A stretch of DNA of 64,000 bases from Lunatimonas salinarum (GTDB lineage: Bacteria > Bacteroidota > Bacteroidia > Cytophagales > Cyclobacteriaceae), in NCBI RefSeq assembly GCF_017811155.1, contig NZ_JACVCV010000003.1, positions 248,001-312,000 of the forward strand. Direction: 5' to 3'. Below the pieces are notes generated by a model, which worked only from the letters and a program-made list of their open reading frames with translations, was not told where the DNA came from and did no database searches. The position numbers were made by a program, and so were the translations under genes. Shown piece by piece: positions 1 through 64,000 of the stretch (its first letter is position 1; every line of letters begins with the position of its first letter).

Positions 1-91
1 CAGAGTGGTGTAAGTCCTAAAGTCAGGACCGCAGAATAAATCGTGACGCTTGCCAAGAAAAGGGCAGTGGGAAAACCCGGCGTAAAACAGC

Positions 92-381
92 ATGGCTAAT
101 AACGTTTTATCTGTCAAGGCAGACGATGAGTTGGACGCCATTGCTGATTACTCTTTAGGGAAATGGAGTGAAAACAAACCCTCGTTTATATTGAGGAATT
201 GTTCAACTGCCTAGGGAAAATCGCTACTAGCCCGGATATCGGGCGTGACGCATCAGAATTTCACCCACACCTTAAACGGCATAACTATAAACCCCACAGT
301 ATTTTCTATTTGCACTCCAATTCGAATATTAGGATTGTGCGTGTTTTAAGCCAGCAACAAGACTTTCAACGTCACTTATAA
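92..381 (+). pseudogene. Frameshifted ParE/RelE-type toxin
   Basis: The ATG at 92 opens a frame reading MANNVLSVKADDELDAIADY, the usual N-terminus of a ParE toxin. It continues to a stop just after position 215. The C-terminal half lies in another frame, from about 172 to 381 (KQTLVYIEELFNCLGKIA, then RIVRVLSQQQDFQRHL), and ends like a complete ParE. The two parts join if one base is restored at about 173-175, so a single-base deletion has split a gene of about 96 codons. ParE toxins act on DNA gyrase and are paired with an upstream ParD antitoxin. The frame ending at 39 (SGVSPKVRTAE) may be the tail of that antitoxin, but too little is visible to say. A sequencing error is possible. Confidence 0.7.
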
Positions 382-547
382 TCGGCATCCTCAACTAGGT
401 CTAGAATCCGCTACATCCTACTATCTCCTACCTGCTTTGCAGTCGTAATCCCATTTACGCCATCTGCAATGGCTTATGAAATAGCCTACTAGAAATCAAA
501 TGCCTGCCACTTGGAACACTTTTTCTATCGAATCTTGAAGTTCGCCC

Positions 548-1165
548 CTAATTCTTCGGGGGATTGATCATGATGTGTGCCCGGTGCGTGCCGGGATCCA
601 TGATCCAAGGCATACCCGGAGACTCCGGGCTGAGCGGTAGGCCGGTACTCTCCTGCGTGGCCCAAGGAATATACACTACATAGCGTAGGTAAGGGTTGGC
701 GACTTCACCGGTTTGGGGATTGTATTCATCCGCAGAAGCCGTAAGCACATAGAGCGTGGCCCCATCCTTCGGCATTTTCAGTTTGCCGGACTTTACCTCT
801 TCCTCCCGGATATCAAAAATCTCCCTAAAGCTCTTTCCCTGATCTTTCAGCTCCCTGCCCCTTGCCATAAAAGGTTCCAGGTCCCGATGGTAACAGGAAA
901 CGCTAAAGCCATTGGCGGAGGGATCATCCGCGATACAGATCATTTCATTTGAGCCATTCCTCAGCGTTACGAATTTGCCATTCGCATCGTACCCATACAC
1001 CTTGGCGCCCTCACGGGTACCTTCGGGTGCTGCCATAACGGCCATTTTGATCTGCACAGCCCTATCCTGTACCGTCTGGGCACCACAGGCCGAATGAATG
1101 CCAAAAACAGTAAACAGGGCTATAAATACGCGGAATGCTGAAGATGGAAAGAGGTCGTTGCTCAT
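548..1165 (-). CDS. Secreted protein of unknown function
   Basis: The protein has 205 residues and a hydrophobic signal peptide (about residues 8-29, RVFIALFTVFGIHSACGA), so it is probably exported to the periplasm. I do not recognise the family. The mature part contains KVYGYDANGKFVTLRNGSNE and ends with a His-containing segment (PGTHRAHIMINPP). It stands alone: the upstream M28 peptidase gene has its own terminator at 1235-1267 pointing this way. The ATG at 1165 was chosen because the signal peptide follows directly. No catalytic motif is evident. Confidence 0.65.
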   Translation of the reverse strand: MSNDLFPSSAFRVFIALFTVFGIHSACGAQTVQDRAVQIKMAVMAAPEGTREGAKVYGYDANGKFVTLRNGSNEMICIADDPSANGFSVSCYHRDLEPFMARGRELKDQGKSFREIFDIREEEVKSGKLKMPKDGATLYVLTASADEYNPQTGEVANPYLRYVVYIPWATQESTGLPLSPESPGMPWIMDPGTHRAHIMINPPKN

Positions 1166-1234
1166 AATCTATGCAGGGTATCGGTTTATCAATGGATAAA
1201 TATAACGAAAAAAACATTCCCCAAAAACAAAAAA

Positions 1235-1267
1235 CCCCGACCGTCAGGGATACTGAGTCGGTCGGGG
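1235..1267 (-). terminator. Rho-independent terminator of the M28 peptidase gene
   Basis: A perfect 9-bp GC-rich stem (1235-1243 with 1259-1267, CCCCGACCG) is followed on the minus strand by a run of T. It lies 23 bases past the stop of the peptidase gene at 1290. Confidence 0.85.
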
Positions 1268-1289
1268 CTTTTGGGTAAAAATTCGGTCT

Positions 1290-2789
1290 TTAGCGATCTG
1301 TACGTGTATTTACACGATCCACCGGCGTTCTATGCTCACGGTTTGCCAGGTCCCATGCCGTGTGAAAGATCAATCTTGCCCTTTTTTCCATCAATTCAAA
1401 CTCAATCTTGTCCACCGTATCGGTGGGCTGATGGTAGTCATCATGCACGCCATTGAAATAAAAAATCACAGGGATGTTGTGCTTGGCGAAATTGTAATGA
1501 TCCGAGCGATAGTAGAAACGGTTGGGATCGTCCTCTGCATCGTAGCGGTAATCCAAAATCAAATTAGAATAGGTCATGTTATTGTATTCGCTTATGACTT
1601 TGAGTTGCGATGATAGCATTTCAGACCCAATCACGTAGATATAGTCTTGGTTTTCCTTGCCTTCGTATTCATAGTCAATTCTACCCACCATGTCTATGTT
1701 CAGGTTGTTCACCGTGTTTTCCAATGGAAACACCGGGTTTTCCGCATAATATTCCGAACCAAGCAAGCCCTTTTCTTCCCCGGTTACATTTAAGAACAAT
1801 ACCGATCTGCGCGGTTTGAATCCATCTTTTGCAGCCAAAGCGAACGCCTCTGCGATCTCCATGACGCTCACTGTTCCGGATCCGTCGTCATCAGCACCAT
1901 TATTGATCTGTCCATCACTGTTAATCCCCACGTGATCGTAATGCGAGGAGATCACCAATACCTCTTCCTTTTTATCGGTACCCTCGATGAATGCCATCAC
2001 ATTTTCCGTATCCACCCAGTTTTTCTTTTTGGTCACACGATACGTCGCCTTTTGGGCTTTGATGGATTCGGGCTTTCCTTTTGCCGCTTCTTTTAGCTCC
2101 TCTACCGGCGTATCGAATATCTCTGCCATTTTTTCAGAGCTTACCATAAAGATGGGCCTTTGTAACGTAGGCTTATCAAAGCCCATTCTACCTCTTCCTG
2201 CCAAAGACTTAAACCGATTTGCCATCCGATCAAAATTGGCCTGGCCTTCCATGGTGACTACCACGATACCCGCCGCACCTCTATCCATGATTTTATCTGC
2301 AAAACTGCTCGCCCGCTCCCCGATGGCCCATAGCCCGACCAGTTTACCGCTAACATCTACCTTAGCAAGGTTTTCATCACTTGCTATACCCAAAAAGACA
2401 AGATCGGCCTTTGCCGCCCTTTTCATATCACCATCTCCCATAAAGACGAAGTCCTCATTTTCAATCAGCTTGCTTCTTCCGATTTGCAACGCAACTTCTG
2501 TCCATAAAATACTTGAGAGCTGGAACGGTTGGAAATAATCACCGTTTACCGGACCTTTCAGTCCCAAAGCCCGATAAAAGTCCTTGAGGTATTCCGCTGC
2601 CAGCTTTTGACCCTTTTCCCCGGTATCCCTGCCTTCTAGTTCATCCGAGGCCAGGTAAGTCAGATGCCTCTCCAAATCCTTCACCTGAATCGTGGCCGCG
2701 TACTTTACCGGATCAGCTAACTGTGCCTCCGCACCAAATGACATAAACAGGGCGATCACACACCCAAAAACATACCTTTTATTTACCAT
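1290..2789 (-). CDS. Secreted M28-family zinc peptidase with PA domain
   Basis: A 499-residue exported aminopeptidase-like enzyme. It has a signal peptide ending near AEAQ (residue 23), then a PA-type insert in the first half (around ADLVFLGIA and GIVVVTMEGQ), then the M28 catalytic domain. The co-catalytic zinc ligands are visible in order: His in SSHYDHVG, Asp in GADDDGSG, the Glu pair in TGEEKG, Asp in NIDMVG and the late His in DDYHQPTDT. M28 enzymes remove N-terminal amino acids from peptides. The gene is single, divergent from gcvP, with its own -7 box and terminator. The exact substrate is not predictable. Confidence 0.9.
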   Translation of the reverse strand: MVNKRYVFGCVIALFMSFGAEAQLADPVKYAATIQVKDLERHLTYLASDELEGRDTGEKGQKLAAEYLKDFYRALGLKGPVNGDYFQPFQLSSILWTEVALQIGRSKLIENEDFVFMGDGDMKRAAKADLVFLGIASDENLAKVDVSGKLVGLWAIGERASSFADKIMDRGAAGIVVVTMEGQANFDRMANRFKSLAGRGRMGFDKPTLQRPIFMVSSEKMAEIFDTPVEELKEAAKGKPESIKAQKATYRVTKKKNWVDTENVMAFIEGTDKKEEVLVISSHYDHVGINSDGQINNGADDDGSGTVSVMEIAEAFALAAKDGFKPRRSVLFLNVTGEEKGLLGSEYYAENPVFPLENTVNNLNIDMVGRIDYEYEGKENQDYIYVIGSEMLSSQLKVISEYNNMTYSNLILDYRYDAEDDPNRFYYRSDHYNFAKHNIPVIFYFNGVHDDYHQPTDTVDKIEFELMEKRARLIFHTAWDLANREHRTPVDRVNTRTDR

Positions 2790-2858
2790 TATTCATTTGA
2801 GGTTTAAATTGGAACCTATTTCAAGATTCTACACTTACTTTTTCGTCATTCAAGACCA

Positions 2859-2866
2859 CAAAATTA
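2859..2866 (-). promoter_or_regulatory. -7 box for the M28 peptidase gene
   Basis: TAATTTTG on the minus strand matches the Bacteroidota -7 consensus TAnnTTTG. It lies about 70 bases upstream of the start codon. No clear -33 element was found. Confidence 0.45.
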
Positions 2867-2925
2867 GAGAAATCAAAACGTATACGATATTGTTTTTAGA
2901 CACAATCTTTACCACAAATTATTCC

Positions 2926-2933
2926 TACCTTTG
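2926..2933 (+). promoter_or_regulatory. -7 box for gcvP
   Basis: TACCTTTG matches TAnnTTTG and lies 58 bases before the gcvP start, in the divergent region shared with the M28 peptidase gene. A -33 TTTG is not clear. Confidence 0.5.
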
Positions 2934-2991
2934 GGCCTTCATTTGGAAATCAAGATGACAGCCGTCAAAACTAATCATATTTTCCGCTTCT

Positions 2992-5877
2992 ATGAAAATT
3001 AATCTCCACCCCTCCACTAAATTCCGCCACAGACACATTGCTCCTTCTACGGAAGAAATCCAAAAAATGTTGGAACGTATTGGTTCGAACTCCTTAGAAG
3101 AGCTGATCGATCAAACCATTCCAAAGCACATCCAACTAGAGCGGCCTCTACATCTGCCTTCCGAACTATCTGAAGATGCATTTTTGAAAAAATTCCATAA
3201 ACTGGCGAAAAAGAACAAGATATTCAGATCGTTTATCGGACTGGGGTACTACGACACCATCGTGCCAGGGGTGATTCAGCGCAACATTTTGGAAAACCCC
3301 GGATGGTACACCGCCTACACCCCCTACCAAGCGGAGATCGCTCAGGGTAGGCTGGAGGCATTGATTAATTTTCAAACGGTGGTCATCGACCTGACCGGAA
3401 TGGAACTGGCCAATGCATCCCTGCTAGATGAAGGGACAGCGGCGGCTGAGGCCATGACCATGCTTCACGCCTCCAAGCCCCGAACCAAAAAATCGGCCAA
3501 CACCTATTTTGTGGATGAGAAAGTATATGCTCATACCCGAGATCTCTTACATACCAGAGCCCAGCCCTTGGGAATAAACCTTCACGTGGGCCCTTTATCC
3601 GAACTGGATTTGACCGATCCTGAACTTTACGGCGTCATGGTGCAATACCCTAACGCAAACGGAGAGGTTGTCGACTATTCATCTCTCGTGGCAAGCGCAA
3701 AAGAACAAGATGTAATGACTGCCTTCGCTACAGACCTATTGAGCCTGACCCTACTTAAGTCCCCTGGTGAAATGGGTGCTGACGTGGTGGTGGGTACCAC
3801 GCAGCGCTTTGGGGTTCCGATGGGTTTCGGCGGACCTCATGCAGCATTTTTTGCCACAAGAGACGCCTTTAAGCGCCAAATTCCCGGAAGAATCATCGGC
3901 GTGTCGGTGGACAAAGCCGGTAAAAAAGCTTATCGTATGGCGCTTCAAACTCGGGAGCAACATATCAAAAGAGAAAAGGCCACCTCAAATATCTGTACCG
4001 CTCAGGTGCTGTTGGCCGTGATGGCCGGAATGTACGCTGTATACCATGGCCCGAAAGGCCTGAAGGAAATTGCATCCAAAGTTCACGGGCTGGCTGTCCT
4101 CACGGGACAAGCATTACAGAAACTCGGTCTCGATCTCAGCAGCCAAGTGTATTTTGACACCATTAAGGTTAACGTAAAACCTTCATTGACGGAAAAGGTG
4201 CGAACCTTTGCCCTTTCCCAAAAAATGAATTTCCGCTACGAAGATGATGCCATCTTGATTGCCTTTGATGAAACCAAAAGCTTTCAAGACGCTGAGGAAG
4301 TAGTACAGGTGTTTGCAAAAAGCATACAAGGTGAAGAGTTGGTTCGCTTAGATCCGCCTCAAGAGCTGCTCTCCCCAATTCCTGCTCAGCTGCAACGTCA
4401 CAGCGAATTCCTTACTCACGAGGTGTTCAACCGGTACCACGCAGAGCATGAAATGCTTCGCTATATCAAAAAATTGGAGTCCAAAGATTTGTCATTGGTA
4501 CATTCCATGATTTCGTTGGGGTCTTGTACCATGAAGCTGAATGCCACATCTGAAATGATTCCGGTTACGTGGCCCGAATTTGGACAAATCCACCCCTTTG
4601 CACCGCAAGATCAGGCGGCCGGTTATTATGAGTTGTTCCATGACCTGAGAAATTGGCTAAGTGAAATTACCGGGTTTGCCGACACCTCGTTGCAGCCCAA
4701 TTCGGGAGCCCAAGGAGAGTATGCCGGATTGATGGTCATTCGTGCATACCATCATCATCGAAACGAAGCGCATAGAGACGTGGTACTCATTCCTACTTCC
4801 GCACACGGCACCAACCCTGCGTCAGCTGTAATGGCCGGGATGAAGGTAGTGTTGGTTCCCTGCGATGAGCGCGGAAACATCGACGTGGAAGCCCTACAGG
4901 AAAAAGCCGCTACCCACAAGGACAACCTTGCCGGACTAATGGTGACCTACCCTTCTACCCATGGCGTATTCGAAGAAGCCATCCAAAACATTTGTCAAAC
5001 CATTCACGAGTTCGGTGGACTGGTCTATATGGATGGCGCCAATATGAATGCGCAGGTGGGCCTCACCAGTCCCGGTCGTATTGGTGCTGATGTTTGTCAC
5101 CTGAATTTACACAAGACGTTTTGTATTCCCCATGGTGGGGGCGGACCCGGAATGGGACCTATTTGCGTAGCGGAACACCTCAAGCCCTTTTTACCGGGAA
5201 ACACCTTTGTGAGCACCGGAGGTGAAAATGCGATCCCCGCCATTTCATCTGCTCCCTTTGGAAGTGCGAGCATTTTGCCCATCTCCTATGCCTATATTGC
5301 CATGATGGGTGGAGAGGGGCTGACCATGGCAACCAAAATAGCCATTCTGAATGCAAATTACATTAAGTCTAGACTAGAAGAACACTACCCCATACTTTAC
5401 ACGGGCAAAAATAACCGGGCAGCCCATGAGATGATCCTCGATTGCCGTAGCTTCAAAGAGGTCGGTATTGAAGTAGAAGACATCGCCAAGCGCCTCATGG
5501 ACTATGGTTTCCATGCACCTACGGTATCCTTTCCAGTAGCCGGAACACTAATGGTGGAACCCACCGAATCCGAATCATTGGCAGAGCTCGACCGGTTTTG
5601 TGAAGCCATGATAGCTATTCGGGAAGAAATTCGTGAGGTAGAAACCGGCGCGGCCCCTAAAGAAAACAACGTACTCAAAAACGCCCCACACACAGCAGAT
5701 TTAGTAATCGCAAGCAGTTGGGATTTCCCCTATTCCAGAGAGAAAGCGGCCTTTCCTTTGTCCTTTGTGCGGGAAAACAAATTCTGGCCCTCCGTACGCC
5801 GAATTGATTCGGCTTACGGAGACAGAAACCTCATTTGCAGTTGCGTACCCGTTGAGTCTTACGCAGAGGCAGAGTAG
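2992..5877 (+). CDS. gcvP: Glycine dehydrogenase (decarboxylating), P protein
   Basis: The protein has 961 residues, the usual length of the single-chain P protein. It is the PLP-dependent decarboxylating subunit of the cytoplasmic glycine cleavage system. It binds glycine, releases CO2 and passes the aminomethyl group to the lipoyl arm of the H protein. Both homologous halves are present. The C-terminal half holds the PLP lysine in [18 protein letters not shown], preceded by [12 protein letters not shown] and [11 protein letters not shown]. The N-terminus ([17 protein letters not shown]) is typical of the family. It is a single gene here, with no gcvT or gcvH nearby, between a -7 box and a strong terminator. 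Confidence 0.97.
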
Positions 5878-5904
5878 CCTATATTTCAACCCATAACTCT
5901 AATG

Positions 5905-5936
5905 AGGCATTCCTTGAAAGGAATGCCTTTTTTTTT
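5905..5936 (+). terminator. Rho-independent terminator after gcvP
   Basis: Perfect 9-bp stem (AGGCATTCC at 5905-5913 with 5920-5928), a 6-base loop and eight T residues. Confidence 0.92.
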
Positions 5937-6077
5937 GCGTATATCATCAGAATTAGGTCTTGCATAAACGGTTTTTATTACAATATATCACCATATTAAT
6001 TTGATATTTTCATAATATATAATTTTTCAATATCTTCGATCACAGTAATACTACAAACCAAATCAACCAATCTATTT

Positions 6078-9077
6078 ATGAAAAAAATCATTCTATTATT
6101 TAACTCAATTATTTTGATCCATTTTTGGTCGTTTGGCCAAACTGAGATCACTGGAAGGGTTGTTTCCGAAGAGGATAAGCAGCCCCTTCCGGGCGTAAGT
6201 ATTATGGTCAAAGAAACCGGTAACGGCGTCGTGACAGACACCAACGGAGCCTTTCGATTAAATGTGCCAATTTCTGGTAAGACATTGGTTTTTTCGTTTA
6301 TTGGGATGGCTACACAAGAAGTCACTATTGGTAATCAAACTCGCTTCGAGATTTCTTTGCGGGAAGAACAAAGAAGCCTTGACGAAGTGGTTGTGGTCGG
6401 CTATGGCACCATGGACCGAAAACGCCTTACCAGTGCGGTAAGCTCCATCAGCAGCGACCAGATTGATAAAGATCCGCTGCCGTCTCTAACCCAGGCTATT
6501 CAAGGGAAAGCCGGAGGAGTACAGGTTACGCAGAACTCTGGTACGCCCGGAGGGGGCATCAGCATTCGAATCCGGGGAACAACTTCGATAAATGCAAGCT
6601 CTGAACCCCTTTACGTGATTGATGGTGTTCCGGTAAACAGCTCTACCAACTTTACCGGAGGCCAGGATTTCAACTTTGGAGGTGCCGATCAGGGAATCAA
6701 CGTCCTCGCCTCGATCAACCCAAGCGATATTGCCTCGATTGAAATTCTCAAAGACGCAGCTGCCACCGCCATCTACGGGGCGAGGGCATCCAACGGGGTG
6801 GTGCTAGTGACCACCAAAAGAGGTCGAGCAAATGAAAGCCGAGTAAGCGTAAACGCATACGCGGGCTTTTCCGAAGTACCTAGGGAACGGTGGCTACCCT
6901 TTATGAACTCGGAAGAATACGTAGACTACATACAAGACCTATGGAGCTATCGGCCACAAGGGGGATCTCCAAACCCTGCCATTTTGGACACGACCGTTGA
7001 TACCGACTGGCAGCGGGAAACCTTTCAAACAGCAGCCATCCAAAACTACGAAGTATCAGCTACGGGAGGTAGCGATAAAACACAATACTACACGTCCTTT
7101 GGCTACTACAACCAAGAAGGTACCATCAAAAACTCGGGGTTCAATCGGTATAGCTTCCGGCTAAACCTGGACCATCAGCACAGCGACCGCCTTCAGTTCA
7201 ATGCAAACGTGAATTTGACCAATGCGTTTAACAGACGAATTCAGGAAGAAAACTCCCGATCCGCACCTATTCGTAACGGATTGGTGACTCCCCCCACAAT
7301 CCCAGTTAGAGACGCTGAGGGAAATTGGGCTTTTGATCCGCAGGTAACTTCGCGTGAAAACCCTGTCGCTTGGCTTACCCTTCCTACCAACACGGCCGAA
7401 AACCTGCGAATCCTGACGAATGCGGGCTTAACCTACAAAATCACAAAAGACTTGGGCTTTAAAAGCAACTTTGGGGTAGACTTAAGTACGATTGAAGAAA
7501 ATTTCTTTCTGCCACCAAACGGTGTACGTTTCAACCAAGGCATAGGCCTAGGAGGCAGCCGGATCACCAAGGACCAATTGTGGCTGAACGAAAATTATTT
7601 CCAATTCCAGAAAGAGCTAAACGACAACAACCGAATCGATGCGATCTTGGGTATGTCTGTGCAGGAATCCAAATTTTCGTTTACGGATGCCCGCCGAACG
7701 AATTTCCCTTTCAATGAAATCCCCATCATTAGTGCCGGGGGCATTATCAGTGGAGCAAATGCCACTGTACAAGAATGGAGCATCCTATCTTATTTCTCGC
7801 GGGTAAATTACAGTATCCAGGATAAATATTTGTTCACGGCAAATTATCGGATCGACGGATCTTCACGGTTTGGAGCCCTTAACCGGTACGCACATTTCCC
7901 TTCCGTAGCCTTCGCATGGAGAATGGGAGATGAAGCATTCCTTCGGGGCAACGGGGTGGTCGAAAACCTGAAACTTCGTACCAGTTGGGGTTTATCTGGA
8001 AACCAAGAGATCCCCAATTACGTAAACCAGATACTTTTCTCCGGAGGTCAGGTTTACAACCAACAGCCGGGATTCCTGCCAAACGTATATGGCAATGGTG
8101 AATTGGGCTGGGAGACAACCGAGCAAATCAATTTGGGCCTGGACTTTTCGCTCTTCAACAATCGCATTAGTATACTGGCTGATTATTACATCAAGAACAC
8201 CCGTGATTTGCTGATTCGAGTTCAGATCCCTCGCACCTCCGGCTATATGAACACCTTCACCAACTTGGGAGAAATTCAAAACCGAGGCTTTGAATTTGAG
8301 CTGAAAACCCGAAACCTGACTGGAGAATTTATCTGGAACACCTCATTGAACATGACCTTCAACCGAAACGAGGTGATGGCTCTACCGGAAGGTGATCTCC
8401 TGGGAGGCATAGGCAATTTCAATATCGCAAGAGAAGGGTTACCGCTAGGATCCTTCTTTGGCTGGGTCATGCACGGCGTTAACCCAGAAAACGGCATGAT
8501 TGACTTCGAGCGCACGGATGGAACGTTGGGACCACCCACCAGGCAAGAAGATAGACAAATTATTGGGAACCCCAATCCACGCCTTTTTGGAGGAATTACC
8601 AATGATTTCTTCTACAAAAATTTTGATTTTAGTGTGATGGGCCAGTTTGTAGGAGGAGTAGAACTGTACAATTACACCGCATTCTACCGTTTGTCTGGCT
8701 TCAACCTCAGCGGCAACGGTGACAGCATGTGGACAAGAAGATGGAGGCAACCTGGCGATATCACCGATGTTCCGCGTCCTTCACCCGGCAGTCTGGACAA
8801 TGCGGCTGTTTCTACCAGATGGGTGGAAGACGGATCTTTCTTCCGACTACGAAATATCACCCTAGGATATACCCTTCCAAGCGCCCTAACCGACCGGTTG
8901 AAAATCAACAACATGCGTATCTACACGACCGTTCAAAACGCCTTTGTGTTTACTGCATACACGGGTTATGACCCTGAGGTAAACGCCATGTCGAGCGACG
9001 GAATTGCCTACGGTACAGATCACAGCAACTACCCTCAGCCGCGGATTTTTACTGGCGGAATTAACATCACCTTCTAA
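6078..9077 (+). CDS. SusC/RagA-type TonB-dependent outer membrane transporter
   Basis: A 999-residue outer membrane receptor. In order it has a signal peptide (to about residue 21, FGQ), a carboxypeptidase-regulatory-like beta-sandwich (about 24-95, ITGRVVSEEDKQPLPGVSI), a TonB-box-like segment (DEVVVVGYG), a plug domain with the SusC signature (ILKDAAATAIYGARASNGV), and a C-terminal barrel ending in an aromatic residue (GGINITF). SusC proteins import oligosaccharides or peptides, using TonB energy, under a SusD lid. The partner susD starts 13 bases downstream. No degradative enzymes adjoin the pair, so the ligand is unknown. A near -7 box (TATCTTCG, one mismatch) lies at 6031-6038. Confidence 0.96.
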   Translation: MKKIILLFNSIILIHFWSFGQTEITGRVVSEEDKQPLPGVSIMVKETGNGVVTDTNGAFRLNVPISGKTLVFSFIGMATQEVTIGNQTRFEISLREEQRSLDEVVVVGYGTMDRKRLTSAVSSISSDQIDKDPLPSLTQAIQGKAGGVQVTQNSGTPGGGISIRIRGTTSINASSEPLYVIDGVPVNSSTNFTGGQDFNFGGADQGINVLASINPSDIASIEILKDAAATAIYGARASNGVVLVTTKRGRANESRVSVNAYAGFSEVPRERWLPFMNSEEYVDYIQDLWSYRPQGGSPNPAILDTTVDTDWQRETFQTAAIQNYEVSATGGSDKTQYYTSFGYYNQEGTIKNSGFNRYSFRLNLDHQHSDRLQFNANVNLTNAFNRRIQEENSRSAPIRNGLVTPPTIPVRDAEGNWAFDPQVTSRENPVAWLTLPTNTAENLRILTNAGLTYKITKDLGFKSNFGVDLSTIEENFFLPPNGVRFNQGIGLGGSRITKDQLWLNENYFQFQKELNDNNRIDAILGMSVQESKFSFTDARRTNFPFNEIPIISAGGIISGANATVQEWSILSYFSRVNYSIQDKYLFTANYRIDGSSRFGALNRYAHFPSVAFAWRMGDEAFLRGNGVVENLKLRTSWGLSGNQEIPNYVNQILFSGGQVYNQQPGFLPNVYGNGELGWETTEQINLGLDFSLFNNRISILADYYIKNTRDLLIRVQIPRTSGYMNTFTNLGEIQNRGFEFELKTRNLTGEFIWNTSLNMTFNRNEVMALPEGDLLGGIGNFNIAREGLPLGSFFGWVMHGVNPENGMIDFERTDGTLGPPTRQEDRQIIGNPNPRLFGGITNDFFYKNFDFSVMGQFVGGVELYNYTAFYRLSGFNLSGNGDSMWTRRWRQPGDITDVPRPSPGSLDNAAVSTRWVEDGSFFRLRNITLGYTLPSALTDRLKINNMRIYTTVQNAFVFTAYTGYDPEVNAMSSDGIAYGTDHSNYPQPRIFTGGINITF

Positions 9078-9090
9078 GACCCTTTTGAAT

Positions 9091-10443
9091 ATGAAGCACA
9101 TAAAAACATTAGTATTAGGACTTCTGCTTGGTACAGGATTTACTTCCTGCAATGATTTTATCGAAAAACAACCGATCGACCAGCTCAGCCAAGCCACGTT
9201 TTTTGCAGACGAAGCGACCACTCGTACCGCCATCATAGGCACGTATAGAAGCTTAACCGCCAGCGCAAGCTACGGACAGGCATTCGTTGTTATTCCTGAG
9301 TTTGCCGCGGGGAATATGGCCCACATTTCCAGCTTTCCGGAGTATGTAGAATTTCAGAACTTTAACGTCCGAATAGATAACCCATGGTCATTGAACCTAT
9401 GGACAGCCGCTTACAACACCATCAATGCGGCAAACAATATCATCACGTTTGCCCCTCGCATAGCCGGTTTCACCAACAATACGGCTCTACAGCACCTTGT
9501 GCGTGAAGCCCGATTTGTTCGGGCACTTTCGTACTTCAACCTCGTAAGGGGATGGGGGGATGTCCCGCTGATTCTGGAGCCTACGACCCAGCAGACCACT
9601 AGTGTAGGCCTCAGGGTATCGAGGAATTCCACATCGGAGGTGTATGCCGCTATCATCGCAGATCTTACCCAAGCACTCGACCTACCTCTTAACGCCAGCG
9701 GAAGTGCAAAAGGACGGGCAAGTGGCATGGCTGCAAGAGCCCTTTTGGCAAAAGTCCAACTATATACAGGGAACTTTGCTCAAGCAGCACAATTGGCCGA
9801 AGAAGTCCTTGGAAATGGGGCTTATGCACTAGCTGAAAATTTTGCGGACATCTGGACTACAGAAAATTCATCCGAATCCCTGTTTGAACTTCAATTTGAT
9901 CAACAGACACCCAATACCTTTGTGACAAACGCCAATCCTACATCCAGACAAGAGTTCTTCGCAAGAGCTTCGGCAGAAGAGCTATTTGTCGATACAGATC
10001 TTCGTAGGTCATTCACCATTCGAAGAGCACTGGATGTGGCAGGCAACGAGCAATTGTATGTAGGCAAGTATCGAAATTTCAACCCACCTAACCAGAATGT
10101 CCCGATCATAAGGCTAGGGGAAGTGTACTTGATCCATGCGGAGGCCCGCGCGAAAGCTGACGGAAATGTAAGTGATGCCGCATTGGCCAGCTTAAATACC
10201 ATAAGGCAAAGAGCAGGTATCAGCCCTATTGCCAACCCCGGTTCTGTTGAAGCGTTCACCAGGGAGGTTCAACTGGAAAAGCGGCGGGAAATGATGTTTG
10301 AGTTTGAGACCTGGTTTGATTTGACCAGAACCGGACTCGCAACGGAGATGCTAGGTGTTCCGTCACAGCAACAGTTCGTTTTTCCTATTCCCCAGCTGGA
10401 ACTGGATCTAAATCCGAATTTGGTCCAAAATCCGGGATATTGA
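9091..10443 (+). CDS. SusD/RagB-type substrate-binding lipoprotein
   Basis: A 450-residue lipoprotein. The ATG at 9091 was chosen over an in-frame upstream start at 9004 because it directly precedes a lipoprotein signal (LVLGLLLGTGFTSC). The upstream start would lie inside susC. The mature protein shows the SusD pattern: FIEKQPIDQLSQATFF at the N-terminus, tetratricopeptide-like helices (AARALLAKVQLYTGNFAQAA) and the C-terminal LEKRREMMFEFETWFDLTRTG. It should cover the SusC barrel at the cell surface and bind its ligand. A terminator-like hairpin follows immediately. Confidence 0.95.
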   Translation: MKHIKTLVLGLLLGTGFTSCNDFIEKQPIDQLSQATFFADEATTRTAIIGTYRSLTASASYGQAFVVIPEFAAGNMAHISSFPEYVEFQNFNVRIDNPWSLNLWTAAYNTINAANNIITFAPRIAGFTNNTALQHLVREARFVRALSYFNLVRGWGDVPLILEPTTQQTTSVGLRVSRNSTSEVYAAIIADLTQALDLPLNASGSAKGRASGMAARALLAKVQLYTGNFAQAAQLAEEVLGNGAYALAENFADIWTTENSSESLFELQFDQQTPNTFVTNANPTSRQEFFARASAEELFVDTDLRRSFTIRRALDVAGNEQLYVGKYRNFNPPNQNVPIIRLGEVYLIHAEARAKADGNVSDAALASLNTIRQRAGISPIANPGSVEAFTREVQLEKRREMMFEFETWFDLTRTGLATEMLGVPSQQQFVFPIPQLELDLNPNLVQNPGY

Positions 10444-10459
10444 TATTTTCCCTTTCTGA

Positions 10460-10497
10460 AAAGCGCGTGGGCCGAATGGCTTACGCGCTTTCTTTTT
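10460..10497 (+). terminator. Terminator after susCD
   Basis: A 9-bp perfect stem (AAAGCGCGT at 10460-10468 with 10483-10491) is followed by CTTTTT. It overlaps the end of the convergent phosphatase gene. Confidence 0.8.
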
Positions 10498-11164
10498 ACG
10501 ATATATCTCTAGGGTCTGTCGGGATGTTGATTTCCTCCAATAATGCTCCAGCCATATCTAGCTTGATGCCGGTCAGGCAGACACCCCGAAAAGCCGCCGT
10601 ATCCACGTTCCAAGAGGGTGGATCACTGATAAAAGTAGCTCTCCCATTTATCTGTGGTGTATGTCCAATCACCTGTAGTTTGCCTAAATCCCTCAGCAAC
10701 CCCCTATTCCATAGGATACCATGCCGATTTTCCTCCACAAAGGGGTCATTGGTATGAGATATACCAGCATGGGAAACAAAAACGGCGTCATTTTGCCAAA
10801 ACAAGTCCCTGCGACCCAGCCAATCTACCCATTCCTCCGCTAGTGACTCCACATTGGCAAACGAACTCAATGTTTCCTTACCACCATTCACTAGCCAATG
10901 ATTTCGCAGATCTTCACCGATTAGGTATTTTATCATCATCAGTTCGTGATTCCCCTTCAAAAAAACGGCTCGGCCGGGGAATCCTTCCTCTAGTTCCTTG
11001 GACTTTTCTAAACAACGATTGCTGTAGAGACCCCGATCCACCAAATCGCCCACTTGTATCAACAACTCCGTCTCCGGATTCCAGTGCTGTAACAATTTGA
11101 TGTAAGTATGCCAGCATCCATGTACGTCCCCTATTACAAAGAGATTCCTTTTTGTTGCATCCAT
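10496..11164 (-). CDS. PPP-family metallophosphatase
   Basis: A 222-residue cytoplasmic calcineurin-like phosphoesterase. The three metal-binding signatures are present in order: GDVHG (residues 12-16), GDLVDRG and GNHE. His ligands follow further on (VSHAG and IGHTP). The length and pattern match bacterial PrpA/ApaH-like protein serine/threonine or diadenosine-tetraphosphate phosphatases; sequence alone does not separate these. The ATG at 11164 is preferred to the longer frame from 11296, whose first 44 residues look non-coding and would run through the carB promoter region. The gene is convergent with susD and divergent from carB. Confidence 0.85.
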   Translation of the reverse strand: MDATKRNLFVIGDVHGCWHTYIKLLQHWNPETELLIQVGDLVDRGLYSNRCLEKSKELEEGFPGRAVFLKGNHELMMIKYLIGEDLRNHWLVNGGKETLSSFANVESLAEEWVDWLGRRDLFWQNDAVFVSHAGISHTNDPFVEENRHGILWNRGLLRDLGKLQVIGHTPQINGRATFISDPPSWNVDTAAFRGVCLTGIKLDMAGALLEEINIPTDPRDIS

Positions 11165-11256
11165 TATGTATGATTTAGAGGATAACCTGTTTGGGGCCAA
11201 ATCAGACTTTCCAACAGTTATTGATACAGACAAGGTGCATGTTCCAATAATTTCCC

Positions 11257-11264
11257 TAATTTTG
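11257..11264 (+). promoter_or_regulatory. -7 box for carB
   Basis: TAATTTTG matches TAnnTTTG and lies 46 bases before the carB start. Confidence 0.5.
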
Positions 11265-11310
11265 CACCAATTTAGCCAGAAGTAAATTCTACTCAAAACC
11301 TTATTTTAGC

Positions 11311-14130
11311 ATGCCTAAAGACAGCAGCATCAAACATGTACTGATTATCGGAAGTGGCCCCATCATTATCGGACAAGCCTGCGAATTTGACTATTCAGGT
11401 TCCCAGGCCGCCAGGTCGCTGAGAGAAGAGGGAATTATTGTTACCCTCATCAACTCCAACCCGGCAACGATCATGACCGATCCGGTGACAGCGGACAATG
11501 TTTATCTCCTTCCTTTGGAAAAAAAATCGATCATCAAGATCCTAAAAGACCACCCGGATATTGATTGTGTACTCCCCACGATGGGAGGTCAGACAGCCTT
11601 AAACCTGGCTATTGATTGCGACAAGGCTGAGATCTGGAGCAAGTTCAACGTGCGGATGATCGGAGTGGATATCGATGCGATAGAAACGGCCGAAAACAGG
11701 GAAAAATTCAAGGCCTTAATGGAAAAACTAAAGGTGGACGTATGCGTGGGAAGGACGGCCACTTCCTTTTTGCAAGGCAAGGAAATTGCTCAGGAGATCG
11801 GATTCCCCTTGGTGATAAGACCTTCCTACACCTTGGGAGGTACCGGCGGTGGTTTTGTAAACAGTGCCGAAAACTTCGAAAAAGCCCTGATGGCAGGCCT
11901 ACAGGCTTCACCTACGCATGAAGTACTGATTGAACAGAGTATCTTGGGTTGGAAGGAGTACGAATTGGAAGTACTTCGAGACTCGATTGGAAATATGGTC
12001 GTTATCTGTTCGATCGAGAACTTTGACCCCATGGGGGTACATACCGGAGACTCCATCACTGTGGCTCCTGCAATGACACTTCCCGACCCGGTTTATCAGC
12101 GCATGCGTACACTAGCCATCAAAATGATGAATGGTATCGGCAATTTTGCGGGCGGATGCAACGTTCAGTTTGCCGTCAGCCCTGACAACGAAACCATCAT
12201 CGGTGTAGAAATCAACCCGCGGGTATCCCGCTCTTCCGCATTGGCTTCCAAAGCCACCGGATATCCCATCGCTAAGGTTGCCGCCAAATTGGCCATAGGG
12301 TACAACTTGGATGAGCTGAAAAACTCCATCACGGGCAGCACTTCCGCTTTCTTTGAGCCAGCTATTGACTACGTGATTGTTAAAATACCACGATGGAACT
12401 TCGATAAGTTCAAAGGATCAGACCGACGATTGGGACTTTCCATGAAAGCCGTAGGCGAAGTAATGGGTATTGGACGTAATTTTCAGGAGGCTCTCCAAAA
12501 GGCCTGTCAGTCATTGGAAATCAAACGCAGCGGATTAGGAGCGGATGGCAAGGAAGTTAGAAATCAAGATGAAATACTCTATAGTCTAGCCAATCCTAGT
12601 TGGAATAGACTATTCCACGTATACGATGCCTTTAAGCTGGGCATCTCCTTCCGCACCATTCAGGATCTCACTAAAATAGATAAGTGGTTCCTCAAGCAAA
12701 TCGAAGAACTGGTTCATTTGGACAGTAAAATTGCCGAGCACACCTTGGAGTCCATTCCTGTGGACCTCATGAAACTCGCCAAACACAAAGGCTATGCCGA
12801 CCGGCAAATTGCCCACTTGCTCGGATGCCTAGAAAGTGAAGTCTTCTACAAACGAAGGGACGAAATGGGCATCAAACGAATATATAAACTCGTTGACACC
12901 TGCGCTGCTGAATTTGAAGCACAAACACCTTATTATTATTCCAGTTTCGGAGAAGAAAACGAATCCAGCGCCTCCGATCGACAGAAGGTCGTGGTTCTTG
13001 GATCGGGTCCAAACCGCGTGGGTCAAGGCATCGAGTTTGACTATTCCTGTGTGCACGGTGTGCTAGCCGCAAAAGAAGCCGGCTTTGAAACCATCATGAT
13101 TAATTGTAACCCTGAGACGGTTTCCACTGATTTTGATATTGCCGATAAGCTATATTTCGAGCCGGTATTTTGGGAGCATATTTACGAAATCATTCTACAT
13201 GAGAACCCCATAGGCGTCATCGTTCAGCTGGGCGGTCAAACTGCGCTAAAGCTCGCCGAAAAGCTGGATAAATACGGCATCCCCATCATCGGCACCAGCT
13301 TTGAAGCCTTGGATCTGGCCGAAGACCGGGGTAGATTTTCAAGCCTTTTGAAAGAAAATGATGTGCCTTACCCTGAGTTTGGCACCATTCACAATACAGA
13401 TGAAGCATTGGAACTCTGCAAGCGAATAGGGTTTCCACTGCTGGTAAGGCCGTCCTATGTGCTGGGTGGACAAGGTATGAAAATCGTGATCAATGAAAAG
13501 GAACTCGAAGAGCATGTGGTAAACGTGCTGCGGGATATCCCTAACAACGAGATCCTGCTGGACCACTTCTTGGAAGGAGCTATAGAAGCGGAAGCAGATG
13601 CCATCTGCGACGGAGAAAACGTCTACATCATCGGCATTATGCAGCATATAGAGCCCGCGGGTATACACTCTGGAGACTCTTATGCCGTACTTCCGCCTTA
13701 CAACCTAGGCGATTATGTGATGCGACAAATCGAAACCTATACAGAACGCATTGCGCTAGCACTTAAAACCAAAGGGTTGATCAACATTCAATTTGCGATC
13801 AAAAACGACATCGTGTACGTAATCGAGGCCAATCCACGGGCGTCACGTACCGTTCCCTTTATCTGCAAAGCTTATGGAGAACCTTATGTTAATTATGCGA
13901 CCAAGGTGATGTTGGGAATCAACAAGGTGACCGACTTCACGTTTAACCCAACTAAAAAAGGCTATGCGATCAAGGAACCTGTATTTTCATTCCATAAATT
14001 CCCCAATGTAAACAAAGAATTGGGACCTGAAATGAAATCGACCGGTGAAGCAATATACTTTATCGATGACCTGATGGACGACTTCTTCTTGAAAATCTAC
14101 TCAGAAAGAAACATCTATTTGAGCAAATAG
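11311..14130 (+). CDS. carB: Carbamoyl-phosphate synthase large subunit, lacking the C-terminal regulatory domain
   Basis: A 939-residue cytoplasmic enzyme that makes carbamoyl phosphate from bicarbonate, ammonia (from CarA) and two ATP, feeding arginine and pyrimidine synthesis. Two tandem ATP-grasp modules are visible. The first begins KHVLIIGSGPIIIGQACEFD and the second begins near residue 555 (VVVLGSGPNRVGQGIEFDYS). Both contain the RPSYVLGG-type loop and the NPRxSR metal site. The enterobacterial protein is about 1073 residues, and the missing part is the MGS-like domain that binds ornithine, UMP and IMP. The frame ends at a normal stop followed by a terminator, so this is a natural short form. 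carA is not nearby. Confidence 0.96.
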   Translation: MPKDSSIKHVLIIGSGPIIIGQACEFDYSGSQAARSLREEGIIVTLINSNPATIMTDPVTADNVYLLPLEKKSIIKILKDHPDIDCVLPTMGGQTALNLAIDCDKAEIWSKFNVRMIGVDIDAIETAENREKFKALMEKLKVDVCVGRTATSFLQGKEIAQEIGFPLVIRPSYTLGGTGGGFVNSAENFEKALMAGLQASPTHEVLIEQSILGWKEYELEVLRDSIGNMVVICSIENFDPMGVHTGDSITVAPAMTLPDPVYQRMRTLAIKMMNGIGNFAGGCNVQFAVSPDNETIIGVEINPRVSRSSALASKATGYPIAKVAAKLAIGYNLDELKNSITGSTSAFFEPAIDYVIVKIPRWNFDKFKGSDRRLGLSMKAVGEVMGIGRNFQEALQKACQSLEIKRSGLGADGKEVRNQDEILYSLANPSWNRLFHVYDAFKLGISFRTIQDLTKIDKWFLKQIEELVHLDSKIAEHTLESIPVDLMKLAKHKGYADRQIAHLLGCLESEVFYKRRDEMGIKRIYKLVDTCAAEFEAQTPYYYSSFGEENESSASDRQKVVVLGSGPNRVGQGIEFDYSCVHGVLAAKEAGFETIMINCNPETVSTDFDIADKLYFEPVFWEHIYEIILHENPIGVIVQLGGQTALKLAEKLDKYGIPIIGTSFEALDLAEDRGRFSSLLKENDVPYPEFGTIHNTDEALELCKRIGFPLLVRPSYVLGGQGMKIVINEKELEEHVVNVLRDIPNNEILLDHFLEGAIEAEADAICDGENVYIIGIMQHIEPAGIHSGDSYAVLPPYNLGDYVMRQIETYTERIALALKTKGLINIQFAIKNDIVYVIEANPRASRTVPFICKAYGEPYVNYATKVMLGINKVTDFTFNPTKKGYAIKEPVFSFHKFPNVNKELGPEMKSTGEAIYFIDDLMDDFFLKIYSERNIYLSK

Positions 14131-14143
14131 AAAAATGCTTGGA

Positions 14144-14175
14144 GGGCAGGAAGTTTTTAGCCTCCTGCCCTTTTT
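14144..14175 (+). terminator. Rho-independent terminator after carB
   Basis: An 8-bp stem (GGGCAGGA at 14144-14151 with TCCTGCCC at 14163-14170) is followed by five T residues. Confidence 0.88.
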
Positions 14176-14342
14176 CTTCCCTCAAAAACCCGCGGAAGGG
14201 AAACGTTTTTGGCGCTTTCCCGTGTTAAGTATCGTATAAAGCCTTTAAATTGGCTATCTTGCCACTAAACTGCTTTGAAAGTGGGTTTGGTGATGTTTAG
14301 TAGCATTACGAAAGCCAGCCCTTACGGATTAAAAACATACGC

Positions 14343-14594
14343 ATGATTCTTAAACTCATCATATTCTTCATAGCCATCGGTTGGGTGCTCTCCAGTTTGG
14401 TGAAGTATTTTCTGAGAAGCAAGCTAAAGCAATTTGTAGATCAGGTAAACGAATCGCAGCGGGCAGAATACCGGCAGCAAACCAGACCTAAAGATGGAAA
14501 TGTAAACGTGGATTACATCCCAAAAGACAAACGGGGCTCCCGAGGAAATTCGCGAAGCGGAGAATACATTGATTACGAAGAGGTTAAAGATTAA
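14343..14594 (+). CDS. DUF4834-like small membrane protein
   Basis: An 83-residue protein with one N-terminal membrane helix (about residues 2-23, ILKLIIFFIAIGWVLSSLV). A charged, probably cytoplasmic tail follows, ending NSRSGEYIDYEEVKD. This layout and the tail match the small Bacteroidota family DUF4834, whose role is unknown. The next gene starts 46 bases downstream on the same strand and also begins with a membrane helix, so the two may be co-transcribed. Confidence 0.7.
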   Translation: MILKLIIFFIAIGWVLSSLVKYFLRSKLKQFVDQVNESQRAEYRQQTRPKDGNVNVDYIPKDKRGSRGNSRSGEYIDYEEVKD

Positions 14595-14640
14595 CTCAAC
14601 CACTTGATCCTTCTGATTTTTTAACTACATTTACCCCTGA

Positions 14641-15177
14641 ATGAGACGGGGCACCTCTATATTGCTGCTGATATGTTTTTTTTTGTACCACTTTGGGTAT
14701 TACATGTTTTATGTTGCCTACCAGTACCACTTGGAAGCAGTATGGATTGAAAAGATCCACTTGGAAGATCCCGATACCCAACTGATGTTGGAAATCCCCA
14801 TGCGGATTCCCTATATGATCGATAACGAAGATTTTCACCAAACCAATATCCCTTTCCTTTTAGAAGGGGTTGCATACCGCGGTATCAAAAAACGATTTGT
14901 AAACGATGCTTTTCAGCTCGTCTACGTACCTGATCACGCACAAATAAAGCTAGACCTAACTTTGCGAAGTTGGGTGGTGTCACTAATCCCAGAGGGAACC
15001 CAAGACCCCGGCAAAGAGGTGATCATTACCTCCAGCATCATTAAGGATTACTTACCTCCGCACCCTCCCATGTCGTTTAAGCACTTAACTGAAACCTCTC
15101 CAGAGGTCTCTTCGTATTTTTTAACTTGCCTTAAACGTATCCATTTAGACGTAATATCACCTCCCCCAAAGGCATAA
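14641..15177 (+). CDS. Membrane-anchored protein of unknown function
   Basis: A 178-residue protein with an N-terminal hydrophobic segment (about residues 6-27, SILLLICFFLYHFGYYMFYV) acting as a signal anchor. A soluble part of about 150 residues follows. I do not recognise a domain. The segment around residues 35-60 (HLEDPDTQLMLEIPMRIPYM) and the tail (CLKRIHLDVISPPPK) show no catalytic pattern. It follows the DUF4834 gene closely and probably shares its transcript. Confidence 0.6.
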   Translation: MRRGTSILLLICFFLYHFGYYMFYVAYQYHLEAVWIEKIHLEDPDTQLMLEIPMRIPYMIDNEDFHQTNIPFLLEGVAYRGIKKRFVNDAFQLVYVPDHAQIKLDLTLRSWVVSLIPEGTQDPGKEVIITSSIIKDYLPPHPPMSFKHLTETSPEVSSYFLTCLKRIHLDVISPPPKA

Positions 15178-15360
15178 AATCAAGATAACTTCCATTCCCT
15201 TGTGGGAAAACGTTATTGAAGGCTGTGGGAAATTCCACGAGCCTGTTTAGGCATTGCACTAAACTGAGGTAGGCACCCAAAATGCGTATCCGATGTACTC
15301 CTGCCTCCATTTGTGGCAACATGCTATCATTTTATCTCTTTACATCTGACCAAATTAATT

Positions 15361-16482
15361 ATGAAACCATATTCTTACTTACTCGTGCTCATAGCGAGCA
15401 CTTGCTTGCATGCTTTTGAGCTGTCTGCTCAGGGCTGCGTCGCCATCCGGCAATTTTCGGGCGTTGGCAATTCCCTTAATCAGGGAGAGATCCTGCAAAA
15501 GGGAGACTTTAACGTGGGGTTGAACTACCGCTATTTCAAGTCATTTAGGCACTTTCGGGGCACTCATGAAGAGCCTGACCGCCTTGCAAATAACACCGAA
15601 GTGATCAATTGGTCCCATTCTGTAGATGTCAATTTAAGTTATGCTCTCACCGATCGCCTCTTCCTTGCGGGTTCCTTGCCATTTGTATATAACGAACGTA
15701 GTTCGCTCTACGAACATGGTCGTAACTCCAGGCACCCAAGCTATTCCGGAGGGATTGCCGATGCGCGGGTGGGCGTTGGCTATTGGCTATTCGAAAGCGA
15801 TAAAGCTAAAAATGGAAATATGGCCTTGGGCGCAAGTATAAAACTCCCCACGGGAAATTACCGTGCAAGCAGTACCTTTTACCATGTAGGGCCAGAAGGG
15901 GAGCCGGAAATACGACCGGTAGACCAATCTATTCAACCTGGTGACGGAGGTGTTGGGTTGATTTTGGACACACAGGGCCTTCGATTTCTAAAGAATGGAT
16001 TTATCATATACTACGACGGGTTTTACCTCATTAATCCAAGGGAAACAAACGGCACCCGAACCTTCAGAGAGACCCTCAACCCCATCCTAGCCAATGAAGC
16101 GATTATGGCCGTTCCTGACCAGTATGCCTTCCGTGCAGGAATGTTCAAATCAGTCATCGCCCATACCCTTGGGATTTCCCTTGGGGGGAGAGTTGAGGGC
16201 GTGCCGGTAAGAGACCTCATTGGTGGAAACGAAGGTTTTAGACGTCCGGGATATGTGGTATCTGTAGAGCCAGGAGTCAGCTATATGGTTAAAGATCTTA
16301 CCCTAAGTCTCAATATTCCTGTGGCGATCATCAGAAACAGAACCCGTAGCGTGACAGATATAGCAGCCTCTACCCCTAACAATATCCGACATGGAGATGC
16401 GGCTTTCGCAGATTACCTAGTTAATCTCGGTATTGCCTGGCGAATCAGCAAAAAACATCCCAACTTATTTGATATCAAGTAA
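15361..16482 (+). CDS. Outer membrane beta-barrel protein
   Basis: A 373-residue protein. The ATG at 15361 precedes a signal peptide (YSYLLVLIASTCLHAFELSAQG). An in-frame upstream start at 15313 would add 16 residues with no signal character and is rejected. The mature part has alternating polar/hydrophobic strands with Gly and Tyr (DFNVGLNYRYFKSF, DVNLSYALTDRLFLAGSLPF, ADARVGVGYWLF). This is typical of MetA-pathway or transporter-like beta-barrels in this phylum. The function is unknown; passive transport across the outer membrane is possible. It is convergent with the metalloprotease gene, with a hairpin between them. Confidence 0.7.
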   Translation: MKPYSYLLVLIASTCLHAFELSAQGCVAIRQFSGVGNSLNQGEILQKGDFNVGLNYRYFKSFRHFRGTHEEPDRLANNTEVINWSHSVDVNLSYALTDRLFLAGSLPFVYNERSSLYEHGRNSRHPSYSGGIADARVGVGYWLFESDKAKNGNMALGASIKLPTGNYRASSTFYHVGPEGEPEIRPVDQSIQPGDGGVGLILDTQGLRFLKNGFIIYYDGFYLINPRETNGTRTFRETLNPILANEAIMAVPDQYAFRAGMFKSVIAHTLGISLGGRVEGVPVRDLIGGNEGFRRPGYVVSVEPGVSYMVKDLTLSLNIPVAIIRNRTRSVTDIAASTPNNIRHGDAAFADYLVNLGIAWRISKKHPNLFDIK

Positions 16483-16494
16483 AAAACACCCCTT

Positions 16495-16523
16495 CACCGG
16501 CTTCCAAAATAAGGAAGTCGGTG
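16495..16523 (-). terminator. Hairpin between convergent genes
   Basis: CACCGGCTTCC (16495-16505) pairs with GGAAGTCGGTG (16513-16523), 11 bp with one G-T pair. On the minus strand a run of six T lies eight bases further on, so it may end transcription of the metalloprotease gene. Confidence 0.6.
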
Positions 16524-16526
16524 AAT

Positions 16527-17303
16527 TTACCGTCCACCATTTGCTCGGATATCGTCCCGGCATTTTTGATCCAGCTGGGGTATAGAGGTCTCCATCATCC
16601 CAAACACACGGTTGGTCTCCACAGCCCAATACATCAAGCAGGAAGAATTGTCGCAATGGGCTTCATTCTCTTCGTCTTCGTGATCTTCTACCATGTCCGT
16701 ACCGTTATTAACCAACCCCATCAAATGTCCCAACTCGTGTAGCACCACGGTAGTTTCCAACATCTCCCGGCCCGGGCGCCTGAGGATTCCTGAATTTTCG
16801 GCGATCCTACGCCCGAAAAGTACCATACTGGAACTTTGATAGGCTGCTCCAAGTGCAAACGTTTCCTCCTCATCCCTCGAAAAGTATCCGTCTACCACTA
16901 GGAGAAATACCGTCATAATATTTCGCTCATTATACCGCTGTCGATGTTCCTTCTCCAAATCCAAAAGCTCTTGCACGGTGTAACTTTGCTGCCCACCTGC
17001 GGGTATCTCACGCTCCCTAAAAATCACCCCATCCGGCTTGTGCGTGTAGTCTTCCAAAAAAGAGACCATTTCGGTCATCATCTGATTGGTTGGACGAAAC
17101 CCTCGCATATACACCACCTCGACTTCAAGGCGGGTAAATCTATCGGCGGAAAGAAGCTGATTCGCCAATTGCCCCACGCCAGTCCTGGCCGCAGGTTCTC
17201 CAACAAACGGATCCTCGACCACCCTATCTCGATCTACGAAACAGGAAAAACTCAGCATGGCCAATCCAAACGTTAAGACTAAACCCTGTAATCCTTTGCG
17301 CAT
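16527..17303 (-). CDS. Archaemetzincin-like zinc metalloprotease lipoprotein
   Basis: A 258-residue protein with a lipoprotein-type signal and Cys21 (LAMLSFSC). The zinc motif is HELGHLMGL (residues 189-197). The third ligand is probably His216 in the segment HCDNSSCLMY, which reproduces the HCx4CxM part of the archaemetzincin signature. In archaemetzincins that His follows the glycine by two residues; here an acidic stretch (about 198-215, VEDHEDEENEA) separates them. The Met of CLMY would be the Met-turn. It is a single gene, probably on the inner face of the outer membrane or on the cell surface. The assignment is by motif only; it may belong to a wider family of unnamed membrane metalloproteases. 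Confidence 0.75.
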   Translation of the reverse strand: MRKGLQGLVLTFGLAMLSFSCFVDRDRVVEDPFVGEPAARTGVGQLANQLLSADRFTRLEVEVVYMRGFRPTNQMMTEMVSFLEDYTHKPDGVIFREREIPAGGQQSYTVQELLDLEKEHRQRYNERNIMTVFLLVVDGYFSRDEEETFALGAAYQSSSMVLFGRRIAENSGILRRPGREMLETTVVLHELGHLMGLVNNGTDMVEDHEDEENEAHCDNSSCLMYWAVETNRVFGMMETSIPQLDQKCRDDIRANGGR

Positions 17304-17538
17304 ATTTTATGATTAATTGTTTTTAATGATTCCATAACGAACTATTTCGCTAAAATGATCAACTCCCATAAAAAAAAGCCGCCTTGATTAACTTAAAGGA
17401 AACGGAAATTGATTCAAATTCAGTAATTTTCGTTATCCAAATGATATGGATTAAGTTGAAAACTACATTTATATCCGTACGGACGGAGTTAGTATGTGTT
17501 TTCCGAAATCCAAGGTCTAGAATCAAAAAAACATACAA

Positions 17539-18120
17539 ATGAGAAAAACAATGATTATGGTGCTTTTAATGGGCTTGGGGACGATGCAAGCACATGCACA
17601 GATTTTCTCCATCGGTCCAAAATTTGGCATCTCACAGGGAGATATCCGGGTTACCAATGGGTTTCAAGGAGACCAATCCAAAATTGGATACCACCTGGGC
17701 GCATTTGCCCGGATCAATTTGCCGTTGCTATTCTTTCAACCCGAACTGCTGTATACCAATACAGGAGGGGCCTTTCGAGACAACACTTTTCAGTATGACG
17801 TCACGTTCAACCGATTAGATATCCCCATGATGGTCGGCATAAAAGCAGGCTCTCTTTTTCGCCTACAGGCGGGCCCCATTGCCACCTACTTATTGGACAG
17901 CAAAATCACGAGTAACGACACCCAGCGGTCATCGATGATCCCTCCAAAGGAAGACTTCACCTTTGGGCTTCAAGCAGGCATTGGGATTGATATAGGAACG
18001 CTGATTGTAGACCTAAAATATGAAGGAGGCCTAACCAATGCAATCTCCAGCCACACCCAGGTTGCTACTGACCAACGGCAAAACCAAGTGATCCTGTCTA
18101 TGGGATTCAGATTATTCTAA
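17539..18120 (+). CDS. Porin-family outer membrane beta-barrel protein
   Basis: A 193-residue protein with a signal peptide (MIMVLLMGLGTMQAHAQ) followed directly by FSIGPKFGISQGDIRV. That is the typical start of the OMP_b-brl_2 family. The rest alternates barrel strands (PLLFFQPELLYTNTGGAF, TFGLQAGIGIDIGTLIVDLKYEGGL) and ends with an aromatic residue (MGFRLF), the expected barrel-assembly signal. The function is unknown. It is monocistronic. The 235-base AT-rich region upstream is shared with the divergent metalloprotease gene. Confidence 0.8.
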   Translation: MRKTMIMVLLMGLGTMQAHAQIFSIGPKFGISQGDIRVTNGFQGDQSKIGYHLGAFARINLPLLFFQPELLYTNTGGAFRDNTFQYDVTFNRLDIPMMVGIKAGSLFRLQAGPIATYLLDSKITSNDTQRSSMIPPKEDFTFGLQAGIGIDIGTLIVDLKYEGGLTNAISSHTQVATDQRQNQVILSMGFRLF

Positions 18121-18232
18121 ACCGACTACGTCATCTACTTAAGCATGCGGGGGATTAATTAGCTCGACATCATTGGCAAATGGCTCACGCAATCTAGAAC
18201 ACTAACTTGAAAATCAACTATCCACCTGCATC

Positions 18233-19870
18233 TTATCCCTTAACCATTTCCTTGGGCGTCAATTCCTTAGTCAGACTTTTTCTGGCGAGGAAAATCAAGG
18301 CAAAGGACAAGGCAAACAAGACCGTCGCAATAACCGATAGCGTGTAGGACTGCTGCTTAAAGTTGTTCCAAGCAAACAAGCCCAGTGAACTCAAGGTAAC
18401 CGTAAACATGAAAAACATAGGGATGGTCACAAAGGTAGGATTTACCTTTTTGCGAATCAGCCAAACCGAGATGGTTAGCAAAGCAAGCGCCGCCAATAGC
18501 TGATTAGCCGAACCGAAAATGGGCCAAAGTGTGGAAAACCCTCCACTCTGCAAGAGCAAGACGGAAAGAATCACCACTACCGTAGTAGAAAGGTACCGAT
18601 TCTGCGAAATCTTCCTTCCAACCGGATGGGATACGTCCTCGAAGTATTCCTGAAGCGTAAATCGCGCCAGACGTGTGCACGTGTCTAACGTGGTCAATGC
18701 AAATGCCGAAACCGTCAAAGCGACAAAACCCACAGCAAATGCTTCGTTTACTCCCATTGCTGAGATAATAGCCCCCAACCCGTCTGCAAACAAAGGGACG
18801 GGGCCTTGGGCCGCTAACCGCTCAATATAATCCGACCGGGTCAGCACCACAACCGCACCTACTGATATAATCGCCAGAAACGATTCAATCAACATTCCTC
18901 CATAGCCTACTACCTTTACGTCCTCTTCCCTGTCGATCTGCTTGGAGGTGGTACCCGAAGCTACTAGGGAATGAAAGCCTGAAATGGCTCCACAGGCAAT
19001 AGTGACAAAGAGGACGGGGAAGATATAGCCTAGATTTTCGCTGGAAACATGGACCTCTGTATCCATGACTATCGTGGGATTAGCCACAAATACCCCCACT
19101 ACAGCAGCTAGAATCAGTCCATAAAGCAAAAAGCTATTCAAGTAATCTCTTGGCTGCAACAACATCGAAACCGGCGCTACAGAGGCGATAAAGGCATAGG
19201 CCAAAAGCACATAAATCCACATTTGGTACTCCAATACAAAGGGAATCTGCATACCCAAATACACGAAAAAATACATGATCACCACACCGACCACGGTGGC
19301 GATTAGGAAAGCAGACTTTTTGTGGGCTGTAAATTTATTGACCCAGCCAAAGGTAACCGCAAGCAAGATAAACAGGATCGATGCCGAGGCTACTCCGGGG
19401 TTGCTGATAAAGGTTTTGGCGATAATATCTGCAAAAACAGCTATGATCAGAATGAGCGTCGAAAAACTAAACAGGATGAACAATTGCTTCCCCCTTCTAC
19501 CAATATTATTCTGGATGATCACACCAATAGATTTGCCGTCATTTCGCAGGGAAGCCACCATACTGCCTAAATCGTGCACCGCACCAAAAAATATCCCCCC
19601 AATCAAAATCCAAATCACGGCTGGAACCCAGCCAAATGTAACGGCAATAATTGGCCCTACTATGGGACCTGCCCCGGCTATGGAAGCAAAATGATGCCCT
19701 AAAACAACGATGGGCTTACTGGGAACATAGTCTACCCCATCGCTAAAACGGTGGGACGGGGTGATATTTTTGTTGTTAATTTTAAACTTCTGAAAGACAT
19801 ATTTCCCGTAGGTGAAATACGCACCCGTTAAAATTACAGCCGAAATAATGAAAAGATAGGTTAATTGCAT
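18233..19870 (-). CDS. CstA-family carbon starvation transporter
   Basis: A 545-residue inner membrane protein with many hydrophobic segments. The CstA signatures are present: GKYVFQKF near the N-terminus, SKPIVVLGHHFASIAGAGPIVGP, AVHDLGSMVASLRNDGKSIG and SGFHSLVASGTTSKQ. Members of the family import pyruvate or peptides during carbon limitation. This is the short form (the E. coli protein is about 700 residues) and lacks the long C-terminal extension. It is a single gene, divergent from the MscS gene. No histidine-kinase partner is adjacent. Confidence 0.9.
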   Translation of the reverse strand: MQLTYLFIISAVILTGAYFTYGKYVFQKFKINNKNITPSHRFSDGVDYVPSKPIVVLGHHFASIAGAGPIVGPIIAVTFGWVPAVIWILIGGIFFGAVHDLGSMVASLRNDGKSIGVIIQNNIGRRGKQLFILFSFSTLILIIAVFADIIAKTFISNPGVASASILFILLAVTFGWVNKFTAHKKSAFLIATVVGVVIMYFFVYLGMQIPFVLEYQMWIYVLLAYAFIASVAPVSMLLQPRDYLNSFLLYGLILAAVVGVFVANPTIVMDTEVHVSSENLGYIFPVLFVTIACGAISGFHSLVASGTTSKQIDREEDVKVVGYGGMLIESFLAIISVGAVVVLTRSDYIERLAAQGPVPLFADGLGAIISAMGVNEAFAVGFVALTVSAFALTTLDTCTRLARFTLQEYFEDVSHPVGRKISQNRYLSTTVVVILSVLLLQSGGFSTLWPIFGSANQLLAALALLTISVWLIRKKVNPTFVTIPMFFMFTVTLSSLGLFAWNNFKQQSYTLSVIATVLFALSFALIFLARKSLTKELTPKEMVKG

Positions 19871-20015
19871 GGTTTTTGGTTGTTGTAAGAGCAGCTTGAA
19901 CCGGAAGACCTGTTCAAATGGAATTTGGTAATAAATATAGGCAGAAAAACGATTTCAAGACCCTGCCTATACGTATTATTTCCATCCAGTTACAAGATTC
20001 AAAAGCCAACTCCTT

Positions 20016-21080
20016 ATGACACATGAAAAATTACTGTTTGTTTCGATCATTATCCTATCGCTTATCATTAGCCATCTCCTTCTGTATTTCACTTTTAAAA
20101 GGCTTGCGGCAATTATCTATAAACCCCAAACATCCAAAGGCGAAAATGCGCTGAAAAAACTTTCCCGATCATTGAAATGGGGGCTTTTCTTCGTCATTTT
20201 TCCAATTGCAGAACCCTATTTTTCACCTGATGGGATGGAATTGATACGCAGCCATCCGGTATTTGCCGTCCTCTTTGCTATAAATCTGACGTGGATAATT
20301 ATTGAAATCTCCAACGTAGTCAGGTACCACATCTTGGATAAGTTTACCTTCGAAAAGTCGGATAATTTACGCGAGCGTCGGATGGTCACCCAAATTGATT
20401 TTATCCGCAAGGTCTTCGTCATTGTGGTCGTTGTGATTGCGTCCGCGAGTATTCTGATGCAGTTTGAGTCCGCTCGGAATATTGGCGCAGGCCTACTTAC
20501 CTCAGCGGGGATCGCCGGTATAATCATCGGTTTTGCTGCGCAAAAATCGATAGCCAACCTACTTGCGGGCTTTCAAATAGCATTTACCCAACCGATCCGG
20601 CTGGATGATGTGGTGGTGCTAGAGGGAGAGTGGGGTAAAATCGAGGAAATCAACCTGACGTATGTGGTTGTGCGCATTTGGGATCAACGCAGACTGGTGC
20701 TGCCAATAACCTACTTTCTGGAAAAGCCCTTTCAAAATTGGACCCGTACTACCGCAGATATCTGGGGAACTGTATTTTTGTACGTAGACCACAGCTTGCC
20801 AATTGCACCGCTCAAAGTACAGTTGAAAAAACTCTTGGAGGCTACACCGCTGTGGGATGGGAAAGTTCAGGTACTCCAAGTCACAGACATCAGGGAGCGG
20901 ACGGTAGAACTGCGGTGCCTGATGAGTGCGGCAGACAGCCCTACCGCCTTTGACCTTCGGTGCTACGTGCGGGAAAACATGCTTGACTATATTCAAAAAA
21001 ACTACCCGGAATCTCTTCCGAAAACCCGCATTGTGATGGAGAAGGACACCTTCGAAAAGTCCCACTTCAATCAGCCCTGA
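20016..21080 (+). CDS. MscS-type mechanosensitive channel
   Basis: A 354-residue inner membrane protein. Hydrophobic helices lie near residues 5-30, 50-65, 80-100 and 125-145. The pore-lining Gly/Ala-rich helix then follows (GLLTSAGIAGIIIGFAAQKSIANLLAGFQIAF), and after it the beta domain (RLDDVVVLEGEWGKIEEINL). This is the classical MscS core, which opens under membrane tension and releases osmolytes. The C-terminal soluble domain is present. It stands alone, between the cstA-like gene on the other strand and accD. Confidence 0.93.
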   Translation: MTHEKLLFVSIIILSLIISHLLLYFTFKRLAAIIYKPQTSKGENALKKLSRSLKWGLFFVIFPIAEPYFSPDGMELIRSHPVFAVLFAINLTWIIIEISNVVRYHILDKFTFEKSDNLRERRMVTQIDFIRKVFVIVVVVIASASILMQFESARNIGAGLLTSAGIAGIIIGFAAQKSIANLLAGFQIAFTQPIRLDDVVVLEGEWGKIEEINLTYVVVRIWDQRRLVLPITYFLEKPFQNWTRTTADIWGTVFLYVDHSLPIAPLKVQLKKLLEATPLWDGKVQVLQVTDIRERTVELRCLMSAADSPTAFDLRCYVRENMLDYIQKNYPESLPKTRIVMEKDTFEKSHFNQP

Positions 21081-21124
21081 AATCGTGTTTGTGGATTAGA
21101 ATTTTATTTAATCGATATTACCCA

Positions 21125-21132
21125 TAAATTTG
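21125..21132 (+). promoter_or_regulatory. -7 box for accD
   Basis: TAAATTTG matches TAnnTTTG and lies 40 bases before the accD start. Confidence 0.5.
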
Positions 21133-21172
21133 TAAGCCGAATCGTTGGTTTCGGCCTAAAAACATCTTAAAC

Positions 21173-22015
21173 ATGGCTTGGTTTAAAAGAAAAGACGCTG
21201 GCATAAAAACCTCCACAGAGGAAAAGAAGGACACCCCTGACGGGCTTTGGTATAAAACCCCAAAGGGAAATATCATCCATACCCGCGAACTCAAAAATAA
21301 TTCCTATGTCTGTCCTGACGACGAATACCACGTAAAAATCGGATCTAAAGAATACTTTGAAATACTTTTTGACGAAAACAAATTTACGGAGTTGGATGCC
21401 AAGATGACTTCAGGCGACCCGCTAAAATTTGTGGACAGCAAGCCCTACACTGCCCGCATCAAGGATACCATTACAAAAACCGAATTAAACGATGCCGCGC
21501 GAACAGGTATAGGAAAGGTCAACGGCATAGATATCGTCATTACCTGTATGGATTTTAATTTCATAGGTGGGTCCATGGGGTCAGTAGTAGGAGAGAAAAT
21601 ATCCCGGGCAATCGACTATTCCCTGAAACACAAGATTCCTTTTTTGATGATTTCAAAGTCTGGTGGCGCCCGAATGATGGAAGCCGGATTCAGCCTTATG
21701 CAGATGGCAAAGACCTCTGCAAAACTGGCCTTGCTGGACGAGGCTGGAATCCCCTATATTTCGCTACTCACTGACCCTACCACAGGTGGCGTCACGGCTT
21801 CCTATGCCATGTTGGGTGATTTTAACATCGCCGAACCAGGCGCTCTAATCGGATTTGCCGGCCCCAGGGTGATACGAGAAACCATCGGAAAAGACCTCCC
21901 AAAAGGGTTTCAAAGCGCTGAATTTGTGTTGGAACATGGTTTTTTGGATTTCATCATCGACCGACGGCAGTTGAAAAACAGAATAAGTACATTGCTAAAC
22001 CTATTGAAAAATTAG
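21173..22015 (+). CDS. accD: Acetyl-CoA carboxylase carboxyltransferase beta subunit with degenerate zinc ribbon
   Basis: A 280-residue cytoplasmic subunit of the carboxyltransferase that moves CO2 from biotin to acetyl-CoA, the first step of fatty acid synthesis. The crotonase-fold core is intact ([59 protein letters not shown]). The N-terminal zinc ribbon normally has four Cys in two CxxC pairs. Here the first pair reads KTPKG (Thr29, Gly32) and the second CPDD (Cys47, Asp50), so only one Cys remains and zinc binding by the usual ligands is impossible. The ribbon's sequence around it is otherwise recognisable. Confidence 0.95.
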
Positions 22016-22084
22016 CAGTTAACAGTAAGTAGGCAATAGCTCCTAAAATTTAGAATTTATTCACTGGTTTAAGCGATTATTGAA

Positions 22085-22092
22085 TATATTTG
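22085..22092 (+). promoter_or_regulatory. -7 box for nqrF
   Basis: TATATTTG matches TAnnTTTG and lies 50 bases before the nqrF start. It suggests that nqrF is transcribed independently of accD. Confidence 0.5.
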
Positions 22093-22142
22093 CAATCATT
22101 TAAACCGGATTTGTCGTACTGATAAAGAAAAAACATCGTTAA

Positions 22143-23447
22143 ATGGGTTCAGTAATCATTACCTCGATCGTAGCATTTACGTTGATCATTTTGCTACTTG
22201 TATTTATTCTTCTATTTGCCCAATCCAAGCTGGTTGCCTCCGGGGATGTAAAAATCATCATCAATGGCGACGAAAAAAATCCCATTATCACCTCAGCAGG
22301 ATCTACCCTGCTAAATACCCTTGGGAACAAAAAAATCTTCCTTCCTTCTGCCTGTGGAGGAGGAGGTACCTGCGCCATGTGCAAATGCACGGTTGAAGAC
22401 GGCGGGGGTGAAGTTTTGCCAACGGAAGTGGGGCATCTTAGCCGAGCAGAACAGCAAGGCAAAGTGCGGCTTTCTTGCCAAGTAAAGGTGAAAAATGACA
22501 TGCGAATCCGGATTCCGGAGGAAATATTCGGTATTAAAAAATGGGAATGCGAGGTTATTTCCAACTATAACGTATCTACCTTCATTAAAGAGTTTAAGGT
22601 AAAGTTACCCGAAGGTGAAATACTGGATTTTGAACCAGGAGGATATATTCAAATTGATGTTCCTGCTATCACGGTAAACTACAAAGACATAGACATCACT
22701 CCACATCCTGAACTTGGTCACCCCCAAGACGTTTACAAAAGCGATTGGGATAAATTTGGGCTTTGGGATTTGGTGATGAAAAATGACGAACCGCTCTTCC
22801 GAGCGTATTCTATGGCTAACCACCCAGCTGAAGGAAACATCGTTATGCTGACCATCCGAGTAGCTACACCGCCATGGGATCGAGCCAACAACCGTTGGAT
22901 GGATGTGAATCCGGGTGTATGTTCTTCGTATGTTTTCGGAAGAAAACCTGGCGACAAAGTAACCATTTCAGGACCATATGGTGAATTCCATATCAACCCT
23001 ACGCAGCGGGAAATGATTTACATCGGTGGGGGTGCCGGAATGGCCCCTCTTAGGTCCCACCTGTTCCACCTATTTCACACTGAAAAATCTGATAGAAAGG
23101 TTTCCTACTGGTATGGAGGCCGATCCAAAAAAGAACTTTTCTACACAGAGCATTTCCGCGAAATCGAAAAGGATTTCCCTAACTTTAACTTCCATATAGG
23201 CTTATCCGAGCCACTTCCTGAAGACAACTGGAAGGTAAAAAAATCCTTGGATGACCGGGAAGCAGATGGCTACGTTGGATTTATTCACCAAGTACTTTAT
23301 GACAATTACCTGAAATACAAAGACGAGCCTGATGAGATTGAGTTTTATCTCTGTGGCCCTCCTTTGATGAATGCTGCGGTGTTGAAAATGCTTGACGATC
23401 TCGGCGTTCCAAATGAAAATATTCGCTTCGATGATTTCGGAGGATAA
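22143..23447 (+). CDS. nqrF: Na+-translocating NADH:quinone reductase subunit F
   Basis: A 434-residue inner membrane protein and the NADH-oxidising entry subunit of the sodium-pumping NQR complex. In order it has an N-terminal membrane helix (about residues 3-25), a ferredoxin-type 2Fe-2S domain ([18 protein letters not shown] with a later Cys in RLSCQVK), an FAD-binding region (RAYSMANHP) and an NADH-binding region ([31 protein letters not shown]). The C-terminus FDDFGG is typical. It is complete. nqrA-E are not in the window, which is unusual because the genes normally sit together. Confidence 0.96.
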
Positions 23448-23450
23448 ATC

Positions 23451-23480
23451 AAAAAGTCCCGCATGGTGCGGGACTTTTTT
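23451..23480 (+). terminator. Rho-independent terminator after nqrF
   Basis: A perfect stem (AAAAAGTCCCGCA at 23451-23463 with 23467-23479) around a 3-base loop, with six T at the end. Confidence 0.93.
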
Positions 23481-23503
23481 GATTTATATCGCTTGAATTT
23501 CTT

Positions 23504-23511
23504 TATTTTTG
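23504..23511 (+). promoter_or_regulatory. Promoter of the arginase-fold gene
   Basis: TATTTTTG matches TAnnTTTG, with TTTG at 23478-23481, 22 bases upstream, as a possible -33 element. The box overlaps a TTG codon that would otherwise be a possible start, which favours the ATG at 23542. Confidence 0.5.
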
Positions 23512-23541
23512 GTCAATCAAACGGCGAGTACGCAACATCAG

Positions 23542-24693
23542 ATGGACTTACAGATATTTTTCGAACCTTTACCGGAACACCTTTATCACAAGACAAAATC
23601 CCATAATTCATTTTTTTCCGGCATCCACTACCATGGGGAGCGATTCCCTGATCTGCAAGGTATTCAGCTTGCGATTATCGGCCTAGAGGATTACCGTGGA
23701 GCAGCCGACATACCAAACGGCCCCGAATCAGCCCACGCCATAAGGGAAAAACTCTTTCTACTGAAAAAAGGACAAGAACTCTATAAAATCGCAGATTTAG
23801 GCACCTTAAAATCCGGTGAGACTATTAAGGAAACCTACCAACTGATGCGCTCCATCGGAGAGTTTCTGATTAACCAAGAAATTTTACCGGTATTTATAGG
23901 AGGCTCCCATGACCTAGATGTAGGGCAGTTTTTAGCCTTTGAAAAGATGCGAAAAATGGTGAGCGTTTTAACGGTAGACTCCAAGATGGATATGGAGGAT
24001 GAAGGCAGACCTGACCAGACCCATTCAAGCCAACTAATCCTTCATCAACCAAATTTCCTCTTCAACTATTGTCACTTAGCTTATCAAAGCTTTCTGACTG
24101 ACAGCGACCTGGTAGCCACCTTGGAAAAACTCTACTTTGACCATGTACGGCTCGGCAAGCTAAGGGATAACTTCAAGGAGGTGGAACCACTTATCCGAAA
24201 CGCAGATATGCTCAGTTTCGATCTCTGTGCCATCAAATCAACCGATGCGCCCGGAACCATCGACTGCCAACCTTTTGGTATGACATCCGAGGAAGCGTGC
24301 CAGGTAAGTTGGTTTGCAGGTACCAACGAAAAGCTGAGCTCCATAGGCTTCTATGGATACCACGAAAGCCTCGATGACTCCCGTCATACTACCGCATCCG
24401 TCGTTGCGACGATGATTTGGTACTTCATCGAAGGCTTCTATCATCGAAAAGATAGCCTGTCCTTCAAAAGCAGTGACTACACCAAGTATACAGTATCGCT
24501 AGATTCTACCCCATCTGTACTGCATTTTTATAAAAGTAACCTTAGCGGCAAGTGGTGGATGGAAGTCCCAGTCTCCGATACGGGAAAATTCGGGGGACAT
24601 ACAATCATCCCCTGCAGCTACGAAGATTATCAGACAGCCCAACGCGGTGAAATCCCAGAACGTTGGGTGAACGCCCAATTGAAATTGCCATAA
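23542..24693 (+). CDS. Arginase/formimidoylglutamase-fold protein with degenerate metal site
   Basis: A 383-residue member of the ureohydrolase family, which hydrolyses guanidino or formimino groups with two manganese ions. Visible motifs are GGSHDL (the usual GGxHD), TVDSKMDM in place of the usual DAHxD, and SFDLCAIKSTDAPG in place of SxDxDxxDP. One His ligand is therefore Lys, and the last Asp pair is altered. The C-terminal part (GFYGYHESLD, MIWYFIEGFYHRK, LSGKWWMEVP) resembles a Bacteroidota-specific branch annotated as formimidoylglutamase. Enzymatic activity is uncertain. The next genes, on the same strand, are the cytochrome b5-like gene and the kinase. Confidence 0.75.
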   Translation: MDLQIFFEPLPEHLYHKTKSHNSFFSGIHYHGERFPDLQGIQLAIIGLEDYRGAADIPNGPESAHAIREKLFLLKKGQELYKIADLGTLKSGETIKETYQLMRSIGEFLINQEILPVFIGGSHDLDVGQFLAFEKMRKMVSVLTVDSKMDMEDEGRPDQTHSSQLILHQPNFLFNYCHLAYQSFLTDSDLVATLEKLYFDHVRLGKLRDNFKEVEPLIRNADMLSFDLCAIKSTDAPGTIDCQPFGMTSEEACQVSWFAGTNEKLSSIGFYGYHESLDDSRHTTASVVATMIWYFIEGFYHRKDSLSFKSSDYTKYTVSLDSTPSVLHFYKSNLSGKWWMEVPVSDTGKFGGHTIIPCSYEDYQTAQRGEIPERWVNAQLKLP

Positions 24694-24736
24694 TTAGAAA
24701 AAATTAAAAAACTGAAAGAACTTTTTATAAATTATT

Positions 24737-24744
24737 TATATTTG
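24737..24744 (+). promoter_or_regulatory. -7 box for the cytochrome b5-like gene
   Basis: TATATTTG matches TAnnTTTG and ends 15 bases before the ATG at 24760. It overlaps the alternative TTG at 24742 and so argues against that start. Confidence 0.5.
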
Positions 24745-24759
24745 AAAGAGCAAGCGCTC

Positions 24760-24987
24760 ATGAGAACCCTCACGAAAAACCAACTTGCCTTATACAACGG
24801 ACAAGATAAGCCAGAAATATATGTCGCCTACCAAGGATTGGTATATGACCTGAGTAGGTCTAGGCTTTGGAGAAATGGCAAACACTATGAACACTGGGCG
24901 GGTCAGGATCTCACAGAGGAATTAAAGGATGCTCCGCATAGCGCAAATGTATTTGATAAATTTGAACCAATCGCATACCTGAAATAA
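24760..24987 (+). CDS. Small cytochrome b5-like heme/steroid-binding protein
   Basis: A 75-residue protein. It matches the short cytochrome b5-like domain: LTKNQLALYNGQDKPEIYVAY, then YDLSRSRLWRNGKHYEHWAGQDLTEELKDAPHS near the middle, where His residues of KHYEHWAG and APHS sit at the expected ligand positions. Such proteins bind heme or hydrophobic ligands; the physiological role is unknown. There is no signal peptide, so it is probably cytoplasmic. It ends 2 bases before the kinase gene, suggesting an operon of cytochrome b5-like protein, kinase and murQ. Confidence 0.8.
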   Translation: MRTLTKNQLALYNGQDKPEIYVAYQGLVYDLSRSRLWRNGKHYEHWAGQDLTEELKDAPHSANVFDKFEPIAYLK

Positions 24988-24989
24988 AC

Positions 24990-25835
24990 ATGATTCTGAT
25001 AGCTGACAGTGGCTCCAGTAAGACAGACTGGAGGGTAATACGCAAAGACGGAAAAATCGAGCAGTTTCGTACGGTTGGATTCAATCCTTATTACCAAAAA
25101 GCAGAAGACATGCTTCGGGATTTGCAGACAGAGCGCATTCAGTCACTGAAAGGAAGTATAGAACAGGTTTACTTTTATGGAGCGGGATGTACCGGAGAGA
25201 AGAATAAACAGACGGTAGCCGGACTGATCAAAAGTGTGCTGGGAAAGGACACCTTGGTATCGGTAGACCATGACTTGACAGCTTCCGCCAAGGCTACCTG
25301 TGGACACAAGCCGGGCATCGCCTGTATATTGGGCACAGGATCGAATAGTGGGGATTACGACGGAAAAAATATCGTGGCAAACCGTCCTTCCCCAGGATAC
25401 CTGTTGGGAGACGAAGGAGGAGGTTCCTACATTGGCCGACATTTTCTGCAGGATTTTATTTACGACGACATGCCGAAGGAAATCCGGGAAATGGTACTGG
25501 AGGAATATCAGCTGACTAATTTGGAGATCCAAGAAAACGTATACCAGAAACCATTTCCCAACCGATACATGGCGGGGTTTTGCCGGTTCATTCACGATCA
25601 GAAAAACCATCCCTATTGTTTTCAGCTGTTTTACAACGGTTTCACCGACTTCTTTAAGAGGCATGTCATGCGGTATACCAATTACCAAGAAAAACCCGTG
25701 AACTTTGTAGGTTCCATTGCATTTCATAACGGAGAAGTAGTGCGTAAAGTAGGTGCCGATCTCGGTATCCATATAGATATCATTCTGGAAGCACCAATAG
25801 CAGGACTCACCCTCTATCACCAAAATAAAATATGA
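24990..25835 (+). CDS. BadF/BadG-family amino sugar kinase
   Basis: A 281-residue cytoplasmic ASKHA-fold kinase. It has the N-terminal phosphate loop LIADSGSSKTDW, the ATP/metal segment VSVDHDLTASAKATCG, and the second phosphate motif CILGTGSNSGDYDG followed by PSPGYLLGDEGGGSYIG. These are the signatures of N-acetylglucosamine/N-acetylmuramic acid kinases. Its stop overlaps the start of murQ by four bases (ATGA). Coupling to murQ suggests that it phosphorylates MurNAc (or GlcNAc), giving MurNAc-6-phosphate for MurQ in cell-wall recycling. That link is inference from position. Confidence 0.88.
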   Translation: MILIADSGSSKTDWRVIRKDGKIEQFRTVGFNPYYQKAEDMLRDLQTERIQSLKGSIEQVYFYGAGCTGEKNKQTVAGLIKSVLGKDTLVSVDHDLTASAKATCGHKPGIACILGTGSNSGDYDGKNIVANRPSPGYLLGDEGGGSYIGRHFLQDFIYDDMPKEIREMVLEEYQLTNLEIQENVYQKPFPNRYMAGFCRFIHDQKNHPYCFQLFYNGFTDFFKRHVMRYTNYQEKPVNFVGSIAFHNGEVVRKVGADLGIHIDIILEAPIAGLTLYHQNKI

Positions 25836-26647
25836 GTACAACTACGGAAAGCAGTTCATACTACGAAAATTTAGAGCAGATGTCCGTTTCGGAGCTGCTT
25901 TCAAATATGAACAAAGAGGATCAGACCGTTCCTTTGGCGGTCGCCAAATCCCTTCCCCAAATCGAAAAGCTGGTAGAAGCCATTATCCCAAGGATGCAGC
26001 TCGGAGGTCGATTGTTTTACATCGGTGCAGGAACTAGTGGGAGATTGGGGATTTTGGATGCCTCTGAGTGCCCTCCTACCTACGGGGTGCCCCATGATTG
26101 GGTAATCGGGATAATCGCTGGCGGAGATGCTGCCATTCGCAAGGCGGTCGAGAATGCGGAAGATGATCCGGCACAGGCCTGGAAGGATATCCAAAAATTC
26201 GGATTCAACGAAAACGATTCCGTGATTGGAATAGCAGCATCAGGCACTACACCCTACGTGATAGGCGGACTAAAGGCCGCTAACGAGGCAGGATTACTCA
26301 CCGGATGCATCACCTGCAATACGGGCAGCCCGCTCGCTGCTACCGCACAGCTGCCCGTAGAGGTGGTCGTAGGTCCAGAATTTGTGACCGGCAGTACGCG
26401 GATGAAATCCGGAACCGCCCAGAAACTAGTACTCAATATGATTTCTACCAGCGTAATGATCAAATTGGGACGGGTAAAGGGCAACAAGATGGTGGACATG
26501 CAGCTTTCCAACGAAAAGCTGGTAAAAAGAGGAACACGAATGATCATGGATGCTACCGGCCTTTCTGAAGAACAAGCCAAACATATGCTTCTCCAACATG
26601 GGTCTGTCAGGGCGGCAGTCGCCGCACATGAACAGGGCAAAGCATAG
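25832..26647 (+). CDS. murQ: N-acetylmuramic acid 6-phosphate etherase
   Basis: A 271-residue cytoplasmic SIS-domain enzyme that cleaves the lactyl ether of MurNAc-6-phosphate to GlcNAc-6-phosphate and D-lactate. Family motifs are clear: IGAGTSGRLGILDASECPPTYG, IAASGTTPYVIGGL, GPEFVTGSTRMKSGTAQKLVLN. The length is slightly below the usual 300. It begins inside the last codons of the kinase gene and ends 6 bases before the convergent SprT-like gene. Confidence 0.95.
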   Translation: MSTTTESSSYYENLEQMSVSELLSNMNKEDQTVPLAVAKSLPQIEKLVEAIIPRMQLGGRLFYIGAGTSGRLGILDASECPPTYGVPHDWVIGIIAGGDAAIRKAVENAEDDPAQAWKDIQKFGFNENDSVIGIAASGTTPYVIGGLKAANEAGLLTGCITCNTGSPLAATAQLPVEVVVGPEFVTGSTRMKSGTAQKLVLNMISTSVMIKLGRVKGNKMVDMQLSNEKLVKRGTRMIMDATGLSEEQAKHMLLQHGSVRAAVAAHEQGKA

Positions 26648-26653
26648 CTAACA

Positions 26654-27274
26654 CTACCGCTTCTCTACCGAAGCATGCCCCGAAATCAGGAAATGCCTAC
26701 CGGTACCAACTTCCTCACACAGGACTCGGGTTCTTCGGCTTTCCAGCTTTTCGAACAAGCGCTCTTTGAATAGAAACCGCTGTCCTAGTACCAGGTCACT
26801 CAATAGCATTTCGGATTCACCCCTTTCACCGGAATCGTATTTCATAAGCTCCTTCATCAAAAAAAGGTCTGCTCCGGCACTGGCTTTGGGATTCGACATA
26901 TGCCTGCGTAGCGGAACAAGGACATCCATCGGAAAAACCTCCCTTACCAGCATAGGCTCCATCAGGCGCTGAAACTCCCTTTTCCATTCGATACCATGTG
27001 GCATTCGCGTGCTGCCGTACTTAGCATAAACCCGATGATGCGCCACTTCATGGATATAGGTAATCAGAAATTGATAGGGGTTCAAATCGTGATTGACGGT
27101 TATTTTCTGCACGGACCTATTCCTTCGGTAAGTGAAATCCCCCAGTTTGGAGGTACGCGACTTAGATACGACAAAATGAAAAGGGTTTTCCCTCCATAGC
27201 TCATAACAATAAGCTATAGACTGTTCAGGCACTCTGCCTGACAGAAACGACGTCCATTCTTCCTGTTTAATCAA
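26654..27274 (-). CDS. SprT-like zinc metalloprotease domain protein
   Basis: A 206-residue protein with the SprT signature: HEVAHH with a further His about 15 residues later (MPHGIEWKREF). This arrangement binds zinc in the SprT/Spartan fold. SPRTN relatives in eukaryotes degrade DNA-protein crosslinks; the role of the bacterial proteins is unsettled. No zinc ribbon with Cys pairs is visible in the C-terminal part. No signal peptide is present. It is convergent with murQ. Confidence 0.85.
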   Translation of the reverse strand: MIKQEEWTSFLSGRVPEQSIAYCYELWRENPFHFVVSKSRTSKLGDFTYRRNRSVQKITVNHDLNPYQFLITYIHEVAHHRVYAKYGSTRMPHGIEWKREFQRLMEPMLVREVFPMDVLVPLRRHMSNPKASAGADLFLMKELMKYDSGERGESEMLLSDLVLGQRFLFKERLFEKLESRRTRVLCEEVGTGRHFLISGHASVEKR

Positions 27275-27371
27275 GGCCTCCAGGCAGTTATTTAAGGCAA
27301 ATATAGGTAAAAAAGAAAGTTGTAAAAGGCAAGTCTGTAGTATTCAAGTTCCTACCCCCCGGTTCACGACA

Positions 27372-27974
27372 CTAAAACATAACCTTGAAACCAATCCCAT
27401 TGGAACCTAAGGAAAGGTTTTCTACCATTTTGGGCAGATCTTTGGCGTGGGCATTGTGATATAGAAACTTGATGACATCAAAGGACATCAGAAATGCACC
27501 CTGTAGGATAACCGACTTTCCAAAACCCCGTATCCTCGCATCGTCTTTCCGTTTGCCCCTTTCCAGCATATAGAGACCCGTGGCCATGTAGGCTACATCC
27601 AGTCCCGCATTGACTAATAGAATTTTCTCGATCTTGTACTGCTGCTGTATCGTTGCCCAAAGCTCCGGATTCGGCAATTCCTTCATCGCGGAGTAGTACC
27701 CAAAACCGGCAATCAACAGGTTGACGCCGTTCCAGTAGGCGTTCATTTGATGAAAACCCTGCAATTCCCCGCTGGTTCTTCCAGCCATAAAACCACCCCA
27801 AAGCATATTTCCCACGGCCCATGACCCCAATATAAGCATGCCATGCTTATTGTATTGGATGCGTTCTAGATTATATTGCTTCAGCGCGTTCGTTTCATCT
27901 TGGGCAAAGGACGGAATATGCCAAAGGAAGAAAAACAACAGAACGGGAAGCGTTTTTTGAAGGACAGTAGGCAT
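27372..27974 (-). CDS. DUF6992-like membrane protein of unknown function
   Basis: A 200-residue protein with a signal peptide (VLLFFFLWHIPSFAQ) and four hydrophobic segments: near LILGSWAVGNMLWGGFMAG, MNAYWNGVNLLIAGFGYYS, ILLVNAGLDVAYMATGLYML and VILQGAFLMSFDVIKFLY. The pattern fits a Bacteroidota family of small inner membrane proteins (DUF6992). No function is known. It is a single gene, between the SprT-like gene and the catabolic locus. Confidence 0.65.
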   Translation of the reverse strand: MPTVLQKTLPVLLFFFLWHIPSFAQDETNALKQYNLERIQYNKHGMLILGSWAVGNMLWGGFMAGRTSGELQGFHQMNAYWNGVNLLIAGFGYYSAMKELPNPELWATIQQQYKIEKILLVNAGLDVAYMATGLYMLERGKRKDDARIRGFGKSVILQGAFLMSFDVIKFLYHNAHAKDLPKMVENLSLGSNGIGFKVMF

Positions 27975-28106
27975 ACGGCTAAGATTTTTTTGTATCGCTG
28001 GGCATTAGCTAGAATATAAACGTTTTTGAACACCTAACTGTTTACGCTGGCCTTAGCCCCAATAATCAAACGCAATTCACCCCAAAACGTCCCAAGGCCC
28101 GATTAA

Positions 28107-29468
28107 TCACACAGAATCCGCCAACCGGATCAGCTCCTTACGTATTCGTTGCTCCGCATCCCCATCTAAATTACTTATCCTGCACCTCCAGGTTTCGTAT
28201 CCACCCTTTTCCAATTCAAGGGCCGGAGGGATATAGCCGAAATTGCCATTTGCGAGCGTAATGGAAAAATAGGGACTTGAAATTTCTTCTTTCAATTTGA
28301 GTCCGGTTGACGCGAAAACCTCGCCGGGCAATGCGCCTATCCTTACCGAACCTATCCTAAAACACTGCAACGGCACCTTAGCCTCAACGGGATAGGCTGC
28401 TAGCAAGCACTGTTCCCTCGCATAAAGCTTTTGCCAACCGGCATAATCCGCCTGTAGGTATTCAAAGCCGCCCTCTTCCATCCGTTCCTTTGCCGATTCC
28501 AGTTCCTGGTCAGAAGGCATACGCCTTACAAGCGACACTGCATCAGTCACCACTCCCAGAACAGGATCAGACTCCCATTGGATATCATCCAGCTTCTGGA
28601 TAAGCTTGGATGCCAAATCTGACCCGATCAGGGCACTTTTCGCGAAATCACCGGCAGGGTAAAGACTTGGGTTGTGAAAATCCCAAATGTTCACATCCCC
28701 GCTGGTGCCGTTACTCATGATGCCCACAAAGTCCTCACCTGCACATAACTCTGCCTGTAGCGATCGGGCAAAATAACCAAAATAGTCGGCAGAAATGGTC
28801 CCATTCTTCCAATCGCCTACATAATGCAAGCCATAATTTGCCAAAACGCTGATCCATTTACCCGAGATACTTTTCAACGCCAAAAACGACAATTCGGGAT
28901 CCGGCTTGGCAATAGGTCGAATGATCTTGCACTCAACACCAAAGGGATTGGTCTTTATTTTGTCTGCCTTTCCTGTAACGGGATTGAGCGGCAAAAAATC
29001 TGCTTCCATCTCATACCTTCTACACCGAAGATGCTCCGGAGCCATGACCTTGCCATAACCAAACAGAGCCGGCTCAAGACGGTTAATGGCAGCGTCCACG
29101 GCTTCCACTATCCGTCCGGGTAGCCACTGCCTATAGGCCAAATCTGCCTGTACAAAATGAACTTCCTCTACAGCACCTGCTGCATGGGTGTGGGTACTAC
29201 TAATCAGTATATTCTCAGGCGCTATGCCGGTTTGGGCCTGTATCAGACTTTTTACTTGATCCAACAGTTCCTGCCCCATGACACAGATATCCACCACCAC
29301 AAATACCAAAAAAGTTTCGGCACGTCGAAGCACCAGGGCCTTCGCAAAAAGCGGGTCATGGATAGAAGTAGCATAATGAGGAACAAAGTCACCGTTGATC
29401 ACGGTTCCCAACCGTGGGGTGGTCTCCACCTGTGCTGCACCGGCATACAATCCTGTAGTACTGTTCAT
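28107..29468 (-). CDS. Ceramidase-fold hydrolase, no signal peptide
   Basis: A 453-residue protein of the neutral/alkaline ceramidase N-terminal family (PF04734-like). It begins YAGAAQVETTPRLGTVINGD and has the zinc segment LISSTHTHAAGAV, then VLANYGLHYVGD and IMSNGTSGDVNIWDF. The family includes amidases that split ceramide, but environmental members are mostly uncharacterised. Unlike its paralogue at 52243-54522 it has no signal peptide and no C-terminal DUF1080 domain, so it is probably cytoplasmic. It is the last gene of the operon running from 35338 and starts 72 bases after the M19 dipeptidase gene. Confidence 0.8.
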   Translation of the reverse strand: MNSTTGLYAGAAQVETTPRLGTVINGDFVPHYATSIHDPLFAKALVLRRAETFLVFVVVDICVMGQELLDQVKSLIQAQTGIAPENILISSTHTHAAGAVEEVHFVQADLAYRQWLPGRIVEAVDAAINRLEPALFGYGKVMAPEHLRCRRYEMEADFLPLNPVTGKADKIKTNPFGVECKIIRPIAKPDPELSFLALKSISGKWISVLANYGLHYVGDWKNGTISADYFGYFARSLQAELCAGEDFVGIMSNGTSGDVNIWDFHNPSLYPAGDFAKSALIGSDLASKLIQKLDDIQWESDPVLGVVTDAVSLVRRMPSDQELESAKERMEEGGFEYLQADYAGWQKLYAREQCLLAAYPVEAKVPLQCFRIGSVRIGALPGEVFASTGLKLKEEISSPYFSITLANGNFGYIPPALELEKGGYETWRCRISNLDGDAEQRIRKELIRLADSV

Positions 29469-29540
29469 CTGTTTATCATTTTTTATTAGCAGCTAGCTAT
29501 CCGCTTTCTGAAAGCTCCATTTTGCCGTCATCAGAACCTT

Positions 29541-30626
29541 TTAGACTGGTAAGCTTGCCCGCAGGAAACGTAGCCAATTGCCATGAAATATCCGATCTAT
29601 ATCCTCTGAACTGTATCCCCTTTTATCCAACGACTCTTCGAATTTTTGGAGATCTGCCACGCTGTTGAGATCCCAGGGAGATTGCTCGGTACCAAAGATC
29701 CCATCCAAATCACTGCCTATAGCCACATGGTGGGTATTTCCGGCCAGCTGACAGATATGGTCCCAGTGATCGATCAGTTGCTCTAGCCGTATATCCAGTT
29801 GCCAAGGGTCGGACACCGTGTCAATGAACCGTATATCCATTGCCCAGCAATCCAACATGCCCCCAATCACCGCGCCTCTTTGAACCAGCCGTCTGATTTG
29901 CGCATCCGTTAACTGCCGTTGGTTAGGAACAATTTTCCGCACGTTGTGATGACTGGCCCATACAGGACCTTTGTACAGATCCATGGCCTGATCAAATCCT
30001 TTATCCGTAAGATGGGTAACGTCAAGAATCAGGTTCAAACGACCCATCCCCTCCAACAGCTGTTCTCCCAAGGGGGTAATCGGGCCTTCCGTTTTTGTGC
30101 CGGGAGCATACCTCCCCGGCCCGAAATGCGACAAACCCAACGCGCGTACGCCATACGCATAGGCCTTATCCAGGTAAGAAACCTCTACTAAGGAGTCCGC
30201 TCCTTCCAAACTGAGAATATAGCCTATGGGCTTATCCGCATCGGGCACTGCTTCATCTTCCCAAAGGGCTACCATTTCGTCCAAATCCCGTCGGGTCAGA
30301 ATCTGTCTCATTTCCCCAGCTGATTCCATTTCCCGGTACCAAGCCAGTTGGGCTTGGGTCATGGCCCAGGCCTGCTGAGGTGAATTCCAACCCGGAAGTG
30401 CAGAATCGGGCGGTGAATACCGTGCCAGTTGCGTTGCCACGACAATTCCTACCTTGCCTTTTCGAAGCTCTGGAAGCGTCACTGTTCCTTTGCCCCTGTC
30501 CGGCTTGTCCTTCATGTGCATTTCCATCTGCCGTACCTGGCTAAGCTCAAGCCGCAGATCCCGGTTCCACTCAATGGCATTCATGGCCAAATCCAGATGC
30601 CCATCAATGATCAGCCTCCTTTGCAT
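29541..30626 (-). CDS. M19-family (renal-type) dipeptidase
   Basis: A 361-residue zinc dipeptidase of the amidohydrolase fold. The dinuclear-site ligands are recognisable: His-x-Asp in IDGHLDLAM, the bridging Glu in LSLEGADS, His in LDVTHLTDKG and His in WASHHNVR. The late DGIFGTEQSP segment is also typical. M19 enzymes hydrolyse dipeptides, including those with D-residues, and some related N-acyl amino acid bonds. There is no signal peptide, so action is cytoplasmic. It lies 5 bases after the RidA gene. In this setting it may remove an amino-acyl group from an imported conjugate, which is inference. Confidence 0.9.
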   Translation of the reverse strand: MQRRLIIDGHLDLAMNAIEWNRDLRLELSQVRQMEMHMKDKPDRGKGTVTLPELRKGKVGIVVATQLARYSPPDSALPGWNSPQQAWAMTQAQLAWYREMESAGEMRQILTRRDLDEMVALWEDEAVPDADKPIGYILSLEGADSLVEVSYLDKAYAYGVRALGLSHFGPGRYAPGTKTEGPITPLGEQLLEGMGRLNLILDVTHLTDKGFDQAMDLYKGPVWASHHNVRKIVPNQRQLTDAQIRRLVQRGAVIGGMLDCWAMDIRFIDTVSDPWQLDIRLEQLIDHWDHICQLAGNTHHVAIGSDLDGIFGTEQSPWDLNSVADLQKFEESLDKRGYSSEDIDRIFHGNWLRFLRASLPV

Positions 30627-30631
30627 GTCAA

Positions 30632-31018
30632 TCAGGCGGTAGGGATTTTAACAATACAATCTATTTCTACCTTTAGTCCTTCTGCCAATACAGACTGCAC
30701 CGTCGTTCGAGCGGGCTTTACGCCGGTAAAATAGGATGCATATACCCGATTGTACCGGTCAAACTCACGGATATCGGCCAAATGCACGGTACATTTGACG
30801 ATATCGTTCATGGTAGCCCCGGCGGCTTCCACGATCGCCTTTATGTTTTCCAGGGTTCTGACGGTTTCTTCCTCAATCGTACCCAAGACAAAACGGGAAG
30901 TCTCAAAATCAACGGCTGCCTGACCGGAAACAAACAAGAAACCGTCTATCAAAACCGCATCAGAATACGCTCCGGTGACAAAATTTTCATCTCTTTTTGG
31001 ATGTACTATCTTTTTCAT
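30632..31018 (-). CDS. RidA-family enamine/imine deaminase
   Basis: A 128-residue protein with the YjgF/YER057c/UK114 fold. It begins KKIVHPKRDENFVTGAYSDAV and has VDFETSRFVLGTIEEETVRTLENIKA, VKCTVHLADIREFDRYN and the catalytic-type Arg in GVKPARTTVQ. RidA proteins hydrolyse reactive enamine or imine intermediates released by PLP enzymes. That fits the presence of two aminotransferases in the neighbouring operon. It is the sixth gene of the operon, 24 bases after the SDR gene. Confidence 0.93.
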   Translation of the reverse strand: MKKIVHPKRDENFVTGAYSDAVLIDGFLFVSGQAAVDFETSRFVLGTIEEETVRTLENIKAIVEAAGATMNDIVKCTVHLADIREFDRYNRVYASYFTGVKPARTTVQSVLAEGLKVEIDCIVKIPTA

Positions 31019-31042
31019 ATCTACGCTAGTTAATTAACCTAT

Positions 31043-31864
31043 TTACATCGTGGTCCAACCACCGTCAACCACCAAGTTATGTCCGGTCATAAAAGAAGAG
31101 GCTGATGAAAGAAGAAAACAAACGGCTCCAGCCACTTCATGGGCCCTTCCGACACGCTTTAACAGCGTTTTATCCGCCAGCCGCTGCACAAATTCCGGAT
31201 GGGAATGCCTTACTTCGGGACCAGGAAAAGGCCCTGGAGAAACGCAATTACACCGTACGCCCCGCTTGCCGTATTGCATAGCGAAATATTTGGTCAGTTG
31301 TATAATTCCCGCCTTGCCTACCCCATACTCAATTGGATTGGGATTCATTGGTGCTTCGTACACAGCGGGGTCTGGAGAAACCATCCCATACATACTACCA
31401 AAGGTCACAAAACTACCTCCACCTGCCTGCGCCATCAGCTCGCAAACCTTTCTGCCGAATACAAAACCAGCGGTCAGGCCTATCTCATTTACCCTATTAA
31501 AGTCGGCTGCTGATAAATCGGCAAACGCCTTCCCTGACGCCGCATAGGTCAGGTTGACCACCCCGTTAGGTACTCCAAACTCAGACGAAAGCAAGGAGGT
31601 AAATGCCTCCACCTGTTCCTCTTCGGCAATATCCAAGGACACAGGGATCACTTGTGGAAACAACTCTTCCTGACCCACAAAGTCTTTGCTCTTGCTTCCC
31701 AAATCGGCACAGATAACCCTTGCCCCGGCGGAGGCCAACATTTTCACTAAGGACTGCCCCAGGTACCCGGCACCTCCTAGCACCCAGAAAAGCTTACCCC
31801 GCAGCCCAAAAGCACTTTCAAAATCTTCCTCGCTATGGCTGGCCTTATCATGCATTGAGTCCAC
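31043..31864 (-). CDS. SDR-family oxidoreductase (canonical active site)
   Basis: A 273-residue NAD(P)-dependent short-chain dehydrogenase. It has a dinucleotide motif (VLGGAGYLGQSL) and the Ser-Tyr-Lys active site: Ser in VTFGSMYG, then Tyr and Lys in IEYGVGKAGI. The C-terminus DGGWT is typical. It overlaps the upstream SDR gene by 17 bases, and the two are related in sequence. It probably oxidises a hydroxyl group of a sugar acid or amino sugar intermediate. The substrate cannot be read. Confidence 0.92.
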   Translation of the reverse strand: MDSMHDKASHSEEDFESAFGLRGKLFWVLGGAGYLGQSLVKMLASAGARVICADLGSKSKDFVGQEELFPQVIPVSLDIAEEEQVEAFTSLLSSEFGVPNGVVNLTYAASGKAFADLSAADFNRVNEIGLTAGFVFGRKVCELMAQAGGGSFVTFGSMYGMVSPDPAVYEAPMNPNPIEYGVGKAGIIQLTKYFAMQYGKRGVRCNCVSPGPFPGPEVRHSHPEFVQRLADKTLLKRVGRAHEVAGAVCFLLSSASSFMTGHNLVVDGGWTTM

Positions 31865-32624
31865 CGTCCATCAAGATGTTTTCTCCATTGATATAGGCTC
31901 CTGCGTCAGAGGCCAGCAACACTGCCAACCCTTTTATGTCATCGGTATTGGCCATGCGTCGCATAGGCACTTTACGGCAATAATTATCCAAAAAAGCCTG
32001 GGGCTGATGGTTAAAAAGTCCTCCGGGACTGATACAATTGAACCTGATGTTCTTTCCGGCATGCATCTTCGCCATAAAACGGGTTATGTTGATCAGTCCG
32101 GCGTTGTGAAAAAAATAATCAGGCGGAAGATCTCCCATGGTGGTGCCTTCGTAGTTCGATAAATCCGGCCCTTTCATGCCCATCATGGAAGCGATATTGA
32201 TCACCGATCCTCCACCAGAGGCGATGATCAAATCTGTCAGCTTTCTGAGCAGGTCCATCATACCAGTCGCATTGACCTGCATAGATTCTGAAAACTGACT
32301 AATCGGTGCCCTATAGCCCTTCATTGGTCGTGAAACTGCATTATTGACAAATACATGCAATCGCCCGAACTCAGCCAGCAGCTCTTCCCGAAAAGCCGCT
32401 ACAGACTCCGGAATACCTTGGTCCAGCTCCATGGGGAAGACCCGCAGACCCTGTGCCTGATACGCTTCGGCGGTCCTCTGCGCCGAAGCGAGTTCCCGGG
32501 AGGTGGTAATCACCGTTCCGCCCGCTTCGGCCAAACCTTCTACCAAACACTTGCCGTATTGCCCCGATCCACCGGTCACAACGATGACCTTTTCTTTTAA
32601 ACTCAATAATTCGTTTACGTGCAT
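31848..32624 (-). CDS. SDR-family protein lacking the catalytic lysine
   Basis: A 258-residue short-chain dehydrogenase fold. The coenzyme motif is intact (VVTGGSGQYGKCL, residues 15-27), as are NNA, Ser146 (NIASMMG) and Tyr170. The position four residues after the Tyr, normally Lys, is Asn174 (DYFFHNAG). The Lys is needed to bind the nicotinamide ribose and lower the Tyr pKa, so activity is likely weak or absent. It overlaps the canonical SDR gene downstream, and an active/inactive pair working together is plausible. The C-terminus (ENILMDGGLNA) is normal. Confidence 0.88.
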   Translation of the reverse strand: MHVNELLSLKEKVIVVTGGSGQYGKCLVEGLAEAGGTVITTSRELASAQRTAEAYQAQGLRVFPMELDQGIPESVAAFREELLAEFGRLHVFVNNAVSRPMKGYRAPISQFSESMQVNATGMMDLLRKLTDLIIASGGGSVINIASMMGMKGPDLSNYEGTTMGDLPPDYFFHNAGLINITRFMAKMHAGKNIRFNCISPGGLFNHQPQAFLDNYCRKVPMRRMANTDDIKGLAVLLASDAGAYINGENILMDGGLNA

Positions 32625-32626
32625 AC

Positions 32627-33550
32627 TTATTTTTTCAATGGTACCACAATCCCTCCATGATCCAAACTCGTTTGAGCACCTATTACGGTTTGGATGATGC
32701 GGTAGGTTTTACCAAAACCCAAGCGGCTAGCTCCTTCTTCCACGGACCGGACGAATTCCAACATATTATCCCGAAACATGCTGTAGGAGTTGCGGATGTC
32801 GGCCAGACGCCATCCATCGCTTCCGAAAAAGGAAAGCTGAAAGGTACCGCAAATATCCGAAAACAGGTGAATGCTCGCCTTAATGCCTCCTTCAAATTCC
32901 ATTACAACCGTGTCCCGGTCCCGCTCGCCCACGTGACGAACCCAAAGTGGAACGGGATCATTCAAGGTACTGAAAAGCGCTTCCACCAAGTGCACCCCAT
33001 ATTTTTTCCAGTCCTTTTTCCCGACAGCGGTCACCAAGTGGATCTTGCCCAAGGCCCCCAACTCTGTCTTAACCGTCCGACACTCCTGTGCGTAGCGCAT
33101 TGACGAACAGGACATGAGGAACTTTCCCGCCGCCACTTGGCCCGCAAAGTATTCCAAATCCTCCTGGCTAAACGCCAATGGCTTATCCACAAATACCGGA
33201 ACATCAGCATCTAAAAAGGGCTTGGCCATGGCCACGTGATATTCCGGATCATCCCTAGCCAAAATCACGGCATCGACTTCGCCCACCATGTCTTCCAGTT
33301 TCTCGGCCAAATAGGGTATTTTAGAAGATTTGGCAATACTTTCACTGATTTCCAAGTCCTGAGTCCAAACGTGCGTCACCCTGGCACCGGGAATTCCCAA
33401 CGTGTCACGGTTTGCCTGAAGGTAGGCAGATACCGCCGGATAGCCGATCTCTGCGATCACCTTTCCATCAAAAGATCCATTGATAATCGCAGACCAAGAA
33501 TAAGGATGTGCATTTCCGGGACTCATGCCTAATATTCCAATTCGTATCAT
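32627..33550 (-). CDS. Gfo/Idh/MocA-family oxidoreductase
   Basis: A 307-residue NAD(P)-dependent oxidoreductase with an N-terminal Rossmann fold. The dinucleotide loop is unusual (IGILGMSPGNAHPYSW). The family's EKP signature appears as FVDKPLAFS near residue 120. The C-terminal half follows the usual beta-sheet dimer domain (GKIHLVTAVGKKDWKKYGVHLVEA). Members oxidise or reduce sugars, inositols and related cyclic polyols. It lies 2 bases from the downstream SDR gene and 16 bases from the upstream aldo/keto reductase gene, so it is translated from the same operon. Confidence 0.88.
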   Translation of the reverse strand: MIRIGILGMSPGNAHPYSWSAIINGSFDGKVIAEIGYPAVSAYLQANRDTLGIPGARVTHVWTQDLEISESIAKSSKIPYLAEKLEDMVGEVDAVILARDDPEYHVAMAKPFLDADVPVFVDKPLAFSQEDLEYFAGQVAAGKFLMSCSSMRYAQECRTVKTELGALGKIHLVTAVGKKDWKKYGVHLVEALFSTLNDPVPLWVRHVGERDRDTVVMEFEGGIKASIHLFSDICGTFQLSFFGSDGWRLADIRNSYSMFRDNMLEFVRSVEEGASRLGFGKTYRIIQTVIGAQTSLDHGGIVVPLKK

Positions 33551-33566
33551 ATGATAATCCTTACGT

Positions 33567-34523
33567 TTAGGTTAGCCACCCCATTCGATCCCAATGAGGT
33601 AAGTTGATAAATTCAGGATCCGGAAATGCAAGCCGCTTTACGGCATCGAAGATTTCCTCATCCAGTTGGGATTTATGCGCCGCCCCCACCGCCTGAAGGA
33701 GGTATTTTTCCTGATCAATACCCACCAATACCGAGGATACCGCCTCAAAAGAAAGGGCAAAACGAATAGCTAAGGTGGGTAGATCGATATCCATTGTACC
33801 TGCCAGGTCGGCTAACTTTTGTATATGCCGTTCCACACGCTCAAGGGGTAAAGGAAGGCCCTTTCCCCGATCGCTCAACAGGCCCTTCAGCAACACCGAA
33901 CGGATTACCAGACCCACATTGCTTTTGGCAGCAGACTCAAAGACGGCAGCCTGACGTTGATCCAATATATTAAAAGGCAATTGGACTACCTGCCATACAC
34001 CACTTTTAATGGCTAAGGTTGACTCGGAGGCCGAGTAGGTTGATGCTCCTATGCTACGAACCTTTCCGGCATCCCTAAGTGCCAGAAAAGCCTCGATTAT
34101 TTCTTCGCACTGTAGGATTTCTTCATCCGCCTGATGCAACATGAATAGATCCAGGTAATCGGTACGCAACGCACACAGACTTTCCTCCGCTGATTGATGT
34201 ATGATGCGGGTTAGTTCACCTGTCGCTGGCAACTGTCCTCTCTGATCTCGGAAGTGCCGGCATTTAGAGCAGATAACCACCTGTTCCCTCTTGGACGCAA
34301 ATGCGATTCCCATCAGGCGTTCCGAATCTCCATACATGCGTGCTGTATCAAAAAAATTAATACCCTCTTCCAAGGATCGGTTTAATAGATTTACGGCCTC
34401 TCTTTCCTGCAACATATCCGCCTCGGAACGTATGCCTATTCCATAAGGCATGCCTATTTCCACGCCGCCAAACGCTATTTCAGACACACGCAGACCGGTG
34501 CTTCCCAAATCAACGTACCTCAT
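33567..34523 (-). CDS. Aldo/keto reductase
   Basis: A 318-residue NAD(P)H-dependent TIM-barrel oxidoreductase. The catalytic tetrad is present: Asp and Tyr in FFDTARMYGDSE, Lys in VVICSKCRH and His in LFMLHQAD. The start MRYVDLGSTGLRVSEIAFGG and the later ASTYSAS are typical of sugar-active subfamilies such as L-galactose or L-fucose dehydrogenase relatives. It overlaps the aldolase gene by four bases, indicating translational coupling. The substrate is unknown. Confidence 0.92.
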   Translation of the reverse strand: MRYVDLGSTGLRVSEIAFGGVEIGMPYGIGIRSEADMLQEREAVNLLNRSLEEGINFFDTARMYGDSERLMGIAFASKREQVVICSKCRHFRDQRGQLPATGELTRIIHQSAEESLCALRTDYLDLFMLHQADEEILQCEEIIEAFLALRDAGKVRSIGASTYSASESTLAIKSGVWQVVQLPFNILDQRQAAVFESAAKSNVGLVIRSVLLKGLLSDRGKGLPLPLERVERHIQKLADLAGTMDIDLPTLAIRFALSFEAVSSVLVGIDQEKYLLQAVGAAHKSQLDEEIFDAVKRLAFPDPEFINLPHWDRMGWLT

Positions 34524-35338
34524 TGCTTATCTCTGGAATGGTAATAGGAATTTCCTTCGATCTTGGAAGGGGCAGAGGGTACCTCACTCAGGAGTTTTTG
34601 GCAATATTGGGTGAGCCCCACCACATCTGCACCGATACTTACGAACTGATAACCCATGGCATACAAGTCGTTCAGCTGACTTACACCTCCTGTCGTTCCG
34701 GCAAACTTTCCATACTTGGCAGCAACTTCGGCTACCCGTTTTCTGGCTTCCTGAATCTTAGGGTGAGTCCATTCACCCGGTGCACCTATGCCCTGACTGA
34801 AATCTCCGGGACCAAAAAAAAGCATGTCAAAGCCATCCAAGGCTGCAATTTCTTCAATCGCCTCCAACGCCTCGGGGTCTTCAATCTGAAAAATCACAAA
34901 ACGTTCGGTATTTGCATCTCGGAGGTACTGCTTGAAATCGAGGGCTGTATAGGCCCCATCTGCATTCCCTCCGTCGATGGCCCGTAAGCCAACGGGGTGA
35001 AAACGTACCTGACGCACTACGGCGGCACCATCCCCGATACTCATTACGTGGGGCACCATGATACCTGCCGCATCCAACTCCAACGGTTTTACATAGTCGC
35101 TATAGCTTCCCCTCGGAACTCTTACCACTACGTCTTTGCCATGGGCCTTTGCCGCCCATATCTGGGAAGCCAATATGGACCAATCCTGTCCAATATGCTC
35201 CTGGTCTACCCAAATGCAGTCAAATCCAGCAAATGCAGCAATCTCCACCGATCGGGCATCCGCCAGGTTAATTTTAAAGCAGGTGACCTTTTCACCGGCT
35301 CGTAATTTTTTCAGCACAAGGCTCTTTCTCATTTCCAT
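34520..35338 (-). CDS. HpcH/HpaI-family class II aldolase
   Basis: A 272-residue metal-dependent aldolase of the HpcH/HpaI (citrate lyase beta-like) family. Active-site elements are visible: WVDQEHIGQDW, RVPRGSYSD, the metal-binding Glu in FQIEDPEALEAIEEI and the Asp in MLFFGPGDFSQGIG. Family members such as RhmA and GarL cleave 2-keto-3-deoxy sugar acids to pyruvate and an aldehyde. It is the first gene of an eight-gene operon of dehydrogenases and hydrolases. That position supports a role as the final C-C cleavage step of a sugar-acid pathway, which is inference. Confidence 0.9.
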   Translation of the reverse strand: MEMRKSLVLKKLRAGEKVTCFKINLADARSVEIAAFAGFDCIWVDQEHIGQDWSILASQIWAAKAHGKDVVVRVPRGSYSDYVKPLELDAAGIMVPHVMSIGDGAAVVRQVRFHPVGLRAIDGGNADGAYTALDFKQYLRDANTERFVIFQIEDPEALEAIEEIAALDGFDMLFFGPGDFSQGIGAPGEWTHPKIQEARKRVAEVAAKYGKFAGTTGGVSQLNDLYAMGYQFVSIGADVVGLTQYCQKLLSEVPSAPSKIEGNSYYHSRDKQ

Positions 35339-35368
35339 GGTATGCAGATCTTTAAATCACCCGATTAC

Positions 35369-35376
35369 CAAAGATA
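35369..35376 (-). promoter_or_regulatory. -7 box for the aldolase operon
   Basis: TATCTTTG on the minus strand matches TAnnTTTG and lies about 30 bases before the aldolase start. Confidence 0.5.
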
Positions 35377-35388
35377 CCGGAACCGGTA
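35375..35388 (-). promoter_or_regulatory. Inverted repeat abutting the -7 box (operator candidate)
   Basis: TACCGG and CCGGTA form perfect 6-bp arms separated by 2 bases. The promoter-proximal arm shares two bases with the -7 box. A regulator bound here would cover the promoter of the aldolase operon. The protein is unknown. Confidence 0.4.
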
Positions 35389-35502
35389 CGATATGGCTAT
35401 TACTTTCTGATAGAATCCTGATACTTTTTTACGGCGGCTTAATAAGGGGCTTTTTGGAATAAAAAAGTTCCAAAACAATCAAAAAGTAATCGTATGAGTG
35501 CT

Positions 35503-35740
35503 TTTTTTTCACCACCGATTTACACAGATTTGCACAGATTTTCTTTGAAGCTTTGGCCATCGTTTAAAGTTTTTACCCAATTCAAAACCTCATCTGTGGT
35601 AATCTGAGCTATCTGGGGTGTGTTTTTTTCACCACCGATTTACACAGATTTGCACAGATTTTCTTTGAAGCTTTGGCCATCGTTTAAAGTTTTTACCCAA
35701 TTCAAAACCTCATCTGTGGTAATCTGAGCTATCTGGGGTG
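35503..35740. repeat. Two-copy 118-bp perfect tandem repeat
   Basis: Bases 35503-35620 and 35623-35740 are identical, with a period of 120. Each unit contains the short internal repeat CACAGATTTGCACAGATT. No open frame of note lies inside. The block sits directly downstream of the GxxExxY gene and fills most of the gap between the two catabolic operons. Confidence 0.95.
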
Positions 35741-35747
35741 CCGCCTT

Positions 35748-36119
35748 TTACATTATTATTCTGTTAATCCCTTTTCTCATATCCTGGACGTTGAAATTGA
35801 GCAATAAGCCCAACTTCAACCCCGTCAGTTTTAAATAGGTCATTAATTGTGCTTTGTGAATGGGAGCGATTTCATCCACAGATTTTAATTCAAGTATGAC
35901 TTGATGATTGACCAAAAGGTCTATTCTATAGCCTGCTTCAAGTCTGATGTTATCGTAAATTACCGGAAGTGGCTTTTGCCTTTCTACAGCCAATCCTGCC
36001 TTTCGCATTTCATACTCCAAACAAACCTCATAGGTAGATTCCAGCAAACCAGGACCCAATTCGGAATGAACCTTATATACACATCCGATTATTTTATAAG
36101 ACAAATCATTCAATTCCAT
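35748..36119 (-). CDS. GxxExxY-family protein (PD-(D/E)xK nuclease-like)
   Basis: A 123-residue protein with the family signature in HSELGPGLLESTYEVCLEYE. It also has a nuclease-like motif, Asp in GYRIDLLVNHQ followed by LELKSVDE, matching the D...ExK core of the PD-(D/E)xK superfamily. The function of the family is unknown. An alternative start lies four codons upstream at 36131. The start is preceded by a short stretch (GGGCACAGAATGACACAGAG on the minus strand) resembling the CACAGA-rich repeats downstream. The gene is unrelated to the catabolic operons around it and looks like an insertion. Confidence 0.85.
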   Translation of the reverse strand: MELNDLSYKIIGCVYKVHSELGPGLLESTYEVCLEYEMRKAGLAVERQKPLPVIYDNIRLEAGYRIDLLVNHQVILELKSVDEIAPIHKAQLMTYLKLTGLKLGLLLNFNVQDMRKGINRIIM

Positions 36120-36371
36120 ACTCTGTGTCATTCTGTGCCCTCTTTAGCTAATCTATGAAAATACTATTAGGGTTTAGCCCAAACCGCAGATATTGCTCGT
36201 TATATAAAACGTGATACAGGCAAATTCACCACTTTTCAACAAAATCATAGCAGGAAAGTAGGCCCTTCTCGTCTCAAATTCCAAAATAAACCAAAACTCG
36301 AAGCGACACTAACCTCATAAACCCAACCAAATATTTCGCCAAAGACATATTTCGCGCAGCATATATCACAC
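36120..36371. other. Non-coding stretch between the GxxExxY gene and the BNR gene
   Basis: No supported gene lies here. It contains the first copy of the 21-bp direct repeat (36348-36368) and otherwise only AT-rich sequence. A promoter for the GxxExxY gene may lie here, but none was identified. Confidence 0.6.
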
Positions 36372-36393
36372 CTATTTCGCGCAGCATATATCA
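36348..36393. repeat. 21-bp direct repeat at the 3' end of the BNR gene
   Basis: TATTTCGCGCAGCATATATC plus A occurs at 36348-36368 and again at 36373-36393, four bases apart. The second copy supplies the last codons and the stop of the BNR gene. Confidence 0.9.
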
Positions 36394-37667
36394 TTTTTAT
36401 TCGGGAGATTCCAGCGAACGCGGGCCACAAATACGCTGCCATCACTACCGTACTTATCTACGCCCTCGGGCTGCATCCATTCGGAAACCGTCACCCAAGT
36501 CTCCTCTGGACTGATTTCCGTCACCCCAAAGTTACCTAACCGGGCACCACGCTCTGGCACCAAAATTCGCTCCGTCTCCCGTATGATGACCATCCGATCC
36601 GGATCCACCTGCCCCATGAAGAGGGGCGCCCGGTGACGAAAAACATGGTCATTATTGGCTCCCCGACGGGTATAAACCAAAAACAAACCTTCGCTATGGG
36701 TCACCCAATGTTGTTGGGTATTGTAGTTTCCGAGCTCTTGCCCGTCATCAAAACGCCAGGGCTGAATGGGTTCGAAGTCCACTCCATTGGTACTTCTGCT
36801 CACATATCCTTGTATATCGTTTCGGATCGTAAGGAAATACTTTCCTCCAAAAAACGTCAACGAGGGCTCGTGAAGACCGCGGCTTTGATCCGGCACGGAC
36901 AGCTCGTTGCCATGTGCCAAGTAAATAAGTTCGGAACCATCAAAACGGCACTTGGCCACCGTCACCCGGGAATTTTCGCCAGGTGGTGAAAAATAAATCG
37001 GCAAGAGAATAGATCCATCAGGCAGGTCGTAGCGCTGAACGCATCCTGCCCCGGCATTTTGGAAGGCCGGATTATCCGGCATCTTCAGCTTTTCCCAAAC
37101 CGACCAACGGTTGGCCAACGGATCATACACCGAATAGGCCGTATCCCTAGGTCTGGGAGAACTCACTTTCCAGTCAGTAGTATAAGCAATCGTGTGGCCT
37201 GTACCCAGCAGCTTACCGGACTTGGCGTGCCACGTGGGCCAAAAGTCACTGGCAGCGACCGGACGCTGTTCCCCTGCTATCAGCTCCATGCGGGGTGCCA
37301 AGGGTTCGGACAGTGCTGGCTCCGTCCAGGTTTTTCCCAAATCGTCGCTATACATCGTATACATTCCCTTAAACACATCACTGCCACCGAGCTCTAAGGT
37401 GTTCAGCGTCATGACAATCCGGGGCTGACTTCCTTTTCCCGCTCCGGGAATCAGTCCCGCACGGGGATGCACCCAGCACCTCTCTCCGTCAAACAGTCGA
37501 GTGGGTACCTCCAACCGGGTAGTGTAATCGAGATCTTGCTTTCGTCCAAACAGTCCCCCATTTCTACAGGATGAGAGCGCAAAAGGAGAAAGAGTCAACA
37601 GACTTACACTACCTATCAGGGAACTTTTCAGAAATGATCGTCGGTGAGAATCGGACATCGTTTTCAT
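36372..37667 (-). CDS. Tat-exported BNR-repeat (sialidase-like) hydrolase
   Basis: A 431-residue beta-propeller protein. The N-terminus has a twin-arginine signal (HRRSFLKSSLIGSVSLLTL) followed by a Cys (ALSSC), so it is exported folded and perhaps lipid-modified. An Asp-box reads YSDDLGKTWTEP; further propeller repeats are less clear. Such proteins are annotated as exo-alpha-sialidases, but the sialidase Arg triad cannot be confirmed here. The C-terminal residues NDICCAK come from a direct repeat, so the natural end may have been replaced. It is the last gene of the operon beginning at 47837. Confidence 0.8.
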   Translation of the reverse strand: MKTMSDSHRRSFLKSSLIGSVSLLTLSPFALSSCRNGGLFGRKQDLDYTTRLEVPTRLFDGERCWVHPRAGLIPGAGKGSQPRIVMTLNTLELGGSDVFKGMYTMYSDDLGKTWTEPALSEPLAPRMELIAGEQRPVAASDFWPTWHAKSGKLLGTGHTIAYTTDWKVSSPRPRDTAYSVYDPLANRWSVWEKLKMPDNPAFQNAGAGCVQRYDLPDGSILLPIYFSPPGENSRVTVAKCRFDGSELIYLAHGNELSVPDQSRGLHEPSLTFFGGKYFLTIRNDIQGYVSRSTNGVDFEPIQPWRFDDGQELGNYNTQQHWVTHSEGLFLVYTRRGANNDHVFRHRAPLFMGQVDPDRMVIIRETERILVPERGARLGNFGVTEISPEETWVTVSEWMQPEGVDKYGSDGSVFVARVRWNLPNKNDICCAK

Positions 37668-37781
37668 AGGGGCTTGCTTTTAACCACATTCAATGTAAGA
37701 AATTATCGGGTAAGCGGAAGGACAAAAGCCACCTTAGGCAACTAATCTTCCGGAGGAATTGGAAATTGTAGGAAGCCCTTT

Positions 37782-40106
37782 TCAAATAAGTCGGGCAAAC
37801 CCGCTCTTTGCCACTTCCCCCCTTAACAGGCGATGCGCCTCCCCGGCTCGTATGGCACTAGCCATTATTCCGAACATCTCACCCACTGCTGCGGTGTATC
37901 GACTCAGCACTCCTTCTGTATGCGCCAAGGTGGGATAGAAGGCTGTGCCTGCCAAAAACCCCCGCTGCAGCATTTGCTGGGTGAAGATGGTCCGAAGCAT
38001 CTCGGCCTCGGGGTAGTCGAAGCTCAGGGTGGCCAAACTCGGGAAGCCGCCCACCTTAACTCGCAAGCCCAATTGCTCGGCATGGCTTAGCCAAGCCTGC
38101 TGCACCTGCATCCCGACCATACGTACATGGCCTGGGACATCGGTTTCCCGCATGGCCTGCAATACCGCCAGCGCAGCTACCGGCCCCAAACTCTCAGTCC
38201 AATAGGTACTGCTGATAAATGAAACGTGAGCCCCATCCATAGCCTCCCGGCTTCCAATGATGGCCCCTATCGGATAGCCATTGCCCAATGCCTTCGCAAA
38301 CACAGCCATATCAGGCTGCACGGCATACCGCAAATGGGCACCGCCAAAATGCAAACGCCAGCCCACCGTAATCTCATCGAATACCAACAAACAGCCCCTT
38401 CGACGGGTCTCTAAGCGAATTTCTTCTAAAAACCCCGGGTTCGGATCGGATCCCCTGCATGGCTCCATCACCACCGCCGCCAAGGAATCTCCGTATCGCT
38501 CCATCAACTTCCTAAATCCCTCTAGGTCATTGTAACGAAAAGTCAGTGCCGTATCGCGGAGCTCTACCGGAACGCCCGCGGGCTCCAGACCAGCGAGTAG
38601 GTGCCCTTTTAAGGCGTCATTATCTCCCAGGTTAGCAGCTAAATACCAGTCCTGCCAACCGTGATACCCACAAACAGCCACTTTAGAACGACCGGTTGTC
38701 GCCCTAGCAATACGTACCGCTACGGCACATGCCTCTCCGCCCCCTCTGACAAAACGAACCTGCTCTGCCCAGGGATGAATGTCACATAATTCATCCGCCA
38801 ACTCGACCTCTTCAGGAGGATTTAAGGAAGACATAGAACCCAACCAGACCCGCCTGCTTACCGCCCGATTGACCGAATCATGGGCATAGCCCAACAGGCA
38901 GGATCCAACGGCGTTGGTGGAGAAGTCTTCGTACCGGTTCCCATCCAGGTCCCATACAGAGCAACCTTTGGCCCGGCTAAAATAAGGGGGCCAATGGTTC
39001 GGCGCCAAATTCTCAGGCCGCTTCGAGAGCAGTTGTACCCCTCCGGGTATCCGTTGTTTCGCTTGCGTATAAAGAGCCTGACCATAGGAAGTGGATATGG
39101 GGTTCCTATCGAGCATCCGCATCGCATTGTCAAAAAAAATCCCGGAAATATCGCACTCCGAGAGATCCATGCGGCTACAGGCTTGGCGAAGCGCCCTCAA
39201 AGACTCAATGCCAACCAATATCGGATTTCCGTGGGCACGGCTCCAGCTACAGGATTGGGAATCCATCCAAAAAAAACCATCCCCAAGGGTGACAGATCTA
39301 CCTCGCAGGGAAGAAACGGGAAAATCACTGCCCCAAAGAAGCTTTTGCGAACCAAAATACTCGATCACAGACTCCATAGGTCCTGATTCGCACACACCGG
39401 ACATATCAAACCATACGTTTTCAAGGTCGCTTATCGCACTCATGCCGGCTGCATGGTGTGCGTGAAAGGAACGCCCGGTATGCGCCAGTACCAGCCTCAT
39501 CCCAGGATATTCGGTGCACATACGTCGGATTTCATCGATGTTCAACCGATCCATTAGGGCATCGTCCTTTACAATATGCATCATGACCACCGCCTGTTTT
39601 TCATCCGCCCACTTCCACCAGTGTTCTGGGAAAAAACCGGAAATCGAACTCTGAGGAGTCGGCTTCTCCCTGCTGTACACATGGTAAGGCTTCAATCCGA
39701 CCACCTGTGGATGAGAAAGTACCTCAGCCAAATCCTCGGGCATCAGGTCAGGCGTCACCAATGCAAGTCCCCGGGATACCGGATGTTGGTCCAGTTGGCT
39801 CATCAAGTAGGCATTGGACGCCAAAATCGCCGCATGAGGTAAGGGGGCAGGAAAAAACAGTCCCCCGACGAGTTTGGATGTTGGAAACAAGGGGGAAACA
39901 TGCTCGTGCCAAGAAAGAATCGACGCCTCTTGGCCACCTCCCGTCCATAAACTGGCATCGGCGTCCGACAAGCCCAAATCCGCTACCCGATATATATGCG
40001 CATGAGCGTCGAAAACCCTGTCAGGCAGAAAATCCTGCAGACCGGAAATGATCCGCTTATCCACTTCCGAATATTCCCATTTATAGGGATTACTTTTTGA
40101 CTGCAT
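37782..40106 (-). CDS. Amidohydrolase-class III aminotransferase fusion
   Basis: A 774-residue cytoplasmic two-domain enzyme. Residues about 25-325 form an amidohydrolase-2 TIM barrel: HxH motif in VFDAHAHIY, VVGLKPYH, MMHIV, LVLAHTGRS and the Asp of LLWGSDFP. Residues about 345-770 form a PLP-dependent class III aminotransferase like glutamate-1-semialdehyde aminomutase. It shows VWDLDGNRYEDF, CGYHGWQDWY, LVFDEITVGWRLHFGG and the PLP Lys605 in VFAKALGNGYPIGA. Both active sites look complete. A separate aminotransferase of the same family is encoded at 45541. The fusion suggests that hydrolysis (or decarboxylation) and amino transfer are consecutive steps. The substrate is unknown. Confidence 0.92.
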   Translation of the reverse strand: MQSKSNPYKWEYSEVDKRIISGLQDFLPDRVFDAHAHIYRVADLGLSDADASLWTGGGQEASILSWHEHVSPLFPTSKLVGGLFFPAPLPHAAILASNAYLMSQLDQHPVSRGLALVTPDLMPEDLAEVLSHPQVVGLKPYHVYSREKPTPQSSISGFFPEHWWKWADEKQAVVMMHIVKDDALMDRLNIDEIRRMCTEYPGMRLVLAHTGRSFHAHHAAGMSAISDLENVWFDMSGVCESGPMESVIEYFGSQKLLWGSDFPVSSLRGRSVTLGDGFFWMDSQSCSWSRAHGNPILVGIESLRALRQACSRMDLSECDISGIFFDNAMRMLDRNPISTSYGQALYTQAKQRIPGGVQLLSKRPENLAPNHWPPYFSRAKGCSVWDLDGNRYEDFSTNAVGSCLLGYAHDSVNRAVSRRVWLGSMSSLNPPEEVELADELCDIHPWAEQVRFVRGGGEACAVAVRIARATTGRSKVAVCGYHGWQDWYLAANLGDNDALKGHLLAGLEPAGVPVELRDTALTFRYNDLEGFRKLMERYGDSLAAVVMEPCRGSDPNPGFLEEIRLETRRRGCLLVFDEITVGWRLHFGGAHLRYAVQPDMAVFAKALGNGYPIGAIIGSREAMDGAHVSFISSTYWTESLGPVAALAVLQAMRETDVPGHVRMVGMQVQQAWLSHAEQLGLRVKVGGFPSLATLSFDYPEAEMLRTIFTQQMLQRGFLAGTAFYPTLAHTEGVLSRYTAAVGEMFGIMASAIRAGEAHRLLRGEVAKSGFARLI

Positions 40107-40127
40107 GTTCTTGTCAATGGTTTTTTA

Positions 40128-41243
40128 TTACAATGAAATATGAACATAACTGATTTCCGTGCTGTCAGTATGTTCGCCCGCGTAAAAATAGGCAAGCACA
40201 TCTGAGCCTCCCAAAAAAAGCAGCTGGGGATGCCCCACCGAAAACTTAGCCATTTCCGCCCAAGCCTCATTCATGCTGACATACCGTGAGTCCTGCTTTG
40301 CTAAATCAGCCTGATACACATCTCCTACCTTCTTGAAAGGACTTTCCAAGTTGTCCTTAATCCACAAGCTGATCACCGGCACAATGGACCTGTCAATGCA
40401 GATAAGTACAATACGCCCATCCTCTAACTGCACCGGTCTTCCAGGCTGACCATAAATGCCTGTGTCCCTCGGAAAGCGCCAACTTACCCCTCCATCATGG
40501 CTAATCGCCTCATGAACGTTCAGGTATTCGTTTCTTTTGCCATCCAAGGTCCAAAAGTAATTTACCAGCGTCCTGCCATCTTGTAGTACATTGGGGCGCT
40601 GATCCCAAAAATACCAGTCCGGGTAGTTGGTAACCATGTGCGTCTCCGGCCAAGTGATACATCCATCCACCGACCTCAACATGGCCGAACGGTGAACCCA
40701 CTTCGCGGGATCTCCCTTGTATTTATTGATTTCCAACTGACACAGCAAACTACCGTCTCCCAATCGAATGGGCGGTCCGGTAAGGGGGGCAGGGCCGCCC
40801 AACCCAGTTGTATCTATCAGCTGCGGAGCGGACCAGTGCGCACCGGAATCCTCACTTATACTCCAGAAAATACGGGTATCCTTCAGGCTTTCGTCTGTGG
40901 GATCATAAAATGGCGCCTCAGGATCGGATTCATCTACCCAGTTAATCACCAACAGTACCCGTGAACCTCCTAGTGCCAGAAAGTAAACCGATATTGCCTG
41001 ACCAACCCTCCCGGATACTTCAGGCAACTCAACGGGCACAAAGGCCGGCACCCAAGATGTGCCCTGATCGTCTGACCATGTCATCCATACCGACTTGTAC
41101 CGGGCATCGGCCTTTTTCTCAGAAGCTTTGAAACCTGCCAGCCAGCGGCCAGAGGGCAAGACCTCAAAGGCCGGAAAGGTTTTACTTTTCAGGGCATCTC
41201 CTCCCGGAATACCGCCTACAGTCCCACGGTTGATGATCTTCAT
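40128..41243 (-). CDS. Cytoplasmic BNR-repeat (sialidase-like) protein
   Basis: A 371-residue beta-propeller protein with several Asp-box-like motifs: TWSDDQGTSWVP, SISEDSGAHWSAP, SVDGCITWPE and SHDGGVSWRF. It begins MKIINRGTVGGIPGGDALKSK with no signal peptide, so it appears to stay in the cytoplasm, unlike the exported propellers in this window. It lies 10 bases after the symporter gene and 21 bases before the fusion gene. This suggests that a glycosidic bond is cleaved after uptake. True sialidase activity is not established. Confidence 0.82.
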   Translation of the reverse strand: MKIINRGTVGGIPGGDALKSKTFPAFEVLPSGRWLAGFKASEKKADARYKSVWMTWSDDQGTSWVPAFVPVELPEVSGRVGQAISVYFLALGGSRVLLVINWVDESDPEAPFYDPTDESLKDTRIFWSISEDSGAHWSAPQLIDTTGLGGPAPLTGPPIRLGDGSLLCQLEINKYKGDPAKWVHRSAMLRSVDGCITWPETHMVTNYPDWYFWDQRPNVLQDGRTLVNYFWTLDGKRNEYLNVHEAISHDGGVSWRFPRDTGIYGQPGRPVQLEDGRIVLICIDRSIVPVISLWIKDNLESPFKKVGDVYQADLAKQDSRYVSMNEAWAEMAKFSVGHPQLLFLGGSDVLAYFYAGEHTDSTEISYVHISL

Positions 41244-41253
41244 GGCTATTGGG

Positions 41254-43770
41254 TTAGATAACCTTTTCCTTTATTATGGCCGCAGCGCGCACCCGTTTTT
41301 TCATTGTTTCCGGATTGCCCAGTATACGGTGATCCACCCAGCTGAGCAGGGTGCCCACCAAGATGCCCACGAATAGCGAAACCGGCATGATATACAATAC
41401 TTCTATTCCAAATACCTTGTAGAACGCAACGGCAATGGCAATTGCCACACTGGATATCCCACCCCAAAACGTGCCTTTGGCAGTGGCAAAAGGAACAAAT
41501 AGGGCCAGAAAAAACAACACAAACAGGGGCGAAACAAAGAGGTTGACCACCTTAACTATCACATCATACAGATTACCTTCCACGCGGCTGATACCCAAAC
41601 TCAATCCTAGTGCCAGCACACCCACAAACAGGGAAAGTTTTTGTATGGACTTGAGTTGATTTTTGGGGGCCGTGTACCTCTTGGAAAAACGCTTCAATAA
41701 ATCCTCCGATATCACCGAGGAGGTGGAATTGAGTCCGGAAGAAAGGCTGGACATGGCTGCCGCGAGTATGCCTGCCGCCACCAGACCGGAAATACCCACC
41801 GGTAATCCCACCAAAATAAACTTTGGGAATAACTGGTCTGCATGGGAGGTCAGGGTCTCTCCGGGCGCCAAGTACCTGGGAAAAGCCGTAAAATAGGCCA
41901 TCACAGCCAGCCCCACCAAACCGAGCAGGATCTGCACCACGAACGTGGTCATCAAAGACACCCCGAAGGTACGCCTAGCGGTATGAATGTTTTCCGTGGC
42001 CAAAAACCGCTGTATGGACATCTGATCAGAGCCCGAGGAAGCGAGGTACCAGACGAAGGTCGTCAACAGGGCATTGCCAATGGTGAGCCGCTCTCGGGCA
42101 TCAAAGCCCCATTTGAACTCACCCCAATAGGGAATCCATTCCGTTGGAATCCAAGCGCTAAAGGAACCAAAGTGCCAGCTTACCACTGCCAGCGTAAGCA
42201 AGGCTCCTCCTATCAATACGCCTGACTGAATAACATCTGTAAAAACTACCGCCTTTAGGCCACCCATCGTCGTATATACGACTGTTATACCCATCAACAA
42301 TACGCTGATCAGCAGGGTGTAGGCTGGATCAAAGCCAAAAATTGACAAAATTGCCGTGTTGACGGTGATGAAAATAATTGTGCCCATCCACAAAAACCGG
42401 AGAGACAAAAAGAAAAAGGTCGCCAACAGCCGGATACTCACGCCTAGATTGATCTCCAGGATTTCATATGCACTGGTCACACGAAGTTTCATGAACTTTG
42501 GAATCAAAAACCAGCCCACCACATAATACACCAAGGGAAACACCAGCACACCCGAAAAAATGACGGGACCGTACTTGATCATCTCCCCAGGATAGGAAAG
42601 GTAACTCAACGAACTGAGTAGGGTGGCAAACAGCGAAAGACCGACGGCGATGGGATTCATCTTCCCACCTCCCAGGTAATAGTCTTGGGCGTTTTTGTTT
42701 CGGCGGGAAAAAAAGTAACCTATTCCCAGCATACCCGATAAATACATGACGATCACCATCCAATCGCCCCAGGCAAGGGAGTAGGGCTGCTTCCTATCTA
42801 GCTGAAGGATGGCATAGGCTGCCGTGGCACGTACATCGGCATTATCAGGAGAATTCACCGAAGCCTCCTTGGTTTCACCTGGTATCAAAATCGGGTTTTC
42901 TCCATCAAACAGCCGCTTCATGAGCGGAAGATCCTCCTCATTGCCAGCGATGGACAACGCCATCAATAATTCCATCCGTTCCCCTTTTCGAGGTGAAAGC
43001 TCCAGTTCCAGTAGAGACTTTTTGATTTGGGAGAAAAGCGGGCTTTCCCGATAGGAATCTGGCGCATTGACATAGGCCGCTGAAAGGAGGTACACCCGGG
43101 AAAGATCCCCATCCCGCGTTTCCATTGCCGTGGATGCCAATGACTCCCATTGGTCTGGGGAAATATTTCGCTCATTTCTCAGTGCAAAGGCAGCCTGCAT
43201 CCTCGGCAAGTCCTCTACCACATTATCCAGCACAAGATCCAACAAAGATGGCTCGGAGGGAGATTGCAGGGATCCCTGAAGTGTGCTCCAAAGGGTATAA
43301 ACGTAAAGCGAATTAATGGGGCCCGCCAACACTTCCTTTGTTTCCTCAGGGGCCAGGTCGCTTAAGGAAATTCCCAACTTAGCGGCGGTTTCCGCAGCGT
43401 GAATGCGGTCTTCCCCCAAAGGATCCCGAAAGGCTTCCACTACTTTTTGTCCGTAAAAATCCCGTTCCTCCGGAGATGCCTGAGCCAATACACGCCAGAT
43501 CCCCACACGATATTGGGGCAATTCCTCTAAACGGACCTTTTCAGCCAAATAGGTCTCCCGAACACCTTCTCCGTAGCCTGCCCATATTTTGTATTCTGCC
43601 GCGTGGACCTTTACCCATGATTCCTGTTCCCGCATCACCTCATCCAGCACTTCAACGGCCTGCTCCCTAAGTGCATCCGAAACGGGCGAATCCTCGTGTG
43701 TGCCGCAGGCACCCAACATCAAAAGTAACCCCAACGCCAGGAACAGACAGGATACGGGGAATTGTCTCAT
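41254..43770 (-). CDS. Sodium:solute symporter with N-terminal periplasmic helical domain
   Basis: An 838-residue inner membrane protein. It starts with a lipoprotein-type signal (LALGLLLMLGAC, Cys22). An alpha-helical HEAT-like region of about 300 residues follows (RIHAAETAAKLGISLSDL, DVRATAAYAILQL). From about residue 330 it becomes a sodium:solute symporter: FSRRNKNAQDYYLGGGKMNP, SLSYLSYPGEMIKYGP, GSDQMSIQRFLAT. The SSS family imports sugars, sialic acids and other solutes with Na+. The extra domain would face the periplasm and may dock a binding or hydrolytic partner. It overlaps the dioxygenase gene by 4 bases. Confidence 0.9.
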   Translation of the reverse strand: MRQFPVSCLFLALGLLLMLGACGTHEDSPVSDALREQAVEVLDEVMREQESWVKVHAAEYKIWAGYGEGVRETYLAEKVRLEELPQYRVGIWRVLAQASPEERDFYGQKVVEAFRDPLGEDRIHAAETAAKLGISLSDLAPEETKEVLAGPINSLYVYTLWSTLQGSLQSPSEPSLLDLVLDNVVEDLPRMQAAFALRNERNISPDQWESLASTAMETRDGDLSRVYLLSAAYVNAPDSYRESPLFSQIKKSLLELELSPRKGERMELLMALSIAGNEEDLPLMKRLFDGENPILIPGETKEASVNSPDNADVRATAAYAILQLDRKQPYSLAWGDWMVIVMYLSGMLGIGYFFSRRNKNAQDYYLGGGKMNPIAVGLSLFATLLSSLSYLSYPGEMIKYGPVIFSGVLVFPLVYYVVGWFLIPKFMKLRVTSAYEILEINLGVSIRLLATFFFLSLRFLWMGTIIFITVNTAILSIFGFDPAYTLLISVLLMGITVVYTTMGGLKAVVFTDVIQSGVLIGGALLTLAVVSWHFGSFSAWIPTEWIPYWGEFKWGFDARERLTIGNALLTTFVWYLASSGSDQMSIQRFLATENIHTARRTFGVSLMTTFVVQILLGLVGLAVMAYFTAFPRYLAPGETLTSHADQLFPKFILVGLPVGISGLVAAGILAAAMSSLSSGLNSTSSVISEDLLKRFSKRYTAPKNQLKSIQKLSLFVGVLALGLSLGISRVEGNLYDVIVKVVNLFVSPLFVLFFLALFVPFATAKGTFWGGISSVAIAIAVAFYKVFGIEVLYIMPVSLFVGILVGTLLSWVDHRILGNPETMKKRVRAAAIIKEKVI

Positions 43771-44507
43771 GGTCCGGTTTGGTTCAGTGCTTTCACATAA
43801 GCGGCTTTGGCGGCCACGTCCTCCGCCGCAGAAGCCCCAAAATAAATCAGTCCCATGGCTTTTCGAGTTCGGTCTTCACTGGTATTTGGACTGGCTCGGT
43901 GTATGGTCAATGCATGATGTACCAATAAATCACCGGGCTTGGTCTTGAAGAAAACCTCCTTTTCAGTGTCCGCTGGAATACCAAAATCAGGAATACCTTG
44001 GGAAAAACCCAGTGTATTGGTATAGGCATGATGCCGCATGCCTAACTTATGAGAACCTTTTACATAGCTCACCCACCCGTTTTCCGCGTCTACATCCTCC
44101 AAGGCCATCCACATGGTGACGGCACTCATTGGCTTCAACATAAAATAATAGCCATCTTGGTGGGGAGGCGTACCTTTGCCAACTTTTGGGGGTTTGTTGA
44201 AATACTCCACCGTCTTACCTATTACCTTTTCCTCCAAAAGTTCCTCTGCCAATTTGGTAAAGGTGCTGTTGAAAAGTACATCGGCAAAAAACGGATCGTA
44301 AGCGTGGAGATCCTGGAGCATCTTTAGGGTGCTGGCATCTCCCTTCACTTCATATTTAATATGCTCAGGAGGAAGAACCGCCGACTGATTCTTAATAAAA
44401 TGATCCAATCGCTCGCGGATTTCGGCGATTTGCTCGATAGTGAGGAATCCTGGAAGAAGAATAAATCCATCCCGCTCAAATGTAGTTTTTAACGTTTCTG
44501 TATCCAT
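43767..44507 (-). CDS. Phytanoyl-CoA dioxygenase-family protein
   Basis: A 246-residue Fe(II)/2-oxoglutarate-dependent oxygenase fold. The iron facial triad is likely His and Asp in PHQDGYYFMLKP, with the distal His in VHHALTIHRASPN. The following Arg in EDRTRKAMGLIYFG would bind 2-oxoglutarate. The family hydroxylates small molecules of many kinds, so the substrate is open. It is cytoplasmic and lies in the operon between the symporter gene (4-base overlap) and the second dehydrogenase-like gene (44-base gap). Confidence 0.9.
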   Translation of the reverse strand: MDTETLKTTFERDGFILLPGFLTIEQIAEIRERLDHFIKNQSAVLPPEHIKYEVKGDASTLKMLQDLHAYDPFFADVLFNSTFTKLAEELLEEKVIGKTVEYFNKPPKVGKGTPPHQDGYYFMLKPMSAVTMWMALEDVDAENGWVSYVKGSHKLGMRHHAYTNTLGFSQGIPDFGIPADTEKEVFFKTKPGDLLVHHALTIHRASPNTSEDRTRKAMGLIYFGASAAEDVAAKAAYVKALNQTGP

Positions 44508-44551
44508 GTCTTGAATAAGGTAATAGAACCTAAATTTCAGATCAATCCAGG

Positions 44552-45544
44552 TTAAAGGCTTCTATTTTTTTGTATGAATGACGTACTATCTTTCATTGAG
44601 TCTACTTCATCGTATTGGATGTCTCTCGGAAAAGGATACCTATCCATCAGTTGCCTTACTTTGTAAGCAAACGCAATCATCGCTTCCTCCTCTCTAACCA
44701 CAGCTCCCCGTTCATAGTGGTAAAACCCTTTGCCGGCTTCCATACCTGGGTTGGGATTTTCACTAAAAACCTCCTCAAAAAAAGAAGGCAGGGCTTTTCC
44801 TGTCGCCAACTCTTTGTTAAGATCCTCCATTACCAGACCATATACATTGGTGCCCATGAGATCCATGTATCGCAGGTTACCTGCAAAGGGCATGTAATAT
44901 CCCGCATCATTACGGCAGGCACGGTCGATATCTTCCGCACCTACATAGCCATGCTCGATTAAGAAAAACGCCTCCCTAACCATCGCTGCCAATAACCTGG
45001 ATCGAATGCTCCTCCCCCCATAAACCACATAGGGATCCTTTTTCCAGTAGCGTTCGATGAGGTAAACCAATGACCCTAAGAGCGAGGACGGCGTATCCGG
45101 TACCGCGATTACCTCTGAAAATAACGTCACTTGTGCCGGTCTTACCCAGTTCAACCCGATGACCCTATCCGGATGGGCACAACCATCCCGTAGCTCATCT
45201 AGCGAAAAACTCTCCGTATTCACCGCCAAAACGGCGCCTTCTGGGACGAGCTGACTGACAGCATGCAGGGATTGCTTTTTGGTAGGTAAGTCTTCAGGCG
45301 TTACCAAGATTACCAGATCAACCGGCGAAAGGGCACCAAGATCAGCAACCTGCTCTATTCGCCCACTGAGTTCTTCCACCGATGCCACAGATCGCCCGAC
45401 ATCGAATAAATCTGTAAGATCCACCTCAGCGGAGGACGATTCCAACACCTGAACCAGGTGTCCCGCCTGAAGAAGGCAACAGACGATCTCAGGAAGGAGA
45501 CGACCGGTTCCCACCACCGCCACATTTGGATAGGGTAAATTCAT
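44552..45544 (-). CDS. 3-hydroxyacyl-CoA dehydrogenase-like protein with degenerate active site
   Basis: A 330-residue protein with the two-domain fold of 3-hydroxyacyl-CoA dehydrogenase, L-gulonate dehydrogenase and carnitine dehydrogenase. Two key features are altered. The NAD loop reads VGTGRLLPEI (residues 11-20), lacking the third Gly. The catalytic His is replaced by Asn132 (IGLNWVRPAQVTLFSEV), while the Glu partner is kept (Glu144). The C-terminal helical domain is complete (ERYWKKDPYVVYGGRSIRSR, FRNDAGYYMP-type segment). Its paralogue two genes upstream has the normal residues. It overlaps the aminotransferase gene by 4 bases. Confidence 0.85.
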   Translation of the reverse strand: MNLPYPNVAVVGTGRLLPEIVCCLLQAGHLVQVLESSSAEVDLTDLFDVGRSVASVEELSGRIEQVADLGALSPVDLVILVTPEDLPTKKQSLHAVSQLVPEGAVLAVNTESFSLDELRDGCAHPDRVIGLNWVRPAQVTLFSEVIAVPDTPSSLLGSLVYLIERYWKKDPYVVYGGRSIRSRLLAAMVREAFFLIEHGYVGAEDIDRACRNDAGYYMPFAGNLRYMDLMGTNVYGLVMEDLNKELATGKALPSFFEEVFSENPNPGMEAGKGFYHYERGAVVREEEAMIAFAYKVRQLMDRYPFPRDIQYDEVDSMKDSTSFIQKNRSL

Positions 45545-46860
45545 AGCTTCCCCTGATTTAGCCGATGCAAAACTTCTTTGGCCTTTCGCAATGCCTGCGT
45601 TATGTGATCCGGCTCATGGGCACTGCTAATATACCAAAGCCCCCTTCCAATAACGCGAACTCCCTCATCGTGTAATCCCGATATAAAACGCTTTAATTTA
45701 ACTCCATCGTATTGCAGCACTTCCCGGAAATCTGACACACTTTTGCGGTCAATGAATCCCGTATGCACCACAGGCCCTAAGCCCTGCACCAGTAAGTTGA
45801 CATCCATATCTTCTGCCAGTTGCCTCAGTCCATCTCTGAGCTCTTCCCCCATCGTAAACATATGTGGATAAGGGTTATCCCTTTCCAAAATACGGACTGT
45901 CGCCAATGCGGCGGCCACCGTAGGATTGCAGGCATTCATGGTACCCGCATGAATCACCCGTGCGGAGGCAATCTCTTCCATCCATACCTTCTTACCCACA
46001 ATTGCACTGATCGGGTAACCACTGCCTAGAGCTTTGGCGAAAATAGACATATCGGGCGTTACCTGGAAAAAGCCCTGTGCACCAGCGAGCCCCAACCGGA
46101 AACCGGTTATGACTTCATCAAAGATCAAAGCGATGCCGTACTCATCACACAGTGCCCTCAAGCCTTCCAGAAATCCAGGATGCGGTGGAATACAGCCACT
46201 ATTACACATCATGGGTTCGGTGATAATGGCACACACCTCGCTGTGGCATTCGGCCAGCTTAGCCCGCACCAATTCTAAATCATTCCACGGAAGGATAATA
46301 AACTCATCCTTGGCCTGAGAAGGGAGACCCTGGCTCCAGGGAAATACGACCGGATTGAACCGATCACCCAATGCATCCGGACTTGGCGCAGAAATTCCCC
46401 AAGCGACGTTATCCAACCAACCATGATAGTGTCCCTCAAAGCGTATGAATTTGGTTTTGCCCGTCTTTGCTCGGGCCACGCGTATCGCTGTGTGCACGGC
46501 CTCGGATCCATCCAAGCAGAACCGCATCAACTCCGCAGAGGGAATAACGCGATTGAGCCATTCGGCCAGTTCAACTTCCTGTTGATGCTGCCCGGCAAAC
46601 AGCTGTCCCTGTGCAGAATAGGACTGAACTGCATCCAATACCTCCTGATTGGAGTGGCCGAGAATTAACGGTCCCTGACTAAGGGTAAAATCCAGGTACT
46701 CGTTGCCGTCCACATCCCATAGGTGTACCCCTTTTCCGTGGGTATAGAACAAGGCATGAGGATGGTTGTATTTTCTAAATTCCGATGAAACGCCGGATGC
46801 CAGGACTTTCTTGGCCCGATCCAGCCAATTTCCGGATTCTTTGTATCGATTATCTGTCAT
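45541..46860 (-). CDS. Class III aminotransferase (glutamate-1-semialdehyde aminomutase-like)
   Basis: A 439-residue cytoplasmic PLP enzyme. It shows VHLWDVDGNEYLDFTLSQGP, MRFCLDGSEAVHTAIRVARA, FEGHYHGWLD, LIFDEVITGFRLGLAGAQG and the PLP Lys276 in SIFAKALGSGYPISA. The set resembles glutamate-1-semialdehyde aminomutase, but it sits in a catabolic operon with no heme biosynthesis genes, so a role in transamination or amino-group migration of an imported compound is more likely. It overlaps both neighbours by four bases, giving tight coupling with the two dehydrogenase-like proteins. Confidence 0.92.
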   Translation of the reverse strand: MTDNRYKESGNWLDRAKKVLASGVSSEFRKYNHPHALFYTHGKGVHLWDVDGNEYLDFTLSQGPLILGHSNQEVLDAVQSYSAQGQLFAGQHQQEVELAEWLNRVIPSAELMRFCLDGSEAVHTAIRVARAKTGKTKFIRFEGHYHGWLDNVAWGISAPSPDALGDRFNPVVFPWSQGLPSQAKDEFIILPWNDLELVRAKLAECHSEVCAIITEPMMCNSGCIPPHPGFLEGLRALCDEYGIALIFDEVITGFRLGLAGAQGFFQVTPDMSIFAKALGSGYPISAIVGKKVWMEEIASARVIHAGTMNACNPTVAAALATVRILERDNPYPHMFTMGEELRDGLRQLAEDMDVNLLVQGLGPVVHTGFIDRKSVSDFREVLQYDGVKLKRFISGLHDEGVRVIGRGLWYISSAHEPDHITQALRKAKEVLHRLNQGKL

Positions 46861-47837
46861 ATATCTTGTTTTTTGGTAGCCGCAGAACGATTTTCCGCAG
46901 CGAGCTTATATATTTCCTTATTGAAAGCAGCAAATGCCCTTTCCCATTCTCCTGCCTCCTTCTCGGTATACGGGTACAATCCCCTTGCATTCTGAATACC
47001 ACGGGCTTCCTCTTCCACCATTCGGCGCATAAGCGCTGGAACCTCCGTGGAATTGCTAAGTTCAGGAAATAAGCGGATTAGCGCTACCCGAAAATCCGCT
47101 AATCCCAAAAGATCCATTCGCTTCATCAGACCCATGGCCGTGATCCAAGAACCTGCATCGTAGCGAAACGACTTATCTACGTCTTCCACCGTCGCCCCTT
47201 TCGTCTCGATCAGATGAAACGCCTCCCTGTAAACCGCATACATCAGCCGATTTGTCACAAAACCCCGGATATCTCTTTGCAGGAAAGTGGGCTCCTTGTC
47301 CCAAAAATGAGCCAATTCAAATACCCACCGAGCAGGCTCCTCGGCAGTTTTTGCCCCCTTGGTAATTTCCAAAAAGCGAGTTAGGTAGGCTGGCTCGGCC
47401 CAATGCACCCCTAAGAACCGCTCCGGATTGGGCACAAGCTCCTGAAGTACACTTATCGGTATCGCTGAGGTGTTGCTGGAAATAATGGCCTTCCCCTTGG
47501 TGGCCTCCGCAATTTTCCGATACATGAGAGCTTTGATCTCCTGCCGCTCCACCACACATTCCTGTACAATCTTACAGTCCCTTAATATACCAAAGTCCTC
47601 GGACAGCGTCAAACGGGACAGGTAATGGGAAATCGGCTGATGTAGCAGGCTGCTTTCTTCAGCGTGTTTCAGTTGTTTCGTGATACGGAGTTCGGCATCC
47701 TCCATGTCCGAAGGAATAGGTGCCACTCCGCGCACCGGATGCCCGGCAATCAACAAAGCAACCACAATACTGCTTCCCATCAATCCAAGGCCTACTACTC
47801 CCAGTTCAATTTCCGCAAGCTCATTCGGTTTTATCAT
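46857..47837 (-). CDS. 3-hydroxyacyl-CoA dehydrogenase-family oxidoreductase
   Basis: A 326-residue NAD-dependent enzyme and the first gene of the operon. The ATG at 47837 is preferred to 47870 because the NAD motif LGVVGLGLMGSS then lies at the usual distance from the N-terminus. The catalytic His145 and Glu157 are present in FLGVHWAEPAYLTRFLEITKG, as is the SNTSAIPIS segment. The family includes true 3-hydroxyacyl-CoA, L-gulonate 3- and L-carnitine dehydrogenases. No other fatty acid oxidation genes are here, so a small hydroxy-acid substrate is more likely. Confidence 0.9.
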   Translation of the reverse strand: MIKPNELAEIELGVVGLGLMGSSIVVALLIAGHPVRGVAPIPSDMEDAELRITKQLKHAEESSLLHQPISHYLSRLTLSEDFGILRDCKIVQECVVERQEIKALMYRKIAEATKGKAIISSNTSAIPISVLQELVPNPERFLGVHWAEPAYLTRFLEITKGAKTAEEPARWVFELAHFWDKEPTFLQRDIRGFVTNRLMYAVYREAFHLIETKGATVEDVDKSFRYDAGSWITAMGLMKRMDLLGLADFRVALIRLFPELSNSTEVPALMRRMVEEEARGIQNARGLYPYTEKEAGEWERAFAAFNKEIYKLAAENRSAATKKQDI

Positions 47838-47901
47838 TCCCTGTTCTATAAAAATGGGCTGTCGGCACAATTACGTGCTAACGGATAAATTTTCACAATA
47901 C

Positions 47902-47909
47902 CAAAAGTA
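47902..47909 (-). promoter_or_regulatory. -7 box for the symporter/aminotransferase operon
   Basis: TACTTTTG on the minus strand matches TAnnTTTG. It lies about 65 bases before the start at 47837 and next to the GATACTATT repeats. Confidence 0.5.
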
Positions 47910-47925
47910 TCCGGTAACCTGAACA

Positions 47926-48049
47926 GATACTATTAATATCCTTTACAATAGTGATACTATTTTTCAGCAAAAAAGACCGCTTGTCAAACAGCCTCTTTTT
48001 TTGAGTCATCCTCTGTTATTATTATCTATATTTATGATACTATTTTTCA
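47926..48049. promoter_or_regulatory. Repeated GATACTATT sites (regulator-binding candidates)
   Basis: GATACTATT occurs at 47926, 47953 and 48036. The last two share a 15-bp core, TGATACTATTTTTCA (47952-47966 and 48035-48049), 83 bases apart, close to eight helical turns. They lie between a divergent AraC-type regulator gene and the operon promoter, as operators commonly do. The rest of the 47838-48253 gap holds an imperfect palindrome (AGGTATG at 48132 with CATACCT at 48151) and no supported gene. Confidence 0.5.
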
Positions 48050-48253
48050 AGGAAGGCCAAAAAACTTTCACCTTATAGATATTTAATCTATATTAAGCTA
48101 ACCTATTCAGGAGATTATGAAAACGCAGGCAGGTATGATGTACTCATCACATACCTAAGATGACTCAATGCAGCTAGCCTGCCTTTCTATAAACGGGATT
48201 TCATTGCATACTGACAAATTTGCGTTTAGACCGCCTAAAAAAATTATAAACAG

Positions 48254-49132
48254 ATGAAATCGATAGAAGTCAGACTACCGCAGGATTTCGACAAATCCTT
48301 TATTGTATTCAAAGAGGAGGGACGCTATTTCCCGTGCCCCTGGCATTATCATCCCGAGTACGAACTGGTTTTGGTGTTAAAAAGTACCGGACGCCGGATG
48401 GTTGGAGACCATATCGGTTATTTCCAAGAAGGGGACCTGGTTTGCATGGGTCCTTACCTTCCCCACGTTTGGGTGAATGACTCCAACTATGTGAACGGTC
48501 AGGCCGAAGGCTCCGCAGAAGCCATCGTGATCCACTTTCAGGAGCACTTTCTAGGAGAGGATTTTCTGAATATTCCAGAAATGGAACCACTCAAAAATTT
48601 CCTAAAACTCTCCAAACGTGGCATAGCACTAAGCGGAAATACCAAAGAACAAGTAAGAGCCTTAATGACAGGCATGGTACGCATGAATGGCATCCAACGC
48701 CTTTCCAGCCTCCTTTCCATCTTTGACATTCTTTCCCAAACCCGAGAATACGAACTCTTGGCCAGTCCTGGATATTTGGATCAAATAGATCCTCAGGGAT
48801 CTGACCGCCTCACCAAAATCAAAGAGTATATCTTCAAAAATTTCGATAGGGAAATCACGCTGCCAGAAGTTGCAGCCCTAGCCAATATGGCCGTGACCAC
48901 GTTCTGCAATTTCTTCAAAGAACAATATCGCATCACCTTTGTCGAATACCTCAACACAGTCCGGATAGGCCATGCCTGTAAACTGCTATCGGAAACCGAC
49001 ATGAACATTGTGGAAGTGGCCTTTGAATGCGGCTTTAACAACCTCGCAAACTTCAACCGCCAATTTAAGAAGCATAAGAAGATGACCCCCACTGAATTTA
49101 GAAAAATGGTCAATATACAGCATGTCGCTTAG
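48254..49132 (+). CDS. AraC-family transcriptional regulator
   Basis: A 292-residue cytoplasmic regulator. Residues about 20-140 form a cupin-like ligand-binding domain (PCPWHYHPEYELVLVL, GDLVCMGPYLPHVW). Residues about 190-288 form the double helix-turn-helix DNA-binding domain (EITLPEVAALANMAVTTFCNFFKEQ, NIVEVAFECGFNNLANFNRQFKK). AraC proteins usually activate adjacent catabolic genes when bound to a sugar-like inducer. It is divergent from the operon at 47837 and convergent with the second locus, so it is the best candidate regulator of both. Confidence 0.93.
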   Translation: MKSIEVRLPQDFDKSFIVFKEEGRYFPCPWHYHPEYELVLVLKSTGRRMVGDHIGYFQEGDLVCMGPYLPHVWVNDSNYVNGQAEGSAEAIVIHFQEHFLGEDFLNIPEMEPLKNFLKLSKRGIALSGNTKEQVRALMTGMVRMNGIQRLSSLLSIFDILSQTREYELLASPGYLDQIDPQGSDRLTKIKEYIFKNFDREITLPEVAALANMAVTTFCNFFKEQYRITFVEYLNTVRIGHACKLLSETDMNIVEVAFECGFNNLANFNRQFKKHKKMTPTEFRKMVNIQHVA

Positions 49133-49189
49133 GAGACGTCTTGGATCGTAATATCACTTTTTCACCTGAAATTCCTGAACGCTCGAATA

Positions 49190-52100
49190 CTAAGAACCAA
49201 TACCATCTGACTTGAGAAAGGCAATCAGGTTTGCCAGCTCGTCCTTGGTCATGCTTTGCTCCAGTCCGTCCGGCATAAGAGATAAACCCGAATGGCGAAC
49301 CGAATTAATTGTTGACCTCAGCACCGCCTCGTCGGTTCCGTAGGCGGTTCGAAGGGTAATGCTTTGGTCGGATTCCGCAGCTACCCAACCGGAGAGCGTT
49401 CTACCATCCTTGGTCTGTAATGAAACAGCTTGGTAAGCAGGCAACACTTCGTAATTTGGAACTAGGGTATGCAATAACAGTGCATCTCCGGGTTGATTTT
49501 TCACACCGGTCAGATCTGGCCCTACCTGCCCACCCTTTCCTGCATAGGAATGGCAGGAGGAGCAGTTTTTTTCAAGGACAACCTTCCCCGATACAGGATC
49601 AGCCGGATTTTCCAAAATATCTAAATAGGCTTCGTACACGGCCATGCGCCCGCCTCCCTCTAGGTCATGAAAGAGGGAGGCTGCCTGTTCCCTGATGGCA
49701 GGGAACGCGTCGCTCATCAGCCGCTGCCGTATAATCGAAGGAATCTCAGCGGGTGCTATTACCTGATTGGCAATGGCGCCAAGCAATTGCTGCACCGTGG
49801 CGCTTCTCGTTACTAAGGCGGCAATCACCGCAGACTTCACCCGAGGCGTAAACGCAGACCAAGCATCCGCGGACAGCAACAACGCCACCGCATCCGGATC
49901 ACCCATCCTGGCAATGGACCTCACTGCTGCGAGTTGAATCTCTGCGGGGTAATTGAGCTTCAACAGTTGGTCCAGTTGCACCCCTACCCATTCAAAGGGA
50001 GCATACCCCAACAAGGATACGGCAGTGGTTCTCACCGATAAAAGCTCCGACTCGTCCAACCCTAGCTGAACTACTTGTGAAATAAATTCCTTCCTTAGAG
50101 CCAACTCGCTTTCTGAAACCGGCCGCGTATCCAACGCATAAGCGAGACTGAGTTCCCCAGCAATGCTACTTCTTCCTTCCAACCCATTCAGTAATCCCTG
50201 TGCGGTAGCCATGCGCCAGCGGATGTCTCCAGATAAATCTAACATATCCCGTAACAGCTTCCGGCAATCCTCCCGTGAAGCCGAATGACCTACTAAGGCA
50301 CCCAACTCCTGCATCATCGCCGAAAACGCCGGGCCGTCTTCCGATTCCAAGGTCCGGAAAACCTGCAAAAACTCCGGAATTTGCCCTCCGATCCCACTCA
50401 GCACCGCACTACGGGACCAAGGATTCTCCCCATCCCGCACAGCTAACCGGGCAAGGGTTCCCATGATTTCCTGTCCCTCGAGCGATCCCAGTTCCAACGA
50501 CGCCAGGTACCGTACACGCATATCCTCATCTTCCGTAGCGGCTATCAATGCTTTTACCAATTCCGAATGATCACTTACCAATTGCCCGGACAATATAACT
50601 GCCTGTTCTCTCACTCCGGGATCCCTATCTCTGAGGGCGGATTGTAGAAGCTTCACATCCAAGGCTCCCATCGACTGTAGAACCCAAAGTGCCCTGGCCC
50701 TGCTTTCGGGCCGCTCATACTGATGGAACAACTCACGAATCCGGGAACCGGCACCGGTATCTCCATTCTCAAGGAGTAGGCGGTGAGCTACTGACCGTTC
50801 CCATTCATCCGGAGAACTCAATATAGCCACCGGATCTTCAAAGAGAAATTTCAAACGTCCGGATAGACTACTCTCCATCTTAGCCAAGGCAAATTCCTTG
50901 CTTACTATTCGATATATGCGTCCCTTGTCTTTGCCGCTTTCAAAATCCAATCCTTCCCTCGCCGACTCGGGCACATAAGAGGGATGGTCGATTGCTTTTC
51001 GATACATGTCTGCCAAATAGAGCGCCCCTTCGGGACCGTGCCCCAGAAAAACCGGATTAAACCAACGGTCTGTGGATGCCAAAAACTCACGATCCTCGTA
51101 GGCTCTTTGCGCACGGAACGAAACCCCTTCATCCGTCAGCACCTGCCGCTGCACGAGGTTCTGAGCAGGCTCGCAAACAAAAGCATTGCCTACATGCTCA
51201 GGCTTCAGCGCTGTCCCGTGAAAAAGTACCGGACCGCAGGCGGAGGTAAATGTGCCTTTATGGGATAACCCGATTAGCTTGGGGATAAAATCTGCGGTGA
51301 TGACCGCATTACTGATCGGATACACCGTCGCCTCTGCTTCTGGCTTGGCCACATCCTGAGTCGTGCGGTTGAATGTTAGGTGGGGATTTCTGGCCAACTG
51401 CCAAGGCTCGACTACCACATGCTGAAGCGGATGCCTATTGGACGTTCCAAATCGCCTGCCAAAAGGATCAAAGGCCAATCCAAACTGACTTCTCCCTCCT
51501 GTGGTCTGAAACTCAAAGGTATCGGGATGAAAACGGCCATCCGAAGAAGAAAACGTTACTGCTGCACGGTCGGGGTGCAAGGGAGAAGTTACCGAACCTC
51601 CGTTCAGCCCACCCGTCACATAGACCCAACCGTCTAACCCTAAGATGGGGTGGCTAGTCCTAATTTGAGCTGTTTTATCGGCATTGAAGCCGGTCAGCAC
51701 CACTTTTTTGACATCAGCCACACCGTCTCCATCGGTGTCTTTGAAATAAAAAATGTCCGGGGCACAGGTCACAAAAACACCTCCACGCCAGACCAGGATT
51801 CCATTGGGATAGGTAAGGCCTGCGGCAAACTCGGTTCGGTGATCGTACTTGCCATCTCCGTCCCGATCTTCGAGTCGGGCTATTCTTCCCAACTGGGTAG
51901 GCGACCCCCCTTCTGCGGGGTCGGGATAACCTCTGTTTTCCGCCACATACATCACGCGGTTTTCATCAAAGGCAAAGGCCACCGGGTCGATTACCAGAGG
52001 TTCTGCTGCAATCAACTCAATCCGCAGCCCCGGCTCCAACTGGAAACTGGCCAAGGCAGCCTTGAGTTGGATCGAATCGGCATAAGTATACAGAGGAGAA

Positions 52101-52243
52101 TTGACCGGGGAATCCTGCAATTCAAAAATCACTTCTTCGCCACCGCCTGCATCGGGCCGATCGGTCCCGCAGCCCCAAGTGATCCAAAGGATCAAAAAAA
52201 CAACAAACCTATGCTGATGCCAATGAAACCACACACCAACCAT
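49190..52243 (-). CDS. PVC-type membrane-bound dehydrogenase with HEAT repeats and cytochrome c domain
   Basis: A 1017-residue exported protein. The ATG at 52243 precedes a lipoprotein-like signal (FVVFLILWITWGC) and overlaps the upstream stop by one base (TGATG). An upstream in-frame start at 52396 would lie inside the previous gene. In order it has a beta-propeller dehydrogenase domain (DPVAFAFDENRVMYVAENRG, LEDRDGDGKYD), a long helical HEAT region (about 500-860) and a C-terminal heme c domain: CSSCH near residue 893, with a possible Met ligand in SLMPDGL. It resembles planctomycete proteins annotated as membrane-bound dehydrogenases (TIGR02604/02603). It probably oxidises a sugar in the periplasm and passes electrons to heme c. 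Confidence 0.88.
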   Translation of the reverse strand: MVGVWFHWHQHRFVVFLILWITWGCGTDRPDAGGGEEVIFELQDSPVNSPLYTYADSIQLKAALASFQLEPGLRIELIAAEPLVIDPVAFAFDENRVMYVAENRGYPDPAEGGSPTQLGRIARLEDRDGDGKYDHRTEFAAGLTYPNGILVWRGGVFVTCAPDIFYFKDTDGDGVADVKKVVLTGFNADKTAQIRTSHPILGLDGWVYVTGGLNGGSVTSPLHPDRAAVTFSSSDGRFHPDTFEFQTTGGRSQFGLAFDPFGRRFGTSNRHPLQHVVVEPWQLARNPHLTFNRTTQDVAKPEAEATVYPISNAVITADFIPKLIGLSHKGTFTSACGPVLFHGTALKPEHVGNAFVCEPAQNLVQRQVLTDEGVSFRAQRAYEDREFLASTDRWFNPVFLGHGPEGALYLADMYRKAIDHPSYVPESAREGLDFESGKDKGRIYRIVSKEFALAKMESSLSGRLKFLFEDPVAILSSPDEWERSVAHRLLLENGDTGAGSRIRELFHQYERPESRARALWVLQSMGALDVKLLQSALRDRDPGVREQAVILSGQLVSDHSELVKALIAATEDEDMRVRYLASLELGSLEGQEIMGTLARLAVRDGENPWSRSAVLSGIGGQIPEFLQVFRTLESEDGPAFSAMMQELGALVGHSASREDCRKLLRDMLDLSGDIRWRMATAQGLLNGLEGRSSIAGELSLAYALDTRPVSESELALRKEFISQVVQLGLDESELLSVRTTAVSLLGYAPFEWVGVQLDQLLKLNYPAEIQLAAVRSIARMGDPDAVALLLSADAWSAFTPRVKSAVIAALVTRSATVQQLLGAIANQVIAPAEIPSIIRQRLMSDAFPAIREQAASLFHDLEGGGRMAVYEAYLDILENPADPVSGKVVLEKNCSSCHSYAGKGGQVGPDLTGVKNQPGDALLLHTLVPNYEVLPAYQAVSLQTKDGRTLSGWVAAESDQSITLRTAYGTDEAVLRSTINSVRHSGLSLMPDGLEQSMTKDELANLIAFLKSDGIGS

Positions 52244-54522
52244 CACAAAATGGGATAAAGGTCTACTTTTCGCACCCACATTTCGGCAGCTTCGGACTGT
52301 ATTTGGATCCTTCCGCATTTTGGTTTTGAATCCAAGGCTCTGTTCACCAACACCCCGTTCAGGTATACTGTAATTTCTCCGTCCAACACATGGCACTCAA
52401 GGGTATTCCATTCCCCAACCGGCTTTTCCACGTCCTGGGAGCCTCGGAAATCCAACACATCCTTCCATTCCGGATCCCGACCGAACCAGTTAACCCTTCC
52501 GCCATGTAGGCTTAGGGGATCCCCGTCTGGTTGGTAGACGTAGGCACCGGCTACTTTTTTGGGTGCCACCGGGCTGGTAATGGCAAACTGATCCGTGCCA
52601 TTTCCGACCACAATAAAATCCCCGGTGCCTCCCTCGATGATCTGAACTTCGATGGAGTGCATCCAGGTACCGGAATAGCCCCCATCCATCCCTTGGGAAT
52701 GCAACAGGATTCCACTATCCCGGGATTTCTCTAGCCGGGGTGCGTGGGTTCCTCCTCCCCACTTAAATTCCACCACCAGTTTGTAGTTATCGTAGGGCTC
52801 TTCGGTGGTGATACAGCCCCACTCCTCCCCGGAGATATGGATCATTCCATCCCTAACAGTAAAAACTCCCTTCGGGTCATTGTTTTTCCCCCTGTCTTTG
52901 AGGAACGTATACCAGCCCGCCAGACTCTTTCCGTCAAAAAGGGCTAACTTCTGGCCAAGATTCCTGTCGTTGGCATCCAAGGGTTTGGAATACCGGGAAG
53001 TGGCAGGCATGGTATTCAATTGGTTCAATAACGCAACTACCCGTTCTGAGATTTTTCGGGAGGCATTGACTTCCAAGTAGCTGGATCTGGCACGCCAAGT
53101 TTCATAACCACCGAGTTCATGGTGTTCCGGAGTAGGTAGGTACCCGTGGTAGCCATTGGCCAAAGAGACCGTAAACGTCTGACCGAAGGGGCTTTTCGAC
53201 TTGATCTCCAAACCGATCTCCACAAAAACTTCACAGGGTATGGCCGTTATCGCCAAGTCCCCGATTCTTATGGCTTGCAGCAGGATGCGCTCGCGATCGG
53301 GAAAATCCTTCATCAAAACGGTCTCCCTGGCGTATATCTCCTCCATGGAGACCATGTTGGGGCCTTTGGCCTTGGATAGGATGCCTTCTGCCCTTGAAAT
53401 TTCCTCTGGCCTTGGCTTTCTGACATCCAAGCTGATTTCTTCCTGTACTACCGCCAGCGGCACCCAATCATGGTAGGGAATGTGCTGATATGCCTTGTAA
53501 GCCTCGGCTGCTATTGTATTGGCCACGGCTTCCATCTTTGCGTAAGGCGGCAACGGATCAGGAGCCGTTCCTCCAAAATTGATGTTATTGATATCGCCGC
53601 TGGTTCCGTTGGACATCATGGCAACAAAAGCCGGGGACTGCCGATCAGCCCCTATGAGCTGGGCAAACTTGTTCGCAAACATCCCAAAGTAATCTGCTGA
53701 AACCTCTCCACTGCCCGTTCCGCCCACATAATGCAGGGAATAGTTGGCCAGCAGGGCAATGGGTGTGCCATCCTTTGATTGGACCGAAACGAAGGGAATC
53801 TCCGGGTCGGTGGGTCCGGCCGGCTCCAGCAAATCGGGGTTTCCTATGCCGGGGTTCATTTTTACCCGGTCCACGCCGCCAAACGGGTTGGTCAGAACCG
53901 CGCTGGGCTTCATCTTCCACCTACGGTTAAACACCTGACCGGGTTCATGCCCTACACCCCATCCGATTTTTGCGGGCTCTAGGTTATTGTTTGCGCGTAT
54001 GATGGCGTCCGCGGCACGCTCCACCAAAAAATCCAGGTAGGCCGGATCGGGATCACTTTGGAATACCGAGCAGGCCGTCCCGCCTGAATGGGTATGGGTG
54101 GAGGAAATCAGCATATTCTCTACCGGGATTGCCGTAAACGCATGGGCCCGCTGCTTGGCCTTGTCGATGGTCTCCCGGTAGGTCATGCACAGATCGAGGG
54201 TAACAATCGCCAACTTGGTAGCGCCATCATCCAGCACCAGGCTTCTTGCGTGGGTATCGTCGTGTACATGCTTCACTTTGACATCCTGCATATTGCCGTT
54301 AATGGAAGTCCCGATTTTGGGGGTAATTACGCTCTTTGCCGCACCGGCACGGAATACCTTGACACTTGGCTCGGCGGAAGATTGCTGCGCAAGGGCGTGC
54401 ATATGAACCAAAAAAAGGATGGCAATGAATAAGACTATCTTTTTTGCCGGCGGCTGAGCCCTGAAAAGTACCACCAAGCCTTCGTTACTATTTTGGGTTT
54501 GTTGTCTTTTGATCATTTGCAA
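52243..54522 (-). CDS. Ceramidase-fold hydrolase fused to a DUF1080 domain
   Basis: A 759-residue exported protein. The signal segment is near residues 28-45 (KIVLFIAILFLVHMHALAQ). Residues about 55-515 form a neutral/alkaline ceramidase-type domain (FRAGAAKSVITPKIGTSING, LISSTHTHSGGTA, NYSLHYVGGTGS, MMSNGTSGDINNINF). Residues about 540-759 form a DUF1080 domain (LFDGKSLAGWYTFL, YDNYKLVVEFKWGGGTHAP), a family that includes 3-keto-disaccharide hydrolases. The first domain is a paralogue of the protein at 28107. Its stop overlaps the dehydrogenase start, so oxidation and cleavage of a glycoside may be coupled. Confidence 0.88.
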   Translation of the reverse strand: MQMIKRQQTQNSNEGLVVLFRAQPPAKKIVLFIAILFLVHMHALAQQSSAEPSVKVFRAGAAKSVITPKIGTSINGNMQDVKVKHVHDDTHARSLVLDDGATKLAIVTLDLCMTYRETIDKAKQRAHAFTAIPVENMLISSTHTHSGGTACSVFQSDPDPAYLDFLVERAADAIIRANNNLEPAKIGWGVGHEPGQVFNRRWKMKPSAVLTNPFGGVDRVKMNPGIGNPDLLEPAGPTDPEIPFVSVQSKDGTPIALLANYSLHYVGGTGSGEVSADYFGMFANKFAQLIGADRQSPAFVAMMSNGTSGDINNINFGGTAPDPLPPYAKMEAVANTIAAEAYKAYQHIPYHDWVPLAVVQEEISLDVRKPRPEEISRAEGILSKAKGPNMVSMEEIYARETVLMKDFPDRERILLQAIRIGDLAITAIPCEVFVEIGLEIKSKSPFGQTFTVSLANGYHGYLPTPEHHELGGYETWRARSSYLEVNASRKISERVVALLNQLNTMPATSRYSKPLDANDRNLGQKLALFDGKSLAGWYTFLKDRGKNNDPKGVFTVRDGMIHISGEEWGCITTEEPYDNYKLVVEFKWGGGTHAPRLEKSRDSGILLHSQGMDGGYSGTWMHSIEVQIIEGGTGDFIVVGNGTDQFAITSPVAPKKVAGAYVYQPDGDPLSLHGGRVNWFGRDPEWKDVLDFRGSQDVEKPVGEWNTLECHVLDGEITVYLNGVLVNRALDSKPKCGRIQIQSEAAEMWVRKVDLYPIL

Positions 54523-54595
54523 ACTGATTAATTACCGATTTATACTACATCGCTTACCGATAACACCAGAAAAAGACTACTCCCAAGGGAGGGCA

Positions 54596-54780
54596 TTAGT
54601 GAAAACGGAAGGAATAAAGATTTGCATCCTTTAAATATACCCGCATTCTGACTGGTTTTCCTGCCAATGGTGTAATATCCGCACTTTTATTCCCATACAC
54701 CAGCCTGGAAATAGCTATGTTTGAATTCATCGCTGCTGAAAATCGCACCTGCTTCAGAAAGATCGAAGTGATAAAACATT
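54596..54780 (-). pseudogene. C-terminal remnant of a duplicated propeller hydrolase
   Basis: The minus-strand frame ending at a TAA at 54596 reads IAISRLVYGNKSADITPLAG, then KPVRMRVYLKDANLYSFRFH. It matches the C-terminus of the intact protein at 56154-57605 (EISRTVYWNNSNDVSELSG, then KPVRMRVYLKDADLFSFKF). About 60 codons remain and no start is present. It is the third part of a decayed second copy of the 59920-56154 gene set. Confidence 0.85.
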
Positions 54781-54903
54781 ACGAATCATTTAAAGAAAGG
54801 TGGACATTATTGTAAATTAGAAAAATAATATAAGTGAAAGGTAATTTATCTAAAAAAAGATATATTCCTAGTAGCATTTATGCATCTACCTACGTCCTGA
54901 TCA

Positions 54904-55221
54904 TTGGCACAAGCAACTATGGATACCGTTAAAAATCATTACTCCAGGGGCTGCAGCTTCTTTGTATTTACGGTTTATCCGAATCCCGCGTCCGAAGCCA
55001 TCCATGTACGGATGGAGGGAGAAAGCAGAAAAGTGCCGACGGACAACCCAGGGTACTATACCAAAGGGATGCACGATGAAAACGGCAACCCGGTATGGGA
55101 AAAAGAAACGGACAGCCAAGAAGAGCATATCCCCACTACGGGCTGGAAAGAAGGCATCTACCATGTGCGCCTCCACCACCCTGAGGGCAATTTCGCCCAA
55201 AAGGTGATCGTCAGGCATTGA
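54904..55221 (+). pseudogene. Orphan type IX secretion sorting domain fragment
   Basis: The frame encodes VYPNPASEAIHVRMEGE, then HDENGNPVWEKE, then GIYHVRLHHPEGNFAQKVIV. This is the C-terminal sorting domain (Por secretion tail) that directs proteins to the type IX secretion system. It has no signal peptide and no passenger, and a stop codon lies immediately upstream, so it is probably the broken end of a larger gene. It is on the strand opposite to its neighbours, within an inserted stretch between duplicated gene remnants. Confidence 0.7.
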
Positions 55222-55351
55222 CCAATAGGGCCGCAGGGGAGAGTTCTTTACCTCCATTGCGGCCATTTAGATTATCTCAACACATAACCAAAAATGTGGC
55301 GAAAAAGACTAAAATGGTTTTGCTATGGCTAACAAATCAAAAAAATTGTCA

Positions 55352-55804
55352 ATGATGAAAAAAATCTATCCTATACTGATAACGTTGCCCCTGCTATACC
55401 TTGCAGCCTGCTGGGGGCCGAATGATCCGGACATAGAATGCGAGGTGGTACCCGTGGCAGGGGATGACAACAATGTCATCGGAAAATGGAAGCTGGTGGA
55501 ATGGCAACAAGTTGTCATGATAAACGGGGGTTGGAAAATCGAAAATTACTCCTGCGATAACATCGTATATCATTTTCAGGAAGACGGCATACTATCCGTT
55601 TCGAGTGATGTAACAAACGAGTTTGGGGGAGAATTTCACGACGGCAGCATGTACGAGCTTGCTGAAGAAAGCTTTGATAACTATTATAGTTATCAGCTAA
55701 AAATAGGAACCTTAGGTTATTGGTTTTCCCTTGTTGACGGAATTATGAAACTGGACATGAGGCCAGTCGATGGTCCCTTGCTAACGCTGATAAGAATTGA
55801 ATAA
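55352..55804 (+). CDS. Lipocalin-like lipoprotein of unknown function
   Basis: A 150-residue protein. The ATG at 55352 is followed by a lipoprotein signal (ILITLPLLYLAAC). An upstream in-frame ATG at 55325 is less likely because it adds only a polar stretch. The mature part resembles small lipocalin-like domains of Bacteroidota (NNVIGKWKLVEWQQVVM, NIVYHFQEDGILSVSS, then a C-terminal TLIRIE). It is probably anchored in the outer membrane. Its job is unknown. It lies on the plus strand inside a minus-strand locus and seems to have arrived with the neighbouring sorting-domain fragment. Confidence 0.65.
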   Translation: MMKKIYPILITLPLLYLAACWGPNDPDIECEVVPVAGDDNNVIGKWKLVEWQQVVMINGGWKIENYSCDNIVYHFQEDGILSVSSDVTNEFGGEFHDGSMYELAEESFDNYYSYQLKIGTLGYWFSLVDGIMKLDMRPVDGPLLTLIRIE

Positions 55805-56160
55805 GTATAGGGCCGGCGATTTGCCTGGTATGATTTTTCTTGTAAAAGTAATAGGTCACCACATCCCCCCTTGGGTGTTTCATAGATCGAGGCTTCGTTA
55901 AACACCACCTCATCGTTCACTGCCACCGGGGCAGAATACTGCCCAGTGAGCCCCTTATCATGCGAAATCAATAAATGATTGAATCGGTGTGAGGAAAAAC
56001 ACATCACCCAAAGGTGATTTTTATGAACGATCATCCCCGGATAGCTGGTATCTCCTCCAATCGGCGATACCAGGGTAGACACAAAATTACCTTTGAAACC
56101 TGAGGTAAATATGGCTGTTTTCCGGCCGCCCTGCTGATAATACCTGGATCCTATCACCAA
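55805..56160 (-). pseudogene. Chimeric remnant of two BNR hydrolase genes
   Basis: From the upstream end it reads VIGSRYYQQGGRKTAIFTS, then GGDTSYPGMIVHKNHLWVM. This copies the C-terminal part of the protein at 58910-59920. At about 55979-55990 it switches to NHLLISHDKGLTGQYSAPVA, then VVFNEASIYETPKG, which copies the middle of the protein at 57711-58904. One extra C in a run at about 55866 shifts the frame. At about 55855-55863 the sequence then jumps, through a short CACCA match, to the 3' end of the same gene. It cannot be functional. It starts where the intact gene at 56154 ends. Confidence 0.88.
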
Positions 56161-57605
56161 TTAAACTTAAACGAAAACAAATCCGCGTCCTTCAGGTAAA
56201 CACGCATTCGGACGGGCTTTCCTGAGAGCTCCGATACATCATTTGAGTTGTTCCAATAAACAGTCCTTGAAATCTCATTACCTATCACCGGCCGGCATTC
56301 TTCTTTGGAGAACCCAGGTATTTTGTTTCCATTTTCATCGAGGATTTCGACCAGTATCTCTCCAGCGGCTGAGGTAGAATAGTTAAGTTGCAACACATTC
56401 CCATCAAAGATAAACGGCTTGGTGAGCATTTCCCCTCCGTTATACCCCGCGGAGACAGAAGCAAAGCCATCCAGCCGCATGGAATACCGGCGCAGGTGGG
56501 CGGTGGGCTGGGCATAATCTTGATTTACATACACAGACATCTCTTCGGGACCGGTCTGAACCACGTTCAACGCAGGGTAGTTGGATCGGGAAACCCAATT
56601 TTGCAATCCAATCCCAGGGCGGATGAATGATTCCATAAACTGCCTCTCATACGCATTTCCTCCCCTGGAACTCATCAATATTACATCCGAACAGTCTTTA
56701 TAATACTTGGGATCCACCCCCAGCAACTTGGCTTCTTCATCGGAAATTACCTGACGATTAGGCATAAATCGGGCACCTATGGCCAGGTAAATGTGCGGCG
56801 CACGAAAATAAGGGCTGGTCTGCTGGGTATAAAGATGCTCATAGGGTGTGTTTCCAAAACTCATCGCTTCCGGGTCGCTCCAGTGGATGAAATCGGGAGA
56901 GGTAGTTCTACTGACCGAACGGTAGCCACTGTAACCTCCGCCGGTCCAGGAACGGAAATAGCAAACATATTGCCTTTCAGATTCAGACCAGAAGGCGACA
57001 TTCTGAGAGTCAAATACCCCTTTGGTAAATACCGGACCTTCCTGTAGGCGTTGCCAGTGAATACCGTCCTCGGATACAAAGGCCACCAACCCGCTAGAGG
57101 AGGTACCTCCCAGGGCCTTATACCGTTGCTGTTTTGGCACATCTGGGTTGGTATCAATAAACGGACTGAAGTTGTGGGTAATGGGGGCCGCATTGGCCAA
57201 AATCACGTTGTTTGCCTTGCTTCCGGCTATTTCATGAATTCCGAGATCCGGCTTTTCCCAATGGATCCCATCTTTTGATTCTGCGTAACAGGTGACTTCG
57301 GCCTCGTTACCATCCTTTCCGGCCATTGGCACTCCCCTATAATAAGCCCGGTACATCGGTCCATCCTTCAATATGGTTACATAAGCCGAAAAAGCTCCCT
57401 CCCAAGGCCTATCGAAGGCTAAAACCTCGCCTCGGTCCACTGGCTCGTGCAATATAACCTGCGCACCATCCAACGACTCAATCAGCGTGCGGTCCACAAA
57501 TAGTTCCCTATCCGATCCGATGGTAAGGGGACCTTGGGCAAAAACAACAGTCAGTCCAGTCAGGACACTCAGCAGGCAGCAAATAAACGAAATCCGGTTA
57601 ATCAT
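56154..57605 (-). CDS. Exported beta-propeller glycosidase-like protein
   Basis: A 483-residue protein with a signal peptide (ICCLLSVLTGLTVVFAQ). It begins LTIGSDRELFVDRTLIESLDG and has propeller segments (ESKDGIHWEKPDLGIHE, FVSEDGIHWQRLQEG, SPDFIHWSDPEAMSFGNTP) like the GH32/43-superfamily proteins common in Planctomycetota and Bacteroidota. The C-terminal 90 residues form a beta-sandwich. The last two residues (NW) and the stop come from the junction with a duplicated neighbouring gene; the relic copy ends FRFH. It is probably periplasmic or surface-located. The substrate is unknown. Confidence 0.78.
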   Translation of the reverse strand: MINRISFICCLLSVLTGLTVVFAQGPLTIGSDRELFVDRTLIESLDGAQVILHEPVDRGEVLAFDRPWEGAFSAYVTILKDGPMYRAYYRGVPMAGKDGNEAEVTCYAESKDGIHWEKPDLGIHEIAGSKANNVILANAAPITHNFSPFIDTNPDVPKQQRYKALGGTSSSGLVAFVSEDGIHWQRLQEGPVFTKGVFDSQNVAFWSESERQYVCYFRSWTGGGYSGYRSVSRTTSPDFIHWSDPEAMSFGNTPYEHLYTQQTSPYFRAPHIYLAIGARFMPNRQVISDEEAKLLGVDPKYYKDCSDVILMSSRGGNAYERQFMESFIRPGIGLQNWVSRSNYPALNVVQTGPEEMSVYVNQDYAQPTAHLRRYSMRLDGFASVSAGYNGGEMLTKPFIFDGNVLQLNYSTSAAGEILVEILDENGNKIPGFSKEECRPVIGNEISRTVYWNNSNDVSELSGKPVRMRVYLKDADLFSFKFNW

Positions 57606-57646
57606 AATCGATCGGGTAAGAAAGGTTGATCCCTAAATATACAACT

Positions 57647-57689
57647 AAACCCCACGGAAAAAGCGCTATTTGCCATTACCGTGGGGTTT
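57647..57689 (-). terminator. Strong hairpin between two hydrolase genes
   Basis: A perfect 11-bp stem (AAACCCCACGG at 57647-57657 with 57679-57689) with no long T run on the minus strand. It may attenuate transcription or stabilise the upstream mRNA inside the operon, rather than end it. Confidence 0.55.
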
Positions 57690-57710
57690 ATGTTGCTAAA
57701 ATGAATGCAT

Positions 57711-58904
57711 TCAGAATCGGATGATACTGCCGGCAATGTGTCTGGTCTGATTTTCCTTGTTAAAATAATACGTCACCAAGGCATGCTTTTCGTCCAATGC
57801 CACTGCCCAAGGATAGCCAATATCCGTACTGCCTCCGTCCTCGCGCAGGATGATTTCCGGAGCGGTTTCGAAATCCGTACATTCCGCATTCAAAATCCTG
57901 GCTCTGATCCCGTAGGGCTGATGCCTGTAACCGTAGACAAGCAGCACCCGATTGTCGGGCAGGCGCAATGCCTGCAAGGGATGGCCCTTAAATCCCATCG
58001 ATTTCCATGGTCCAAAGCTCTTGCCTCCGTCCGTAGATCGCACGATAACCGCTTGGTCATCGTATTTCCCTGTTCGGATAAAGGCCACCACATCCCCCTT
58101 GGGTGTTTCGTAGACGGATGCTTCGTTAAACACCACCTCAGGATCCACTGCCACCGGAGCGGAATACTGCCAGGTAAGACCTTTGTCATTCGAAATCAAT
58201 AAATGATTGGAAGTTTTACTGGGCGACAGCTGATCATGGGAAGCGACAACCCAAAAGACCCTGCCATCTTTTCCTTCATACAGGGCCCCTCGGTTATAAG
58301 CGGGAACCGGATCCCCTGTAGGAGTGAAATTGATTTCCGGCTGAATGTGAGGCGGATAAAAAGGTCCCTTCCAAGACTTGCCTCCATCGGAAGACCGCAC
58401 CACATAGCCGCCCAGAAACACGTAGCCACCACCCGTCACGAAGTTGGGTGTACGTAGATTTTTGCGGTCTGCTTCACTGATCTGTGTCCATCCGTAGCTA
58501 GTACAAAGCAGGGTACCGTCGGACAACTGTAGCAGACAGGGGTCTTGGGACCCTCCAAAATCATGGGCATACAGCAGCTCGGGCTCTCCGGACCAGTTTA
58601 TCCCATCCCTGGAAGTCATTTGTACCAGGTAGCTGTTGGGATCGGTGTGGCTATAGCCTTTGGAACCGAAATTTCGTCGGTCCGGAGCACGCCTAAAGGA
58701 CAGTAAAAACTCTCCGTCGGGCTTCCGGACAATTGAAGGAAAAGCGGCATAATACCGTTCGTCGTGATATATAACGATGTCCTTTACCTTTTCAGCTATC
58801 TGCTGTGTGCTGTCCGGAGGGAGCAACACTACCTCTCCCTCGGCAAACGAAGGCAGAATAAAGGCAAACATCAATACAAGACTGTACATACTGAATAATC
58901 TCAT
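57711..58904 (-). CDS. Exported BNR-repeat (sialidase-like) hydrolase
   Basis: A 397-residue protein with a signal peptide (MYSLVLMFAFILPSFAEG). Asp-box repeats are clear: SSDGGKSWKGPF, SNDKGLTWQYSAP and STDGGKSFGPWKS, with a less regular one in TSRDGINWSGEP. The early segment AAFPSIVRKPDGEFLLSFRR is where sialidases carry the first Arg of their triad. Sialidase activity is therefore possible but not proven. It lies 5 bases after the next upstream propeller gene and was part of the duplicated gene set whose remains lie at 55805-56160. Confidence 0.85.
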   Translation of the reverse strand: MRLFSMYSLVLMFAFILPSFAEGEVVLLPPDSTQQIAEKVKDIVIYHDERYYAAFPSIVRKPDGEFLLSFRRAPDRRNFGSKGYSHTDPNSYLVQMTSRDGINWSGEPELLYAHDFGGSQDPCLLQLSDGTLLCTSYGWTQISEADRKNLRTPNFVTGGGYVFLGGYVVRSSDGGKSWKGPFYPPHIQPEINFTPTGDPVPAYNRGALYEGKDGRVFWVVASHDQLSPSKTSNHLLISNDKGLTWQYSAPVAVDPEVVFNEASVYETPKGDVVAFIRTGKYDDQAVIVRSTDGGKSFGPWKSMGFKGHPLQALRLPDNRVLLVYGYRHQPYGIRARILNAECTDFETAPEIILREDGGSTDIGYPWAVALDEKHALVTYYFNKENQTRHIAGSIIRF

Positions 58905-58909
58905 CGTAT

Positions 58910-59920
58910 TTAGGGTTTTAATTGGTTAATGGGAATCTGAGAAAGGTAGATTTTGGATTTTTCTTCGTGGGAGGAATAATACATCACCCAAAGACGATTC
59001 TTGTGAAAGATCATTCCGGGATAACTGGTATCACCTCCACTAGGAAACACCATAGTAGACAGAAAATTGCCATCCAAATCCGAGGTGAAAATAGCCGTTT
59101 TTGGACCTCCTGGCTGATGATACCTGGATCCTATCACCAATTGATCTTTGTTTAAAAACAAGAAGTTGGGACCACCCAATCGAATGTTCAATCGACTGAA
59201 TTTCCAGTCCTTATACGGTGCCTCCGCGGAAGCAATCATACCCATTTGGTCATCCGCTTCCCGGCGTACCAGTACGTACATTTTTCCCGTTTTATCAAAG
59301 CGTATGGTCGCCTCATTGGGATTTCCTCCGGTATCAATTTGTGACACCCATTCAAAGTGCTTGCCATCCACCGTTTTCAGCAAGTGGGTTTCCCATCCTC
59401 CTTCCTTGATTTGATAGATAACGCCGTAGCCCACTTTTTTATGCCAGGTCAGGCTCCATATCCAATCAAGGGAAGGAGAAAGGCCCATAGTTGTTCGGGT
59501 CAACTCGGAAAAATTCAATCCCGATTGATCGGAGAATGACACCATGGGAAACAATTCCTTGTATCCTTTATCGTATATCCCCACTGCGGTGAGCACCATG
59601 ATCTGGCCCTTTGGTGTAACGGAAAGCCGCGCCTCCCTCACATCGTAACCATCCATTTCCAGAAGGCCGATATCCTCCCACTGGTCCCCATCTTTTGAAC
59701 GAAGCAATCTAACCTGCCCGCTTTTATCAGGCATGTGATTGTTTCCTTCCCGGATGGCGGCATAGAAATAACTTTTAAACCGGATAAGATCCGGGAAGGC
59801 ATTGTGAGGCGCCTTATCCCATACTACCTTGGAAGTAGGCACATAATCCTGAGCCTTTAATTCCAAACCACCTACTATCCAAAGCAGGACAAGCAGTGCA
59901 AAACCTTTATTTAAATACAT
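58910..59920 (-). CDS. Exported BNR/propeller hydrolase-like protein
   Basis: A 336-residue protein with a signal peptide (FALLVLLWIVGGLELKAQ). It opens with WDKAPHNAFPDLIRFKSYFYAAIREG, then RLLRSKDGDQWEDIGLLEM. This arrangement, with an Arg near the start of each of the first blades, is typical of the sialidase-like superfamily. The C-terminal blade reads GGDTSYPGMIFHKNRLWVMYYSS. It is probably periplasmic. It follows the DapA-family gene by 19 bases, and its C-terminal third is copied in the remnant at 55805-56160. Confidence 0.8.
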   Translation of the reverse strand: MYLNKGFALLVLLWIVGGLELKAQDYVPTSKVVWDKAPHNAFPDLIRFKSYFYAAIREGNNHMPDKSGQVRLLRSKDGDQWEDIGLLEMDGYDVREARLSVTPKGQIMVLTAVGIYDKGYKELFPMVSFSDQSGLNFSELTRTTMGLSPSLDWIWSLTWHKKVGYGVIYQIKEGGWETHLLKTVDGKHFEWVSQIDTGGNPNEATIRFDKTGKMYVLVRREADDQMGMIASAEAPYKDWKFSRLNIRLGGPNFLFLNKDQLVIGSRYHQPGGPKTAIFTSDLDGNFLSTMVFPSGGDTSYPGMIFHKNRLWVMYYSSHEEKSKIYLSQIPINQLKP

Positions 59921-59939
59921 GTGTGTTCAGTTAATCTTT

Positions 59940-60869
59940 CTAAGAAATAAATTCCGGAATCCATTTTCGCCCAATTGTCCGAAGATGCGACACCTCGTCT
60001 TCGGGAACACCCCTATAGGGCCACCGGACACCGGTTCCAATCGGTATCCAACCACCCAGTGCGGCAAGTAATTTATCCACTGCTGTATTGGAATACCCCT
60101 GATTTGTGATAAAAGGCAATATCGCCTCCTCGAAAAAACCCAGCACCCGCTTTTCAATGGCCAGGGCCTTCGGCAGATCGCTCTGCATCAAGTGAAACCA
60201 GTCTACCGCAGCACCTGGATTCAGACAGGCAACATTCGAGTAGGAACCGTGCGCTCCACGGGAAATCCCTGTGGCCAATCGATGGCCAGGGACAAACACC
60301 GAAATCCGCTCCAATACCGGCTGCATTTCTTCGTACCAGCCCGCATCGCCCGCAGCGACTTTACAACCCACCAAGGGGATTCCTGTGGAAACAAGCTCTT
60401 TCCACTGTTTGGGACTCAACACCTGCTTGGCGTGAGGAGGATTATAAAGCACCAAGCCTATTGGTGCTGCTTCAGCCGCCATCTTTTCCAAAAAGGCACA
60501 GATCTCACTAAAACTTAACTGCATCCAATCAGGCAGGATAACTTGTATGGCAGATGGCCTTAACGCAACTGCCCTTCGGAGCCTTTCCAGCGAAATTATG
60601 GGGCTCATATGGCTACACCCTAACTGAAATGGCAAAGAATACCGCTCGGAGATTTCAGCAGTTAGCGCACTGACACGATCAAACTCACTTTCCGTCTGAT
60701 TATAAAACTCACCTGCCGTTCCATTGGTATAGACACCGTCCACCCCAGCCTTCGCCAGGTAGGTAAGCTGATCCGCAAACCGGGCATAATCTATCTCTCC
60801 TTTTTCCGTGATGGGCAACAACAGGGTTGCCCACACTCCCCGGATTTGATCCGCTAACAGGGGCCTCAT
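59940..60869 (-). CDS. DapA/NanA-family lyase
   Basis: A 309-residue cytoplasmic TIM-barrel enzyme of the dihydrodipicolinate synthase/N-acetylneuraminate lyase family. It has the phosphate/carboxylate loop as GTAGEF (one of the usual two hydroxyl residues kept), the catalytic Tyr in VLYNPPHA and the Schiff-base Lys in LVGCKVAAGDAGW. Members cleave or join 2-keto acids with pyruvate, including sialic acid and 2-keto-3-deoxy sugar acids. With several sialidase-like proteins around it a nonulosonate or keto-deoxy sugar acid lyase is plausible. It overlaps the upstream propeller gene by 4 bases. Confidence 0.9.
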   Translation of the reverse strand: MRPLLADQIRGVWATLLLPITEKGEIDYARFADQLTYLAKAGVDGVYTNGTAGEFYNQTESEFDRVSALTAEISERYSLPFQLGCSHMSPIISLERLRRAVALRPSAIQVILPDWMQLSFSEICAFLEKMAAEAAPIGLVLYNPPHAKQVLSPKQWKELVSTGIPLVGCKVAAGDAGWYEEMQPVLERISVFVPGHRLATGISRGAHGSYSNVACLNPGAAVDWFHLMQSDLPKALAIEKRVLGFFEEAILPFITNQGYSNTAVDKLLAALGGWIPIGTGVRWPYRGVPEDEVSHLRTIGRKWIPEFIS

Positions 60870-62011
60870 TGAACTTGCCCCAAAGGAAGTTTCCAGATTA
60901 CCGTGCCCATATGGTACCGATCATGCGTGGCATTCCCATCGGAGTAATAGGCAGTAAGAATGCTGCCATCCGGCAGCTGCGTGCTAGAGGGGTAGCCACA
61001 GTCCCGACTTTTTAGATCATCTATTACCAAATATTCGTCGGACCAGGTTTTCCCTTGATCTGAACTAAACTTGACTGCCACTCCAAATTCTCCGGGTATT
61101 CGGTTGCCATAAGTAAGTAACAAGTCTCCATTGGACAATGAAGTGATGTGGCCGGGATGTTGCAGCTCCTCGGTTATCGGACTAACGTAGCCCCAACTTT
61201 TCCCATCGTCTTCGCTGATAAACAAATCCATCGCTGCACCCGCTTTCCACCTCCTAGCGGCTGCAATCCAGCTTTTCTCTCCTGTTTGGAAGAAGGCAGT
61301 TTCGTTGTGACCACCTGCAAATGCGGTAGGCCCAGAGGCATCACTGAGATGAGATACCCAGCTCCATGACCTTCCTTGATCATCGCTTCTAAACATAGAT
61401 ACCTTGTTTACAACCTTATCTAATGACTGTGCATAAGCAAGAACCCTTAAGCTTCCATCCCTTGCTTCCAATACGTCTCCGAAAGGGATAAATTCGGTCA
61501 TTCCCGCTTCTGCTCCCGGAAAGCCATTTTTATATGTTTTCCACCTCACTCCCCCGTCTGCTGAAACAGAAGACCATGCACGCAGCACCCGAACCAGATC
61601 CATTCGCGAAGTAGGTGTTTCACCGGGCTTTAGTTCCCATCCTGAAGCTACCACCACCAATTCTCCTCTACCATTTTTACCTGCGGCGACATTCATTCGA
61701 TTTGTTCCCGTATCATTCTTTGTCGCAATGCCTGATTTTGTCCAAAAATGCCCTCCATCTGCAGTTGACCATACTTCCACACTTCCTTCCATCCGAGCGT
61801 GGCTGGGTTGATTAAAGATGCTTGCATGGATGGATCCATCCTCCAATTTCGTCAAATTCGGCCACGCACATACATTATCGATAGACACAAATCGCTTAAC
61901 GATTTCCACCTTTTGCTTTTCTTTGGGAGATGGATCGGTGGGGCTAATTGCTGGCTTCATCAAAACAGCACCCATAACCATTCCTGTGGCCATTATCCAA
62001 GTCTGAATCAT
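60866..62011 (-). CDS. Exported BNR-repeat (sialidase-like) hydrolase
   Basis: A 381-residue protein with an N-terminal hydrophobic segment (QTWIMATGMVMGAVLMKPA) likely to be a signal peptide. Five Asp-box-like repeats are visible: STADGGHFWTK, SADGGVRWKTY, SDDQGRSWSWV, SEDDGKSWGYV and SSDQGKTWSDE, a good match for a propeller of the sialidase type. It is the first enzyme gene after susD (117-base gap) and overlaps the lyase gene by 4 bases. The pairing with a DapA/NanA-type lyase makes release of a keto-acid sugar attractive but unproven. Confidence 0.87.
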   Translation of the reverse strand: MIQTWIMATGMVMGAVLMKPAISPTDPSPKEKQKVEIVKRFVSIDNVCAWPNLTKLEDGSIHASIFNQPSHARMEGSVEVWSTADGGHFWTKSGIATKNDTGTNRMNVAAGKNGRGELVVVASGWELKPGETPTSRMDLVRVLRAWSSVSADGGVRWKTYKNGFPGAEAGMTEFIPFGDVLEARDGSLRVLAYAQSLDKVVNKVSMFRSDDQGRSWSWVSHLSDASGPTAFAGGHNETAFFQTGEKSWIAAARRWKAGAAMDLFISEDDGKSWGYVSPITEELQHPGHITSLSNGDLLLTYGNRIPGEFGVAVKFSSDQGKTWSDEYLVIDDLKSRDCGYPSSTQLPDGSILTAYYSDGNATHDRYHMGTVIWKLPLGQVQ

Positions 62012-62128
62012 ATTCCATTAATTTTATACTTCAATAAAACTTATTAAACGCTGCTTAGAACAAATGTATGCTCGATCAAATACTGCGAAACGCCGGCTTA
62101 CATTCCGGCAGTAACTACAAAGGATTGA

Positions 62129-63598
62129 TCAATATCCGGGGTTTTGCTGCACAAGGGGTTCTTGGCTGAGCACGGTATTAGCGATTGGAAACAAAAGCAA
62201 GTGGTTTTGTCCAACCCTGTTCTGCAAAGCAGGTACCAATTCAAACGCCTTGTCAAACCTCAGCAGATCCCACCATCGCTTCCCCTCCAAAACCAACTCC
62301 AATAGTCGTTCCTTTAGAATGGCGGCATCATTCGCTTCTTGACTGCCGGACACAAATCGATACGCATCGAAATTTTCGCCGTAAGCCCGTTCTCTCACCA
62401 GGTTGATCTCTTGTGATGGATCCTGCCCAAGGGCATTCTTGGCCTCCGCACGCATCAGCAATACATCTGCATACCTGTAGAGAATGGGGTCACTCAAGAA
62501 TACCCGATTGCCACCAATGATGGTGCCCTGAAACTTCTGCTGAATATTGGTCAAATACGTTCGAGATCCGTCTTGCTCAATGGTTTCGATCTCAAAAAAA
62601 GTGGACGCCCTACGGGTATCATCTTCGGTAAACTGACTCCTTACCCGCTCGTCCATCACCATCAGTCCCTGTCCACCTCCGATGGGAAATATTTTATCCC
62701 TGGTTTCCTGATCAATATTGCTTGGTGCCGCTGCACCGATGATCCACATAAACCACAGATAGTTACCTGGCTCTAGATCCTGGTGCCGAATTGACATTAA
62801 AATTTCCTTATTACCCTTATTTTCAAAGTCAAAAACATCCGAAAAATCCTCCAATAAGGCGACATCTGCTTGATCTACCTCATTCAGCGCTGCCAATGCG
62901 GTATTTAAATCGGCCGTACCGCCTCCACTGCGCTTTGCCGTCCACAGATACACATCCCCTTTCAATGCATTGGTGGCTGCTTTGGACCATACCGCCCTGC
63001 CGTTGGAAAAGGAATTGTCCGGAAACAGCTGCAAGGCTTGCTCCAAATCCTGTTTTATGAGCGCAAACACCTCCGCTTGGGACTCCCGCTCCCGGAGGGT
63101 AACCTCGGCCCCAAAACCCTCCGTGGGTTCTGTCCGAATGATCAAATCTCCCCAGGTTTTGGTCATGGTGAAATACAGAAAAGCTCTCATCGCATAGGCC
63201 TGGGCCAGCACGCTGTTCTTTCGGGCTTCCGAGGCAAAAGTAACATTTGGTACGTTTTTAAGAATAAGATTTGCCGTGTTGATAGCACGGTAAAATCCAC
63301 TCCAGTCAGGATGACCGGGCGTGTCGGCATTCATTTCATTGCGGTGCAGAATAAATACCCCCTCGCCAAACAAACCGGGAGTCATCACTTCGCTGCGGTG
63401 TTCGCCAAGTTGATGTAAGCCTTGGGATAAATTCCTTAGCTCCACGTACATGCCCATCAGGGCTCCATTGGCGTCGTTTTCCGTACGCCAAAAATTATTG
63501 GTCGTGATCACACTGGTTGGATCCACATTCAGCGTTTCGGTACAGGACCCTGCAAGCAAAAGCAGCGTTGAAACGGCTAGTATTTTTAGATTCTTCAT
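62129..63598 (-). CDS. SusD/RagB-type substrate-binding lipoprotein
   Basis: A 489-residue lipoprotein with a clear lipobox (LAVSTLLLLAGSC). SusD features include NNFWRTENDANGALMGMYVEL near the N-terminus, AQAYAMRAFLYFTMTKTWGDLII, the tetratricopeptide-like WSKAATNALKGDVYLWTAK, and a C-terminal LLELVLEGKRWWDLLRF. It should bind the glycan of this locus at the cell surface with the SusC transporter encoded just upstream (19-base gap). It shares little detailed sequence with the susD at 9091. Confidence 0.95.
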   Translation of the reverse strand: MKNLKILAVSTLLLLAGSCTETLNVDPTSVITTNNFWRTENDANGALMGMYVELRNLSQGLHQLGEHRSEVMTPGLFGEGVFILHRNEMNADTPGHPDWSGFYRAINTANLILKNVPNVTFASEARKNSVLAQAYAMRAFLYFTMTKTWGDLIIRTEPTEGFGAEVTLRERESQAEVFALIKQDLEQALQLFPDNSFSNGRAVWSKAATNALKGDVYLWTAKRSGGGTADLNTALAALNEVDQADVALLEDFSDVFDFENKGNKEILMSIRHQDLEPGNYLWFMWIIGAAAPSNIDQETRDKIFPIGGGQGLMVMDERVRSQFTEDDTRRASTFFEIETIEQDGSRTYLTNIQQKFQGTIIGGNRVFLSDPILYRYADVLLMRAEAKNALGQDPSQEINLVRERAYGENFDAYRFVSGSQEANDAAILKERLLELVLEGKRWWDLLRFDKAFELVPALQNRVGQNHLLLFPIANTVLSQEPLVQQNPGY

Positions 63599-63617
63599 GG
63601 CTTCGTTTCTTTTGAAA

Positions 63618-64000
63618 TTAGAATGTCACATTAACTCCAAAGTTGTAATTTTTAGGAACTGCATACCGTCCGTCATCCCTTCCGCCTTCCTCGGGGTTCA
63701 ACCCTTTGTAGGCAGTGAAATAATGAAGATTGTTCCCGGTGAAATTAAACCGGACTCCATTTAAACGGAGCTTCTTTACTATCTCCATGGGAACAGCGTA
63801 ACTCAACGTCAGTTCTCTGACGCATAGAAAATCTCCCGATTCAAAAAACACCGAATTACCGGTAGTTGCCGTGCCATTGAAATTATTTCGTTGTACCCGT
63901 TCTCCACCCCAGTAGAAGCGTGAATACTCTGCCACGTCTCCCTGTTCTTTCCACGAATTCTCATATTTATCAACCGTCATGTTATTGTCACCAAATAAAT
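63618..64000 (-). CDS. SusC/RagA-type TonB-dependent transporter (C-terminal end only)
   Basis: The frame runs through the window edge, so only the last 127 or so residues are visible. It includes YSRFYWGGERVQRNNF, VRELTLSYAVPMEIVKKLRLNG and the closing strand NYNFGVNVTF. Such a C-terminus, with VRELTLSYxxP followed by GNNLHYFTAYKGLNPEE, is diagnostic of SusC barrels. It is directly followed by susD. The gene heads the second catabolic locus; its promoter lies outside the window. Confidence 0.95.
   Translation of the reverse strand, partial: LFGDNNMTVDKYENSWKEQGDVAEYSRFYWGGERVQRNNFNGTATTGNSVFFESGDFLCVRELTLSYAVPMEIVKKLRLNGVRFNFTGNNLHYFTAYKGLNPEEGGRDDGRYAVPKNYNFGVNVTF

Follow-up and report, generated by a model that had tools for sequence, protein, structure and literature searches.

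Two tandem loci of Lunatimonas salinarum with a common upstream repeat and a possible role in breakdown of a nitrogen-bearing acidic sugar

Gene organization of the array

The window, which is the whole 64,000-nucleotide stretch of L. salinarum DNA that was analysed, carries an array of two loci, locus 1 (49190-64000) and locus 2 (28107-47870). Both lie in tandem on the minus strand, and their contents were matched with Pfam and NCBIfam profiles, with which the gene content of the host array agrees. A sequence-only reading made earlier had described the loci as facing, which is refuted by their common strand; it had also placed an AraC gene between them, and this was borne out. The features of locus 1 and the regulator are as follows.

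63618-64000, minus: SusC, only the 3' end in the window (the frame extends to 66866)
62129-63598, minus: SusD, Pfam SusD_RagB over cut-off
60866-62011, minus: BNR1, BNR_2 propeller (Pfam), export signal judged by eye
59940-60869, minus: DHDPS/acylneuraminate-lyase-family protein (Pfam)
58910-59920, minus: BNR2, propeller-like, without Pfam match, export signal judged by eye
57711-58904, minus: BNR3, BNR_2 propeller (Pfam), near solved structure 5hx0 (Dfer_1899)
56154-57605, minus: GHx, without Pfam match, weak profile match to a GH32-type hydrolase
52243-54522, minus: ceramidase_alk N-terminal domain fused to a 3-keto-disaccharide hydrolase (DUF1080) domain, apparently accessory
49190-52396, minus: PVC-type heme-binding CxxCH protein (DUF7133-HEAT-cytochrome c), apparently accessory
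48254-49132, plus: AraC-family regulator, predicted switch, HTH_18 over cut-off

Locus 2 contains the following genes.

46857-47870, minus: HCDHa, 3HCDH-family dehydrogenase, motifs intact
45541-46860, minus: AT1, GSAM/GntE-type class-III PLP enzyme
44552-45544, minus: HCDHb, diverged sister of HCDHa
43767-44507, minus: PhyH-family Fe/2-oxoglutarate dioxygenase
41254-43770, minus: sodium symporter of the SSF family, with a soluble domain at its N terminus
40128-41243, minus: BNR4, BNR_2 propeller, without obvious signal peptide
37782-40106, minus: AH-AT, Amidohydro_2 domain fused to a class-III aminotransferase
36372-37667, minus: BNR5, Tat-type signal by eye, without Pfam match
35748-36131: PDDEXK_3 gene
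34520-35338, minus: HpcH/HpaI-type pyruvate aldolase
33567-34523, minus: AKR, aldo/keto reductase
32627-33550, minus: Gfo/Idh/MocA oxidoreductase
31848-32624, minus: SDR2
31043-31864, minus: SDR1
30632-31018, minus: RidA-type enamine/imine hydrolase
29541-30626, minus: M19 dipeptidase-family hydrolase
28107-29468, minus: CerA, ceramidase-like hydrolase, without obvious signal peptide

The SusC and SusD homologues of locus 1 are adjacent. This pair and the propellers agree with what had been listed for the locus; the heme protein of that list appears to be only an accessory, since full orthologues of it and of the ceramidase-DUF1080 protein (49190-54522) were found only in G001, G002, G480 and G035 among the compared regions. 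For locus 2 the inventory of symporter, oxidoreductases, aminotransferases, RidA, dipeptidase and aldolase was confirmed by Pfam and NCBIfam. The two loci had been said to share sialidase-like propellers and ceramidase-fold hydrolases. BNR_2 propellers (Pfam matches in BNR1, BNR3 and BNR4) and ceramidase-like proteins do occur in both, and "sialidase-like" holds as a statement of fold only: BNR2, GHx and BNR5 match no Pfam family, and an Asp-box regular expression had no match in BNR2 or GHx. BNR3 aligns weakly with sialidases (best E 0.0098).

The closest solved structures of the DHDPS-family protein are acylneuraminate lyases (best 4n4p, E 3.5e-15), and close relatives of HpcH include HpaI, GarL and YfaU. 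For the aminotransferase half of AH-AT, relatives with solved structures include an aminopentol aminotransferase. The soluble domain of the symporter exists as a protein of its own in five relatives, and the PDDEXK_3 gene is confined to three Lunatimonas-type regions among 15 compared.

HCDHa retains the GxGxxG motif (alignment of 10 sequences) and the catalytic-type His motif in 15/15 orthologues. In HCDHb this His is replaced by Asn in 15/15 orthologues, a change which suggests that the protein is a pseudo-enzyme partner of HCDHa, and GxGxxG is intact in none of the 10 sequences aligned. CerA scored 24.7 bits against the full-length equivalog profile for neutral ceramidases and did not reach its cut-off of 1200. 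Its segments THTH, HYVGD, NGTSG and GGYE, which we take to be the metal-site ligand segments, are kept in 15/15 sequences and align with neutral ceramidase 4wgk, the middle segment weakly.

A candidate operator and promoter box

The AraC protein carries a C-terminal pair of HTH motifs (HTH_18 profile). SusC, HpcH, HCDHa/RidA and AraC are each preceded by a 35-bp direct repeat with TACTwTT half-sites in a 21-bp register, and sites for AraC-family proteins are usually direct repeats in such a register. The candidate operators in the host are listed below.

66906-66940 (extended coordinates, beyond the window): SusC
48015-48049, plus: AraC-side copy, without a TAnnTTTG box at 22-23 bp
47932-47966, plus: HCDHa promoter, TAnnTTTG box at 22 bp
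44561-44595, plus: PhyH, weaker, within the HCDHb 3' end, without the box at 22-23 bp
35399-35433, plus: HpcH promoter, TAnnTTTG box at 22 bp

The first matrix was built from the AraC-HCDHa interval only, where 13 copies were found and 10 kept, and the second from 26 sites in eight other genomes that were chosen from the first scan, including a few low scorers (down to 3.8) chosen for their position upstream of genes. With the other-family matrix the top 5 of 163,932 host positions were the two HCDHa/AraC sites, HpcH, PhyH and SusC; since the training drew on the AraC-HCDHa interval, independence applies to HpcH, PhyH and SusC and not to the two HCDHa/AraC sites. Across the whole host genome, four matches with at most one mismatch to the element were obtained, all inside the array, and the control gave one.

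A TAnnTTTG box was found downstream of 35 of 47 sites from 14 genomes, at exactly 22 bp in 29 cases and at 23 bp in 6, although the box had already been noticed by eye in host promoters before the sites were chosen. Allowing one mismatch, 32/47 sites carried it at offset 22, as compared to 6 or fewer at any offset in 1000 shuffles. Outside the 47 were the sites of G001, G002 and G480 (near-identical) and of G035, two G182 C15 sites and the G182 C17 site, the AraC and SusC sites of G355, a single site of G383 and the second of G592.

The element also occurs in G182, where the SusC gene 159 bp downstream of it is an unrelated one. The loci of G815 are divergent, unlike the tandem host arrangement, and the two top sites in its 40 kb lie between its SusC and HCDHa operons, which are transcribed away from each other.

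Distribution in relatives

HCDHa, AT1, HCDHb, M19 and CerA were all present in 17/17 regions from five family-level groups; no planctomycete was among the 10 loci from one contig scan made with the amidohydrolase half of AH-AT only. These five core genes form one run, or nearly so, in 10 regions and are scattered through the array in the 7 Cyclobacteriaceae-type regions. The AraC gene occurs in 16/17 regions, the SusC/SusD pair of the locus 1 kind in 14/17, the DHDPS-family protein in 8/17 and full-length AH-AT in 6/17. Gene order varies, and in some arrays loci 1 and 2 are fully interleaved. As a lone marker the AH-AT fusion matched 191/195 genomes, the aminotransferase domain being common, and it was dropped. 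In G035, no HCDHa, M19 or CerA was found within 80 kb, despite many operator-like sites.

HpcH is present in G032, and orthologues of HpcH and AKR are absent from what was read of G182, G353, G592 and G815, which means that not every region has the aldolase step. A gene of the D-threonine-aldolase/D-serine-dehydratase type follows CerA in 3/18 regions.

Recurrence of the gene set in further genera and families indicates that it is not a product of chance, and a conserved two-locus system with a common upstream element makes a single regulator likely. We consider it very likely that loci 1 and 2 form one co-regulated system. That they are mere neighbours answering different signals is very improbable, although independent occurrence, named earlier as evidence against unity, is partly seen: the enzyme core is kept in G182 and G353, where locus 1 orthologues are lacking, and G455 has BNR3 and no array. 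Against this, gene order is interleaved in relatives and the common element stands at a fixed promoter spacing. G182 and G353 were at one time taken as a sign of two separate systems, a view dropped because G182 has the element upstream of another SusC. An unrelated SusC/SusD pair is close to the core of G353, and we interpret these two genomes in terms of a back end that stays constant and a front end that can be exchanged. The protein binding the repeat is likely to be the adjacent AraC protein. There is a small chance that a different regulator binds it and that the AraC gene is adjacent by chance, as G815 has sites and no AraC gene in the 40 kb read; this is opposed by the AraC gene's recurrence, by the repeat upstream of AraC in many regions, by confinement of the element to this array in the host, and by its 21-bp register.

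Comparison with known systems

Like a SusCD-type polysaccharide utilization locus, the array has SusC/SusD, exported proteins, an inner-membrane transporter and a regulator in one cluster. It differs in its constant cytosolic PLP, 3HCDH, M19 and ceramidase-like set, which also occurs with other SusCD proteins (G182, G353). Among glycan-degrading candidates in the window array, profile matching gave BNR_2, ceramidase-like and DUF1080 proteins and some with no match, and no glycosidase of any assigned family was found.

With the Nan sialic acid cluster the array shares BNR_2 propellers, SusCD, an SSF symporter and an acylneuraminate-lyase-like protein, but the host array adds the HCDH pair, class-III enzymes, HpcH, M19 and CerA, and the lyase-like gene is limited in distribution. 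As to the mismatch with the Nan pathway noted in the sequence-only reading, the host genome has two NanE matches, both below cut-off (the Bacteroides-type epimerase being outside that search), and acylneuraminate lyases are the solved structures closest to the DHDPS-family protein, so that a nonulosonate substrate keeps some probability.

The lactonase-aldolase type of L-fucose/L-rhamnose breakdown is a non-phosphorylative (oxidative) sugar-acid route. It resembles the array in its dehydrogenases (AKR or SDR), its lactonase of the amidohydrolase type and its aldolase of the HpcH/YfaU type. In contrast, no dehydratase of the known aldonate families, and none of the enolase type, was seen in the window array, the amidohydrolase is found in just six regions, and a sugar that contains nitrogen is suggested by the PLP enzymes, RidA and the deacylase-like enzymes of the host. 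The D-glucosaminate-type route converts a 2-amino-aldonate to a 2-keto-3-deoxy acid, and would link a 2-amino-aldonic acid, an ammonia-releasing PLP step and a pyruvate aldolase; however, the core PLP enzyme of the host is class III, and the D-threonine-aldolase/D-serine-dehydratase-type gene is rare. In the literature search, glucosaminate dehydratase was named in none of the matches listed, and their titles and abstract openings held no description of a system such as this array.

Proposed pathway and substrate

The array is probably a feeding system, for uptake and breakdown, that serves an unusual nitrogen-bearing acidic sugar. An acidic sugar with a nitrogen or acyl-amino group is the reading of the substrate that best suits the gene families, and an N-acylated amino-sugar acid is likely. 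A non-phosphorylative route for such an acid would accommodate the deacylase-like proteins, the oxidoreductases, the pyruvate aldolase and the PLP enzymes with RidA.

In the proposed mechanism, AraC would bind the 35-bp repeat 22-23 bp upstream of the TAnnTTTG promoter box and jointly activate transcription of the SusC, HCDHa and HpcH units. Exported propeller proteins would trim the glycan, and SusCD together with the SSF symporter, replaced by MFS proteins in some relatives, would import the pieces. Once these are in the cytoplasm, acyl or aminoacyl groups may be taken off by CerA and M19, after which AKR, Gfo and SDR enzymes would convert the sugar to an acid, with the amidohydrolase as putative lactonase. 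Nitrogen would be removed by AT1, the PLP enzyme, acting with HCDHa and the degenerate HCDHb, while RidA clears the imine. A 2-keto-3-deoxy acid would be cleaved by HpcH, giving pyruvate plus an aldehyde. The chances that the chemical route is as drawn are somewhat less than even, and those of the whole proposal, one AraC-switched catabolic regulon with an amino-sugar-acid route, are about even. We tentatively suggest an undescribed non-phosphorylative N-acylated amino-sugar-acid route, sparse in several Bacteroidota families, with a core of HCDHa and pseudo-HCDHb, a GSAM-type PLP enzyme, M19 and a cytosolic ceramidase-fold deacylase, which an AraC operator-promoter cassette would couple to whichever SusCD/glycosidase front end has been acquired.

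Two other substrates were weighed against an N-acylated amino-sugar acid. A nonulosonic acid of the pseudaminic/legionaminic type, released by the propellers and cleaved by the DHDPS-family protein as lyase, with AH-AT, AKR, AT1 and HpcH processing the remaining diamino sugar, is unlikely, though it fits the relationship of that protein to acylneuraminate lyases and the exported look of the BNR_2 propellers. Stand-alone relatives of the AH-AT aminotransferase half (46-48%) in G100 and G056 also adjoin an AKR gene amid a pseudaminate synthesis cluster, as read by eye. On the other side are the distributions of the DHDPS-family protein and AH-AT, which place neither in the core, the weak match of BNR3 to sialidases and the lack of a NanE match above cut-off in the host genome. 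Less probable still are N-acylated aminolipid or sphingoid-like head groups, for which a ceramidase-like cut would be followed by class-III deamination and by chain oxidation through PhyH, HCDH and SDR enzymes. Ceramidase-like proteins at both array ends, the aminopentol aminotransferase relationship and the 3HCDH and PhyH families of locus 2 speak for such lipids, but the sugar-type proteins SusCD, propellers, Gfo, AKR and HpcH, together with the low CerA score on the neutral-ceramidase profile, speak against them.

If the proposed amino-sugar-acid system is correct, the operator would be a handle by which a SusCD system carrying it could be linked to this pathway, and a reporter made of AraC and one promoter could help to find the substrate. 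It would also give function hints for the 5hx0 propeller, for cytosolic ceramidase-like proteins, for M19 "dipeptidases" of sugar operons and for the 3HCDH pseudo-enzyme.

Other relatives of the core proteins

Weaker HCDHa relatives (39/49 genomes with a match) were set aside as paralogues. Six were inspected, those of G173, G336, G185 and G121, the second G353 copy and one host copy; M19 adjoins two of the six, and AT1, HCDHb and CerA adjoin none. Plasmid searches with CerA, HCDHb and AT1 as queries gave only relatives of less than 60% identity, and the array was in none of six such neighbourhoods that were read. In Nitratireductor a CerA relative is located beside an amidohydrolase, a SIS protein and a mannonate dehydratase, and in a Streptomyces neighbourhood AKR, PhyH and a 39% AT1 relative occur together; both observations are suggestive only.

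Gene calls and orientation of the two loci

The host genome is 5.46 Mb in size and the window sits on a 412-kb contig. Family searches upheld nearly all of the gene calls made in the sequence-only reading, and its observation of two linked catabolic loci is real except for their orientation: described as facing each other, both loci are arranged in tandem on the minus strand and are therefore not facing. The SusC frame of the first locus, which holds the SusC/SusD pair and the propellers BNR1 to BNR3, runs past the window to position 66866. Two frames lie on the plus strand:

48254-49132, plus strand, AraC regulator
55325-55804, plus strand, small frame

Conservation of the array among relatives

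The 28 array genes were compared across 15 regions including the host's own, and three further regions were read, for a total of 18. G035 was excluded from the counts over 17 regions because HCDHa, M19 and CerA were absent from the 80 kb read, and G102, represented by two short contigs, was also excluded. The counted regions carry the family handles f1, f5, f11, f56 and f83, except for G479 and G480, which have no handle and which are named Cyclobacterium in a database match. The likeness of BNR3 to 5hx0 from Dyadobacter fermentans led us to take the f11 regions as Spirosomataceae.

Five core genes of the second locus, the 3HCDH-family genes HCDHa and HCDHb, the class-III PLP enzyme AT1, M19 and the ceramidase-like CerA, were found in all 17 regions, forming a single run or nearly so in 10 of them; the seven Cyclobacteriaceae-type regions instead have M19 and CerA at the array's far end. 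Only G815 has no AraC in the 40 kb read, which leaves 16 regions with the gene; in the G182 assembly (L142, 17644-18505) it is broken into two frames that overlap. SusC and SusD occur as a pair, at 48% identity or more, in 14/17 regions, the DHDPS-family gene in 8/17 and the amidohydrolase-aminotransferase fusion (AH-AT) in 6/17, while full orthologues of the heme protein and the ceramidase-DUF1080 protein were found only in G001, G002, G480 and G035. Of the order's 390 genomes, 49 contain an HCDHa match, and the core is present in all 10 that reach 53% identity or more (own included). In Pleomorphovibrio marinus (G032) the array is set among different neighbours, and in four f11 genomes (G270, G444, G406 and G355) the two loci are merged into a single interleaved run that varies gene by gene. 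That both loci form one system is well supported.

Some results speak against simple unity. G182 and G353 have the core without orthologues of SusC, SusD or the propellers, and also lack HpcH, AKR, Gfo and PhyH. No HpcH or AKR orthologue was seen in 40 kb of G592 or of G815, so that HpcH, as far as was read, is present in 13/17 regions. G068 has no locus-1 orthologue in its region, which starts at a contig end just past AraC. A BNR3 search of the order's 390 genomes gave matches at E<=1e-60 in eight (own included): seven contain the array, and G455 does not. The G035 region (contig C67, 28-108 kb; L232-L235) is a front end with the core largely missing: alongside BNR3 (83%), it contains two pairs of SusC/SusD, several ceramidase-like genes, genes of the heme type, and two AraC genes that have operator-like sites, and no orthologue of HCDHa, M19 or CerA.

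A shared 35-bp element and its promoter spacing

A repeated 35-bp sequence, a candidate operator, was noticed in the AraC-HCDHa interval of the seven Cyclobacteriaceae-type members. A first matrix, built from these copies and run on the other arrays, gave high-scoring sites upstream of SusC, AraC, HpcH, RidA/HCDHa and BNR3, with a maximum of 12.1 in shuffled controls (three per region). A second matrix, built from 26 of the other arrays' sites, was scanned against the seven members. The top five of 163,932 positions in the host were two HCDHa/AraC sites and those of HpcH, PhyH and SusC; the SusC site ranked 4th or 5th in all six members with an orthologous SusC, and in G068, where the nearest SusC is non-orthologous, the best upstream position ranked 10th.

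With at most one mismatch, the pattern has four matches in the whole host genome, all inside the array (reversed control, one); with at most three, it has five in the window, four within the array, a number reached by none of 100 shuffles. Among 195 relatives, the zero-mismatch pattern occurs in 8/8 genomes known to carry the array in full or in part and in 11 of the remaining 187, not all of which were checked for the array; these 11 are at chance level, since a control pattern matches 16/195. G182 has a site 159 bp upstream of an unrelated SusC and further ones near a DUF4838 gene with a sulfatase after it. In G815 a single interval separates the divergent SusC and HCDHa operons and contains the two top-scoring sites of the 40 kb, and in G035, where most core genes are absent, operator-like sites (scores 18-42) are present ahead of SusC, ceramidase-like and AraC genes.

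TAnnTTTG is the -7 promoter element of Bacteroidota. At 47 sites in 14 genomes, scored with a matrix that does not contain this box, its distance downstream is exactly 22 bp in 29 cases and 23 bp in six. With one mismatch allowed, 32/47 boxes are at offset 22, against a highest count of 6 over all offsets of 1000 shuffles. An exact box is missing at 12 sites: eight AraC-side copies, two PhyH sites and two G474 sites, the latter off by one base. This spacing is the layout expected for an activator adjoining RNA polymerase.

Between a PDDEXK_3 gene (35748-36131) and the HpcH promoter, 120 bp are perfectly duplicated in tandem (35503-35740); G001 and G002 have repeats of related appearance in the same position.

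Enzymes, proposed chemistry and known systems

HCDHb is a diverged sister of HCDHa in which Asn replaces the catalytic-type His in all 15 orthologues and none of 10 aligned retains an intact GxGxxG motif; from these sequences, we read the two as an enzyme and a putative pseudo-enzyme partner on either side of AT1. AT1 keeps its PLP lysine motif in 15/15. CerA retains segments alignable to human neutral ceramidase (4wgk) but reaches 24.7 bits, the equivalog cut-off being 1200. The closest aldolases to HpcH are of the HpaI, GarL and YfaU types, and a D-threonine-aldolase/D-serine-dehydratase-type gene follows CerA in G444, G592 and G815 only. Two Bryobacterales MAGs (Acidobacteriota; L073, L074) contain clustered amidohydrolase (36-37%), DHDPS-like, AKR and HpcH genes, together with proteins read by eye as PhyH and MFS; the AKR-lactonase-aldolase part is thus found again outside Bacteroidota. 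The gene set suggests a route, each chemical step of which we infer: the substrate would first be deacylated, oxidation would then give an amino-sugar acid, nitrogen would be lost via the PLP enzyme and RidA, and the last step would be a pyruvate-forming cleavage. The substrate class is plausible, if unproven.

The system works like a PUL and owns a SusCD pair, but its exported proteins carry no assigned activity. It does not appear to be the NanE sialic acid route, a search of the host genome having given no NanE hit over the cut-off, although among solved structures the nearest relatives of its DHDPS-family protein are acylneuraminate lyases. A literature search in a collection with limited coverage of subscription journals found no description of this system.

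The SSF symporter (41254-43770) has at its N terminus a soluble domain, lipoprotein-like and about 330 residues long, which is a separate protein in five relatives (G474, G270, G444, G406 and G383). Clusters read by eye as pseudaminate synthesis in G100 (L055-L056) and G056 (L057-L058) each contain an AKR together with a class-III aminotransferase that is related (46-48%) to the aminotransferase half of AH-AT, which hints at an additional amination in that synthesis. HCDHa paralogues (48-49%) adjoin M19 genes (54-62%) in G173 (L146) and G336 (L149), one pair lying next to an MFS protein that by eye is hexuronate-carrier-like; a sister pathway may exist.
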